A DNA stretch of 64,000 nucleotides, taken from NCBI GenBank assembly GCA_036365515.1, contig CM070877.1, positions 85,286,522 through 85,350,521 on the forward strand, in the 5' to 3' direction. The translations under genes and the position numbers were made by a program. Below are positions 1 to 64,000 of this stretch, piece after piece (the first letter of the stretch is position 1; each line of letters starts with the position of its first letter). Source of the stretch: Torymus aiolomorphi (lineage: Eukaryota > Arthropoda > Insecta > Hymenoptera > Torymidae). A model generated the notes under the pieces. The model worked only from the letters and a program-made list of their open reading frames with translations. It searched no databases and had not been told where the DNA came from.

Positions 1-81
1 CGTAACTCCGCTAGACCGGGAACAGCGCGAGTTTGCGCTACCTTGAGTCGGTTTTCTCGGAAAAAAGGTGTTAAACGGTGT
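1..81. repeat. Host ~303-bp tandem repeat, unit 1, left piece
   Basis: This stretch matches 8208-8290 with few differences. Added to 3317-3348 and 8015-8207 it rebuilds one complete ~303-bp unit, so unit 1 was split by the LINE at 82-3316 and the copia element at 3349-8014. No coding capacity is seen. Confidence 0.75.
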
Positions 82-344
82 TATTTATTTATTTATTTAT
101 TTAAACTAGAGTAGTACATGTTGTATTACATTTTATTGCTTACTTCAGGACATAGTTACATATCTGAAGCAGCAAACATCCTATAGAGGTAGACATAGCT
201 ACCTGTACATAGGTCCGGTGTACTTAAAACTAAAAAAAAAAACTTAAGTAACTTACAAACTAGGCATGGAATCAAAGATTCCACTATAAATAATATATTT
301 GGTCCACAGTTAATTAATCTCAACCATACTGGAAAGTTAAATTT

Positions 345-3144
345 TTATTTATTTATTTTTTTTATTGTTTTTTTTATTATTTTTCTTAAATTCTTTTTCT
401 TAAATATATTAGTACTAATCCATATTTTTAGCGTTTTCTTATTATAATTTTTTGCGCTATCTAGAACTTTAAGATTTGGATTAGATTTCGGAAGACAATT
501 AAATACTTGTATCGCTCTGACATAGTTATCTTTATCACTCACAGTTTTCAAACACTTGTGGTATTACAAGTTTATTTCTAGTTTTTCTAGTCGATGTTAA
601 GTATAAATTCTTAAGTTCATTATAATGATACGTTACACATTCGTAAGAAAACATTTGTTTTAGATTCAAGGGGTTGTATCGATTGAAAATATTTTTGTTT
701 ACAATTTTTAAAATCCTATTTTGAATGTTTTGTAGTAATTTTAAGTTGTTTTTATATGCACCACCCCATGCAATATTCCATAGCTAATGACACTATGAAA
801 AAATGCATAATATATTATCTTAAGTATGTCCGATTGCATATATGTTGATAATTTGTACAGTATATATATTATATATTTATTTTTTTTATTATATATTCAA
901 TATGTTTATCCCACTTTAGCCTATAATCAATAATTATACTTAGATATTTACAGTATTCTACCCTACTCAATTTAGTACCCTGTATGCGTATGTTCATATC
1001 TTCAGGAACACTATCACAATAGTTACCAAAAGTTATGTACACAGTTTTCTTTATATTTAGTAATAGTCTGTTAAGTGCTAGCCAAATATTTATATCTTCT
1101 AAGTACTTGTTAATTTTCTTTTCCACTTTCTCCCAGTTATCATCTATTGAAATAATAGCTGTATCATCCGCATATGAAATGGTACCATCTGTTCTGTTTG
1201 TTAGTAAATCGTTTACGAAAATTATGAATAAGAGTGGTCCTAGTATGGTACCTTGCGGTATACCTGTAGTTATCGTTTCATAGTAGCTTTCAGTTGTTCC
1301 TATTCTTATTTTTCGTTTTCTGTTACTAAGATTGTTAGATATAAGTGCATGCGCTTTACCTCTTATTCCATAATTATATAATTTGTCTAATAAAATAGCA
1401 TGGTTGACTGTATCAAAAGCTTTTGCTAGATCTAAAAATACAATAGCTATTGGTTTACTTTTGTCTAATTTCTTATAGATTATGTTCATTAAGTAACTAA
1501 GAGCATCTTTGGTACCTTTCTTTTTTATAAATCCAAATTGATTCTGGGCTAACAAATTATTACTGTCCAAAAATGATTGTAAACGAACGAATACAATTTT
1601 TTCAAATATCTTTACTACGTTAGAAATTAGAGATATCGGTCTATAGTTTAATGTTTCCATTTTACTACCAGATTTAAAAATAGGAACTACCTCAGCTGTT
1701 TTAAGCGCTTGAGGCCATGTTGATTTTTCAATACAAAGATTAAAGATATGTGTTAGTGCATTAACAATTTGATATGATAGTATTTTTAGTATTTTGGTAG
1801 TAATGTTATCTACCCCACCATTTTTTATTTTCATGTTATCAATAATTTGAAGAATTTCCGCGTTATTAGTCGGTTTAATATAAATTATATTTATGTTCAT
1901 TGCTGGTAATTGTAATTGCTTGCCATTGAGTTTTACAATGTTGTTACTTAGACCTTTTCCAATTTTACAAAAGTACGAATTCATATGATTGGCAATTTGC
2001 GTCTGATCCTCTATTGTGCAATTGTTATTTAAAATTATCTTATTTATTGTGTTATTCTTTTTCAATTTAGTTCCCATTTTTTTGTTTATGTATTTCCAAA
2101 GTTGCTTGGCATTATTAATATTGTTCTTAATTAAATTTCTTTCATGTTTTATTTTTGCTTCATTAATAATTTTGTCTAGCATCTTTGTGTAATTCTTATA
2201 TTCTAATTTTATTAGATTATTATTTGGTTTATTGCGCATTTTAATATATAGTCGTTCTTTCTTTTCACACGAGAACATGATTGCCTTAGATATCCAATCC
2301 TCCCTTGGATATCTCTTGTTATTTTTTGTTTTAAGCGCTTCTTTAGACTTTTCTGAGCAGTCTTGTATTCAAGAATGTGGTAGCTTCATCGAGGTCATGC
2401 ATTGCCTCTATAACATTCCAATTTTTTGTAATAACTATACTTGAAAGTTTATAGTAATTATAATGATACTGGATATTTTCATGTTTTAATTTTGATGACT
2501 TATTCAGTTTCAAGAGAAATGGGTAATGATTAGTAAACGGAATCGAGAGTTTAAAAGTTTTAGTGTCTATAGATGAAGCTTTTATACACATGTTATCAAT
2601 GCATGTACCGCTTCCGCCACTATCATTTGGTCTAGTTGTATGTATAAAACCCGGGAAGAAACCCCTTTCCATCATATTGTCTAATAATTCTAAGCTATAT
2701 TCATCTTCTTTCATAATATCAATATTAAAATCACCAATAATCAGGTGATATTTTTGTATTTCTTTTGCTATTGATAAATGATTTTACATTCGAAATAAAT
2801 TCAAGGCGCGGTAAATCATGACATCGATATAATGCGGAAATTTCAAGATTACTGTTGTTTTTTAGACTTATTCCTGAGTTTAGTACTTTGAGTCTACCAA
2901 TTTCGATTATTTTAGTAATTTCTGATACACAATCTTTTATATATACAACGACAACATCATTTTGATTTAATTTACCGTTATTGTAATACAATTTATATCC
3001 CTGTATTGCAAAAAATTGAGGATTTGGTAAATTCCATGTTTCTGTACATACAATTATATATGGTTTGATCTTCAAGCTCTTAATAAGAATACTCAATTTC
3101 GTATAATTGTGATTTAGACTTCTAATATTGACATATAGTATCAA
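345..3144 (-). pseudogene. LINE ORF2: endonuclease plus reverse transcriptase, frameshifted
   Basis: Endonuclease part: 2731-3144, then after a frameshift near 2750 the segment 2343-2714 with a GDFN motif. A second frameshift near 2355 leads into the RT frame 869-2278, which has the fingers/palm motif FLDLAKAFDTVNHA, GIPQGTILGPLLF and the catalytic YADD box (ISYADDTAI). The C-terminal region continues in other frames over ~540-755 and 345-551, with a typical carboxy-terminal FNCLP segment. At least three frameshifts show the copy is dead. ORF2 in this group copies element RNA into nicked target DNA. The first codon at 3142-3144 is TTG, so the true start is probably farther upstream or lost. 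Confidence 0.85.
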
Positions 3145-3310
3145 ACTATATTTTTATTTACATTCTTATTAAGAGTTTTAAGGCCAGGAAATGACGTTTC
3201 TTCTTGTATTCCTTCTTTTTGCAATTCTTGAATGAGATCAACGTGTTGCTCGATTATGTAGTTTGCTGCTTCCTTGGTGTCGTATGTGTTGGAGATGCGA
3301 TGCTGGCTCT
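3145..3310 (-). pseudogene. LINE ORF1 C-terminal remnant
   Basis: The minus strand is open for about 54 codons, ending in TGA next to the ORF2 frame. The peptide is hydrophilic, with an EAANYIIEQH segment, and no zinc knuckle is present. Being just upstream of ORF2 in the same element is the main reason to call it the ORF1 end; the rest of ORF1 is missing because the insertion is 5' truncated. Confidence 0.45.
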
Positions 3311-3316
3311 AAACTA

Positions 3317-3348
3317 TTGAATGGTAATTAATTTCCTGCAGTGGTAAT
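3317..3348. repeat. Host ~303-bp repeat, unit 1, middle piece
   Basis: Short piece of the host repeat between the LINE and the copia element; it matches 8292-8323. Its last five bases, GTAAT (3344-3348), are the left target duplication of the copia insertion. Confidence 0.7.
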
Positions 3349-3597
3349 TATTAAGATATGAAGTACATTTATGTCGGCGTGTGACAGAGAGAATGTATGC
3401 GCAGCGCCATCACACGGATGATTGTACTGATGAGCGGCCGGGCGGAAGCTCTCTCGACTGTCGGCCTCCGTACGATACGGTTGTAAAGCACGTAAGAGAT
3501 TTGTACTACAAAAGAAGGTGTGTTAATAAAGATTTGAAGTTGTTACTGTTAACAAGAGTCGTTTATTGAACAAACCCTTTGATATTAAATATTCACA
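3349..3597 (+). repeat. copia 5' LTR
   Basis: Starts TATTAAGATATGA and ends ATTCACA. It matches 7764-8014 with about a dozen differences. An AATAAA-type signal lies inside (about 3526-3531). Unlike most LTRs the 5' end is not TG. Confidence 0.92.
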
Positions 3598-3615
3598 TGG
3601 TAGCAGAACGTGGTT
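3598..3615 (+). promoter_or_regulatory. copia primer binding site (initiator tRNA-Met type)
   Basis: Directly after the 5' LTR, TGGTAGCAGA followed by a GTGGTT-like stretch resembles the complement of the 3' end of metazoan initiator tRNA-Met, with a few mismatches. Position and sequence fit minus-strand priming. Confidence 0.7.
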
Positions 3616-3851
3616 AATTTTCAGTGTCGGTACTGTCTCTCTCTTGAGAGCAGTAACGCACTTTAATTCCACGAAAGGGATAGTGTTTTTAAGTTGAGCG
3701 CGTGGTAAGCGCGAGAACAAAGGAAGACGCATGAGCGTAAAGAAGAGCCTCAAGGAGTAAAAAGTGAGAAGACGAACGAAACTGAAAGTGAAGAAGAGTT
3801 TTTTGATACTGAAAATAAAGAGGTAAAAAGGAAGTTCCTGTTGAAAGCAAG

Positions 3852-4778
3852 ATGGCTTCGGAAAACAAAGGATTCACGTTACAAGTATTTGATGGGACAC
3901 ATTATGATAAATGGAAGTACAAGTTGAAATTATTCCTAGAATTTAAAGAGTGCAATGACGTTATAGAAAATGATGTAAGACCGGAAGCTATAACAGAAGT
4001 CGAGTGGAAAAAAAAGAAATAAAAGCCAAAAATTATATAGTGAACAGTGTGATGAATACACAACTAGAATTAATTATCTCAGAAGAAACTGCAAAGAAAA
4101 TGGTTGCTAAGTTGGATGAAAATTACTTAGTTAAAAGTAGTGCTGTGAAATTATTATGTAAAAGAAAACTGCTCGATTTTAAAATGGAAGAAAGTGAGAA
4201 CCCGACAGACTTTTATAATAACTTTGAAAAATTAGTGAACGAATTAAAAAATGCTGGAGAAAATGTGACGAAAGAAGATAAATTAAATTACTTCTTATTA
4301 ACGTTACCAGAAAGTATGTCACACATGGTTGATATTGTGGACGCATTAGCTGAAAAGGACAAAACAGCGGAATTTGTAAAATCGAAATTGGAATTTGAAT
4401 TTAAGAAAAGACATGGTGAAAGTGCGCGTTTACGGTTGAAAACGCGTTTACGGTTGAAAAAAGGAAAGAAGAAAAGAAAAGGACATGTTATGTATGTGGT
4501 GGTGTAGGACACATACAGTACGATTGCCCAACGAAAAACAATTCTTGGAATCAAGGGACGCCGCAGCGAGGAACCGGTAGAGGAAGCCGCGTGCCACAGA
4601 GAGGAGGGGGCAACGGCAGAGGTTACTCGCAACAGCGAGGAGGCGCTAGCGGGCGCGGAGCCAACCAACAGCGCGCGAGTTTCAACCGGCGCGGCAGTGG
4701 TAGGTATGGACAACGCGGCCGAGGCGCGAGAGCCGGCGACGAAGGCAGCCAAGCTGAGCGAGGCGCGGAGAAGAGCTA
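3852..4778 (+). pseudogene. gag: copia gag, frameshifted
   Basis: The ATG at 3852 opens a frame starting MASENKGFTLQVFDG, with the copia gag WKYKLKLFL pattern. It hits TAA at 4020 after an A-rich run; the protein then continues in another frame (4004-4507) through a UBN2-like segment (FYNNFEKLVNELK). A second shift leads to a zinc knuckle CYVCGGVGHIQYDC (CX2CX4HX4C) near 4488-4530 and an RG-rich tail ending at 4778. Gag forms the particle and binds RNA. Two frameshifts make this copy non-functional; both lie near A-rich runs. Confidence 0.85.
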
Positions 4779-4803
4779 AGCATTTAGCGCGTCAGTAGAG
4801 GTT

Positions 4804-7723
4804 ATGTCTGCGCAAACTGATAACGGTAATAAAATAGAATGGATTTTAGACAGTGGTTGCACGGACAATATCATAAATAATGACAATTATTTTAATGATT
4901 CGTTTGTATTGAAAGAACTGATTAATGTAAAAGTAAGTGACGGTAGAATTTTGAAAGCGACCAAAGTAGGTCATGTAAAAAGTAACTTTAAAACGTTTAA
5001 TGAAATAACTGAAATTGTAATAAAAAATGTTTTTTATGTCAAAGATATGAAAGAGTTAAAGAATCTAATTTGACGATAAAATGACGTTAGAAGAGAAGTG
5101 GCATAGAACGTTAGGACACGTTAACTTTAATTATTTAAATACTATGTGTAAAAATCATATATTGAAAGGTTTGCCTAATCAGATAGAGTCAGATTATTTC
5201 AAATGCGCTACATGTATTGAGAATAAAATGCACAACATTCCTTTTGTAAATAATAGAAAAAGAGCAAATGATATATATATATATATATATATATATTGGA
5301 AATAGTGCATACAGATTTAAATGGGCCACATACAGAAGGTTATAAAGGGGAAAAATATTTTCTAACTCTTATTGATGATTAAAGTAAATTAGCCAAAATC
5401 TATCCGTTAAAGTCAAAAAGTGAAATATATGATAAAATTAAGGAGTATATAAATCTAGTAGAGAATAAAACTGGAAAGAAAATAAAGAAACTAAAGTGCG
5501 ACAATGGCACTGAATATTTGAATAGAGATATGTATAGATTATTTAGAAAAAAGGGAATTGAGGTAGAACCATGTCCACCGTATGTGCATGAACTTAACGG
5601 TACAGCAGAGACGTACAATAGGACAATTATGGATAGTGTTAGGTGCTTGTTAGCTGAATCTAAGGTAGAGAAAAGGTACTGGCCAGAAGTAGTCTGCGCC
5701 GCAGCATATTTGAAAAATGGAACAATTGCAAACACCTTAGTAAGAAATATATCTCCTTATGAAATATTTTTTAATGAAAAGCCAGATACTAAATATTTAA
5801 AATTATATGGAAGTAAAGTATTTGTGAGAGTACCTGAAAGCAAAAGAAATTCGAAGTGCGATAGAAAAGCTGATTTAGGAATTTTGATAGGTATTAATGT
5901 AGTAGGTTACAGAGTTCTAATAGGAAATAGAATTATTGTAGCTAGGTACGATGATGTTGTTGAGGAAGATGTAAAATGCATTGGTTTAAGTGATAATGAT
6001 TTAGAAGATGAGAATTTGAATGAGAATTTTGAACAAGGAATTAATGGAAATTTAGAAAATTTAAATGAAAATATAAATAATAATGAAGATGTTGAAAATG
6101 AAGTAGAAGAAGTACCTGAAATAAGAAGATCACAAAGAACGATTACAAGACCCAGTAGATTTGATGATAATTATGTATATAGTGGATGTATTTATGTAAA
6201 TTATTGTAGTGCAGATAGTCCTGTAAGCTTTAAAGAGGCTATTGAAAGTGATGAGTCTAATTTTTGGGTAGATGCTATGAATAAAGAGATGAATAGTTTA
6301 GAGAAAAATAAAACTTGGGAATTAGTCGAAAAATCAAAGAATGAAAAAGTGATAGACTTAAAATGGATTTACACTAAGAAAAGCGAAAATATGTTTAAAG
6401 CGAGAATTGCAGTACGAGGATACCAACAAACAGACGTGTTGGACGATATTTATTCTCCAGTAGCGAAAACACAAACTTTGAAAGTATTACTGTCATATAG
6501 TTGTCAAAATCGATTGCTCGTAGAACAGATGGACGTAGAAACAGCGTCCTTAAATGGTAAAGTTAAGTCGAGAGTATTTGTTAAACAGCCTGAAGGGTAT
6601 GAAGACGGGACTGAAAGAGTGTGTATGTTGAATAAAGCATTGTACGGTTTGAGAGAGTCCGAGAGCGTGGTACGAGTGTCTGGATGATTATTTAAAATCA
6701 TTAGGATTCGTGAGAAGCAAACATGATTATTGTTTGTATACTTTAAACCAAAGAGATGAGATTATATATTTGATTATATTTTTAGACGACCTTTTGATTT
6801 GCTGTAAAAATAGACAAAATTTAGATTCTATTAAAAGTATGTTAAAGGAAAGATTTCAGATGAAAAATTTAGGAAAAGTGAGTATGTATTTAGCTATTAA
6901 TATAGAGTATGATGAAAAGAAAAATGAAATGTCATTGGATCAGGAAAAATATATAGAGTCATTAGCTAGAAAGTATCAAATTGAACAGGCAAAATTATAT
7001 GAAACGCCAATGGAACAGAATTTAAAGTTAGAACCTGCGAAAGAAACAAATGAGAAAATGAAGTATAGAAATTTAATAGGAGCGCTTTTATACATTAGCT
7101 CAGGAACAAGATTAGATATACGTTATAGCGTAAATTACTTTAGTAGATTTCAGAATTGCTACAATGAATCACATTACAAATACGCTTTAAGGGTTTTAAA
7201 ATACCTATATTTAACTAAAGATATAAAATTAAGATATATGAAAACCGATACAGCAGATGTTCTTGAATGCTATGTTGATGCAGACTGGGCAGGTGATAGC
7301 GTAGATAGGAAATCGACAAGTGGGTATGTTGTAAAATTGTATGGAAACGTGATTCATTGGAAATCGAGGAAACAAGGAAGCGTGATGAAGTCTTCGACAG
7401 CGGCAGAATATGTAGCACTGTCAGAAGCAGTAAGCGAAATTTTACTAATTAAAGATTTGCTAAGTAACTTTAATGTAGAAATTAAGAAACCAATTAATGT
7501 TTTTGAGGATAATTCAGGCGCTGTGATTATTGCTAAGTACGGAAATTTTACTAAACGATCTAAGTACATCGAAGTACATTATCATTTTGTAAACGAGAAT
7601 TATGAAAAGGGCTTAATTGAAATTGTAAAAGTTAGTTCAGAGAAAAATGTTGCAGATATTTTGACAAAAACTCTTGGGCGAGTAAGATTTGAAAAATTGA
7701 GAAGTTTATTGAATTTAATTTAA
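4804..7723 (+). pseudogene. pol: copia pol: protease, integrase, reverse transcriptase, RNase H
   Basis: Protease 4804-5073 has WILDSGCTDNI (active-site DSG). The integrase zinc region (5081-5265) reads WHRTLGHVN ... CATCIENK. The integrase core carries HTDLNGP, KCDNGTEY and NGTAETYNRT, the three acidic positions. RT lies about 6220-7000 and has FLDD where copia usually has YVDD. RNase H about 7255-7600 reads CYVDADWAGD...KSTSGYV and ends at 7723. Lesions: a TA microsatellite at 5267-5296 that breaks the frame, an in-frame TAA near 5380 (DD-stop-SK), and a frameshift near 6655-6668 just after ALYGLRES. Product: the polyprotein that matures, integrates and reverse-transcribes the element. Confidence 0.92.
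5267..5296. repeat. TA microsatellite inside copia pol
   Basis: About 15 TA units lie between the integrase zinc region and the catalytic core. Expansion of a short AT stretch in coding DNA shifts the frame. Confidence 0.9.
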
Positions 7724-7750
7724 ATAAATATTGTATTGCTCACAACATAA

Positions 7751-7763
7751 ATGTAAGGAGGCG
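7751..7763 (+). promoter_or_regulatory. copia polypurine tract
   Basis: A purine-rich run (AAGGAGGCG) directly abuts the 3' LTR, in the expected place for plus-strand priming. Confidence 0.65.
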
Positions 7764-8014
7764 TATTAAGATATGAGGTACATTTATGTCGGCGTGTGAG
7801 AGAGAAAGAATGTATGCGCAGCGCCATCACACGGATGATTGTACTGATGAGCGGCCGAGCGGGAGCTCTCACGACTGTCGGCCTCCGCACGATGCGGTTG
7901 TAAAGCACGTAAGAGATTTGTACTACAAAAGAAGGTGTGTTAATAAAGATTTGAAGTTGTTACTGTTAACAAGAGTGATTTATTGAACAAACCATTTGAT
8001 ATCAAATATTCACA
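7764..8014 (+). repeat. copia 3' LTR
   Basis: Mate of 3349-3597, same ends, followed directly by the right target duplication GTAAT (8015-8019). Confidence 0.92.
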
Positions 8015-8570
8015 GTAATTAATTGTAATTATATGTTTCAAGTCTAATCCTACGACGGCGAGTCACTGTAATAAGCGCTTGATAATTTTTTGTTATTTTT
8101 TATTCGTTTTTGTTTAATATAGGGGTTAAAAATTAACTACATTCTATATTTCACTTTTCCATCGTGTAGTACTAGCCGAGCTTAAAATTCTAAGACTAGA
8201 ATCGATTCCGTAACTCCACTAGAGCGGGAACGGCGCGAGTTTGCGCTAGCTTAAGTCTGTTACCCGGAAAAAGGTGTTAATCGGTGTTTTTGAGTGGTAA
8301 TTAATTTCCTGCAGTGGTAATTAATTGTAATTATATGTTTGAAGTCTAATCCTACGACGGCGAGTCGCTGTAATAAGCGCTTGATAACTTTTGTTTTTTT
8401 TATTCGTTTTTTATTAATTTGGGTGTTAAAAATTCACCACATCGGATTTTACACTATACGATCTTGCAGTCTCGGCGAGCTAAAAATTATGGCGCCTGAA
8501 TGGATTCTGTATCTCAAAAACTACGGTCGTGATCGCAATGCTAAGCCAGCTTAAAAGTCACGATAGCATA
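8015..8570. repeat. Host ~303-bp tandem repeats: rest of unit 1 and unit 2
   Basis: 8017-8207 and 8320-8510 are parallel copies (the TAATTGTAATTATATGTTT anchor recurs with a spacing of 303). 8208-8319 matches 1-81 plus 3317-3348. The copies differ by substitutions and small indels. No protein is recognised. 8571-8690 is AT-rich unique sequence with nothing recognisable. Confidence 0.75.
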
Positions 8571-8696
8571 ACAGGTGTTAACTGTCGATCGGCAGTAGTT
8601 CTTAATTATTGCTATTGGTAATTAATTAGCTGAAAATGAGCTAAAAATTATAGGATGTGTGTTTTTTGATTATGCTGACTTTGCTATTGCAGCTTG

Positions 8697-8891
8697 ATAC
8701 CCAGCTGATTATCAGCTGGTAATCAGGTGAAAATCATGCCAAAACGTCAGCTGATTATCAACTGGTTTTCACCTGAAAATCAGGTTGATATTGGAATTTA
8801 TTATTAATTATTATTATTTATTAATATAAATTATTATTATCGTTCATTTACTTGAATCTATACGATTAACTAATGTGTTTAAATAATGTAC
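8697..8891. repeat. Left arm of a palindrome-rich inverted-repeat element
   Basis: Contains repeated CAGCTGATTATCAGCTG-like palindromes followed by an AT-rich tail. Its reverse complement matches 56895-57112, including the block around GTGAAAATCATGCC. The gypsy LTR starts directly after it, so the gypsy element appears to sit inside this repeat. I see no clear target duplication at its outer ends. Confidence 0.6.
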
Positions 8892-9514
8892 TGTAACCTG
8901 TCACTTAGATAGTAGGGGACAAGTCGGGTAATTTGCGGACCTGAGGTTAGATTCGCTTGTGGGAAGGATAATCCCACGAGCTTCGTCGTTGTGCGTGCGT
9001 GCGCCTTGCACGGATACGCCGCGGACTCGGCCACGTGGGTTGGAAGTTGGAGGAATATTATGTTATTTGGAGTGATATGCCCGCTCACGACACGCCTTGC
9101 GTTGTGTAACGGCGGGGCTCATCAACTCCCTATCGGCCTCGAATTCGGCAGTAAGGAATCAGAAAGGAAATGTCTCCACCGTTCCGCGCACGCCTTACGT
9201 TGTGCACCGGCGGGTTAAGATGTGTAGCTCGGGGGACTGCCAGAATGAGAGTGCCTCTCCAAGCTCGCACTGTACAGTCGGTCGCTCGCTCGCGAAGAAG
9301 AAGAGAGTCGAGGAGAGGGGAGCGCTAGCTGAATAGGCTATGTGTGTGGAACGCGCAGAGAAACCGCGCGCTGCCTCCCTCCTCGCGCCTTCATGCTGAG
9401 TAGTGGAAATACTGCCAGTCGCTCTGCCTCATCCTCTCTCTCTCGCTATAGTTGTACGCATGCTCGCGCGTGATATTCCTTCATGCGCTATATGTACAAC
9501 AGTCCACTGTTACA
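8892..9514 (-). repeat. gypsy 3' LTR (minus-strand element)
   Basis: 623 bp, begins TGTAAC and ends GTTACA. It matches 55724-56565 at roughly 97 percent over most of its length, apart from a MITE in the latter and a divergent end. A purine tract on the minus strand (GAGGGGAGCGA, 9515-9530) borders it, so this is the downstream LTR. Confidence 0.88.
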
Positions 9515-10022
9515 TCGCTCCCCTCGAACAAAATTGAATGAAATCAGAAATTTGGTTCGATTTGGTAAAGTCCAGCTTAGCTTAAACTTATATACAAGGT
9601 ACGATAATACTAGTCTGTTTTACTAGACACTCCAATGTAACATTAAACAATTAATTGTTAGATTTTTGGACATTTTCGCCATCAAGACATTAAGTAATAT
9701 TTAAGGTTTTTTGTTCGATCTCTTCGATGGAGACATCGAACTTACTGTTGACGTAACCCTGAACTTCAAAATCCGTCTTTGAATGTGATGATTTTTGGTC
9801 ATTTTCGCCATCAAGACATTCAATAATATTCAAGGATGAATATTGTTTTGATTCAATAGCATTCATCATATTATACGATATCAAATCTGATATATCATTT
9901 ATCGTAATCTTTATAATTATCGCCTCAGTATTAATAAAGTCTTTTAGTTTTTCTTGGGAATCAATCCCAATTATACAATTTTTTATTGATTTAGGTACCC
10001 CCATATAAATGAGATTAAGCGT
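9515..10022 (-). pseudogene. gypsy protease C-terminal half and 3' end; RT, RNase H and integrase deleted
   Basis: The minus strand from 10022 to 9690 is open and carries a retroviral-type aspartic protease feature (GVPKSIKNCIIGID), then runs to a stop at 9690, followed by a short 3' region and a purine tract. It directly continues the protease begun at 53110-53540: removing the insertion at 10031-53101 and one 8-bp target copy restores one reading frame. No RT, RNase H or integrase is present, so the gypsy copy was already internally deleted. A ~33-bp block (TTTTCGCCATCAAGACATT) occurs at both ~9672 and ~9800, a possible scar of the deletion. Confidence 0.75.
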
Positions 10023-10030
10023 TAGATTAT
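10023..10030. repeat. Left 8-bp target duplication of the 43-kb element
   Basis: TAGATTAT; identical to 53102-53109. Confidence 0.85.
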
Positions 10031-10209
10031 ATGGGTTTGAAGTTTGCAACGTTGCGATCCAACGAAACTTCGATTTTCGAAAAACCACTTTTTTCCACAT
10101 GGATGACATAATGTACTACAAATAATGGAAGAATACATCAAAATTGATTAAAATAAATCAATTCCAAACTACCCCCCACCCCCTAACATGGAATTCGTAA
10201 GATGACCTA
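10031..10209 (+). repeat. Left unique terminal inverted repeat
   Basis: Reverse complement of 52920-53101; a handful of substitutions. It ends at GAGAAAAAAATTCTCTC, where the satellite begins. Confidence 0.9.
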
Positions 10210-13200
10210 AGAGAAAAAAATTCTCTCTCCGCGGCGTTTTCGTATTTCCATACTTTTTATTGCTGGAATTATTTTCTGAGGATACAAAATACCCGCAAAA
10301 AAATTAGGAACCAAATCGACTCCCCGGAACACCCCCAAAAAGCTGATTATATAGGGGTAGTAACGGAAAATTCTCTCTCCGCGGCGTTTGGTATTTCCAA
10401 ATTTTTATTGCTGGAATTATTTTATGAGCACACAAACTACTCGTAAAAAAATTACGAACCAAATCCACTCCCCGGAAAACCCCCAAACAGCTGATTATAT
10501 TGTGACGTCCAGTCAAGGCCGTCAATACTATTAACCACTTTGCCCTTTTTAGCCTGGAGTAAACCAAGAGCTAAGGATGGCCAAGTCTTACAAACGTTTT
10601 ATTTGAACTTATCATTGAAGGAGGGAGGCACAAAAAAGGTTAATATGTTTGAGGAGACAAGCGATTCCAGCTCTGCCCATTCGGCACAGAACGATCTGAA
10701 CGCTCCTCGGAAGTGGGTATATACGAAGGAGTAAGTTGAGAGAAGATTGGAGAGAAGAAATGAAATTCGAAGACAATTTTTTCACTTATACTTAGATTTA
10801 TTCAGAGTTTCCCTCCCTGGGTTACAAGTGGTGTGCTGGTGGCTGGTCGAGTCCGATGGTGGCGAGGAACTTGTCTGTTCAACTCTGATGGTAGCGAGGA
10901 ACTCACTGACGGTGGAGGGACGAGGGAAAAGCTTAGTTCGGTTTTCTCCCTCTTCCCTCCCGCGCCAAGTACGGTTTGGGGGTACTCTCCGTGGGGGAGT
11001 TTACAAAGATTTTTGGGGACAGTTGACTGGTCGCACAAGTATGGGTGGAAAAATAAGGGTGGGCCTAAGGCCCTTCGACGCGGCTAATTGGCTGCGTGGG
11101 GGAAAGGAGCATCCCCCAGCTTTCGGCTGTAGTTTCGACCGTTTCACAGAGATGACGTTACATGTGGTGTTTCTGCGCCTATTTTCATTAATGTTAAATA
11201 CATCGTTTACATAAAAATTCGGTTAACTATTTATTATATAGTGTTAATTATTGTATAAGAACTTAACAAATGACTTATTTTCTAATTAAATCTAATTTTG
11301 TTGTACAAATTTGCACACACTTAATATTTTAATATTTCCAAAATACGTGGTTTAAAATCTAATTAACTATTGAGTAGAAAATACATATTATTTGTACATT
11401 TATAAGCTTAAAACTAACTTAAAAATTAATAATAGTGTCAAAAATATAACGAAGTGACAATTTTTATTCATTCCTTTATATAGGAAAAGATTTTATAAGT
11501 TAAACTAAATTATTCTGGCGAGACGCTTGTATAAGAATTGTTATTTATAACTAAATTTTTATGTACCGTTGCAATATATTATTGTTGCAATATATTATTA
11601 CAAATGATTACACTTTACGAGTTACAGAACCTATTATTTATTATTGTTGTCAGTTATCCTCGTTGTATAGTAAAAGAAAGTAAAGAACCTGCTTCATTTT
11701 TGCAATACTCTATGTGTTTATATATATGTAAGAGATGCAGTTAATACATATGTATCAGAATAAATTCGCGAATACATCTTGCATTACAATATATATATAT
11801 ATGCCTATACTTTAGTAAACTTTTATAAATAGTATATTTAAAAGAGTGTGTAACGTGGTTTTACAAAGATTTTAATTAAAGTACACAAATATCATTATAT
11901 TCTTATTTTTCATTTTATTTATGAGTTTGTTTATTATTTATTACTAAAATGAAGTTTTTGTGAGGTGTTTTATTTAATTATCTTTACTTCTACCAGGCAT
12001 ATTTTCGTAAAATTTAGATCAGCGTAATCAGAAAAATTTAAATTAACATAAGTTAATAACTACAAGTTAAAATGTAAAAATAAAATTAGCTATATGTAAA
12101 GTCGAAGGAAATTGTAACGGTCGAAATTTTATGGGTTTTCGGCGACGCGTAGGCACGCATGTGCACAGCTGGGGTGGCCTGCCTTTCGGGGTAAGGTCGT
12201 AAAATCTTTCCCTTTTATTCACATAGGAGGAAATGCTTTCGCTCTTGATGAAAGTTTCCACTTGCATGGTGTTCGGTTTTTTTTATCTTATTTCGTGGGA
12301 AAGGATCGGAATGCAATGTCTTGCATCTGCATGACATAAAATCTGACCGTTACTTTGTGCGGACCAATGTTTCGAATACGAGAATTCTTTTGGACTGTTT
12401 GGAAGAAAGGTATATTTTCCTTTTTTTTTTTTAAAGCAGATGTTAATAGGATTCAACGTAGATGGTCGAGAAGACCATCAGACGTTACAATATAGGGGTC
12501 GTGACGGAAAAAAAATTCTCTCTCCGCGGCATTTGGTATTTCCAAACTTCTTATTGCTGGAATTATTTTATGAGCACACAAATTACTCGTAAAAAAATTA
12601 CGAACCAAATCCACTTCCCGAAAAACCCCCAAACAGCTGATTATATAGGGGTCGTACCGTAAAAAAAAATTCTCTCTCCGCGGCGTTTCGTATTCCCAAA
12701 CTTTTTATTGCTGGAATTATTTTCTGAGGATACAAACTATCTGAAAAAAAATTAGGAACCAAATCGACTCCCAGGAATACCCCCAAAAAGCTAATTATAT
12801 AGGGGTAGTAACGGAAAAAAAATTCTCTCTCCGCGGCGTTTGGTATTTCCAAACTTTTTATTGCTAGAATTACTTTATGAGTACACAAACTACTCGTAAA
12901 AAAATTACGAACCAAATCCACTCCCCGGAAAATCCCCAAACAGCTGATTATATAGGGGTCGTGACGGAAAAAAAATTCTCTCTCCGCGGCGTTTGGCATT
13001 TCCAAACTTTTTATTGCTGAAATTATTTTATGAGCATACAAACTATCCGTAAAAAAATTACGAACCAAATCAACTCCCCGGAAAACCCTCAAACACCTGA
13101 TTATATAATCAGCTATATAGGGATCGTGACCGAAAAAAAATTCTCTCTCAGCGGCATTTGGCATTTCCATACTTTTTATTGCTGGAATTATTTTATGAGC

Positions 13201-14500
13201 CCACAAACTACTCGTAAAAACATTACGAACCAAATCCACTCCACGTAAAACCCACAAACATCTGATTATATAGGGGTCGTGACGGAAAAAAAAATTCTCT
13301 CCCCGCGGCGTTTGGTATTTCCAAACTTTTTATTGCTGGAATTATTTTATGAGCACACAAACTACTCGTAAAAAAATTACGAACCAAATCCACTTCCCGG
13401 AAAACCTCCAACCAGCTGATTGATTATATAGGGGTCGTGACGGAATGAAAATTCTCTCTCAGCGGCGTTTCGTATTCCCAAACTTTTTATTGCTGGAATT
13501 ATTTTCTGAGGATACAAACTATCTGAAAAAAAATTAGGAACCAAATCGACTCCCAGGAATACCCCCAAAAAGCTAATTATATAGGGGTAGTAACGGAAAA
13601 AAAATTCTCTCTCTGCGGCGTTTGGTATTTCCAAACTTTTTATTGCTGGAATTACTTTATGAGCACACAAACTACTCGTAAAAAAATTACGAACCAAATC
13701 CACTCCCCGGAAAACCCCCAAACAGCTGATTATATAGGGGTCGTACCGTAAAAAAAATTCTCTCTCCGCGGCGTTTGGCATTTCCAAACTTTTTATTGCT
13801 GAAATTATTTTATGAGCATACAAACTATCCGTAAAAAAATTACGAACCAAATCAACTCCCCGGAAAACCCTCAAACACCTGATTATATAATCAGCTATAT
13901 AGGGATCGTGACCGAAAAAAAATTCTCTCTCAGCGGCATTTGGCATTTCCATACTTTTTATTGCTGGAATTATTTTATGAGCCCACAAACTACTCGTAAA
14001 AACATTACGAACCAAATCCACTCCACGTAAAACCCACAAACATCTGATTATATAGGAGTCGTGACGGAAAAAAAATTCTCTCTCCGCGGCGTTTGGTATT
14101 TCCAAACTTTTTATTGCTGGAATTATTTTATGAGCACACAAACTACTCGTAAAAAAATTACGAACCAAATCCACTTCCCGGAAAACCTCCAAACAGCTGA
14201 TTATATAGGGGTCGTGACGGAAAGAAAATTCTCTCTCAGCGGCGTTTGGCATTTCCAAACTTTTTCGTGCTGGTATTGTTTTATGAGTATTCAAACCACC
14301 CGTAATAAAATTTAGAACCAAATCGACTCCCCGGAAAACCCAAAACACCTGATTATATAATCAGCTATATAGGGGTCGTGACGGAAAAAAAATTCCCACT
14401 CCGCGGCGTCTGGCATTTTCAAACTTTTTAAAGCCGGGTTTACTTTTTGAGCATAAAAACTCCATGTAAAATAATTACGAACCAAATCGACTCAAAATAA
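10210..14500 (+). repeat. Left ~153-bp satellite array
   Basis: Tandem monomers marked by ATTCTCTCTCCGCGGC and CAGCTGATTATATAGGGG. About two lie at 10210-10500 and thirteen at 12490-14500, split by the solo LTR. Two monomer types alternate, GAGCACACAAAC versus GAGGATACAAAC. 13030-13248 and 13812-14030 are near-identical, giving a five-monomer higher-order repeat of 782 bp. A 13-bp insertion (ATAATCAGCTATA) marks some units. Because ~153 is divisible by three, long spurious ORFs appear. Confidence 0.95.
10501..12489. mobile_element. Solo LTR, 1,989 bp, in the left array
   Basis: Begins TGTGACGTCC and ends GACGTTACA, so the ends are TG...CA and partly inverted. It interrupts a satellite monomer and is flanked by ATAT on both sides (10497-10500, 12490-12493), a 4-bp duplication typical of gypsy-type integrases. 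No pol domain is found. ORFs such as 10747-11214 (155 aa) have no recognisable domain. The AT-rich half (11200-12100) shows nothing else. A very long LTR is the simplest reading; a different non-autonomous element is possible. Confidence 0.75.
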
Positions 14501-14504
14501 AAAA

Positions 14505-16095
14505 CCGGTTAACAATCAATCATTTTTTATGTTTTTCATGTCTTCTTCCAATCGGTATATTTATTAATACGGACAGGAGCACACTTACGATAGTTGCACA
14601 ATTTGTTTAGCTTTTTTGTTTGCCAAAAACTTCAATTTGAGCCCTGGTAGGTCGGTGTGCTATGAAAATTTTTTAAGGTGGCTCGAGCGGTCTAGTAGAC
14701 CTAAAGCTATGAACATTTTTTACAAAAATTCATTTACACATTCCAATCTGAAAACTGATATGATAGAAAGCAGAGTTCTTAACATACCGGAAAATATTTT
14801 TGTTAGAGAATTTCCAATTTTGCAAAAGTATGTTTTGTGCATTAAAAAAAAAATCAATAAGAAATACAAATCTTTCTTGTTTTTCATTCAACTTTAATTT
14901 GCAAGGTCTCATTTTCTTCCTTGTTAAATTTCAGGGGGAGCCGCCGATATCAAAATTGAAAAATTTTCAAAACCTGCAAAGTTATATGCATTTGTTTCTA
15001 AAATTCAGTGACAAATCTGCAAACAATACAGACAAGATAGGTTAGCATGCAGGCGAGCGTAGCGCGCTCTGCTTTAGAATCTAGTTCCTATTGTAAAAGG
15101 GTGATAGTGATTATTATCGAATTGAAGCTTACAGAGCCAACTTCAGAGCGTTGTCAAAAAATTTCATTTGCGAATTCAGTAGGTAAGATAGTCTGGTGTT
15201 CAGGCTGCTTTAGAATCTAGTACGGGTAAAAAGTAGGGGTGCATGAGTACTCGGCTTGGCGTGTTAGAACTGTATCGGGCTTTTTCTTCGAACTTGAATC
15301 GAGTACACTATACTTTGAACTACTTGAGTCAGGTCGAACTACTCGGATCAACTCGAACTACTCGAATGAAGTCAAGCTACTCGAATTAAGTAGTTTGATC
15401 TAGATAGAACCAGCTGGCTCTCTTAGTAACTTATAAAATGATATATATACTTAATTAGCTGAATGTAATTTGTTTTCGGATTTATATACTACTTAGCGAT
15501 AATAATTATAATTATCCTAAGATTACTTATAATTATGTATAATTTTTTATTTATAATTCTTTTATAATTTATTCACTACTATGCACTGGAAGTTCGAAGT
15601 GTCCTATTATTTCAAACCACTCGATCGAAGTTCGAACTACTCGAACTATTTCTAACTACTCAATATATCAAGTAAAACATTTGATTCGACTTGAGTTCGT
15701 CGAGTTGAGTTTATAGAGCAAATAGTTCGGATCTTCGAGTAGTCGTGCACCCCTAGTAAAAAATTACTGACATTTATCAATACGTATTGATTAAATTTTC
15801 AGGGGAAAGGCTAGCATCCTTATCTACACCTATATCATTTCCAAAGATATTCCCTAAATATTAGTATTTGTTACTCGTAAAGAAAATTATTTTATAAACG
15901 TGCGTGTGCAACGAAGCTCCACAAGTTTCCTATTTAAAAAATTACTAATACCAATGTGTACCTAAAGTATAATTTTTTTTCTGTCAACTGCTTTATATAT
16001 AAAGACAAGAAAAACACGTTTTACTAATTTACTTACTGTTTTTATTTGATAAAATCAATATTTTTCTTCAAGATGCAATAGTTTCTTACAAACAA
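14505..16095 (+). repeat. Direct repeat DR1, interrupted by a MITE
   Basis: 14512-14668 matches 37880-38030, and 15761-16095 matches 38088-38615 minus a hairpin insert, both in the same orientation, with lower similarity between. It starts right where the left satellite array ends. 14669-15233 holds AT-rich sequence with TGCTTTAGAATCTAGT repeated at 15070 and 15206; no gene is seen. Confidence 0.75.
15234..15755. mobile_element. hAT-like MITE rich in CTCGAACTA repeats
   Basis: The inverted ends TAGGGGTGCATGAGTACTCG and its partner (ending ...GTGCACCCCTA) match at 17 or so positions. Flanking 8-mers GTAAAAAG (15226-15233) and GTAAAAAA (15756-15763) agree at 7 of 8. The interior has degenerate TCGAACTACTCGAA units. 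No transposase. Confidence 0.75.
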
Positions 16096-17853
16096 AAAAG
16101 TTTTTTTTATAACGGACTAATAGTATTTAATTTTAATTTTTATAAAAATGCAGCGTCGCTGAGATAATATTTTTGTTAATAGTAGGCACATCATATCCAA
16201 TCACATTTACCGAAATTTTGACAAGAGTTGATAGCCTAAAAAAGTTGGTACAGCGATTTTTACCATATTCTGGGAGGTTTTTTTATTAATGTTTATAAGT
16301 ATAAAATTGTCTTCAGAGTAAACGGAGGAAATATCTAAATTTAGGCCTCTTCTGATGCCCCATGAGCTTATCCTTGCATAACAGTGAGTTCTATGTAGTG
16401 GAACATGTTACTGGAAGTGGATTATATAAATATTTACTTGACTTATAGTTAGCTAAATATGTGAGAACCATAGACTCCCTGTCGAAAAAAATTAAAGTGT
16501 TAAAGGCACATCTGCCGGACAAAGTTTTTTTGTTCCTTAAGCCTCTCTGAATGTCAACAAAATTATTTACTTTTAAATCTAAAATTAAGAATAATTTCGT
16601 CTTTTTTCTAAACGACGACACCTTATAAATACTGTCATCTACCTATTTGATCTTTGAAAGAATAATTATCTACACTGAAATTATTGCTTTAAAAGTTACA
16701 GTTTTCTAAGTGATAAACGTTATTACAATTATAACTTCCTATAATAATTTGCTACTATCGATAATTCAATAAATATTTGAAAATATTATATATCAATTTT
16801 TTTTCAATCATCACATCAGCTTAACGTATTTCTTATAATTAGTAAATAAAAAATTAAATGGGATGACTGATGTTCCTTATTCACTTATTTACTTCAATTA
16901 CAATATGAATTACGTAAAGCTGATGTAATGATTAAAAAAATATTGATATTTTATATTTTTAGATATTTATTGAATTATCGCGTGTAACAAATTATTATGA
17001 GAAGTTATAATTGTAATAACGATTATTCCTTAGAAAACTGTAACTTTTAAAGTAATAATTTCAGTGTAGGTAATTATTCATGCAAAGATCAAATAGTTAG
17101 ATGCTAGTATTTATAAGTGTCGTCGTTTAGAAAAAAGACGAAATTATCCTTAATTTTTAGATTTAAAAGTAAATAATTTTTTTCACATTCAGAAAGGCTT
17201 AAAGAACAAGAAAACTTTGTCTTGTAGATATGCCTTCAAAATTAAATATCTTTTCCGAGTTTCGTCATTTAAAAAAAAGTGAAACTTCTTATCAATCCAA
17301 AATTGACTTATAAGTGTCGACGAAAAATGATACTACTAAATTGAGCTTGTACATATTTTTTTTAACTTTCAGAAAAACTTTGTCCTGTAGATGTGTCTTC
17401 AAAGAAATTTTTTATTTTTATCGAGACATAAGAGGGAAATAACTTTTATAGTACTGTGACGTATCTATGGTTCTCAGATATTTAGCTAAGTCAAGCAAAT
17501 ATTTATATAATCCACTTCCAGTAACATGTTCCACTACATAGAACTTACTGTTATGCAAGGATAAGCTCATCGGACATCAGAAGAGGCCTAAATTTAGATA
17601 TTTCCTCCACGTACTGAAGACAATTTTATACTTAAAACGTTGCTAAAAAAAACTGCTAGAATATGGTAAAAAAACGCTGTACCAATTTATTTAAGCTATC
17701 AACTCTTGTTAAATTTTCGGTAAATTTGATTTTGGATACGATGTGCCTACTATTAACAAAAATATTATCTCCGCGATGCTGCATGCTTATAAAAATTAAA
17801 ATTAAATACTATTTGTCCGTTATAAAAAAAATTTTTTGTTTTTATATTTTCCT
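16091..17853. mobile_element. Fold-back (long inverted repeat) element
   Basis: The left arm (16091 to about 16838) is the reverse complement of the right arm (about 16910-17853), separated by a ~70-bp AT-rich loop. Landmarks: GTGGAACATGTTACTGG near 16400 and its complement near 17525. The right arm is ~190 bp longer, owing to a partial internal duplication around 17190-17400. No convincing ORF; 16391-16621 (76 aa) and 17663-17884 (73 aa) are chance frames in the arms. Confidence 0.85.
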
Positions 17854-17999
17854 AAAAATGCACCCCTCGTCGAAGAAATCATAATTTTTTCGTGGCACAC
17901 ATAAAGAACGGTAAATAGGTAGGAAATATATGTAGAAAAAAGAAGAAGTTTATATTTTTTTATAATTTTTTATATCATTTTTTATAATTTGAGGATATT

Positions 18000-18145
18000 T
18001 CGTCGGGTGGGAAGAAGAAGGTTCTATCTCAAAGGAGCACGTGAAGAGGTCCTATCTCAGTAGTGTCCCACCTTCTTACGCGCTCGTCTAGAATAGGGCC
18101 TTTTCACGTGCTTCTCCGAGATAAAATCTTCTCCCCATCCGATGA
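18000..18145. mobile_element. Short fold-back MITE
   Basis: Near-complete inverted repeat: TCGTCGGGTGGGAAGAAG at the left and TTCTCCCCATCCGATGA at the right, with arms of about 55 bp sharing GCACGTGAA. 17854-18000 is AT-rich with nothing recognised. Confidence 0.7.
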
Positions 18146-18228
18146 TCACTTTTGTTTTAAAGATTTTTTTCATATCGAATCCTAGTTCAATGAACCTATT
18201 TATTCAATATATCGATGACTGACCGGAA

Positions 18229-18500
18229 CAAGGTTGTATCTCACCGCGCGGATGAAGAACGTCGTATCTAAGCGCGCGGACGAATTAAGAACGTCGTATC
18301 TCACTGCGAAGATGAAGAACGACGTATCTCACCGCGCAGATGATGAACGTCGTATCTTACCGCTCGGACGAAGAACATCGTATCTCACCGCGCGGATGAA
18401 GAATATCGTATCTCACCGCGCGGATGAAGAACGTCGTATCTCGGCGCTCTTGCGGAGTACACGGCCGCCAGTATATGGCGAGATACGATGTCTTTCGTCC
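18229..18500. repeat. ~29-bp minisatellite
   Basis: Seven or eight imperfect copies of a CGTATCTCACCGCGCGGATG-type unit; the last copy (18478-18515) is inverted, giving a terminal hairpin. An ORF across it (18234-18560) is a by-product. 18516-18972 is AT-rich and otherwise featureless. Confidence 0.85.
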
Positions 18501-18972
18501 GCGCGCCGAGATAAGGTAAAAGTACCAATAGATGGCCGCTTAGTGAAGCTAGAATTTTAATGTCATATTTTAAATGCGAAATATTATTAAAAATGCATAG
18601 AATCAGTAGCCAATAGAATTATTATAACTTTTTACTTGCGAAAAAAGTATTTAATTTGTGAAAATAAGCTTTTATGATAGAAAAATTAATTAAATTATGA
18701 ATACACTGCTTGTACTAGTAGTTGGACCGTGTTAAAAAGTCATGTACTAGTGGTCGAAATTGTTAGTCCCAATACTTGGACCATATAATTTGTACTCTAT
18801 ATTTATTTTGATTTTTATGTAAAAATAATAAAATCGCTAAATTTTGGACTGGAAATACATTTTAACACTAAATCAATCGTTAATAATATGAAATTACAGC
18901 AAATCAATGTGTAATAATCATATTATGGTTTTCCAACCTACTAACTCTACCAATACGTAGGAACCCTAACAG

Positions 18973-19266
18973 TAGTATATGAACTGGTATAGCGAGACAT
19001 ATCATATTACAAGGGGGGAGGGGGGCACCCCGTGGCGGCGCCGCGGGTGGGGTCATTAAGTTAAGTGTTATGTAAACAGTAGCTGCACGGTAGCTAATGA
19101 CCCATGTCAAGGGCCCATGTCAATGGGGCTATTGTTTTCAAAACCGCTACTGTTTTGTAAACAAGCCACCCATTAACAATGGGTAATTAGCTACTGTTTA
19201 CATAACAGTTATACCCTCTTGACACCTCCGTGTAATATGATATGCGCTATACCAGTCCATGTACTA
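18973..19266. mobile_element. TIR MITE
   Basis: Inverted ends TAGTATATGAACTGGTATAG and TAGTACATGGACTGGTATAG (right end reverse-complemented). A second inner inverted pair centres on GTTATGTAAACAGTAGCT. 294 bp, non-coding; no target duplication identified. Confidence 0.75.
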
Positions 19267-19522
19267 GAGAGAGAGAGAGAGAGAGTACGCACGCACACAT
19301 CCACCCACGCACACCCACCCACCCACACCCACATCCACCCACCTACAGAGAGAGGAGATGGCGCTCGCACCCACCCACCCACCCACACCCACCCGCACAC
19401 CCACATCCACCCATCCACAGAGAGAGAGAGATGGCGCTCGCACCCACCCACCCCACACACCCACCCACCCCACACACCCACCCACCCACACACCCAGAGA
19501 GAGAGAGAGAGAGAGAGATAGA
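19267..19522. repeat. GA and CACCC microsatellite cluster
   Basis: GA runs at both ends flank CACCC/CACAC-type repeats with two AGATGGCGCTCGCACCCACC copies (about 19357 and 19431). ORFs on both strands here are low-complexity. 19523-20370 is AT-rich with a GC-richer patch near 19920-20060 and nothing recognised. Confidence 0.95.
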
Positions 19523-20373
19523 TTTTTTTCTTCAAAAATTATTTATGTTTCAAATTATATATAAAAAATGAATGAAATAATTTATTATAATATTAAATTC
19601 AGAACATTTTAAAATTACTAAATAACCTTTACTTCAAATCATAGTTTCTTGACGAAATTTTACACATATCTTGCCTATATCTACCACGTATACTGATAGA
19701 AAGAATGGTTTGAGAGAAATCCGCGATTCACTTTCGAAGAAATGTTTTCATTACGTTTAACTTTAATGAACATTCTTTAAGATTTTGGAATATTCATCAA
19801 CAGTTAATACTCGGATGTCTTTTATGGAAGACTTTGCGAATCTTTACTGTGAAGTAATTATTTCTTAAATATTAATAAATCGCTGTTATACTTGTAAAAA
19901 ATGGAAAAGAAATAAGGTTAGGAGAGCGCGCGAAACTCGCTCGAAACTCGCTTGCTGTACACCAACGAAACACGTAAGCGCGTGGCTCCGTGACCTACGA
20001 GTCTGCGTGTCTGCTGCGTGCGTCTAACGCTTCTAGGCATTTCCGTCGCTTTCCGTTGGATTCAAGTATTAGTGCTCTCTTACTCAAGTACCTATGCATT
20101 AATAAAAGTCAAATACAGCTTTTAAGTAATATTTATTAACACTTAACGAACCATTTCTCAACTGTTAAGGAATAGCGTCGGTAAAGTTGAACTTTTTCAA
20201 GTATTCGCGACAACTGATCGATTTCTTAATGTTGGATGGGTATTTCTCTCAATTAAACTAAGCACTCATTATATAAAATCAAACTCCTTTTATTAAGCAA
20301 ACAATCTTATAAATACGGTGAGACGAAAGAGACAGTGAGAAACAGAATAAGAGACAGACAGACAGAAGGATAG

Positions 20374-20431
<58 letters not shown>

Positions 20432-20437
20432 AGAGAG
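20374..20437. repeat. AG microsatellite
   Basis: More than 25 uninterrupted AG units. 20438-20924 is unique sequence downstream of the last Polinton ORF; I see no gene in it. Confidence 0.95.
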
Positions 20438-20924
20438 TTCCTTTGTGTGGTGCAGGTATGCGTCAGCATCTCTACTCCATCGTTGGTCCGTCGAACTGCG
20501 CAGCGGGAGTCCCAAGTGGTCAAAGTATAAGAAATAGTTTTGTATACGTAATAATGAGTTTATGGCCCTGAAAAGGGCCGTTTTTGTGTTAAGTTTTAAT
20601 TACATCGTGAATAACCTTGTTTTTTGGAAAAGGAATTGTATTGGTGGAAAACGATTTATATCGCGATGAATCTTTATCCGTCGACGAATAATCTTTCTTT
20701 TCTTTATCGATGAGAGGCTGTTTATACTCTGATGTCTGCTTGCTAAATGGCGGACCCATTATGTGTGCTCTGTGAAGGTTGCAGTCCTTCTGCTCTCGCG
20801 CCGATGCTACTATTAGCTTATATGTAAGGCCAAGTGATTGATGGTGGATGGGGATAGAGCGGAAGAGTAGGGGCTATGAAATAATGAAGAAGAAGGCAAT
20901 TCAATTAAAATTTGTATTTATTGA

Positions 20925-21782
20925 TTAATTATTAACAGCCTCGTATACATCTTTTTCTAGTGTCGGTAAATAAAGACATTTTATTTCTACTAATAGTCTA
21001 TCCACATTCGAATTACCAAAGTTTGAATAAATCATCCGGTTTTTTACATTAGATATCAATTCGTCTTTGTGGTCGTTGAAAAGTTTAAGAAATGTGGACC
21101 CGTCGAAACATTTATCAAGTTCGCGACTGTTCTCGTGCATTTTCAAACTGTCTATCATTACATCATACATGACATTAACATATGTGGACATATCCTCTAA
21201 CTCGCGAAGACGAAACTCTATACACTCGCGCATGCTTTTTAATATTAGAAAAGTACGTCGCATGATCACAACACTTGGAAGACTCTCAACTTTTTTCTTC
21301 TTTCGCGCCGGTGCACTCTCGTCGTCGTCGTTGTCATCTGCGTCGACGGCCGTGATGATTGACTCTGTATCGATGCGCAATCCGTCGTTGGTATCCCAAT
21401 CTTGCGCCTCATGCTGATACCGGCGCCGGCTCCGTAATGACACAGGCTCCACTGTTTTCTTTTTCTGATTGATTCCCAGTACTCTAGAGTTATAAGCGGT
21501 AGTCAAATTAATCTCGTGCTCAGTTAGGTCGATTTTTGTAAACTCTTGCTTGTGCCCGTACAGATGACACATTACTGCAGGAAAATGCGTGGTGAATTCC
21601 TCCCACGCGGTGATTTCCATTGTTATGTATTTGCGTGGCGAAGTATCGCCACCGAATTGAATCACTGTACGGAAATGCCCACCGTAATATTGCAATCCAA
21701 GGTATGCAAATTTCGAGTGAGACTTATTGAGCGCGTAACTTGTGTTAAAAAGCAAGTTTTGCGGAAGATCGTCTTGATTCAT
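20925..21782 (-). CDS. Polinton accessory ORF of unknown function (285 aa)
   Basis: Intact ORF starting MNQDDLPQNLLF. It is the last minus-strand gene of the cassette. Residues ~1-100 look globular, ~105-175 contain a charged, low-complexity linker (RSRRRYQHEAQDWD, DADDNDDDES, then ARKKKKVE, a possible nuclear localisation signal), and the remainder is predicted helical. I recognise no enzyme motif. Its place within a set of Polinton genes and its open frame suggest a virion or regulatory accessory protein; function is not assigned. Confidence 0.7.
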   Translation of the reverse strand: MNQDDLPQNLLFNTSYALNKSHSKFAYLGLQYYGGHFRTVIQFGGDTSPRKYITMEITAWEEFTTHFPAVMCHLYGHKQEFTKIDLTEHEINLTTAYNSRVLGINQKKKTVEPVSLRSRRRYQHEAQDWDTNDGLRIDTESIITAVDADDNDDDESAPARKKKKVESLPSVVIMRRTFLILKSMRECIEFRLRELEDMSTYVNVMYDVMIDSLKMHENSRELDKCFDGSTFLKLFNDHKDELISNVKNRMIYSNFGNSNVDRLLVEIKCLYLPTLEKDVYEAVNN

Positions 21783-22352
21783 TTTAAAATAGCTGTCACA
21801 AACTTGTTTTAAAAAAGAAATACTAATGCTCGTGGCTGAAGCAATGTCGTTGTACGAGTGTACTTTGTGTGTGTGTGTGTAAAGAAATACTGAGGCGTGC
21901 TTTCGACAGCTGATTTGACTGCTGGTGCTGCTGGTGCTGCGTGTTCTACTAGACTACGTAACGTCGTCGGTTGCGCTATTCGTTTGGGTGTGCGCCTCGA
22001 GAGGTGGTAGGGGACGCCGACAGTGGGGGATGGCGGCGCAGCCAATGAGAGCACGAGTATGACGCAACGTACCCGTTGGTGGGGAAAGGTGGCGAGAAAA
22101 ATATTAGGTTTATGGTTGTACCCAATGACTGTGGAAAGTGTTTTCAATAATTGTCGTTATGAATGCGTCCATTGTTTAGCGTTTTCAATCACGTACTCTC
22201 GACAAAGATTTTCGTGAGAAGGAAATGCGTGCTGTGGCGCGTACCCGATAACAGCGTTAAGTGGTTCTAAGCACAGTTCACCCTGGCCATGAATGCGTCA
22301 ATTGTTCAACGAATTTAACGGACAGTTTCAAGAGTGTGCTCTCGATTTTACG

Positions 22353-22408
<56 letters not shown>

Positions 22409-23091
22409 AACTGATTACGAGTCAAAGCGTATACATGATAAATTTTTCACATGAATGCATTCTTTGTTTTGTGAGAAGGAAATGTGTGCCGCGACATGTA
22501 ACTATTTATGGTTGTACCCGATAACTGCGTTAAGTGGTTCTAAGAACACTTCACCCTCACCATAAATGCGTTCTTTGTTCAACGGTTTTTAAGTTACGCG
22601 TGAAGAAAATGTGTATATGATGATAACATTTTTCACGCGTAAGTATTTCGTAATAAAAGAAAACGTTTTGAATACTCTCTCGCGGGAGGAAAATGAATTA
22701 AACTGATTTTTTTTTTTCAGGAGTGGGAAAATGAAAGGTCTGTAAATGAAAACATGATTTATATATTTTTTTGTTTATTCGATCAAACTTACAAACTATG
22801 AATACATAAACTTACATACTATGAATACATAAACTTACGAACTATGAATATATAAATTTTGAAAAGAGACAAAAACGTACAAACTACGAATACATATGGT
22901 TTAACCGAGACAGACACAAGCGATGCTTAAAATTAACTACGAATACATAAAATCGCATTTGAACCAGGGGCTGATTCATTTCAGTATTAAGATATTACAA
23001 GTAATGAACAATGACGCATACATATATTAGCTTACAAATCTAGGCCCAACAATGCAAAATATATCTTAAAGTTAGAGAGATTAATAATGAG
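21783..23091. repeat. Non-coding spacer with diverged triplicate repeats and microsatellites
   Basis: Between the 285-aa ORF and the protease. Three diverged copies of a ~110-bp block share GGTTGTACCC(A/G)AT(A/G)AC and ATGAATGCGTC-like cores (about 22095-22190, 22210-22310, 22475-22585). A GT microsatellite lies at 22356-22406. Imperfect ~23-bp tandem units (ACTATGAATACATAAACTTAC) lie at 22790-22900. It may hold the promoter of the downstream ORF, but no motif decides that. Confidence 0.65.
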
Positions 23092-23620
23092 TCATTGGCC
23101 TACATGCCTGAGTGCACGAGCCGCACCCTTGTGAAGTAGCACGCGGGAAATTGTAAGCACGTCCTTCTTTTTTAATTTTTTGTTCTTTATAATGTTATAA
23201 AATTTAGCAGCTATTTTGTCGTTGGCGCCAGCATCCGTCGTAAAGATGTTACAAAATTTTCGTAAAGTAAACCCACTACACATAAAATGCAAAAACATGA
23301 CGCAATATTCACCGCACACTTTAGAATCGAAACTTTGCAACTTCTTCTTGTTCCACCTTGAACCACTTGCAATTTCTTCTGAGTCGATCGAGATGATGTC
23401 GCGACGATGGTGGTAGTCCATAGCTATCGAAATAGGTAACTCTTGCATGACTGTCTATGTAGAAAGCTACCCAATGAGAGCCGGGCTTGTCCGCTGTGTC
23501 GAGATTTGCAATGGCCGCCGATGGACGGCTCAACCGGCTTGGTATGTGATTAGCTGCATAAACTCCGAGCGAATTAGCAGAGAGGCCGCAGATGACTCGC
23601 GTTATTTCATTCGTGTTCAT
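23092..23620 (-). pseudogene. Polinton adenovirus-type cysteine protease (PRO), frameshifted
   Basis: The N-terminal frame (23321-23620) has the catalytic histidine in SHWVAFYID (about H49) and the acidic residue in YFDSYG (about D65). The C-terminal frame (23092-23448) has the oxyanion glutamine and nucleophile cysteine in LQSFDSKVCGEYC. A one-base frameshift near 23355 separates them. Adenain-family proteases cut capsid and core precursors during virion maturation. The size (~175 aa) fits the family. With catalytic parts split between frames this copy should not make active enzyme. Confidence 0.88.
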
Positions 23621-23628
23621 TTTTTTTT

Positions 23629-24270
23629 TCAGTTAGAGGATGTGTCGCCCTCGATGGCTGAGTAGTATATGTCATTATTATCGCTGCTGTCACTATTTGT
23701 ATCTCTTTGCTCGTAAACTGCTGCAAGGAACATTCCACTTTCCACGTTTTCTTTAGGAAGCGCTTTCCATTTCGCAGGAAGTATCGAGCACAGCCACTTT
23801 TTTAGCTGATGAACTTTGTAAAGAGAACAAAACTCTTTTTTGGCCAAAAAGATTTTGGTTGAATGCGTGGCGCGCAGTGTATTGTCTGGGAACATTTTGT
23901 TGAGCTTTTTAAACGATGGTGAATAAAATTTTTCCAAGTTGATGACGCTGCGTCCGAAACGCGCTTCGATGTATCGGGCCTTCTCCTCGCCGCGCACAAA
24001 AATTGTTCGCGATACTCCGGCAATGTTGTAAAGATGCCGATGTAGCTGACGAAGCGTTACTTCGCCGTCAAACCAATGAACACCGTGAATTTCGACGGCT
24101 AGAAAGGTGTTTGTCTCTTTGACATCGTCCGGCAAGTCGGCAAAACTATGCGGCGCTTGCACTATCCAATGATCACTAATTTTCTTTTGCAGGCACGTGA
24201 TAGCTACTTCCTTGGGCAGAAACTTTTTGTCCGAATCACGAAAACCTTGAATATCGATTACGTAGTCCAT
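23629..24270 (-). CDS. Conserved Polinton ORF, possible nuclease-like protein (213 aa)
   Basis: Intact frame. The open frame extends to 24345, but I take the ATG at 24268-24270 as start because the conserved part begins MDYVIDIQGFRDSDKKFLPKEVAI. Further blocks are HWIVQAPHSF, a HGVHWFDGE segment, and a Ser/Asp-rich tail. I recall similar ORFs in arthropod Mavericks. The spacing of Asp and Glu (DIQGF...KEVAI) recalls an RNase H-fold exonuclease, but I cannot show all catalytic residues, so the function is a guess. Its end lies just upstream of the protease. Confidence 0.6.
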   Translation of the reverse strand: MDYVIDIQGFRDSDKKFLPKEVAITCLQKKISDHWIVQAPHSFADLPDDVKETNTFLAVEIHGVHWFDGEVTLRQLHRHLYNIAGVSRTIFVRGEEKARYIEARFGRSVINLEKFYSPSFKKLNKMFPDNTLRATHSTKIFLAKKEFCSLYKVHQLKKWLCSILPAKWKALPKENVESGMFLAAVYEQRDTNSDSSDNNDIYYSAIEGDTSSN

Positions 24271-24424
24271 TTTGTGTAGAGGCGCGTGTTCGCGTGTAAG
24301 AGAAAAAGCGAAGTGACGAGAGAGAGCGCCGCATGTGAACGCCACGCTTCCCCCTCCACTTTTTATGACTATGGCAATGTGACACGTGGCGCCTCTGCAG
24401 GCCCGTCGTCTTCTGCTCTTGCGC

Positions 24425-25765
24425 TTAGGCGCTGAAATCCGTTAAAATTTGTCGAGTGGAGTCGATTTCGAGAACGTTATCGTACTCTGCGTAGACAATG
24501 CAGTTTATTGTAACAGTCGGCGCCGTCGCGAAGCCCACTTCGATACGCACAGTTCCCGAGCGTACGAGGTTCCAATGAGAGTGGCAATGCGCTGATAAAT
24601 CGGGTGTGAGATCGAATGCCGTAAGAAAATACCCCATTGAATAGTTGTAACGGTTTATGCCTAGGCCCTCATTGAGAAAATGTATCCCTGTGTCTGAGTA
24701 GAGTGTTTGGAATGCCTTGATAAACGTTGCGCTGTTGCCTGTAAAGTGCGGTTGTAACGGTTTGCTTGGTATTTGAACCACGTCGATATATAGCGAGAGA
24801 TAATTTATGTCAAAGTGTTGAAAGTTGAATGGGTTTAGCGCTCGATTTCCATTGAACGCTTTGTTATCGACGAAACCGATGATTATACGTTTCGGCAGTT
24901 GACCAAGAATCGCATTATCAATGCTATCGCCTAGTATACCAGTGTGAAGCGTAAATGTTTTCACCTCGACACGCGTAATGGGGTATTTGGCTGTTGCTTT
25001 GGCCAGTGTATTGGCGTGTGCGATCAAAATACCAGGATTTATCTTGACACGACGAACAATGAGGGTAGCTTCTTTTATTTTTATTCCGAATCGGCCGTCG
25101 TTTGTGGAATCCATCAGGCAAAATGCATCATTATTACGCACCAGACGCACTCTCATTTCGATGCCATTGATGAGGATTTTATCCTGATTAAACAAGTCGC
25201 AGTGCAGATGTCCAATCATATCGAATGCACGACCCTCTTTCGTAAAATATTGCCTCTGAACGAGGCCTTTGTTCGAACCGATTGCTTGATTTTCCGCCAC
25301 GCCCTCCATACAGCCGGGTGTATCATCGTACCAGAGGCTCGCGGTGAGATGAGATTCTTTGGCAGCGGGGGAATAGCTCAGCAGTGACTCTATGTAAGCT
25401 CTGTACGCGTACATGTTGTTGGGCGGTGAGGTGAGCTTTTGATTGAGAAAAATATCGATTTAATTGAACATTGAATGAAGAAGATTGTTTACAGGGCCAA
25501 CTTTTAGATTTGTGTCGACATCGTCGTTGGGGAGTATTTGTGCCTTGACAAAGAGCATGGTGTGTGCGAGATCGATATAATGCTCGCTGGCACTAGGTAC
25601 GACGAATTCGATGGGCGCATCGCCCTCGTCGCTGATCGAAGAGACGGGCTTATAGTTCAAAAAACTGCTGCCCTCGATGGAGGTTTGAGTAGATGGGAGG
25701 GAGAAAAGATCGAGTTCGCTCGACATACACTCTGACGAGTGAGAGTGCAAGAAAGACATTTTCAA
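24425..25765 (-). pseudogene. Polinton major capsid protein (double jelly roll), one in-frame stop
   Basis: Two open segments in the same frame, 25460-25765 and 24425-25459, are separated by a single TAA at 25460-25462; total about 446 codons. Hallmarks of the Maverick capsid family (the transposon-derived F54H12.2-like group) are GPVNNLLHSMF, AYRAYIESLLSY, PAAKESHLT and NPFNFQHFDINYLSLYID. The family forms the hexon-like trimer of the icosahedral shell. Apart from the stop the frame is intact from the start near 25765 to TGA/TAA at 24425. Length is slightly below the usual 450-650 aa. Confidence 0.88.
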
Positions 25766-25768
25766 GAT

Positions 25769-26276
25769 TTATTTTGGACCGAAAATATCGTTAATGTCCC
25801 GAAAAGCGGGGGTTTTCCGCGTTCTCCTGCTCGCTTTACGAGTCTTGCGCGGTGCGGCTATCAATTTTTTCTTACGCTTGGTCCGCGAGGTACGAGCGCT
25901 TGCACGTGCCTTTGTCGACTGCTGTTGCCGTTTGACGCGCCTGGTAGTTTTATACCCTGACCCCTTCATGATTTCGCTAATTATCTTTGCCGCTTTTCTT
26001 TTGAGATGGCGTCCCGATTCTCCGGCTCTCGATTTTATGGCCTTCTTGAAATTGACACCATTGTTTGTGACATCGTCTATGATTTTCATACCTGCGCGCA
26101 AAGTCTCTTTCCCGACGGCCTTAGCGCCACTCCTGACGTATGGCAGAATGCGGCGAAAGAGGCCCCCCAACCGAGCCAACACCCCGCCCTCTCTGAAAGG
26201 CCGAGCCAGCGAAAACGCTTCTTACTCCACTCCCGCCACCTATCTGCTCATCGTAGTATCTAGTATAATGAGACAT
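25769..26276 (-). pseudogene. Polinton basic pX-like virion protein, frameshifted
   Basis: The ATG at 26274-26276 opens a frame (MSHYTRYYDEQIGGGSG...) rich in glycine. A frameshift at about 26165-26185, in a G-rich run, moves to the frame 25769-26182 with LGGLFRRILPYVRSGAKAVG, then a very basic tail (RRVKRQQQ, TKRKKKLIAAPRKTRK). Such Gly-rich to Arg/Lys-rich proteins sit next to the capsid gene in Mavericks and are compared with adenoviral core/pVI-pX proteins. It ends 3 bp before the capsid start. Role in DNA packing or membrane passage is inferred from the family. Confidence 0.75.
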
Positions 26277-26337
26277 CACAGTGACTTCGTCTGAAATGGA
26301 GTGTCACGGTCAGCGTACCGTACTCGAATGGAATGCG

Positions 26338-27085
26338 CTATCCGAGCTGGTCTCTTATATCGATGATAATATTGTGAAAATTGTGATAGAGAAGCGGTAT
26401 GTAGTGGGCGGGCGCGAAACGCTGCACAGCGCTGCAGCCGTATCTGAATTTTGAGTTATCCAAGGAAACGATGCGCAAGAGCGAGGCCTGTGTGTCCCCC
26501 ACTGTGTAGGGTTCACAAATATCTGTATAAACGTACAGTTGGTCGGGAATGGCACGAAAGAGCGAGGCTGGTCTCTCGGCTACAATTTCCCGCAGCGCGC
26601 CATGGTTAAAGGTCGTAAACAGAATTTTTTTCCCGGGCTCGTCATCGAACCCAAAAATGCGTAGAATTTTTTCGTTGAAAAGAGTCGCATGTGGCTCTTG
26701 ACAGGCGCACTTGCGTCTGGTGGCACAATAGCCATTGCTCTCCTTTACGGGTTCAAGCATGTGATGCTTATAAGTGTCATTCGAGTTATTTATGGCGTCT
26801 GCCAGCTGTTGAAGAGAGTCGTAAATGCCGACTGGAAAATGGCAGAATGTTTTCTCACTCTGTTCGTCGTCGCTCATGGCGAACAAACTAAAAGTGTAAA
26901 AGGCATCATTGTCTTGAAAATGCACGATGCTACATGGTACGTGAATTTCCACCAGTCCGACGTGCCACTCTCCGTGTAATTTGATGTGGCAAGTGGGTGG
27001 TGAAACAGCTGGTTGTGTTATCGGGAAAGTAAGCCATACTGCTGTTGCTAGGCAGTACCATGTAAAAATCTTCGTTCGCGTCCAT
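26338..27085 (-). pseudogene. Polinton minor capsid (penton-like) protein, frameshifted
   Basis: The ATG at 27083-27085 opens MDANEDFYMVLPSNSSM, typical of Maverick penton proteins. The frame is lost near 26985 (a small deletion or one-base gain) and resumes in the frame 26338-26952, which begins around VEIHVPCSIV. The C-terminal half has many aromatic and beta-prone segments and ends at 26338. About 245 codons in all. The family forms the vertex pentamers of the capsid. Next to the pX-like and major capsid genes, as expected. Confidence 0.8.
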
Positions 27086-27101
27086 GTCTACTCGTGGTTT
27101 T

Positions 27102-28193
27102 CTACGAAATGCTCTCGAGTTGACTCGCTTTCACCCAAGAATTAAATTTATCGGGATAGCCTAGCCACTTGACGAGCACTTGTTTGTTGGCGCCACGACC
27201 TTTCGTGCGCACAATACGCTCGATTTTAAAACTCTTATCGCCAGTCAGTTGATCGTGCCCCACCAAAACGAGCTCTTCGTTGTAAAAGAATCCGTCAATT
27301 ATTTCTCCGTTTAAGTCCGCCAATACATATGTGTACAGCCCTTGCCGCGGAGATACGCGTATAATCTTGAAAATCTCCTCACTGAAATTTTTTTCGTATC
27401 CGCGCTCGAAGGTGTTCTTTGTTCGACTGACACGGACGAGGTCACTCACAGCAAATTTACGGTAGGGCACGGCGGGGCGGCGATAATTGGAGCGCGCGCG
27501 CTTGGCCAGCTTATCGCGCGCTCGCGCAGCGTTGTAAAGGTTGACGTCTGCTGGGCGCATTCGCGTACCGCTGTGCCGAGAATGATTGTACGCGTACACA
27601 ATTTTTTGCAGAACATCGATGTATCGCTTGGTGTTTCGATGTGAGAAATATCTCCATATGCGCTCGCGCAGCGTTCTGTTGAGCCGCTCGACCACCGCTG
27701 CCTTGACATCTGGATTTCTAGCGACACGAAAGCTGATCTCCATGCGCTTGAGAAGATTTTGAAAAGCGGCGCCAAGAAATTCCTTGCCACGATCGGACTG
27801 CACGTACATGGGCAAGCGCGGCTTCGCTCTGTCGGTAATTCACTCAAAAGCGTCGGTAACGTTGCGCGCAGTTTTATCCTTCAGTGGTTCAACCCAGGCA
27901 AACTTACCGAGTACATCGATGACCACGAGAATATAGCAGTACCCGTCGTTGTAATCCTTTATCGATGTGAGCTGAAGTAGATCGCACTCCCACACGTCAT
28001 CGACGTTCGTTACATTGTACGACAGGCGCGGGAATCTTCTTTTTATCGGGTGATGAAGCGTGTAGGCATCTTGATTGCTCAGCCACCCATAAATTTTTTT
28101 CTTCTCCTTCATGGCATTTACGCGAAGAAGGTTTCGTGCACCCGCGTAACCCGCCTCATGCTGGAGATCGTAGTATTGTTTTCCGTATGGCAT
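27102..28193 (-). pseudogene. Polinton integrase (DD35E, chromodomain), one in-frame stop
   Basis: About 363 codons in one frame, broken only by TGA at 27840-27842. Catalytic triad: D~71 in VWECDLLQL, D~134 in YVQSDRGKEF, E~169 in VVERLNRTLRERIW, so D-to-E spacing is 35. The C-terminus (about residues 318-362) is a chromodomain: FKIERIVRTKGRG...VLVKWLGYPDKFNSWV. Family function: insertion of the linear element and possibly targeting to modified histones. The stop falls between the first and second catalytic Asp. Related to retroviral-type rve integrases (F54H12.3-like). Confidence 0.92.
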
Positions 28194-28201
28194 CTTATCG
28201 C

Positions 28202-28966
28202 TTATATATCAAAGTGCATCCATTTTTTATTGGTCTGCTTTTTACTGCGAGTTAGCATGGGCGAGGGTGCATTATTTTCTCCGGTCTCTACAGTCTGTTG
28301 CCGCGGCAAACGTCGTTTGGCCGTATTCGCTGTTGCAGTCAAAATCCGCCCAATTTTCAAAACTTTGGGATTTTCGATGAGATTAACGGGCGTCTCGCTA
28401 GTTTTGAGAAATTTTGCAAATTCAAAGCGCCCAACAGGCGGTTCTTCCTCCTCAACACGCGGGCTCTTTTGCAGTGTGTCGAGAAGTAACTCGATTATGC
28501 TCGAGCGTGCCACTTGTCGGCCATCGATGCTCACAGTGCCTGCATTGTCCCACTTTAGACGCTCGGGAACCGTTGTCCTCCAGTGCCGAAGCAAGAGTCG
28601 CGCTTTTGGCGCGAGTACTTTGGGTATATCTCGGAGAATGGTCTCCTCGCTGAGCGGCGCGAGACTCTCTTCGATTTTGTCTACCTCGTGATTCGTCTCG
28701 CGCCGCTCGGCGATACGCTCGTTGTCGCGGAAAAAAAGATAGCGACGTAAAATCTGCAAATAATTCAGACATTTTTCGTAATCATCGCGCGCTGCCTTCG
28801 AGCGTAAAACGTCGTACATTTCGGTGTCCAAGCGAGAAAAATTATCGCCATGCGTTTGTAAACTTTTTTTCTCGACATCCGTGGTCGGGTTCGCGGCCAT
28901 CGAACCTTCTGGCACGAGAATCATTTTACGCGCGTGTTCCATCTTATTGCGTGTCACGCGAGCCAA
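28202..28966 (-). CDS. Conserved Polinton accessory ORF (254 aa), unknown function
   Basis: Intact frame starting MARVTRNKMEHARKMILVP, a start I associate with a recurrent Maverick ORF between ATPase and integrase. It has a predicted helical region (residues ~45-110: YEKCLNYLQILRRYLFFRD), a conserved LLLRHWRT block, and a basic tail (PMLTRSKKQTNKKW). No enzyme motif. It overlaps the upstream ORF by 23 bases and stops 9 bases before the integrase start, which suggests joint expression. Confidence 0.7.
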   Translation of the reverse strand: MARVTRNKMEHARKMILVPEGSMAANPTTDVEKKSLQTHGDNFSRLDTEMYDVLRSKAARDDYEKCLNYLQILRRYLFFRDNERIAERRETNHEVDKIEESLAPLSEETILRDIPKVLAPKARLLLRHWRTTVPERLKWDNAGTVSIDGRQVARSSIIELLLDTLQKSPRVEEEEPPVGRFEFAKFLKTSETPVNLIENPKVLKIGRILTATANTAKRRLPRQQTVETGENNAPSPMLTRSKKQTNKKWMHFDI

Positions 28967-29342
28967 ATATTTTCGAAATGAGAGTACTCACGATTGGAGC
29001 TAATAAGATAGGCAGGAATGATCCTCCGTTCTGAATAATCGCTCGTTTCTTTGTGCGCCAATCGGTGTTACCACTCGGGTGCGATAACTTGCGCAACATG
29101 TGTTTATGCTTGCTCAATCGTCTCTTCTCGCTATCCGATAATTTTACGACCCCGTGTAAACGGTTCAACACGCACTCGCATATGCACTTAACAAGGGGTT
29201 TGTCAGCCGCTCGGGCTATGGTTGTGCGATGTTTCTTATCGCCGTGGCAGAGCACGCCGAGTAGCGCGAGATTTTTCTTGGAAAAATGTTTACCGCGTGG
29301 TAACATGCCGCGACAAGAGGTAGTTCGTCCGTACGGGGCCAT
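28944..29342 (-). CDS. Small basic Polinton ORF with C-terminal hydrophobic segment (132 aa)
   Basis: Intact. Order: basic N-terminus, a Cys-rich patch (VKCICECVLNRL), a very basic middle (SEKRRLSKHKHMLRKL), then a Gly and a hydrophobic segment FLPILLAPIVSTLISKIF close to the end. This layout (basic domain then GG/FLP-LLAP hydrophobic tail) recurs in small Maverick and adintovirus proteins next to the ATPase; a membrane-active virion component is a guess. Starts 32 bases after the ATPase stop. The true start could be an internal Met (residue 13). Confidence 0.65.
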   Translation of the reverse strand: MAPYGRTTSCRGMLPRGKHFSKKNLALLGVLCHGDKKHRTTIARAADKPLVKCICECVLNRLHGVVKLSDSEKRRLSKHKHMLRKLSHPSGNTDWRTKKRAIIQNGGSFLPILLAPIVSTLISKIFGSRDTQ

Positions 29343-29374
29343 AGTTATTTCCCGACTGACGTTCGGCGGGCAAA

Positions 29375-30070
29375 TCAGCGTGATTTAAAGTATTTGGGCA
29401 CGTATGCGTAATGCGCACTGTCACCGGGGAATATGTTTGGGCGAAATCTAAACTCATCGAGACAGTCTTGCGAGACATCTATAAAGAGATAACAGTGTGG
29501 CGCTCGCGTAGCGTCTATGTAGGCTTCGCGGAGAAAACCCGAGTCTTCGGGATGGATTTGGCGTGCGAGATGCTGTATTTGTGCCTTGTCGCGCGGATTT
29601 TTGAACGGCACTAGATACTTTGTATTTACAATTATGTCACGCTGCGCCTTTCCCTTGTGGAAAACATTTTGCGTTATGAATATCACGCTGATATTTTTGT
29701 GATGACTACCTTTCGTAAACAAGTCTAAAATAACGTCGCTCGAGGATTCTCGCATAAGATCATCGAGAATGAATAATTTTTTCTTCTCGTTGTCCGAGGA
29801 ATAGTCGCCTACCTGCGGGAGTCCCTCTCGAAACTCAATGATAGGTCCATTGGACTTAAAAGCTGTTCTGTAAGCCTCTTGCCATTCAGCGTAATAAAAC
29901 AGTAAACGGTCGAAGCGTGCGGTATACATGACCGGTAAATGGGTGAGAAAGCGCTGAACAAAGCGTGTTTTTCCACAGCCTGTGGGTCCACACACACAGC
30001 AGGTAAATGGATGTTTCAAGCGTGTATCCATTTTTTTACGACCTCTAGCTACCGAATGAGACTGTCCCAC
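29375..30070 (-). CDS. Polinton genome-packaging ATPase (A32/FtsK-HerA type), intact
   Basis: 231 aa, open throughout. Walker A GPTGCGKT (residues 28-35), Walker B KLFILDDLM (about 98-106) with acidic pair, and a sensor-like FITQNVF (about 133). The downstream Met at residue 14 (MDTRLKHPF) may be the real start. The family pumps element DNA into preformed capsids in Polintons and NCLDVs. It is the only core Polinton enzyme here without a visible break. Confidence 0.93.
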   Translation of the reverse strand: MGQSHSVARGRKKMDTRLKHPFTCCVCGPTGCGKTRFVQRFLTHLPVMYTARFDRLLFYYAEWQEAYRTAFKSNGPIIEFREGLPQVGDYSSDNEKKKLFILDDLMRESSSDVILDLFTKGSHHKNISVIFITQNVFHKGKAQRDIIVNTKYLVPFKNPRDKAQIQHLARQIHPEDSGFLREAYIDATRAPHCYLFIDVSQDCLDEFRFRPNIFPGDSAHYAYVPKYFKSR

Positions 30071-30610
30071 GCTTTCCCAATCATTTTATACCCTTTTTCC
30101 CATTCGCGCGAAACATTATCGTCTGCATGACGCGCAGACGGGGCGGCGGCGGCGGCGGCGGCGGCGGCGCGCGCGCGAGGACTAGCATCTTTACCGCGGT
30201 AATGAACTGACGTGGCGACAAGCTGGTCGTGCGGGGGGATGGGCTAATCCGCGGTGACTAGCTGATTCACGCGCGCACGCGCGCGTTGACTAGGCTGTCC
30301 CCCGCCGCGAGAATGAGCAGGACTACTGCGACGACTAGCATGCACAAGCCGGCGATATAGTTAACTATGAAATATGACGCGACTTTGTAACTAGAATACC
30401 TTCTTAGTATATTTAACATGAAAACGCTATAAAACATTCCGTATATTACTTTGTTAAGAAAATATAACGGCCTATTATCACAGCATGCTTTTTTTCAGCG
30501 TACTAATGCGAGGAAAGTGATGGATATAGGTAGAAATTATAATTATGAAAAGGACAATTTTTATTTTACATAAATACACGCAGTTACAAGTTTTTTATAA
30601 AATATACATA
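30071..30610. other. Spacer between ATPase and polymerase with GGC microsatellite
   Basis: 540 bp without a gene. About ten GGC units lie near 30142-30170, followed by CG-alternating DNA (GCGCGCGCGAGG, CGCGCACGCGCGCG) able to form Z-DNA or hairpins; the rest is AT-rich. It is just upstream of the ATPase block, so a promoter is plausible but no motif proves it. Confidence 0.7.
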
Positions 30611-33600
30611 CTATGCGTCGCTCTTATAACCAAAAGGTAGTGATACTGCATCGCGAAAGTATCTACGCTTCTTAAGTACTACGGAACACGACTTTTTTTC
30701 GTCGCGAGTGATGACTTCGTGCGTGCGAGTGCGTCTGATCGGTTTATATTTCAAAACGATGGGTTCTCTTTCGTTTTCAAAATACGCTGCGATCAAACGC
30801 GCGATGCTCTCGAAATTTATTATACACGAATTGGCGCTATTGAGACTAATACCCTTAATCTTACAGCACTCGACAGTTTCCCCGGTAGAGGGTACGACAG
30901 CTTGGAAGCCATAAAATTTTGGACCCGCTGAAAGAAACTTTGTAATATAGGTACCCTCGCCGTAGGCCTTTAGCTCGTCTGTCATGTTGCCGAGTAAAGC
31001 ACCCAGAGACGGAGTATACTCAGTAGGGTCATTTTTCTTACATGTGAAAATACACGAGTCTGTGTCCATGTATAGAACACGCGCTGCGGTGAGTTTTTCA
31101 ATATAAGAATACAACTCGAGACGCGCCTGCGCGGTTGTATACGCAGCTATTGCCACATTTGTATTACCCGAAACATCGACGGCATCTTCGCGAAAGCGCC
31201 AATTCGTGTATAAAAGGATCTCGTTGACCATAAGAACATCGAATACTTCTTTTTCCGCCGCTGTAAGAAGTTTTAATAGTCCCGCGTTTTTATAATAGTC
31301 GTTTGTTTCATATTTGAGCGTTGGCCGAATTTTCCCCACAGCGAATTCAAACACAATTTCGCGACAGAACGCAGCCCCGCATTTTTTTCTATTTTTTCCG
31401 AGTCTAACCTTATCCCTTCGTCACGCTCGTACTCGTCGACATACCGTTTTCTACTCTCTTCGACTGTACACCAAGCAGGCCAACCGCTTGCCTGCTGCTT
31501 CAATCGGAGAAAGGTATTGACATACGGGGCAAACAGCCCACCCGCACCCGTGACAGGATCGAACTGCGTGGTCTCATACTGCCAAATAACAAATATTTCT
31601 GTGACGCAGTAGCCAAGTTCGATCGCCTTCTGTAACTCGCAGACAACCCATGTGCCTGTAAATTCACGCTCAGTGGCTTGGTCGTGATTACAGTCGCCCT
31701 CTCGCAATTCCTCACAGCACGAGCGACAGAGTCCGAAAATCAGCCGAGAGTGCATTTTTATGGGTAACACAGGCAGCATCAAACTACGAGGTGGTAAAAC
31801 CTTGCACTTTATCAGCCCTTCCACGCGCGAGAGATCATTGTTTCGACCGCCAGTCAACTCCGTGCATTCTCCGCCGATGTAAATGCGCGGGTGCCCAATG
31901 GGATAACGTCCCCTCTTGCAGATATATGGGTAAAGAGAGCAAATATCGGTACATTTCATCTCTTCGTCCGGCGCGGTACTGCGAGAAGTGAAGATATTTT
32001 TCGTGCGGCCACCGAAAAAAGCGTCACGCGGGTTTAAGGATATTTTGCTCATGACCGGATGAGTTGCTAAATATTGTGTAATTTCCGGTTGCTGACTTTT
32101 CACGCGCGCGAAATCGCATTCCCACATCTCACGCACGTCCTATCCGAACCGCTTCATTGCTGCGACTTTTGCCACCGTGCCCTCGTACGCCTGTGCGTAT
32201 GTTTGGCCGTATTTATTTTTTCTCACAGTACGATTATCGCTGAAACAGCGCGAACAGCCATGCACGTAACAGCCTTGATATTCAAAAACAATTCCTTTGG
32301 CTATTGAGGCAGGCTCTCCTCCCCCGATTGGCGGTAGATAGCCGTCTACGAGAAACCCCTCGCGTAAACGAAACTTGCGCGATCGCCCCGCGTGTATAAT
32401 TTCACGCCCGAACTCGGGCTCGCAGTATAGCAGCCACTCTATAGATTGCTGCGAGTGCTTATCCCCGCGCCTATATCCGTTTGGCGGAATCAGGCCAATA
32501 GTTTTTGGCTACAAAAATTTTTTTTTAAAAACATACATACATGTGGACGCAATTGTACACGCGGAGACGAGCGGGTCTGTTTGAGCGACTTCTATGAAAA
32601 TTTCGCGAAACCGTATGCACGCGCGTCTCAATATTTCCACGTCCATTTTACAGTATTCGACAATCTCTTTTTGAAGTCGAATACGTAGTTTGGGGCTGTA
32701 TTCTCATACCACACGAGAAAAGCAGCACGTTCAGCCACAGACATAGTACCTGGGCAATAAAACTCGGGTGCGGGTAGAGGGCCCCTGTAGTGCTCATTCT
32801 CACTGGTATTGAAAAGGTGGGGGAAATAACCTTTCTTAGCGCTCTCGGGCAGTCCAAATGTCGCAGGCAAAGCACTCAGTTTCAATTGAAAGTAATTGAT
32901 ACTATCAATAAACTTTGTGCTCCCGTACTTTAGCTGCGTAATATTGTGGCCATTTAATATTACGCGCGGCGTGCCACACTTGGAACTTTCCGCCAACTCT
33001 TCCAATATAAATTGAGAGTCGAATGCCCGAGCATTGTGCGCTATACACATAATTTCGGCAAAATCTGTCTTTTCTCGCACACATAGCTCCAAGAGTTGTT
33101 TAACGGGATCGCGAGTGAAAATGAATTCGCGCACCCCGCAAGTGGGGCATTCTATTTGTATGTCGTCCGCGCCGATGCAATCCGAGCATACTTGTTGCGC
33201 AACGCACAAATTAGGTACGTGAACGCGCGCATTTTCGCCATACGGAGTGTCTTGTGTTGTCTCGAAATCATAAAAAATATAAAGATATTTTTTTTTTACC
33301 CGGGACGACAACGCTGATTGGCTGCATGAAGCACAAGTCGTTAAAGGCATGGTGCTTTTGACAGTGCCTACAAAAACTGATACCACACTCGTGTTTCCGC
33401 TGATACACGTTTACAATGTGCATGCAATTCTCACACAACCGCACAAGGTCGCACACTATTTATTATTTTTTTTGTAAGAGCCTGCACGCTTGTGATTCGC
33501 GAAACACTCGTGACCGAAAAATTGTCGCCCATAATCCACGCACTCTATCATTTCGACTTGATCGCTTCTGCATGGCGGTGAAACGTAACAGCACGCGCAT

Positions 33601-34589
33601 GTTCGCGTACATTTGTGCTGATTTACGCAGCGGAATGCCTTATTACAATAAGAACAGAAAAACGCGATTCCGCCGCTCCGAATAAATTAGTAATTAAATT
33701 AAAATGTCGTGCACGCTCTTCAAACATCAAATAAATAATACCGGCTACTGGGGCATTTAATTCCCGGACAGTGTTTCGTCCATCAAGGAGCGGGGTTCAC
33801 CGCTTCCAAAATTTTGTTTCTCAAAAACAACGAGTACTACGCCACTTGCGAGAAAAAAATTTTGAAAGCTCACGAACTCTTCAAAACCACAGCCATCACC
33901 CGGAATATTTACCCCAGCGGCGTCCACGAGACTTTCCGCGCGCTCTTTTTGCAATTTACGACGCCCGTCGCGAATCTCATGCCATTCTGCGCGCACCTCA
34001 TCGCAAGGCTGCGACTTGAGAGCCATGTATACCCTTCCGACCGCAAGCGCACGCGGTAAACATAAATTATCGGCATTGTTAATAACAATGATTGAGCGCT
34101 TTCGCAAATCGCTCAACTTTAAGCCACCACCCGCACCTACGGGCATTACTACATAGCACACCTGTAACTTGAGTCCCTCTCCGATACCCAAAATTTCGTT
34201 ACTCTGACTTATGGAACTTATAAAATTCCATAAATCAGCGTAATTAAAGTTCGCAACAGGCCTGAACGACAGCCCGCCCATGCCACGTGAAAATCGCTCA
34301 TTACAAATTGTAATCCCGATTAATGTATGTCCTGGAACGCGTGTCGTTATATAATCGTGCATGTTCCTAATCGCGGCCTCTACCCATAATACGGGATTTA
34401 TATCTGCGCGTGGCTTTATAATTGAAAATCTTACTCTATGGCCCTGCACTCCGAAGCGTCGCAGGTACTGCTGTCCCTCAATCACAGCAGTGAAGCGCAC
34501 GCCGGGGGGCCGTATGCTGTCGTAGTCTTCGGCATCATAAACGTCCTCACTGCCACCACCGCCTACCTGCACGGGTGAGCGAACCTCAG
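30611..34589 (-). pseudogene. polB: Polinton protein-primed type B DNA polymerase, many lesions
   Basis: Segments in order: N-terminal domain 33757-34589 (NADNLCLPRALAVGRVY; DAAGVNIPGDGCG), a Cys-rich zinc-like region about 33310-33690 (FCSYCNKAF; RLCENC; CGISFCRHC), exonuclease 32672-33300 with YDFETTQD (Exo I), AHNARAFDSQF (Exo II) and EYCKMDVEIL (Exo III), then polymerase motifs DICSLYP (A), KLCLNSLWGKFG (B) and YMDTDS (C) near 31045-31055. Lesions: frameshifts near 33757, 33655, 33455, 33300, 32672 and 31292; stops at 32509-32511 and 32140-32142. Three shifts lie in A/T homopolymers. Family role: replication from a protein primer at the inverted ends. This copy cannot be active as read. 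Confidence 0.92.
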
Positions 34590-34681
34590 CTGTAACAAAA
34601 CAAATGATGCCTTTTATTAAAATATATTAAAATAGATTAATGGTTTTACGGTGAGGGATTTACTTTAAGGTTCTGCGATAC
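34590..34681 (-). other. Candidate spliceosomal intron joining acidic exon to PolB
   Basis: On the minus strand a GTATCG donor (at 34681) and a pyrimidine-rich TTGTTTTGTTACAG acceptor (ending 34590) enclose 92 bp. Splicing would bypass the TAA at 34665-34667 and keep the frame into the PolB N-terminal domain, which itself has no ATG at its start (first open codon is GTG). Donor quality is moderate. Inference only. Confidence 0.45.
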
Positions 34682-35579
34682 CCGCAAAGCTATCTAATAT
34701 TCTATTCACCAAATCCCGCAGATTGCTTTCTGTATACAAAGGCGAGGATTCGTCTTCGGCTTGGTCGCGAAACCATTGCTGGAGCCGTGCTTGGCGATTG
34801 TCTGATACCCGCTCGTATACCTCCCGCAAACGAGCAAGCTCGGGGAGCGATGTCACAATCTGCATTAAAGACCGATCGCGACTTCGCACAACTACGCACG
34901 GAAAAATATTTTTAAAAAGGGCACATATTTTAAAATATAAGAATAAATATTTACTTACATTCGTTGACCACACGGTCGAGGCGCTCGCGTGTGTTGTACC
35001 CTGGGGCCGATTGGTTGGTGGTGGCACACAGCACACCCAGTATGTGCCGTCTTTCTCTGCGCGCACTCTCAGCAGTGGTGGAATGGTCGTCAGCCTCTAC
35101 ACCAGGTGGTTGACTTTCCAGAAGCCGAAAGTCATCATCGATGAGAGGTAGACGATCGTACGCAGCAAGATACTCGCCTATGGCTTCTTCTTGAAGCTCG
35201 ATCTCGTTTGCTACTTCTCGCGCTTCTCTTACAGCCTCCTCCTCCTCCTCCTCCTCCTCCTCCTCCTCCTCCTCCTCCTCCAACTCCTCCTCCTCCTCCT
35301 CCATGCGATTAGGGATATCCCCTACAATTAGTGCAGGGCTTTCTACCTCTCGTGGAGGTTCTTCACTCTCCTCGGCGCCAGCATGCACATCGGCTATAAT
35401 AACAGCAGGCTCAGCTTCTTCATCATCATCATCATCATCACTGGTATCAAAACTCAGAGTGCGTGCGACTGGATTAAACGTCCCCGCGGCGCGCCGCGAG
35501 TGTGTAGGCGTGCTGTCTTCCGCGCCGGAAAAATATGTAGCATCGCTCGAATCATCGTCATTTAGTAGACTCTCCAGAG
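34665..35579 (-). CDS. Acidic, intron-containing ORF upstream of PolB, perhaps its 5' exons
   Basis: Exon 34959-35579 encodes a very acidic chain with an uninterrupted run of about 20 Glu from GAG repeats and a DDDDDD stretch, then helical LQEEAIGEYLAAYDRL. A strong donor GTAAGTAA (34958-34951) and acceptor CCGTGCGTAG (34892) remove a 67-bp intron; the frame continues in 34666-34891 (MQIVTSLPELARLREVYERV). The exon opens behind another acceptor-like TGCTATTTTTCAG (35580-35592) and no ATG is present there, so a further 5' exon is expected but not found. It either stops at 34665 or splices on to PolB. Function unknown. Confidence 0.55.
34892..34958 (-). other. Candidate 67-bp spliceosomal intron
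   Basis: Consensus donor GTAAGTAA, T-rich interior, acceptor GTGCGTAG. The codon is split one base before and two after, giving an in-frame join of the two acidic/helical exons; without splicing the upstream frame stops at once. Confidence 0.65.
35233..35307. repeat. CCT (GAG) microsatellite inside the acidic ORF
   Basis: Interrupted trinucleotide run coding for poly-Glu on the minus strand; it keeps the frame. Confidence 0.9.
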
Positions 35580-35605
35580 CTGAAAAATAGCATGTCAATG
35601 ATTAT

Positions 35606-35770
35606 AAAAGACCCCGCACATAATGTATGGAAAATAATCATTCGGTCAAATTGGATCAAACTTGGGGAAAAGATAGATCTTGAGGTCCTGAACAAAAGTT
35701 CTCATGGGCAAAACCCCCCAAAATTTGACCGAATGATTTTTTCCCATACATTGTGTGCGGGGTCCTTTTT
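35606..35770. mobile_element. TIR MITE, ~165 bp
   Basis: Arms of about 45-50 bp: AAAAGACCCCGCACATAATG at the left against the reverse complement of CATTGTGTGCGGGGTCCTTTT at the right, with ATCATTCGGTCAAAT also shared. Lies 13 bases upstream of the acceptor-like site of the acidic ORF, so it probably replaced or split that gene's 5' part. Confidence 0.8.
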
Positions 35771-37860
35771 GAATTTGACTTTTGGCATAAACCTTTGTAT
35801 TTTTAATTTGCAATTTAATAATTACGATTTTTCCCCGTAAATGTTTTCAAATATAATTTTATAAATACTTTTGAATAATGTATTTATGCAAAATCAAATA
35901 TGCACATAGAATGCAATTTTATATTAAAATATATTCATTTAAAAAAATTATTTGATGTAATTTAACTATTCTAAAATATGAATTTTCAAATTATTAAAAT
36001 TTCAACTCCACTAGAGTAATAAATGTGTATAATATAATAACATTTTTTTATATTATAGACTATAATTAATTATATTTCAGAGGAATATGGTGTTCTGATT
36101 ACATCAAATAAATGCAAACTGTAAAATCGTTTAGGCTCATCATCCTAGCCCGTATGGATTTTGACTTGAGATTGTCGTTTTAGTTTCTTTGCGTCTAAAT
36201 AAACCAATTAACGGATTTTTTGCGCATCGCCGAATTGTTTTTTCGTGTTGTAAATCGTACTTTCGGTTATAGAGTTAAGCGATATTCTAATTATTCTCTG
36301 AATAAAAATGTTTTTTAAATTTTATCGCACCGTAAGATAATTGGAAATTTTACTCTTACTGTTGAGGTATTTGATTGTTGATTAACATTTAATCAATAAT
36401 ATATTAGGCCTTAGAGAGTAGGAATATGTATTATGAGAGAGTTATATATATAGTTTTCAAAAACGCTTATAATCGGAACGTATACTAGCTCGCGACAATA
36501 ACAAAGTCGACGAAAGTCGGAGCGCGGCAAAACATAAACACTCGGCCGGTCGAGCGAGCCGCAAGCTATAGGTATAGTTAGAATCTATAGCGGCCGAATC
36601 CAGCAGCGCGGGAGCCGCGGAGAGAGAGATAGCTGCTACAGAGGCGTAGAGAGCGCAAACGACGGTCAACAGTAGGGCCTGTGCTCGAGGTGCGGCGACG
36701 ACGCGGCGCACGCTGGAGAGCCAAGCGCCTACAGTATATAGGCATAGATATAGGGCTCAACGGCTGTCGCGAGTGCACGCGCACCGAAAGCGCCGAATCT
36801 GCCCACGGCGAGACAGCGCCGACGCGCTGGCCAGTAAACGAAGGTCTGAAATCGATTTTTTCGAGGGAATGGCTGCATTTTGGATATTTGGTAAAACACA
36901 TCGTCTAAAAACGATGGTCAAAAATGCAGCCTCCAAAAATGCCGGCATCACCCCTAATTTGTCAAAAAACCACTCCCAAAAACGGATTTTCGCTTATAAC
37001 TCGCGAACTATAAGAGATAACGAAAAAAGTCCCAAACAAAAATTGTAAGGCGTGAAATTTTACATAAAAATGATGTGTCACTTTTTTGCATTAGATAAAA
37101 TTAAGCTTGAAAGAAAAGCACGCAGAAGTTGCAAACAGCAATCGGCTGAAGGAGAAGGGAGGCGGGACCCACCGCGCGCGGCTGCGGCGTCGGCGGCTTC
37201 TAGCTAGCCCAGGCGCCGCAAAAGTTTTCGCTTCTGTCTCCTTTTCTATACCGGCTGTTGCAATTGAATAAAATAACCATCGTATTTTTATAGATTTTGA
37301 TTCGTAGAATCTAAATTTCTAGTTTACAATTTATCAAAATGGCAGGAACCTGAATTAAAATGCATTTGTTTAAACAAAAACGCCATTTAAACAAATAAAA
37401 ACAATCTTTTGAGATCAGAATAATTTTTTCTTGAAAATTCAGGCAATTCTAAAATTAAAATGTTGCATTCAACATATACGAAAAACCAATATTCAAAGAT
37501 CGACTTAACTCATTAGCTTCTTAGACAATATTCAAAGAGATATAGATTTTTAAAATATTAATCTTCAGTATTTAAGAGATTTTTAATAATAGTCACAAAA
37601 TTAAACATCAAGTAAAAATTATTACGGATACTTGTCGTTTACCATCTAAAAAGAGATATGCAAGTTTAATATTACTTTGTATCATAAATAATTATTCACA
37701 TTAATATATGAGTAAATCTCAGGAACTCTTAACTTTTTGGGAACTCCAATGTTTGAGCGCTGAAAAATGAGTTAAAGCTCAAAATGTTTGCCTTTCAAAA
37801 AAAAAAAAAAAAGAAACAATTGTAAATAAGGGTAAAGAATCTAGCTACGTACACAAAATT
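35771..37860. other. Intergenic: AT-rich flanks and a GC-rich block
   Basis: 35771-36450 and 37230-37860 are AT-rich with nothing recognised. 36470-37225 is GC-rich, with a hairpin-prone region around 36880-36930 (TGCATTTTGG ... CCAAAATGC-like pair). Short ORFs on both strands (for example 36578-36901 and 36773-37048) lack domain features. It is probably degraded repeat DNA. Confidence 0.55.
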
Positions 37861-38615
37861 AAAAGAAAGGTTGACATTCAGTCATTTTTTATGTTGTTGA
37901 TGTCCTTTTCCAATCAATATATTTATTAATAGGAACAGGAGCACATTTACGATCGTTGCACAAATTGTTTAGCTTTTTTGTTTGCCAAAACCGTTAATTT
38001 GAGCCCTGGTAGGTTGATGTGCTGTGAAAATTAGCCCAAATATAAGATTTTTAATTTTCTAAATTTTTTAAGAAATTTCAGGGGGAAAAAGTTACTGACA
38101 TTTGTCAATGCGTATTTATTAAATTTTCAAGGGGAAGACTAACAGCCTTATCTATATCTATATCGTGTGCAAAGATATTCCCTAAATATAAGTATTTGTT
38201 ACTAGTAAAGAAAATTATTTTTCTGTCCTCCGGCCGGAAAGCGCCAATTTCCCGGCCGCTGCGCGAAATGAAGTTGCAGCTTTCCAGCGCCGTCGGGCAG
38301 AAAAATAGTATACACAACTTGGCAGGTAAAAAAGAAAGCCTCAGATCACATGTTTGTCAACCTCGGCCGACAATTACATGTGATCGAAGACATTTCTTAT
38401 TTTACCTGCCTAGGTATGTAATATACTATTATAAACGTAAGTGTGCAGCGAATCTCCACAAGTTTCCTATTTAAAAAATTAGTAATGCCAATGTGTAGCT
38501 AAAGCATAATTTGTCTGTCAACTGCTTTAGAGAGAGAAGAAAAACAAGTTTTACTAATGTTTTTAATTGACATAATGAACATTTTTTCTACAAGATGAAA
38601 TAGTTTCTTACAAAC
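37861..38615 (+). repeat. Direct repeat DR2 with hairpin insertion
   Basis: Same orientation as DR1 (14505-16095). 38222-38431 is absent from DR1. Within it 38306-38432 is a nested imperfect palindrome (AATAGTATA...TATACTATT outside, GGCAGGTAAAA...TTTTACCTGCC inside, then GATCACATG/CATGTGATC). No gene; the ORFs at 38105-38317 and 38196-38474 are by-products. Confidence 0.75.
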
Positions 38616-38863
38616 ATGTATTATTATTATTTAAATAAAATAATTTTCTATTTAAAGCCAGGTTATACTTTTAAAATAGAAATTATCTTTTCAGTCTAAA
38701 TCTGTCTCTAGATTAAAAACAATTTGTCTTTCTATGAAGACTCGATTCCTACTATCAGAAAAGTAATTATTTTTCTTCGCCCAGGATTTTCCTCTCAATA
38801 TTCGTAATTAATAGAAGATAATAAAAAAATGTTCCTTTGGAGAATAGAATTAATTATGAGTAT

Positions 38864-38903
38864 TATGACGAAATTTATTAACTTTTTAATAAATTTCGTC
38901 ATA
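38864..38903. repeat. Perfect 17-bp hairpin
   Basis: TATGACGAAATTTATTA and its exact complement around a 6-base loop. Not followed by a U-tract or gene; role unknown. Confidence 0.8.
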
Positions 38904-38996
38904 ATTTATTAATATTTACATTATATGTATCTTAAGTTTTATTAAAAAACAAATGAATCTTAACGATGACAAAGTAAAGAGATATGTAAGTTATTT

Positions 38997-39220
38997 ACGT
39001 ATTTGAAATTCCGAACGTTCATAATGAAAGAAATATTAATTTATAGTTTCTAAATTTGGTTGGAATTCGTCGAAGTGGTTTTATTGGTGACTGCTAGAGT
39101 GATAAGTGAAGAGATACAGATATTATCATTTTTTAAATATATTAAGTAGTCAACTTCGGCTAAATCTGAAAATGGCAAAAATCTTTCGTTCACTATGAAC
39201 GTTCGAAATTTCAAGCACCT
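38997..39220. mobile_element. hAT-type MITE, copy 1
   Basis: 224 bp. Inverted ends of about 29 bp built on TTGAAATTCCGAACGTTCAT. Exact 8-bp target duplication AGTTATTT at 38989-38996 and 39221-39228. Non-coding; mate at 56160-56385. Confidence 0.93.
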
Positions 39221-39244
39221 AGTTATTTTTACTGTTAAATATAT

Positions 39245-42200
39245 AAACTAAATCCAGCAATAAAAAGTTTCGAAATACCAAACGCCGCGGAGAGAGAATT
39301 TTTTAACAGTCGTGGCCCCTATATAATCGGCTGTTTGGGGGATTTCCGGGAAATCGATTTGGTTCGTAATTTTTTTATGGGTAATTTGTATGCTCAAAAT
39401 ACAATGCCAGCTATAAAAAACTTGGAAATACCAAATGCCGCTGAGAGAGAATTTTTTTCCCGTCACGACCCCTATATAGCTGATGACATAATCAGATGTT
39501 TGGGGGTTTTCCGGGGAGTCGATTTGAATCGTAATTTTTTTACGAGTAGTTTATGTGCTCATAAAATAACTCCAGCAATAAAAAGTTTGGAAATGCCAAA
39601 TGCCGCTGAGAGAGAATTTTTCTCGGTGCTGACCTCTAATATAGCTGATTATATAATCAGATGTTGGGGGTTTTCCGGGGAGTCGATTTGGTTAGTAATT
39701 TTTTTACGAGTGGTTTGTGTGCTCATAAAATAATTCCAACCATAAAAAGTTTGAAAATGCCAAATGCCGCTGAGAGAGAATTTTTTTTCGGTCACGACCC
39801 CTATATAGCTGATTATATAATAAGGTGTTTGAGGGTTTTTCGGGGAGTCGATTTGGTTCTTAATTTTTTTCCGGGTAATTTGTATGCTCATAAAATAATT
39901 TCAGCAATAAAAAGTTTGGAAATGCCAAACGCCGCTGAGAGAGAATTTTTTTTTATTCACGACCCCTATATAATCAGCTGTTTGGGGGTTTTCCGGGTAG
40001 TTGATTTGGTTCGCAATTTTTTTAGAGGGAGTTTTTATGCTCAAAAAGAATCTCGGACTTTAAAAAGTTAGGAAATGCCAGACGCCGCGAAGTGAGAATT
40101 TTTTTTTCCGTCACGTCCCCTATATAATCGGCTGTTTGGGGTTTTTTCGGGGAGTCGATTTGGTTCCTAATTTTTTTACAGGGAGTTTGTATCCTCACAA
40201 AATAATTCCAGCAATAAAAAGTTTGGAAATACCAAACGCCGCGGAGAGAGAATTTTTTTTCCGTTACTGCCCCTATATAATATACTTTTTGGGGGTGTTC
40301 CAGTGAGTCGATTTGGTTCCTAATTTTTTTTCGGGTATTTTGTATCCTCAGAAAATAATTCCAGCAATAAAAAGGTTGGCAAAACCAAACGCCGAGGAGA
40401 GAGAATTTTTTTTCCGTCACGACCCCTATATAATCAGCTATTTGGGGGTTTTCCGGGGAGTGGATTTGGTTCCTAATTTTTTTACGAGTAGTTTGTGTGC
40501 CCATAAAATAATTCCAGCAATAAAAACTTTGGAAATGCAAAACGCCACTGAGAGAGAATTTTTTTTTTTTTCACAACCCCTATATAATCAGCAGTTTGGG
40601 GGTTTTCCGGGTAGTTGATTTAGTTCGCAATTTTTTTACAGGGAATTTTTATGCTCAGAAAGAATTTCGGCAATAAAAAGTGTGGAAATGCCAAACGCCG
40701 CTGAGAGAGAATTTTTTTTCCGTCACGACCCCTATATAATCGGCTGTTTGGGGGTTTTCCGGGGAGTCCATTTAGTTGGTAATTTTTTTACAGTAACTTT
40801 GTGTGCTCATAAAATAATTTCAGCAATAAAAAGTTTGGAAATGACAAACGCCGCGGAGAGAGAATTTTTTTTCCGTCACGACCCCCATATAATCAGCTGG
40901 TTGGGGTTTTTTCGGGGAGTCAATTTCGTCGTAATTTTTTTGCGGGTACTTTGTATCCTCAAAAAATAATTCCAGCAATAAAAAGTTTGGAAATACCAGA
41001 CGCCGCGGAAGGACAATTTTTTTTCCGTTACTAGCCCTATATAATCAGCTTTTTGGGGGTGTTCCGGGGAGTCGATTTGGTTCCTAATTTTTTTGCGGGA
41101 ACTTTGTATCCTCAGAAAATAATTCCACCAATAAAAAGTTTGGAAATATCAAACGCCGCAGAGAGACAATTTTTTTTCCGTTACTAGCCCTATATAATCA
41201 GCTTTTTCGGGGTGTTCCGGGGAGTCGATTTGGTTCCTAATTTTTTGTCGGGTATTCTGTATCCTCAGAAAATAATTGCAGCAAGAAAAAGTTTGGAAAT
41301 ACCAAACGCCGCGGAGAGAGAATTTTTTTTCCGTCACGACCCCTATATAATCAGCTTTTTGGGGGTGTTCCGGCAAGTACATTTGGTTCCTAATTTTTTT
41401 GCGGGTACTTTGTATCCTCAGAAAATAATTCCAGCAATAAAAAGTTTGTAAATACCAAACGCCGCAGAGAGACAATTTTTTTTCCGTTACTCGCCCTATA
41501 TAATCAGCTTTTTGGGGGTGTTCCGGGGAGTCGATTTGTTCCTAATTTTTTTCCGGGTATTTTGTATCCTCAGAAAATAATTGCAGCAAGAAAAAGTTTG
41601 GAAATACCAAAGGCCGCGGAGAGAGAATTTTTTTTACCGTCACGACCCCTATATAATCAGCTTTTTGGGTGTGTTCCGGGAAGTCCATTCGGTTCCTAAT
41701 TTTTTTGCGGGTACTTTGTATCCTCAGAAAATAATTCCAGCAATAAAAAGTTTGGAAATACCAAACGCCGCAGAGAGACAATTTTTTTTCCGTTACTCGC
41801 CCTATATAATCAGCTTTTTGGGGGTGTTCCGGGGAGTCGATTTGTTTCTAATTTTTTGTCGGGTATTTGGTATCCTCAGAAAATAATTGCAGCAAGAAAA
41901 AGTTTGGAAATACCAAACGCCGCGGAGAGAGAATTTATTTTCCGTCACGACCCCTATATAATCAGCTGTTTGGGGGTTTTCCGGAGAGTGGATTTGGTAC
42001 ATAATTTTTTTACGAGTAGTTTGTGTGCCCATAAAATAATTCCAGCAATAAAAAGCTTGGAAATACCAAACGCCGCAGAGAGAGAATTTGTTTCCTTTAC
42101 TACCCATATATAATCAGCTTGTTGGGGGTGTTCCGGGGAGTCGATTTGGTTCCTAATTTTTTTTCGGGTTGTTTGTATCCTCAGAAAATAATTGCAGAAA

Positions 42201-45200
42201 GAAAAAGTTTGGAAATACCAAACGGCGCGGAGAGAGAATTCTTTTCCGTCACGATCCCTATATAATCAACTTTTTGGGGGTGTTCCGGGAAGTCCATTTG
42301 GTTCCTAATTTTGTTGCGGGTATTTTGTATCCTCAGAAAATAATTCCAGCAATAAAAAGTTTGGAAATACCAAACGCCGCGGAGAGAATTTTCTTTCCGT
42401 TACATTCCTATATAATCAGCTTTTTTGGGGTGTTCCGGGGAGTCAATTTGGTTCCTAATTTTTTTTCGGGTATTTTGTATCCTCAGAAAATAATTCCAGC
42501 AATAAAAAGTGTGGAAATGCCAAACGCCGCTGAGAGAGAATTTTGTTTTTTTCACGACCCCTATATAATCAGCTGTTTGGGGGTTTTCCGGGTAGTTGAT
42601 TTGGTTCGTAATTTTATTGCGGGTACTTTGTATCCTCAGAAAATAATTCCAGCAATAAAAAGTTTGGAAATACCAAACGCCGCGAAGAGACAATTTTTTT
42701 CCCGTACTAGCCCTATATAATCAGCTTTTTGGGGATGTTCCGGAGAGTCGATATGGTTCCTAATTTTGTTGCGGGTACTTTGTATCCTCAGAAAATAATT
42801 CCAGCAATAAAAAGTTTGGAAATACCAAACGCCGCGGAGAGAGATTTTTTTTCCGTCACGACGCCTATATAATCAGCTTTTTTGGGGTGTTCCAGGGAGT
42901 CGATTTGGTTCCTAATTTTTTTTCGGGTATTTTGTATCCTCAGAAAATAATTCCAGCAATAAAAAGTTTGGAAAAACCAAACGTCGGAGAGAGAGATTTT
43001 CTTTTCCGTTACTGGCCCTATATAATTAGCTTTTTTGGGGTGTTCCGGGGAGTCGATTTGGTTCCTAATTTTTTTTCGGGTATTTTGTACCCTCAGAAAA
43101 TAATTGCAGCAAGAAATAGTTTGGAAATAACAAACGCCGCGGAGAGAGAATTTTTTTTCCGTTACTACCCCTATATAATAAGTTTTTTTGGGGTGTTCCG
43201 AGGAGTCGACTTGGTTCCTAATTTTTTTGGGGGTATTTTGTATCCTCAGAAAATAATTCCAGCAATAAAAAGTTTGGAAATAACAAACGCCGCGGAGAGA
43301 GAATTTTTTTTCCGTTACTACCCCTATATAATAAGCTTTTTTGGGGTGTTCCGGGGAGTCGATTTGGTTCCTAATTTTTTTTCGAGTATTTTGTATCCTC
43401 AGAAAATAATTTCAGCAATAATAAGTGTGGAAATGCCAAACGCCGCTGAGGGAGAATTTTGTTTTTCTTCACGACCCCTATATAATCAGCTGTTTGGGGG
43501 TTTTCCGGGTAGTTGATTTGGTTCGCAATTTTTTTACAGGGAGTTTTTATGCTCAAAAAGAATTACGAGCTTTAAAAAGTTAGGAAATGCCAGACGCCGC
43601 TAAGTGAGAATTTTTTTTTCCGTCACGACCCCTATATAATCGGCTGTTTGGGGATCTTCCGGGGAGTCGATTTAGTTAGTAATTTGTTTACAGTAACTTT
43701 GTGTGCTCATAAAATAATTCCAGCAAGAAAAAGTTTGGAAATACCAAACGCCGCGAAGAGAGAATTTTTTTCCGTTACTAGCCCTATATAATCAGCTTTT
43801 TTGGGGAGTTCCGGGGAGTCGATTTGATTCCTAATTTTTTTTCGGGATTTTGTATCCTCACAAAATAATTGCAGCAAGAAAAAGTATGGAAATACCAAAC
43901 GCCGCGGAGAGAGAATTTTTTTTCCGTCACGACCCCCATATAATCAGCTTTTCGGGGGTGTTCCGGGAAGCCCATTTGGTTCCTAATTTTTTTGCGGGTA
44001 CTTTCTAACCTCAGAAAATAATTCCAGCAATAAAAAGTTTGGAAATACAAAGGCCGCGGAGAGAGAATTTTTTTTCCGTCGTGACCCCCATATAATCAGC
44101 TTTTCGGGGGTGTTCCGGGAAGCCCATTTGGTTCCTAATTTTTTTGCGGGTACTTTGTATCCTCAGAAAATAATTCCAGCAATAAAAAGTTTGGAAATAC
44201 CAAACGCCGCAGGGAGAGAATTTTTTTCCTTTACTACCCCTATATAATCAGCTTTTTGGGGGTGTTCCGGGGAGTCGATTTCGTTCCTAATTTTTTTTAT
44301 GTATTTCGTATGTTCAGAAAATAATTCCAGCAATAAAAAGTTTGGAAATACCAAACGTCGCGGAGAGACAACTTTTTTTCCATTACTAGCCCTATATAAT
44401 CAGCTTGTTGGGGGTGTTACGGGGAGTCGATTTGGTTCCTAATTTTTTCTCGGGTATTTTGTATCCTCAGAAAATAATTTCAGAAATAAAAAGTGTGGAA
44501 ATGCCAAACGCCGCTGAGAGAGAATTTTGTTTTTTTCAAGACCCCTATATAATCAGCTGTTTGGGGGTTTTCCGGGTAGTTGATGTGGTTCGTAATTTTA
44601 TTGCGGGTACTTTATCTCCTCAGAAAATAATTCCAGCAATAAAAAGTTTGGAAATACCAAACGCCGCGAAGAGACAATTTTTTTCCGTTACTAGCCGTAT
44701 ATAATCAGCTTTTTGGGGATGTTCCGGAGAGTCGAATTGGTTCCCAATTTTTTGTCGGGTATGTTGTATCCTCAGAAAATAATTGCAGCAAGAAAAAGTT
44801 TGGAAATACCAAACGCCGCGGAGAGAGAATTTTTTTCCGTCACGACCCCTATATAATCAGCTTTTTGGGGGTGTTCCGGGAAGTACATTTGGTTCCTAAT
44901 TTTTTTGCGGGTACTTTGTATCCTCAGAAAATAATTCCAGCAATAAAAAGTTTGGAAATACCAATCGCCGCGGAGAGAGAATTTTTTTTCCGTTACTCGC
45001 CTATATAATCAGCTTTTTGGAGGTGTTCCGGGGAGTCGCTTTTGTTTCTAATTTTTTCTTGCGGATTTTGTATCCTCAGAAAATAATTCCAGCAATAAAA
45101 AGTTTGGAAATACCAAACGCCGCGGAGAGAGAATTTTTTTTCCGTCACGGCCCCTATATAATCAGCTATTTGGGGGTTTTCCGGAGAGTGGATTTGGTAC

Positions 45201-48200
45201 ATAATTTTTTTACGAGTAGTTTGTGTGCCCATAAAATAATTCCAGCAATAAAAAGCTTGGAAATACCAAACGCCGCAGAGAGAGAATTTTTTTCCTTTAC
45301 TACCCCTATATAATCAGCTTGTTGGGGGTGTTCCGGGGAGTCGATTTGGTTCCTAATTTTTTTTTCGGGTATTTTGTATCCTCAGAAAATAATTCCAGCA
45401 ATAAAAAGTTTGGAAATACCAAACGCCGCGGAGAGAGAATTTTTTTTCCGTTACTATACCTATATAATCAGCTTTTTTGGGGTGTTCCGGGGAGTCGATT
45501 TGGTTCCTAATTTTTTTTCGGGTATTTTGAATCCTCAGAAAATAATTGCAGCAAGAAATAGTTTGGAAATAACAAACGCCGCGGAGAGAGAATTTTTTTT
45601 CCGTTACCACCCCTATATAATCAGCTTTTTTGGGGTGTTCCGAAGAGTCGACTTGGTTCCTAATTTTTTTCCGGGTATTTTGTATCCTCAGAAAATAATT
45701 CCAGCATTAAAAAGTTTGGAAATACCAAACGCCGCGGAGAGAGAATTTTTTTTCCGTTACTACCACTTTATAATCAGCTTTTTGGGGTATTCCGGGGAGT
45801 CGATTTGGTTCCTAATTTTTTTTCGGGTATTTTGTATCCTCAGAAAATAATTCCAGCAATAAAAAGTTTGGAAATACCAAACGCCGCGGAGAGAGAATTT
45901 TTTTTCCGTTACATCCCTATATAATCAGCTTTTTTGGGGTGTTCCGGAGAGTCGATTTGGTTCCTAATTTTTTTTCGGGTATTTTGTATCCTCAGAAAAT
46001 AATTCCAGCAATAAAAAGTGTGGAAATGCCAAACGCCGCTGAGAGAGAATTTTGTTTTTTTCACGACCCCTATATAATCAGCTGTTTGGGGGTTTTCCGG
46101 GTAGTTGATTTGGTTCGTAATTTTATTACGGGTACATTGTATCCTCAGAAAATAATTCCAGCAATAAAAAGTTTGGAAATACCAAACGCCGCGAAGAGAC
46201 AATTTTTTTTCCGTTACTAGCCCTATATAATCAGCTTTTTGGGGATGTTCCGGAGAGTCGATTTGGTTCCTAATTTTGTTGCGGGTACTTTGTATCCTCA
46301 GAAAATAATTCCAGCAATAAAAAGTTTGGAAATACCAAACGCCGCGGAGAGAGAATTTTTTTCCGTCACGACCCCTATATAATGAGCTTTTTGGGGGGGT
46401 TCCGGGGAGTCGATTTGGTTCCTAATTTTTTGTCGGGTATTTTGTATCCTCAGAAAATAATTCCAGCAATAAAAAGTTTGGAAATACCAAACGCCGCGGA
46501 GAGAATTTTTTTTCCGTTACTATCCCTATATAATCAGCTTTTTTGGGGTGTTCCGGGGAGTCGATTTGGTTCCTAATTTTTTTTCGGGTATTTTGTATCC
46601 TCAGAAAATAATTCCAGCAATAAAAAGTTTGGAAAAACCAAACGTCGGAAAGAGAGATTTTTTTTTCCGTTACTGGCCCTATATAATTAGCTTTTTTGGG
46701 GTGTCCCGGGGAGTCGATTTGGTTCCTAATTTTTTTTCGGGTATTTTGTATCCTCAGAAAATAATTGCAGCAAGAAATAGTTTGGAAATAACAAACGCCG
46801 CTGAGGGAGAATTTTGTTTTTCTTCACGACCCCTATATAATCAGCTGTTTGGGGGTTTTCCGGGTAGTTGATTTGGTTCGCAATTTTTTTACAGGGAGTT
46901 TTTATGCTAAAAAGAATTACGAGCTTTAAAAAGTTAGGAAATGCCAGACGCCGCTAAGTGAGAATTTTTTTTTCCGTCACGACCCCTATATAATCGGCTG
47001 TTTGGGGATTTTCCGGGGAGTCGATTTAGTTAGTAATTTGTTTACAGTAACTTTGTGTGCTCATAAAATAATTGCAGCAAGAAAAAGTTTGGAAATACCA
47101 AACGCCGCGGAGAGAGAATTTTTTTTCCGTCACGACCCCCATATAATCAGCTTTTCGGGGGTGTTCCGGGAAGCCCATTTGGTTCCTAATTTTTTTGCGG
47201 GTACTTTGTATCCTCAGAAAATAATTCCAGCAATAAAAAGTTTGGAAATACAAACGCCGCAGGGAGAGAATTTTTTTCCTTTACTACCCCTATATAATCA
47301 GCTTTTTGGGGGTGTTCCGGGGAGTCGATTTCGTTCCTAATTTTTTTTCGGGTATTTCGTATGTTCAGAAAATAATTCCAGCAATAAAAAGTTTGGAAAT
47401 ACCAAACGCCGCGGAGAGACAATTTTTTTCCGTTACTAGCCCTATATAATCAGCTTGTTGGGGGTGTTACGGGGAGTCGATTTGGTTCCTAAGTTTTTCT
47501 CGGGTATTTTGTATCCTCAGAAAATAATTTCAGCAATAAAAAGTGTGGAAATGCCAAACGCCGCTGAGAGAGAATTTTGTTTTTTTCAAGACCCCTATAT
47601 AATCAGCTGTTTGGGGGTTTTCCGGGTAGTTGATGTAGTTCGTAATTTTATAGCGGGTACTTTGTATCCTCAGAAAATAATTCCAGCAACAAAAAGTTTG
47701 GAAATACCAAACGCCGCGAAGAGACAATTTTTTTCCGTTACTAGCCCTATATAATCAGCTTTTTGGGGATCTTCCGGAGAGTCGATTTGGTTCCCAATTT
47801 TTTGTCGGGTATTTTGTATCCTCAGAAAATAATTGCAGCAAGAAAAAGTTTGGAAATACCAAACGCCGCGGAGAGAGAATTTTTTTTCCGTCACGACCCC
47901 TATATAATCAGCTTTTTGGGGGTGTTCCGGGAAGTACATTTGGTTCCTAATTTTTTTGCGGGTACTTTGTATCCTCAGAAAATAATTCCAGCAATAAAAA
48001 GTTTGGAAATACCAATCGCCGCGGAGAGAGAATTTTTTCTCCGTTACTCGCCTATATAATCAGCTTTTTGGAGGTGTTCCGGGGAGTCGCTGTTGTTTCT
48101 AATTTTTTCTTGCGGATTTTGTATCCTCAGAAAATAATTCCAGCAATAAAAAGTTTTGAAATACCAAACGCCGCCGAGAGAGAATTTTTTTTCCGTCACG

Positions 48201-51200
48201 GCCCCTATATAATCAGCTGTTTGGGGGTTTTCCGGAGAGTGGATTTGGTACATAATTTTTTTACGAGTAGTTTGTGTGCCCATAAAATAATTCCAGCAAT
48301 AAAAACTTGGAAATACCAAACCCCGCAGAGAGAGAATTTTTTTCCTTTACTACCCCTATATAATCAGCTTGTTGGGGGTGTTCCGGGTAGTCGATTTGGT
48401 TCCTAATTTTTTTTTCGGGTAGTTGTATCCTCAGAAAATAATTGCAGCTAGAAAAAGTTTGGAAATACCAAATGCCGCGGAGAGAGAATTTTTTCCGTCA
48501 CGATCCCTATATAATCAGCTTCTTGGGGGTGTTCCGGGAAGTCCATTTGATTCCTAATTTTTTTTCGGGTATTTAGTATCCTCAGAAAATAATTCCAGCA
48601 ACAAAAAGTTTGGAAATACCAAACGCCGCGGAGAGAGAATTTTTTTTCCGTTACTATACCTATATAATCAGCTTTTTTGGGGTGTTCCGGGGAGTCGATT
48701 TGGTTCCTAATTTTTTTTCGGGTATTTTGTATCCTCAGAAAATAATTCCTGCAATAAAAAGTTTAGAAAAACCAATCGTCGCAGAGAGAGATTTTTTTTT
48801 CCGTTACTAGCCCTATATAATCAGCTTATTAGGAGTGTTCCGGGGAGTCGATTTGGTTCCTAATTTTTTTTCGGGTATTTAGTATCCTCAGAAAATAATT
48901 CCAGCAACAAAAAGTTTGGAAATACCAAACGCCGCGGAGAGAGAATTTTTTTTCCGTTACTATACCTATATAATCAGCTTTTTCGGGGTGTTCCGGGGAG
49001 TCGATTTGGTTCCTAATTTTTTTTCGGGTATTTTGTATCCTCAGAAAATAATTCCTGCAATAAAAAGTTTGGAAGAACCAATCGTCGCAGAGAGAGATTT
49101 TTTTTTCCGTTACTAGCCCTATATAATTAGCTTTTTTGGGGTGTTCCAGGGAGTCGATTTGGTTCCTAATTTTTTTTCGGGTATTTTGTATCCTCAGAAA
49201 ATAATTGCAGCAAGAAATAGTTTGGAAATAACAAACACCGCGGAGAGCGATGTTTTTTTCCGTTACCACCCTATATAATCAGCTTTTTTGGGGTGTTCCG
49301 AGGAGCCGACTTGGTTCCTAATTCTTTTGCGGGTATTTTGTATCCTCAGAAAATAATTCCAGCAATAAAAAGTTTGGAAATACCAAACGCCGCGGAGAGA
49401 GAATTTTTTTCCGTCACGACCCCTTTATAATCAGCTTTTTGAGGATGTTCCGGGAAGTCCATTTGGTTCCTAATTTTGTTGCGGGTACTTTGTATCCTCA
49501 GAAAATAATTCCAGCATTTAAAAGTTTGGAAATACCGAACGCCGCGGAGAGACGATTTTTTCTCCGTTACTAGCCCTATCTAATCAGCTTGTTGGGGGTG
49601 TTCCGGGGAGTCGATTTGGTTCCTAATTTTTTTTCGGGTATTTTGTATCCTCAGAAAATAATTCCAGCAATAAAAAGTTTGGAAATACCAAACGCCGCGG
49701 AGAGAGAATTTTTTTCCGTTACTAGCCCTATATAATCAGCTTTTTTGGGGTGTTCCGGGGAGTCGATTTGGTTCCTAATTTTTTTTCGGGTATTTTGTAT
49801 CCTCAGAAAATAATTTCAGCAATAAAAAGTTTGGAAAAACCAAACGTTGCAGAGAGAGATTTTGTTTTCAGTTACTAGCCCTATATAATTAGCTTTTTTG
49901 GGGTGTTCCGGGGAGTCGATTTGGTTCCTAATTTTTTTTCCGGTATTTTGTATCCTCAGAAAATAATTGCAGTAAGAAAAAGTTTGGAAATAACAATCGC
50001 CGCGGAGAGAGAATTTTTTTTCCGTTACTACCCCTATATAATCAGCTTTTTTGGGGTGTTCCGGGGAGTCAACTTGGTTCCCAGTTTTTTTGCGCGTATT
50101 TTGTATCCTCAGAAAATAATTTCAGCAATAAAAAGTGTGGAAATGCCAAACGCCGCTGAGGGAGAATTTTGTTTTTCTTCACGAACCCTATATAATCAGC
50201 TGTTTGGGGGTTTTCCGGGTAGTTGATTTGGTTCGCAATTTTTTTACAGGGAGTTTTTATGCTCAAAAAGAATTTCGAGCTTTAAAAAGTTAGGAAATGC
50301 CAGACGCCGCTAAGTGAGAATTTTTTTCCGTCACGACCCCTATATCATCGGCTGTTTGGGGATTTTCCGGGGAGTCGATTTAGTTCGTAATTTTTTTACA
50401 GTAACTTTGTGTGCTCATAAAATAATTTCAGCAATAAAAAGTTTGGAAATGACAAACGCCGTGGAGAGAGAATTTTTTTTCCGTCGCGACCCCCATATAA
50501 TCAGCTGTTTGGGGTTTTTTCGGGGAGTCAATTTGGTTCGTAATTTTTTTGCGGGTACATTGTATCCTCAGAAAATTATTCCAGCAATAAAAAGTTTCGA
50601 AATACCAAATGCCGCGGAGAGACAATATTTTTTCTGTTACTAGCCCTATATAATCAGCTTTTTAGGGATGTTCCGGGGAGTCGATTTGGTTCCTAATTTT
50701 TTTGCGGGTACTTTGTATCCTCAGAAAATAATTCCAGCAATAAAAAGTTTGGAAATACCAAACGCCGCGGAGAGACAATTTTTTTTCCGTTACTAGCCCT
50801 ATATAATCAGTTATTTGGGGGTTTTCCGGGGGGGCGATATAGTTCCTAATTTTTTTTCGGGTAGTTTGTATCCTCCGAAAATAATTCCAGCAATAAAAAG
50901 TTTGGAAATGACAAACGCCGCGGAGAGAGAATTTTTTTTCCGTCGCGACCCCCATATAATCAGCTGTTTGGGATTTTTTCGGGGAGTCAATTTGGTTCGT
51001 AATTTTTTTGCGGGTACATTGTATCCTCAGAAAATTATTCCAGCAATAAAAAGTTTGGAAATACCAAATGCCGCGGAGAGACAATTTATTTTCTGTTACT
51101 AGCCCTATATAATCAGCTTTTTAGGGATGTTCCGGGGAGTCGATTTGGTTCCTAATTTTTTTGCGGGTACTTTGTATTCTCAGAAAATAATTCCAGCAAT

Positions 51201-52919
51201 AAAAAGTTTGGAAATACCAAACGCCGCAGAGAGACAATTTTTTTCCGTTACTAGCCCTATATAATCAGTTATTTGGGGGTTTTCCGGGGGGGCGATTTAG
51301 TTCCTAATTTTTTTTCGGGTAGTTTGTATCCTCCGAAAATAATTCCAGCAATAAAAAGTTTGGAAATACCAAACGCCGCGGAGAGAGAATTTTTTTTTCC
51401 ATCACGACCCCTATATAATCAACTGTTTGGGGGTTTTCGTGGGAGTGGATTTGGTTCGTAATATTTTTACGAGTAGTTTGTGTGCTCGTAAAATAATTCC
51501 AGCAATAAAAAGTTTGGAAATACCAAACGCCGCGGAGAGAGAATTTTTTTTCCGTTACTAGCCCTATATAATCAGCTTTATTGGGGTGTTCCGGGGAGTC
51601 GATTTGGTTCCTAATTTTTTTTCGGGTATTTTGGATCCTCAGAAAATAATTCCAGCAATAAAAAGTTTGGAAATACCAAACGCCGCGGAGAGAGAATTTT
51701 TTTTCCGTTACTAGCCCTATATAATCAGCTGTTTTGGGGTGTTCCGGGGTGTCGATTTGGTTCCTAATTATTTTCGGGTATTTTGTATCCTCAGAAAATA
51801 ATTCCAGCAATAAAAAGTTTGGAAATACCAAACGCCGCGGATAGAGAATTGTTTTTCCGGTACTACCCCTATATAATCAGCTGTTTGGGGTTTTTTCGGG
51901 GAGTCAATTTGGTTCGTAATTTTTTTGCGGGTACATTGTATCCTCAGAAAATTATTCCAGCAATAAAAAGTTTGGAAATACCAAATGCCGCGGAGAGACA
52001 ATTTTTTTTCTGTTACTAGCCCTATATAATCAGCTTTTTAGGGATGTTCCGGGGAGTCGATTTGGTTCCTAATTTTTTTGCGGGTACATTGTATCCTCAG
52101 AAAATTATTCCAGCAATAAAAAGTTTGGAAATACCAAATGCCGCGGAGAGACAATTTTTTTTCTGTTACTAGCCCTATATAATCAGCTTTTTAGGGATGT
52201 TCCGGGGAGTCGATTTGGTTCCTAATTTTTTTGCGGGTACTTTGTGTGCTCATAAAATAATTCCAGCAATAAAAAGTTTGGAAATACCAAACGCCGCGGA
52301 GAGAACTTTTTTCCTTTACTACCCCTATATAATCAGCTTTTTGGGGGTGTTCCGGGGAGTCGATTTGGTTCCTAATTTTTTTGCGGGTATTTTGTATCCT
52401 CAGAAAATAATTCCAGCAATAAAAACTTTGGAAATACCAAACGCCGCGGAGAGAGAATTTTTTTTCCGTTACTAGCCCTATATAATCAGCTTTTTTGGGG
52501 TGTTCCGGGGAGTCGATTTGGTTCCTAATTATTTTCGGGTATTTTGTATCCTCAGAAAATAATTCCAGCAATAAAAAGTTTGGAAATACCAAACGCCGCG
52601 GAGAGAGAATTGTTTTTCCGTTACTACCACTTTATAATCAGCTTTTTGGGGGTGTTCCAGGGAGTCAATTTGGTTCATAATTTTTTTGCGGGTATTTAGT
52701 ATCCTCAGAAAATAATTCCAGCAATAAAAAGTTTGGAAATACCAAACGCCGCGGAGAGAACTTTTTTCCGTTACTACCCCTATATAATCAGCTTTTTGGG
52801 GGTGTTCCGGGGAGTCGATTTGGTTCCTAATTTTTTTGCGGGTATTTTGTATCCTCAGAAAATAATTCCAGCAATAAAAACTTTGGAAATACCAAACGCC
52901 GCGGAGAGAGAATTTTTTT
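39245..52919 (-). repeat. Right ~153-bp satellite array (inverted)
   Basis: About 13.7 kb, close to 90 monomers, same satellite as 10210-14500 in opposite orientation. Monomer signposts on the plus strand: CCCCTATATAATCAGC and AACGCCGCGGAGAGAGAATT. Two main monomer types (GTGTGCTCATAAAAT and TTGTATCCTCAGAAAAT). Higher-order blocks recur: GGAGGTGTTCCGGGGAGTCG at about 45017 and 48068 (3.05 kb apart), CAGACGCCGCTAAGTGAG at about 43590, 46944 and 50297 (3.35 kb apart). The many ORFs seen on both strands are frames of the repeat. Confidence 0.95.
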
Positions 52920-53101
52920 CTCTTAGGTCATCATACGAATTCCGTGTTAGGGGTGGGGGATAGTTTGGAATTGATTTATTTTAATCAATTTTGATGTATT
53001 CTTCCATTATTTGTAGTACATTATATCATCCATGTGGAAAAAAGTGGTTTTTCGAAAATCGAATTTTCGTTGGATCGCAACGTTACAAACTTCAAACCCA
53101 T
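52920..53101 (-). repeat. Right unique terminal inverted repeat
   Basis: Reverse complement of 10031-10209. Ends with ...CAAACCCAT at 53101. Confidence 0.9.
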
Positions 53102-53109
53102 TAGATTAT
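53102..53109. repeat. Right 8-bp target duplication of the 43-kb element
   Basis: TAGATTAT, identical to 10023-10030. Confidence 0.85.
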
Positions 53110-53540
53110 TTATTTTAGTAGGTATCATCGCCTGTAATTTTAAACGCCTTGATTTATATCCTGTTGCTGCCTTAATAAATTTTCCGCATGACAGTAACGT
53201 CGGACATGACTTAAAATATTCTAAATTATCATTGTAAAATTTTTCTGATATAGCTGTAACTTCGCTGCCAGTATCAATTAATGAATTAACTATTTTTCCA
53301 TTTTGACATTTATTTATCTTTGGACATCGCGAGTATTCAGTAATTTCGAATATCGAATCTATATCAAAAGTTAAGTCCTCTCGAACATTTATTAAATCAT
53401 CAGACAGTAATTCGATTTTATTAGGAAATTTACGCGCAGTTGCATTCCGATAATTTTCAATTTGCGTATTTTCCGAGTTTGGAAATGCAATGTAGTTACA
53501 TTCAGTTTTCCGACTTCAGAGTTGATGTGGATGCTTCTAC
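53110..53540 (-). pseudogene. gypsy aspartic protease, N-terminal half
   Basis: Open minus-strand frame with the active-site SLIDTGSEVTAIS (about 53250-53290), cut at 53102 by the 43-kb insertion; the rest lies at 9690-10022. Retroviral-type proteases mature Gag and Pol. Confidence 0.85.
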
Positions 53541-54745
53541 CTCGATACCGAAATTATCTATCTCCTCATGAGACATTTGTATCGAACTTTTATTTTTATT
53601 TTGAATTTGTGTAGCGTTTATATTTCTCGTTTGCCACGATTTTCTTTGTTGATTTTTATTTTCGTTTTGATTTTGATTTTGGAGTATTTTTCGCTTCTCT
53701 CATCCGATTTTATTTCGCTTTTATTTTGGTCGCGATTAATTTTTTTTCCTAGAGTCCTTTTATCATCATTATCATAATCGGCTAGAATTTGAAAAAGCGT
53801 ATTTTTTGATTTTAATTGTTGACCCGAGAAAGCGTGTCTGATCCCTTTCTCAAAATGTTCTACTAATTTTTTTTATATTTTCTCGTCGAAATATGATAAT
53901 TCTAACTCCTTCGCGTACCCGAAAATCGTTGTAGCGTAAGTAACCCTATCTAATTTGCCCCCCACGTAGAAGGTTCCAAATTCAATTTTCCGACGCGTCT
54001 GTCTTTGTATTGTTGAATTCCAAAATCTATCTGTAAATAAATTTTTAAATTGCTCGTATTCCCGTACGTCACTTTCATGGACATACCGCCAATCTTTCGC
54101 TAATCCCTCTAACGCTTGAGAAACGACTTGAATACTTTCTGTAGAATTAATTTTCATAAATGCAATATATTTATCTAGATCGTTTAGGAATTTAACTGGC
54201 CTTTCTTGGTCGGTACCCTTGAAAGAAGGAATCGGTATCTTTATCTTTGATTTTTCTGAAGTTATAGGAGTATTTGCATTACTGCTATTATCATTATTAA
54301 TTTTAGTCTTTCTTAATTGTTCAATTTGTAATTGTAAATCATCACAAGTTTCTTTAAGTTTTTCCAATAAATTATCCTTAACTTCAATAATTAAGTTGTC
54401 ATTTTCTACAAATTCTTTCACTTCTTTCAATTCGTGATTTATATCTTCCACTTTTGTGGTCCACGATTTTACACTCTCCGACAAAGCCTCGAATTCGTCT
54501 TTTCTCGGGCATGCCTGTGAATGCATATTAATTTCTTCTACCTTTTCGGGATCATTGCTTACTATTGCTGAAATCCTATTTAACTTCGTTTCCATTGTCT
54601 CATGATCCCTATATAATTCTGTCATTTCATCCGTTAACGCGTCAATTAATTCCTGCTGCTTATATAAATATCTTTCTTTTTCTTCGTCCATAGATATGCT
54701 ATGTAATTGTCGAGACAAACCTAGAGATCTTCGAGACTTAGACAT
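53541..54745 (-). pseudogene. gag: gypsy gag
   Basis: Main ORF 53873-54745 (290 aa) starts MSKSRRSLGLSRQL, has a long coiled-coil region (residues ~20-150, e.g. ELIDALTDEMTELYRDHE) and then a Ty3/gypsy capsid core IPIPSFKGTDQERPVKFLND. A shift in a T-rich run near 53870 leads into a continuing frame to about 53620, with Lys/Arg-rich nucleocapsid-like sequence but no clear zinc knuckle. Gag forms the particle. It is the first gene after the primer site. Confidence 0.8.
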
Positions 54746-55705
54746 TTTGAGGAATTTTAATTGACGTCAACTTCAACTCAAAAACAAAAAGAAAAAAATT
54801 TTTACTTTGTAAATTTTTTAATCAATCAAAAAAAAATTGCTAGATTTAATATTGAATTCTCTGATAACTTTCTTTTATTACTATAATTTTGTAAAAATGG
54901 AATTATTGTAATTTCCATACATTACATTAATTATTTAATTTATTAAGAAAATTCTAATTAGGAAAATAAATTCAAACACGTAAATACAAAACCCAATGTG
55001 AAATAAGCATAACACGTCTAATAAGTGTGAATACTACTATACGCTCATAAACACTTATACACTTGAAAGAAATAACATGCGTTTGTTGTATTCCCTGACC
55101 TACGCTAGGTAATCCGGTCAACACGTGCCACAATAAAGGGATTTACTTATTTCTGAATATTATTTCACGTTTGAATTATCATTTCCTAAATTTCCCTTTG
55201 CTAAATTTTAAATCTTTCATTATTTAATAATTTTTTACTATAAAACTATAATCTTTTTTCTTTTGAAAGTTTTGCGTTCATTATTTCATTTACCTACATT
55301 AAATGTTAGGACAATATTTAATTTTTTAGGTGAATTATACTTAATTCTTTTGACAATTTGCGTGCAATATTTAATTTTTTTACTTTCACGCGTGATGGAA
55401 AACAGATTCTACTAACGAGATTTAACTTTCTCCGTTTTTTGTTTTTTATCACGAAACTTATCGTTTTTTTACTCATTTTAATTTACAAAACAAGAGTTTT
55501 TCCCGTTCACTCGCGGCCGAATTTATTAAATATTCACTTTCTATATTGAAATTTTATCACTAGACTTACCGTTATTTTTATACGCACTTTTATAGGCGAA
55601 ATAGGATTTTTCCCGTTTATTCCGAGAAAAGATTATTCTTTTAGACACTTTCGATGTTTTCCTACCAAATCCTACCTACCCGTACCATTCTAACGACCTC
55701 AGATC
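54746..55705 (-). other. gypsy 5' untranslated leader
   Basis: AT-rich, without a supported gene, between primer site and gag on the minus strand. Confidence 0.6.
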
Positions 55706-55723
55706 CCTGTTCGGGCGCCATGT
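55706..55723 (-). promoter_or_regulatory. gypsy primer binding site (tRNA-Lys type)
   Basis: On the minus strand TGGCGCCCGAACAGGGA follows the LTR; this is the classic complement of the tRNA-Lys 3' end used by many retroelements. It fixes the orientation and marks 55724-56565 as the 5' LTR. Confidence 0.9.
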
Positions 55724-56565
55724 TGTAACCTGTCACTTAGGTAGTAGGTGACAAGTCGGGTAATTTGCGGACCTGAGGTTAGATTCGCTTGTGGGAAGGA
55801 TAATCCCACGAGCTTCGTCGTTGTGCGTGCGTGCACCTTGCACGGATACGCCGCGGACTCGGCCACGTGGGTTGAAAGTTAGAGGAATATTATGTTATTT
55901 GGAGTGATATGCCCGTTCGCGACACGCCTTGCATTGTGTAACGGCGGGGCTCATCAAATCCCTATCGGCCTCGAATTCGGCAGTGAGGAATCAGAAAGGA
56001 AATGTCTCCACCGTTCGGCGCACGCCTTACGTTGCGCACCGGCCGCGGCGGGTTAAGACGTGTAGCTCGGGGGACTGCCAGAATGAGAGTGCCTCTCCAA
56101 GTTCGCACTGTACAGTCGGTCGCTCGCTCGCGAAGAAGAAGAAAGAGAGTCGAGGAGAGACGTGTTTGAAATTCCGAACGTTCATAATGAACGAAATGTT
56201 AACTTAAAGTTTCTAATTCTGGTTAGAATTCCCCGGAGTGTGGTTTACTGGTGACTGCAAGAGTGAGAAGTGAAGAAAATACATTTATTATCCGATTTTA
56301 AATGTATTAAGTAGCCAAATTCGGCTAAATTTGAAAATGGCAAAAATCTTTCGTTCACTATGAACGTTCGAAATTTCAAATACCTGAGGAGAGGGGAGCG
56401 CTAGCTGAATAGGCCATGTTTGCGGAACGCGCAGAGAAGGCGCGCGCCGCTCCCCTCCTCACGCCTTCATGGTGAGTAGTGGGAATACTGCCAGTCGCTC
56501 TGCCTCGTCCTCTCTCTCTCGCAATAGTTGTACGCATGCTCGCGCGTGGACGAGCTGGACTGTTA
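55724..56565 (-). repeat. gypsy 5' LTR carrying a MITE
   Basis: Mate of 8892-9514, lengthened by the 226-bp MITE at 56160-56385 plus its duplication. The outer end (56548-56565) diverges from its mate and lacks ~25 bp, so no target duplication of the gypsy element can be read. Confidence 0.88.
56160..56385. mobile_element. hAT-type MITE, copy 2, inside the gypsy LTR
   Basis: 226 bp, same family as 38997-39220. Exact 8-bp duplication GAGGAGAG at 56152-56159 and 56386-56393. The empty site is preserved in the other LTR near 9312. Confidence 0.95.
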
Positions 56566-56639
56566 CGCGGCAAAGAAGTTATGAATTATTTGTCATAATT
56601 TAGGAATGTAAAATATGAAAAAATAAAATTTACTTAATG

Positions 56640-57112
56640 ATAAATAAAATATCAACAGGATTTTCAGGTCAAAATCAGCTTATAATTACCTGACAGTCAC
56701 CTGATAATTACCTGATTATCAGATGATTATCAGCTGATTCTCAGGTGATCAGGTGATTATCAGGTGATTATCAGCAGGTGATATGCACCTGAAAATCATG
56801 TTGATATTTTCATTTAATATTATTATTATTAATTATAGCTAATTTTAAATTTTTTATATTTAATTTTACATTTCTAAATCGTGACAAATAATTCAAAACT
56901 TCTTTGTTAGCATCGACATTTTTTTGAACACATGAGTTGATACTAGATACAAGTAAATAAACGATGATAATACTTTATAATAATAAATAATATTAATTAA
57001 TAATAAATAAATTTTAAATAATAAATTTTTAGGTGAAAATCAGCTGATAAAATCAGGTGACATTTTGGCATGATTTTCACCTGATTATCAGCTGATAATC
57101 AGCTGAGCTTTT
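56640..57112. repeat. Right palindrome-rich arm (CAGGTGATTATCAGCTG family)
   Basis: 56640-56840 holds dense CAGCTGATTATCAGGTG-like repeats; 56895-57112 is the inverted counterpart of 8697-8891. AT-rich between. Probably the right side of the element into which the gypsy copy inserted. Confidence 0.6.
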
Positions 57113-57243
57113 TTAGTAGGTATACTACCATAAACCTTAACTGCATATCACCATCAACTCCTGTAACTATTACTCTTCCCTATTGTGATTTGATCACGAT
57201 ATTTTACTCTCTGCATATTTTATTGCAAACATATTTGTATATA

Positions 57244-57436
57244 TGTTGAAAAGTTGATAGGAATGATCCAGCTGTCAAGGTAGTTCAAAATGAATAAACC
57301 AGTTGTTTTCTTGCCGACGTTTCGGGCATTTTTTATGCCTCTCTTCTAGGCTAGATTACATTTTATGAAACGTGCTCTATGCAGCGACAACTGCCAGTAA
57401 AAGAGTATTTGGACCATTCCTATCATCTTTCCAACA
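57244..57436. mobile_element. TIR MITE, 193 bp
   Basis: Ends TGTTGAAAAGTTGATAGGAA and its imperfect inverted partner (…CCTATCATCTTTCCAACA). Target duplication not clear. 57437-57690 is AT-rich with nothing recognised. Confidence 0.7.
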
Positions 57437-58369
57437 TTAATACACGTCGCTGGCATTCATCTCTTCAAACATCATATTTGTATATAGTCTGGATACTAAG
57501 TTAATTTTGGTATTTATTTTTTTGGTTCATAAATTGTAAATCAGAAAAGCTTAAAAAACCTACGTTTAGAATATAAATTCCTGCAACAAATGGTTAAGAG
57601 AATATAAAAATCATAATCAACAAGTTTCTTGAATAATTGATAAAACTGAAGATTTATTGATTCTCATTTCCAAAAATATGTGTACATATATTAAGGAGCC
57701 CTGTTGAAAAGACCTCATAAAATCCGATAAAAAATTCCTCTTTTTATCCGACTCCCGATAAAATGTTTATAGTAATATATCGGGATACATATTTTTATCG
57801 GCCATTGTAGTACATTTCTTATAAAAATGAATGCCAAATTTATAAATTTGGATTATATACGGTTTCTCCCAGTAAAAAATATATCAGCTTTTATGAGGCA
57901 ACCATTCTTACAGTGTTTTATAGGGTTATACTCATAAGATTGTTTATAAGAATATATCATCCATTATATTGTTTCTTGAATATAGGAACATATCGTAATA
58001 ACCAGATATATAAGTTATAAGTACATATAAGAGTTTTCACAGCGGAAGTTTTATAAGGCAATCCATATAAGAATACCAATCGGGTTTTATAGTAAAAATG
58101 ATAATATTCTAAAATTATAAATACATCATGAATTGCCTATAAAGAATTTTATGGGAACTTATCATAAAATCACCATAAATAATAAAATTCTTTTTTTTTT
58201 AATTAATAGGGATTTGTAAGGAATTCCGGGTGCAGAAACCTCATATAATATTATAAACTAACAAATTATAGTATTTTATAGTTAAAAACTCGTAAAATTA
58301 AAAGATTGTATATAAGTATTTATAAAAATTTAGAAGCTAAAAATTAATAACAAACAACTAATTATTGCT

Positions 58370-61300
58370 TTCTACTACGTTTTTTATCGGGATATATAGG
58401 CTGCTGCACGGTAACCAAAAGTAACCACTGACTGGTTTTACCGCTATATTATTCTATATTTTTAAGAAACATACCCAAGCCATTTATAGTGTTTTATGAT
58501 GATCATTGAGTCTAATTCGAGTATCATCTACCGTTCTTCCTCAATTCGCTTATAGTGATTTATGAGGCTTGCCATATAAAATATCCATTACTCACGAATC
58601 GGTATATATCGGGGTTTCAAATTATTTATTGCTTTCTGCCGCATTTTTTTTATCGGGTTTTATAGGCCTTTCCACAGTTAGGGAAAGTAGAAGCTATCGG
58701 CTTTTACCGCTATAATTCTACATTTTCACCCAACAGGTCAGAACAATTTATAGTATTTTATGATGATCATTGTAACAACTCCGAGTTTCATCTACCGGAT
58801 GCTGCCGGCTGAACCGGCGATGAAACGGATCTTCCTCAATTCGCTTATAGCGATTTATGAGGCATTGCCATATAAAATATCAATTACTCACGAATCGGTA
58901 TATATCGGGATTTCAAATTGATTATTGCTTTTTACGGCGTTTTTTTTATCGGGTTTTATAGGCCTTGCCACAGTTAGGGAAAGTAGAAGCTATCGGATTT
59001 TACCGCTATAATTCTACATTTTCACCAAACAGGTCCGAACAATTTATAGTATTTTATGATGATCATTGTAACAACTCCGAGTTTCATCTACCGGATGCTG
59101 CCGGATGAACCGGCGATGAAACGGATCTTCCTCAATTCGCTTATAGCGATTTATGAGGCATTGCCATATAAAATATCACTTACTCACGAATCGGTATAAA
59201 TCGGGATTTCAAATTGATTATTGCTTTTTACGGCGTTTTTTTTATCGGGTTTTATAGGCCTTTCCACAGTTAGGGAAAGTAGAAGCTATCGGCTTTTACC
59301 GCTATATTTCACATTTTCACCAAACAGGTTCGAATAATTTATAGTGTTTTATGATGACAATTGTAACAACTCCGAGTTTCATCTACTGGATTCTGCCGGC
59401 TGAACCGGCGATGAAACGGATCTTTTTTAATTCGCTTATAGCGATTTATTAGGCATTGCCATATAAAATATCCATTACTCACGAATCGGTATATATCGGG
59501 ATTTCAAATTATTTATTGCTTTCTGCCGCATTTTTTTTATCGGGTTTTCTAGGCCTTTCCACAGTTAAGGAAAGTAGAAGCTATCGGCTTTTACCGCTAT
59601 AATTCTACATTTTCACCAAACAAGTCCGAACAATTTATAGTGTTTTATGATGATCATTGTAACAACTCCGAGTTTCATCTACCGGATGCTGCCGGCTGAA
59701 CCGGCGATGAAACGGATCTTCCTCAATTCGCTTATAGCGATTTATGAGGCATTGCCATATAAAATATCAATTACTCACGAATCGGTATATATCGGGATTT
59801 CAAATTGATTATTGCTTTTTACGGCGTTTTTTTTATCGGGTTTTATAGGCCTTTCCACAGTTAGGGAAAGTAGAAGCTATCGGCTTTAACGCTATAATTC
59901 TACATTTTCACCAAACAGGTCCGAACAATTTATAGTATTTTATGATGATCATTGTAACAACTCCGAGTTTCATCTACCGGATGCTGCCGGCTGAACCGGC
60001 GATGAAACGGATCTTCCTCAATTCGCTTATAGCGATTTATGAGGCATTGCCATATAAAATATCAATTACTCACGAATCGGTATATATCGGGATTTCAAAT
60101 TGATTATTGCTTTTTACGGCGTTTTTTTTATCGGGTTTTATAGGCCTTTCCACAGTTAGGGAAAGTAGAAGCTATCGGCTTTTACCGCTATAATTCTACA
60201 TTTTCACCAAACAGGTCCGAACAATTTATAGTATTTTATGATGATCATTGTAACAACTCCGAGTTTCATCTACCGGATGCTGCCGGCTGAACCGGCGATG
60301 AAACGGATCTTCCTCAATTCGCTTATAGAGATTTATGAGGCATTGCCATATAAAATATCAATTACTCACGAATCGGTATATATCGGGATTTCAAATTGAT
60401 TATTGCTTTTTACAGCGTTTTTTTTATCGGGTTTTATAGGCCTTTCCACAGTTAGGGAAAGTAGAAGCTATCGGCTTTTACCGCTATAATTCTACATTTT
60501 CACCAAACAGGTCCGAATAATTTATAGTGATTTATGAGGCATTGCCATATAAAATATCAATTACTTACGAATCGGTATGTATCGGGATTTCAAATTATTT
60601 ATTGCTTTCTGTGGCATTTCTTCTTATCGGGTTGTATAAGCCTTTCCACGATTAGAGAAAGTAGGGGCTATCGGCTTTTACCGCTATATTTCACATTTTC
60701 ACCAAACAGGTTCGAATAATTTATAATGTTTTATGATGACCATTGTAACAAATCCGAGTTTCATCTACTGGATTCTGCCGGCTGAATCGGCGATGAAACG
60801 GATCTTTTTCAATTCGCTTATAGCGATTTATTAGCATTGCCATATAAAATATCCATTACTCACGAATCGGTATATATCGGGATTTCAAATTATTTATTGC
60901 TTTCTGCCGCATTTTTTTTATCGGGTTTTATAGGCCTTTCCACAGTTAGGGAAAGTAGAAGCTATCGGCTTTTACCGCTATAATTCTACATTTTCACCAA
61001 ACAAGTCCGAACAATTTATAGTGTTTTATGATGATCATTGTAACAACTCCGAGTTTCATCTACCGGATGCTGCCGGCTGAACCGGCGATGAAACGGATCT
61101 TCCTCAATTCGCTTATAGCGATTTATGAGGCATTGCCATATAAAATATCAATTACTCACGAATCGGTATATATCGGGATTTCAAATTGATTATTGCTTTT
61201 TACGGCGTTTTTTTTATCGGGTTTTATAGGCCTTTCCACAGTTAGGGAAAGTAGAAGCTATCGGCTTTTACCGCTATATTTCACATTTTCACCAAACAGG

Positions 61301-61930
61301 TTCGAATAATTTATAGTGTTTTATGACAATTGTAACAACTCAGAGTTTCATCTACTGGATTCTGCCGGCTGAATCGGCGATGAAACGGATCTTTTTCAAT
61401 TCGCTTATAGCGATTTATTAGGCATTCCCATATAAAATATCCATTACTCACGAATCGGTATATATCGGGATTTCAAATTATTTATTGCTTTCTGCCGCAT
61501 TTTTTTTTATCGGGTTTTATAGGCCTTTCCAGAGTTAGGGAAAGTAGAAGCTATCGGCTTTTACCGCTATAACTACAATTTTACCAAACAGGTCCGAACA
61601 ATTTATAGTGTTTTATGATGATCATTGTAACAACTCCGAGTTTCATCTACTGGATTCTGCCGGCTGAACCGGCGATGAAACGGATCTTTCTCAATTCGCT
61701 TATAGCGATTTATGAGGCATTGCCATATAAAATATCAATTACTTCCGAATCGGTATATATCGGGATTTCAAATTGATTATTGCTTTTTGCGGCGTTTTTT
61801 TTTTATCGGGTTTTATAGGCCTTTCCACAGTTAGAGAAAGTAGAAGCTATCGGTTTTTACCGCTATCATTCTATATTTTTGCCAAACAGGCCCGAACAAT
61901 TTATAGTGTTTTATGATTATCATTGTAATT
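58370..61930 (+). repeat. ~300-bp satellite with internal hairpin, about 12 units
   Basis: Units recur about every 295-301 bp, recognisable by ATCGGGTTTTATAGGCC and CACGAATCGGTATATATCGG. One short unit lies near 60540. Each unit holds GTTTCATC ... GATGAAAC around GCCGGCTGAACCGGC, a strong cruciform candidate. 57690-58370 has degenerate related sequence (CCGATAAAA, TATATCGGGA). No coding capacity. Confidence 0.92.
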
Positions 61931-62229
61931 CGACATTTTCAAGAACTCTACGCCATCAAATCAGGAATGCAAATAATATAAATAATAATGTATGAAATTT
62001 TCAAAATTTTAAAATCTTAACAAATATAAACGTCCAGATATACCTAAACGTTTCAAATAATTAATAAAATACTAAATAATTTTCTTTTTATCACAGTAAA
62101 TGTGCGTATTTAAGAATTTTGTATATTATTTTATAAGGTGGCTTTAATAGAATTCATTAAACAGTTGATAAATAAATAATATATAATGTACGGTTTTTTT
62201 ATTTTTGGCTCTTCTGGCAGCATTCGTTA

Positions 62230-62850
62230 AGTGGACCTTACCTTCATACAAAATGCACCATAAAACACTATAAATACTCGCGTAGGATTCTTGAAAATGT
62301 AGAACTATAATGATAAAACCCGATAGCCCCTACTTCCTCTAACCGAGGAAAGGCCTATAAAACCCGATAAAAAAATGCGGCAGAAACCAATTATTTACTT
62401 GAATATCACGATATATACTGATTCGTAAGTAAATGAAATTTAATATGGCAATGCCTCATAAATCACTATAAGCGAATTGAGAAAGATCACTTTCATCGTC
62501 GGTTCAGCCGGCAGCATCCGGTAGATGAAACACTATAAATTGTTCGGACCTGTTTGTTCAGAATGTAGAACTATAGCGATAAAACCCAATAGCCCCTACT
62601 TTCTCTAATCGTGGAAAAGCTTATAAAACCCGATAAGAAAATGCGTTGGAAAGCAATTATCTACTTGATATCCAGATATATAACTATGCGTTAGTAATTG
62701 ATATTTTTTATTAATGCCCGATAAATCGCGATAAGCAAATTAAGGAAGATTTGTTTCATCGCCGGTTGAGTCGGCAGCATTCGGTAAGTGAATGCTTACC
62801 TAAGACGACATTCACCATAAAACACTATAAATGACTTGAGCAATAAAAAA
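62230..62850 (-). repeat. Inverted copies of the ~300-bp satellite
   Basis: About two diverged units on the opposite strand (CCTATAAAACCCGATAAAA; GTTCAGCCGGCAGCATCCGG). With 58370-61930 this forms a lopsided inverted array. 61931-62229 is AT-rich and featureless. Confidence 0.85.
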
Positions 62851-62937
62851 AAATCAATAAGACGTTTTGAATTTTCGCGCGCTGAAAAACTATCGCGGCA
62901 GAACAGTTAAGGGTTGACTATTTACGTTACGTACTAT

Positions 62938-62938
62938 A

Positions 62939-63020
<82 letters not shown>
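62938..63020. repeat. TA microsatellite with palindromic borders
   Basis: About 40 TA units bordered by TACTATACCTATA and its complement TATAGGTATAGTA, so the whole can fold back. Confidence 0.95.
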
Positions 63021-63023
<3 letters not shown>

Positions 63024-64000
63024 AAATCTTTGTTCCTTATGTATATATAGGTATAGTAACCCATGTTATTTGCTAATGGGTTTGCAAATATATTCCGACA
63101 CATTCACGAGACATGGCCGGAAGCGTTTATGCTAGTGTGATCAATTATAGCTACGGAAATCGATTAGCATCTCTCTGCAAACTAATGTAAGTATTATAAA
63201 AATAATTGATAGTTATTTATTTATTGTATATTTATATAGTTTTGATAACAGTTTTTAGATATTTCTAATATTTTTTATTATATTTGTGTTTGCGTGTGAC
63301 GAGCACATGTATAACCTACAAATAGGTTTTTTACTTTTTTCTTTAATTTTTTATTTACATAAATATTATAATTGAAGTATTTTATTATTAAAAATACTTC
63401 AACATATAATATTCTGATTTATATTTATTAGTTTAAAATAAATATTAATTACTTTTTTTTTCAATAATTGCTAATAAATTAAAACTACTGTTTAAAATTT
63501 TTTAAGTCTTAAATTTTAATTCATTAACTTGATTTTTTATTTATCTTCCCATTACATAACATTGATTTTCAATATTGAATATAAATTTTTTTTTTCTATA
63601 GATTTGATTACCACAGTGTTCGAATAAGTAGTGCATTTGTCGTTGAAAGTGGGATATTGTTTAATTGAGCAAAACAGCTGTGGCTACTTCAACTTCTGGT
63701 CTGGTACTTCAGCTCATTAATTCGTTGCTGCAATTTCATATTTTTCCTTGGATGTTATTGTTCAATGCAGCACTCGACTGATCTGCATAGTCCTGTTGGT
63801 TCTTTGACTTCTGCGACTATAAGGTAATAACTGGTTTTTATATTTATTGTTTTTTTATTATGCTTTATTAGCAAATAACTGAAAAGATAGTTTATATTCG
63901 TATAAAATAATATTGATTTTTAATGTTAGATGTGCATGTCTGTTACAGGTTTCTTTAGTTTAATTGAGCAGAACAGCTGTAGCTACTTCAATTTGTGGCC
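63021..64000. repeat. AT-rich end with ~300-bp direct repeat at the window edge
   Basis: GTTTAATTGAGCAAAACAGC at about 63659 recurs at 63960 with a few changes, and the second copy runs off the window. Splice-like signals occur but no supported gene. Confidence 0.55.

What the first reader, a model, noticed from the sequence alone, without database searches (positions are those of the whole stretch)
10031..53101. 43-kb element with a Polinton gene set between inverted satellite arrays
Both borders are base-precise: ~180-bp inverted ends, an exact 8-bp duplication, and flanks that rejoin to one gypsy protease frame. Inside are polymerase, ATPase, integrase, protease and capsid genes of a Polinton/Maverick. 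Known Polintons are about 15-25 kb with simple TIRs of some hundred bases, so an element of this size with satellite-built ends is unusual and may be an undescribed lineage.
Basis: partly seen in the sequence, partly recalled or inferred. Interest (0 to 1): 0.9.

Follow-up and report, generated by a model that had tools for sequence, protein, structure and literature searches.

The report
Satellite-armed transposon carrying Polinton genes
A 43-kb DNA unit in what is likely a wasp genome holds a broken set of virus-like (Polinton) genes between two inverted satellite arms, and its 8-bp insertion footprint suggests that a different kind of transposon, likely a foldback (Mutator-type) one, carried it there rather than the Polinton's own enzyme.

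Summary
The ends at 10031 and 53101 are inverted copies (96.8% identical in the outermost 186 bp), flanked by an exact 8-bp duplication; the flanks rejoin into one open gypsy frame. Both ends run into one 153-bp satellite: 15 units left, split by a 2.0-kb solo-LTR-like insert, 90 right, in mirrored order. The core holds polymerase, ATPase, integrase, a protease-like ORF and a double-jelly-roll capsid gene; polymerase, integrase and capsid genes are broken. Mavericks leave 6-bp duplications; this unit has 8 bp and starts ATGGG. No long Polinton terminal repeat above chance was found in the core. The ends match foldback elements such as Tetris and Tm1 (tandem-repeat arms, 8-10 bp duplications). 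Diverged direct repeats flank the gene block, so the core is patchwork. Best reading: a foldback-type transposon carrying a Polinton as cargo (0.5). A Polinton lineage with 8-bp duplications is not excluded. The decisive search of the host assembly got no answer in 13 tries.

The parts
10023..10030 (.). target duplication TAGATTAT, left copy
   Evidence: flush with 10031
10031..10216 (+). outer flank domain of left inverted arm
   Evidence: 96.8% identical to 52916-53101 inverted
10217..14493 (+). left 153-bp satellite array, 15 units, interrupted by an insert
10501..12489 (.). solo-LTR-like insert (TG...CA ends, 4-bp ATAT on both sides) inside the left array
   Evidence: read by eye
14490..16136 (+). 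direct repeat D, left copy (diverged; with left-specific insertions)
   Evidence: three matching segments to 37851-38656, same orientation
16087..17844 (.). long palindrome, arms about 81% identical
20925..21953 (-). 342-aa ORF, narrow distribution (2 database relatives)
23092..23632 (-). protease-like region: two overlapping ORFs in different frames, taken as one broken gene (inferred)
   Evidence: Peptidase_C5 E 0.0086 on the ORF 23321-23632, below cut-off; none on 23092-23454
24425..25768 (-). major capsid protein, one in-frame stop
   Evidence: 1756 relatives of the longer piece; 89.6% to P0001 by tblastn; double-jelly-roll fold of an intact relative
26338..27087 (-). 249-aa ORF beside the capsid gene, no family match above cut-off
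27102..28208 (-). rve integrase with chromodomain, two same-frame ORFs split by a stop
29375..30085 (-). A32-type packaging ATPase
   Evidence: Pox_A32 5.9e-7, above cut-off
30611..33410 (-). family B DNA polymerase, broken into five ORFs
   Evidence: DNA_pol_B_2 3.6e-24, 4.8e-6 and 1.3e-4 on three of them; PF00136 0.0078 on a fourth; the fifth by position
33757..34626 (-). 289-aa ORF with 16 database relatives
37851..38656 (+). direct repeat D, right copy
38997..39220 (.). small inverted-repeat element; a second copy lies in the gypsy LTR at 56160-56385
39245..52919 (-). right 153-bp satellite array, 90 units, inverted to the left one
52916..53101 (-). outer flank domain of right inverted arm
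53102..53109 (.). target duplication TAGATTAT, right copy
8892..9472 (-). gypsy LTR on the left of the insertion
   Evidence: 94.5% and 92.0% in two pieces to 55724-56548
55724..56548 (-). gypsy LTR on the right, with a small insert
   Evidence: primer-binding-like site just inside (recalled motif)

Best explanation
The unit at 10031-53101 has inverted, satellite-built ends flanked by an exact 8-bp duplication and a core with a broken Polinton gene set, and it was likely moved as cargo of a foldback-type (predicted Mutator-like) transposon, not by the Polinton's own integrase. Shown: the two ends carry a single-insertion footprint in a gypsy element; the arms are homologous and mirrored; the Polinton genes are there and at least three are broken; no long Polinton terminal repeat above chance was found inside. 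Inferred: a transposase supplied from elsewhere in the genome would bind the outer 186-bp domain and perhaps the satellite units, and cut both ends. Inferred: the Polinton and its AT-rich surroundings lay between the two arms before the move. Inferred: the arms then differed in length by unequal exchange within the satellite. Inferred: the cargo had already lost, or never kept, its own Polinton ends, so the Polinton was a passenger and decayed.
For: 8-bp flush duplication and restored gypsy frame. Foldback Tetris has an outer domain, tandem ~220-bp arm repeats and 8-9 bp duplications (8-10 bp with rearranged copies; passages of PMC4079207). Mutator/foldback Tm1 has tandem-repeat arms of unequal length and, in 45 of 53 complete elements, 8-10 bp duplications (passages of PMC3169594). 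Intact vertebrate Mavericks have 6 bp, and AG/AGT ends are reported (passages of PMC8097293); rve integrases typically leave 6 bp (passages of PMC12220804). Best inverted match between the core flanks scores 33 against 30-35 in 8 shuffles. Mirrored unit order: Spearman 0.74 over 15 left units against 90 right units. D direct repeats (K2P 0.13-0.15) are more diverged than the outer domains (0.033), so the patchwork is likely older than the insertion. GC steps separate AT-rich flanks (0.28-0.29) from a GC-richer 19.3-kb zone. Ising's composite TE moved DNA lying between foldback elements (passages of PMC6431247).
Against: No transposase other than the integrase was found inside, but only 20 of the 50 flank ORFs of at least 50 aa were scanned (counted in 102, 103). 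No copy of the arms without Polinton genes was seen, because the assembly search did not complete. A composite of two whole foldbacks should keep inner arms; no satellite match at E 1e-6 lies between 14.5 and 39.2 kb. ATGGG is not a Mutator terminus that I know (recalled). Duplication-like sequences of 7-23 bp are reported beside some Polinton-like viruses, though often offset or of other origin (PMC12220804). That no long Polinton ends survive inside also fits the satellite arms being the Polinton's own ends.
Confidence: 0.5

Rival explanations
1. An undescribed Polinton lineage: the satellite arms are the Polinton's own terminal repeats and its integrase makes 8-bp duplications.
For: Near-complete gene set; the only long inverted ends found around it are the satellite arms. 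Arms are mirrored and homologous. Named capsid relatives in the list are hymenopteran.
Against: 8-bp duplication and ATGGG ends break two reported features. Direct repeats D and GC steps make the core look assembled.
Confidence: 0.25
2. Nested insertions in place: a foldback entered the gypsy, then a Polinton and other elements entered its middle, and the Polinton's ends were lost by deletion. The 43 kb never moved as a unit.
For: The window is full of nested insertions: solo-LTR-like insert at 10501-12489, small elements at 38997 and 56160. An AG...CT pair at 20350/38709 with a 6-bp flank (one mismatch) and 9 inverted bases spans 18.4 kb, a normal Polinton size; at 9 bases none of 60 shuffles had such a pair.
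Against: An intact Polinton arriving after the arms (96.8% identical) should still show long terminal repeats; none exceed chance. For the 20350/38709 pair, 13 of 60 shuffles give as many pairs at 8 bases and 3 of 60 have one at 10 bases, where the window has none.
Confidence: 0.18
3. Assembly artefact: satellite reads collapsed or joined unrelated contigs at 14.5 or 39.2 kb.
For: Long satellite arrays are hard to assemble; no reads were available.
Against: Exact flush duplication, restored gypsy frame, matched LTRs and mirrored unit order would not arise from a random join; the window has no N.
Confidence: 0.05

Closest known systems
Tetris foldback transposon, Drosophila virilis (PMC4079207, passages)
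   Same: Outer flank domain, then tandem repeats (~220 bp) in the inverted arms, 8-9 bp duplications, kb-sized satellite arrays, transposase not found in the copies
   Different: No protein-coding capacity, so no viral genes; sequences were not compared here
Tm1 Mutator/foldback family, root-knot nematodes (PMC3169594, passages)
   Same: Arms of variable, unequal numbers of tandem repeats; mostly 8-10 bp duplications
   Different: Repeats of 13-15 bp; one member encodes a Mutator-like transposase; no Polinton genes mentioned in the passages seen
Polinton/Maverick of Hymenoptera
   Same: Polymerase, ATPase, integrase, protease-like and capsid genes; capsid piece 90% identical to an unnamed database relative and up to 75% to Nasonia proteins
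   Different: 8-bp duplication, ATGGG ends, satellite arms, no AG-type terminal repeat found
Ising TE composite elements of Drosophila (cited in PMC6431247)
   Same: DNA lying between foldback elements moves as one large unit
   Different: Hundreds of kb of chromosome rather than a viral element; flanking foldbacks complete (recalled)
Teratorn (piggyBac plus herpesvirus, PMC10175614)
   Same: A virus-derived gene set carried between the ends of an unrelated DNA transposon
   Different: piggyBac ends and an encoded transposase, about 180 kb, fish

Membership tests
Polinton/Maverick | Family B DNA polymerase, A32-type ATPase | tested here: met
   PF03175 3.6e-24 and PF04665 5.9e-7; polymerase broken into five ORFs
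Polinton/Maverick | rve integrase | tested here: met
   rve on two adjacent same-frame ORFs, 0.0036 and 0.00085 (both below cut-off), profile parts consecutive, with a chromodomain 1.6e-7 above cut-off
Polinton/Maverick | Adenovirus-type cysteine protease | tested here: inconclusive
   Peptidase_C5 0.0086, below cut-off; no PDB match for the other ORF
Polinton/Maverick | Double-jelly-roll major capsid protein | tested here: met
   Window piece finds PBCV-1, Sputnik and Mavirus capsids (model pLDDT 60, TM about 0.3); intact relative P0001 finds Sputnik at 1.5e-15, TM 0.67; no PDB match by sequence profile
Polinton/Maverick | Penton (minor capsid) protein | tested here: inconclusive
   Candidate ORF 26338-27087 has no family match above cut-off
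Polinton/Maverick | 6-bp target duplication | tested here: not met
   8 bp, flush at both ends, frame-restoring
Polinton/Maverick | Termini with AG or AGT repeats (reported for vertebrate Mavericks) | tested here: not met
   Ends are ATGGGTTTG
Polinton/Maverick | Own long terminal inverted repeats around the gene block, inside the satellite arms | tested here: not met
   Best inverted match at shuffle level; a 9-base AG...CT pair is left open
Foldback (Mutator-type) transposon | Long inverted arms with internal tandem repeats | tested here: met
   15 and 90 units of 153 bp, mirrored
Foldback (Mutator-type) transposon | 8-10 bp target duplication | tested here: met
   8 bp; range
Foldback (Mutator-type) transposon | Mutator-like transposase encoded by the family | tested here: inconclusive
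   None in 20 of 50 flank ORFs; non-autonomous copies lack it and the genome could not be searched
hAT transposon | 8-bp duplication of form nTnnnnAn or nnnTAnnn (recalled) | tested here: not met
   TAGATTAT fits neither; one site only

The most novel reading that the evidence does not exclude
A hybrid virus-transposon family: a foldback transposon with satellite arms has taken over a Polinton and spreads it as one 40-kb unit using 8-bp cut-and-paste ends, an insect counterpart of Teratorn, with satellite arrays that can lengthen the arms freely.
Probability: 0.2. Interest if true: 0.75.

Novelty: new variant of a known kind. Interest (0 to 1): 0.55.

Why it matters
If the ends belong to a foldback transposon, virus-like DNA can be moved as cargo by unrelated transposons, as Teratorn showed for a herpesvirus in fish, and satellite arrays can ride in, and grow from, the arms of a mobile element. 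If the ends are the Polinton's own, the 6-bp rule and AG ends are not universal. One search of the host assembly for the 186-bp outer domain would separate the two.

Tried and rejected
Rejected: an intact Polinton nested inside (no inverted repeat above chance). An AG...CT scan gave one pair, 20350/38709. In one search the window has one such pair at 8 and at 9 bases and none at 10; of 60 shuffles, 13 have at least one at 8, none at 9, and 3 at 10. I do not rely on it, but it is not excluded. Rejected: a 6-bp duplication by re-reading the border (it would leave the termini unequal and shift the gypsy frame; reasoned). Rejected: hAT target consensus (recalled). Led nowhere: capsid, satellite and terminus searches of viral contigs and the satellite in prokaryote genomes, all without a relative (the tool says that records of the window's own or a near genome may be left out); PDB sequence searches with the capsid profile (none), a protease-region ORF (none) and an integrase ORF (retroviral integrases only at E 0.27 or worse). 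The outer domain resembles the satellite unit only weakly (17 of 500 shuffles as good), so a shared origin is not claimed. The mirrored-order p-value (0.0016) is optimistic because the left array contains an internal duplication (identical or near-identical units). My early self-comparison missed palindromes through its own filter; one search corrected that. The array at 58.3-62.8 kb, which I first took for a second foldback, is only a remark: no duplication was seen.
Full report
What is there. The 43,071-bp stretch 10031-53101 begins and ends with inverted copies of one sequence: 93.5% identical over about 475 bp and 96.8% in the outer 186 bp. TAGATTAT stands flush outside both ends. Removing the unit with one TAGATTAT and joining the flanks gives one uninterrupted minus-strand frame through the gypsy protease region; on either side the frame otherwise runs into the element. 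The gypsy's LTRs lie at 8892-9472 and 55724-56548. The two ends thus carry the footprint of one insertion. That everything inside came along at that moment is inferred.

The arms. Inside the 186-bp outer domain each arm becomes a 153-bp satellite: 15 units on the left and 90 on the right (consensus from these 105 units). The last two left units are degenerate. The left array is split by a 1,989-bp insert at 10501-12489 with TG...CA ends and ATAT on both sides, which looks like a solo LTR (read by eye). The order of unit types is mirrored (Spearman 0.74 between left rank and best right match, 15 left units against 90 right units). The outermost left unit matches the outermost right one best, in a tie with the third. 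The three 164-165-bp variants of the right array are units 86-88 of 90 counted from outside; those of the left are units 6, 11 and 14 of 15. The left array has an internal duplication, so the p-value of 0.0016 is optimistic. The arms are thus copies of one inverted structure, not two unrelated satellites.

The core. On the minus strand between 20.9 and 35.6 kb lie a family B DNA polymerase broken into five ORFs, an A32-type ATPase, an rve integrase with chromodomain split by a stop, a protease-like region in two overlapping ORFs (only one matches adenovirus endoprotease, weakly), and a major capsid gene with one stop. The capsid piece has 1756 relatives at E 0.001 or better among 2744 candidates, 120 of them listed. 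The best is 90% identical and unnamed; named ones include Trichomalopsis, Nasonia, Trichogramma, Venturia, Leptopilina, Athalia and ants. The closest named are pteromalid wasps, so the host is likely a chalcid wasp (inferred). The piece in the window gave a poor model (pLDDT 60) that still finds PBCV-1, Sputnik and Mavirus capsids. An intact relative gave pLDDT 83 and Sputnik at 1.5e-15. Some ORFs are narrow: the 342-aa ORF at 20925 has 2 relatives and the 289-aa ORF at 33757 has 16.

Is the end structure Polinton-like? Intact vertebrate Mavericks have 6-bp duplications, and AG or AGT ends are reported (passages of PMC8097293). rve integrases of Polinton-like viruses typically leave 6 bp; the same paper mentions one 7-bp case with a mismatch and duplication-like sequences of 7-23 bp beside some others, often offset from the repeat (passages of PMC12220804). 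Here the duplication is 8 bp and the terminus is ATGGG. A Polinton nested inside with its own ends was sought: the best inverted alignment between 14510-23100 and 34501-39245 scores 33, against 30-35 in eight shuffles. A scan for AG...CT ends with matching 6-bp flanks gave one pair, 20350/38709, spanning 18.4 kb with 9 inverted bases and one flank mismatch. Of 60 shuffles, 13 have at least one such pair at 8 bases, none at 9, and 3 at 10, where the window has none. I do not rely on it, but it is the one hint of lost Polinton ends.

What the ends resemble. Tetris of Drosophila virilis has an outer flank domain, then ~220-bp tandem repeats, 8-9 bp duplications and kb-sized arrays; its authors suggest Mutator from its duplications (passages of PMC4079207). 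Tm1 of root-knot nematodes has tandem-repeat arms differing in length within one element, 8-10 bp duplications in 45 of 53 complete elements, and a Mutator-like transposase in one kind of member (passages of PMC3169594). The review of giant transposons recalls Ising's composite elements, which move DNA lying between foldback elements (passages of PMC6431247), and Teratorn joins a herpesvirus to piggyBac ends (passages of PMC10175614).

Signs of patchwork. Direct repeats in three segments, 14490-16136 and 37851-38656, lie on either side of the gene block. They are 86-88% identical at aligned sites; the third segment is 76.5% in the longer alignment. Their K2P distance of 0.13-0.15 exceeds that of the outer domains (0.033) and of the two gypsy LTR pieces (0.034 and 0.085), so they are likely older than the insertion; gene conversion between the arms could exaggerate this. 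GC content steps from 0.29 to 0.40 at 18.0 kb and falls to 0.28 at 37.26 kb; between, it is 0.40-0.51 except for an AT-rich dip (0.28) at 35.5-36.5 kb. That leaves a GC-richer zone of 19.3 kb. A palindrome occupies 16087-17844.

Verdict. The satellite arms and 8-bp footprint make the unit look like a foldback transposon at its ends; the cargo is a decayed Polinton. It is not filed as a Mutator member, because no transposase was found (20 of 50 flank ORFs scanned; counts) and the genome could not be searched. It is not filed as a Polinton by its ends, because features tested there were not met. The gene set is Polinton.

Novelty. In the listings of searches (open-licence PMC papers only) I saw no paper describing a Polinton with 8-bp duplications or a foldback carrying a Polinton; I read passages of some, none in full, and the founding Polinton paper is not held. 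Relatives were seen only as proteins; no DNA of another copy was available.

Noticed in passing
58356-62839: A 295-bp tandem array with a short inverted copy at its right end (about 77-79% identical): another satellite with inverted arms and no Polinton genes; no target duplication seen.
   Followed up: partly
38997-39220 and 56160-56385: Two copies (87-88%) of a ~225-bp inverted-repeat element, one in the core of the unit and one inside the right gypsy LTR.
   Followed up: partly
16087-17844: Long palindrome with ~0.87-kb arms (81%) starting where the left direct repeat ends; nature unknown.
   Followed up: no
20925-21953: 342-aa ORF with only two database relatives, both unnamed and shorter: a Polinton-associated gene of very narrow range or a captured gene.
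   Followed up: partly
8892-9472 and 55724-56548: The host gypsy has gag and protease regions between LTRs but no room for reverse transcriptase: likely an internally deleted copy.
   Followed up: partly
3974-7723: Copia-type retrotransposon with gag and polymerase ORFs, left of the gypsy.
   Followed up: no
15238-15755: Small inverted-repeat element with AGGGGTGCA ends inside the left direct repeat (by eye).
   Followed up: no
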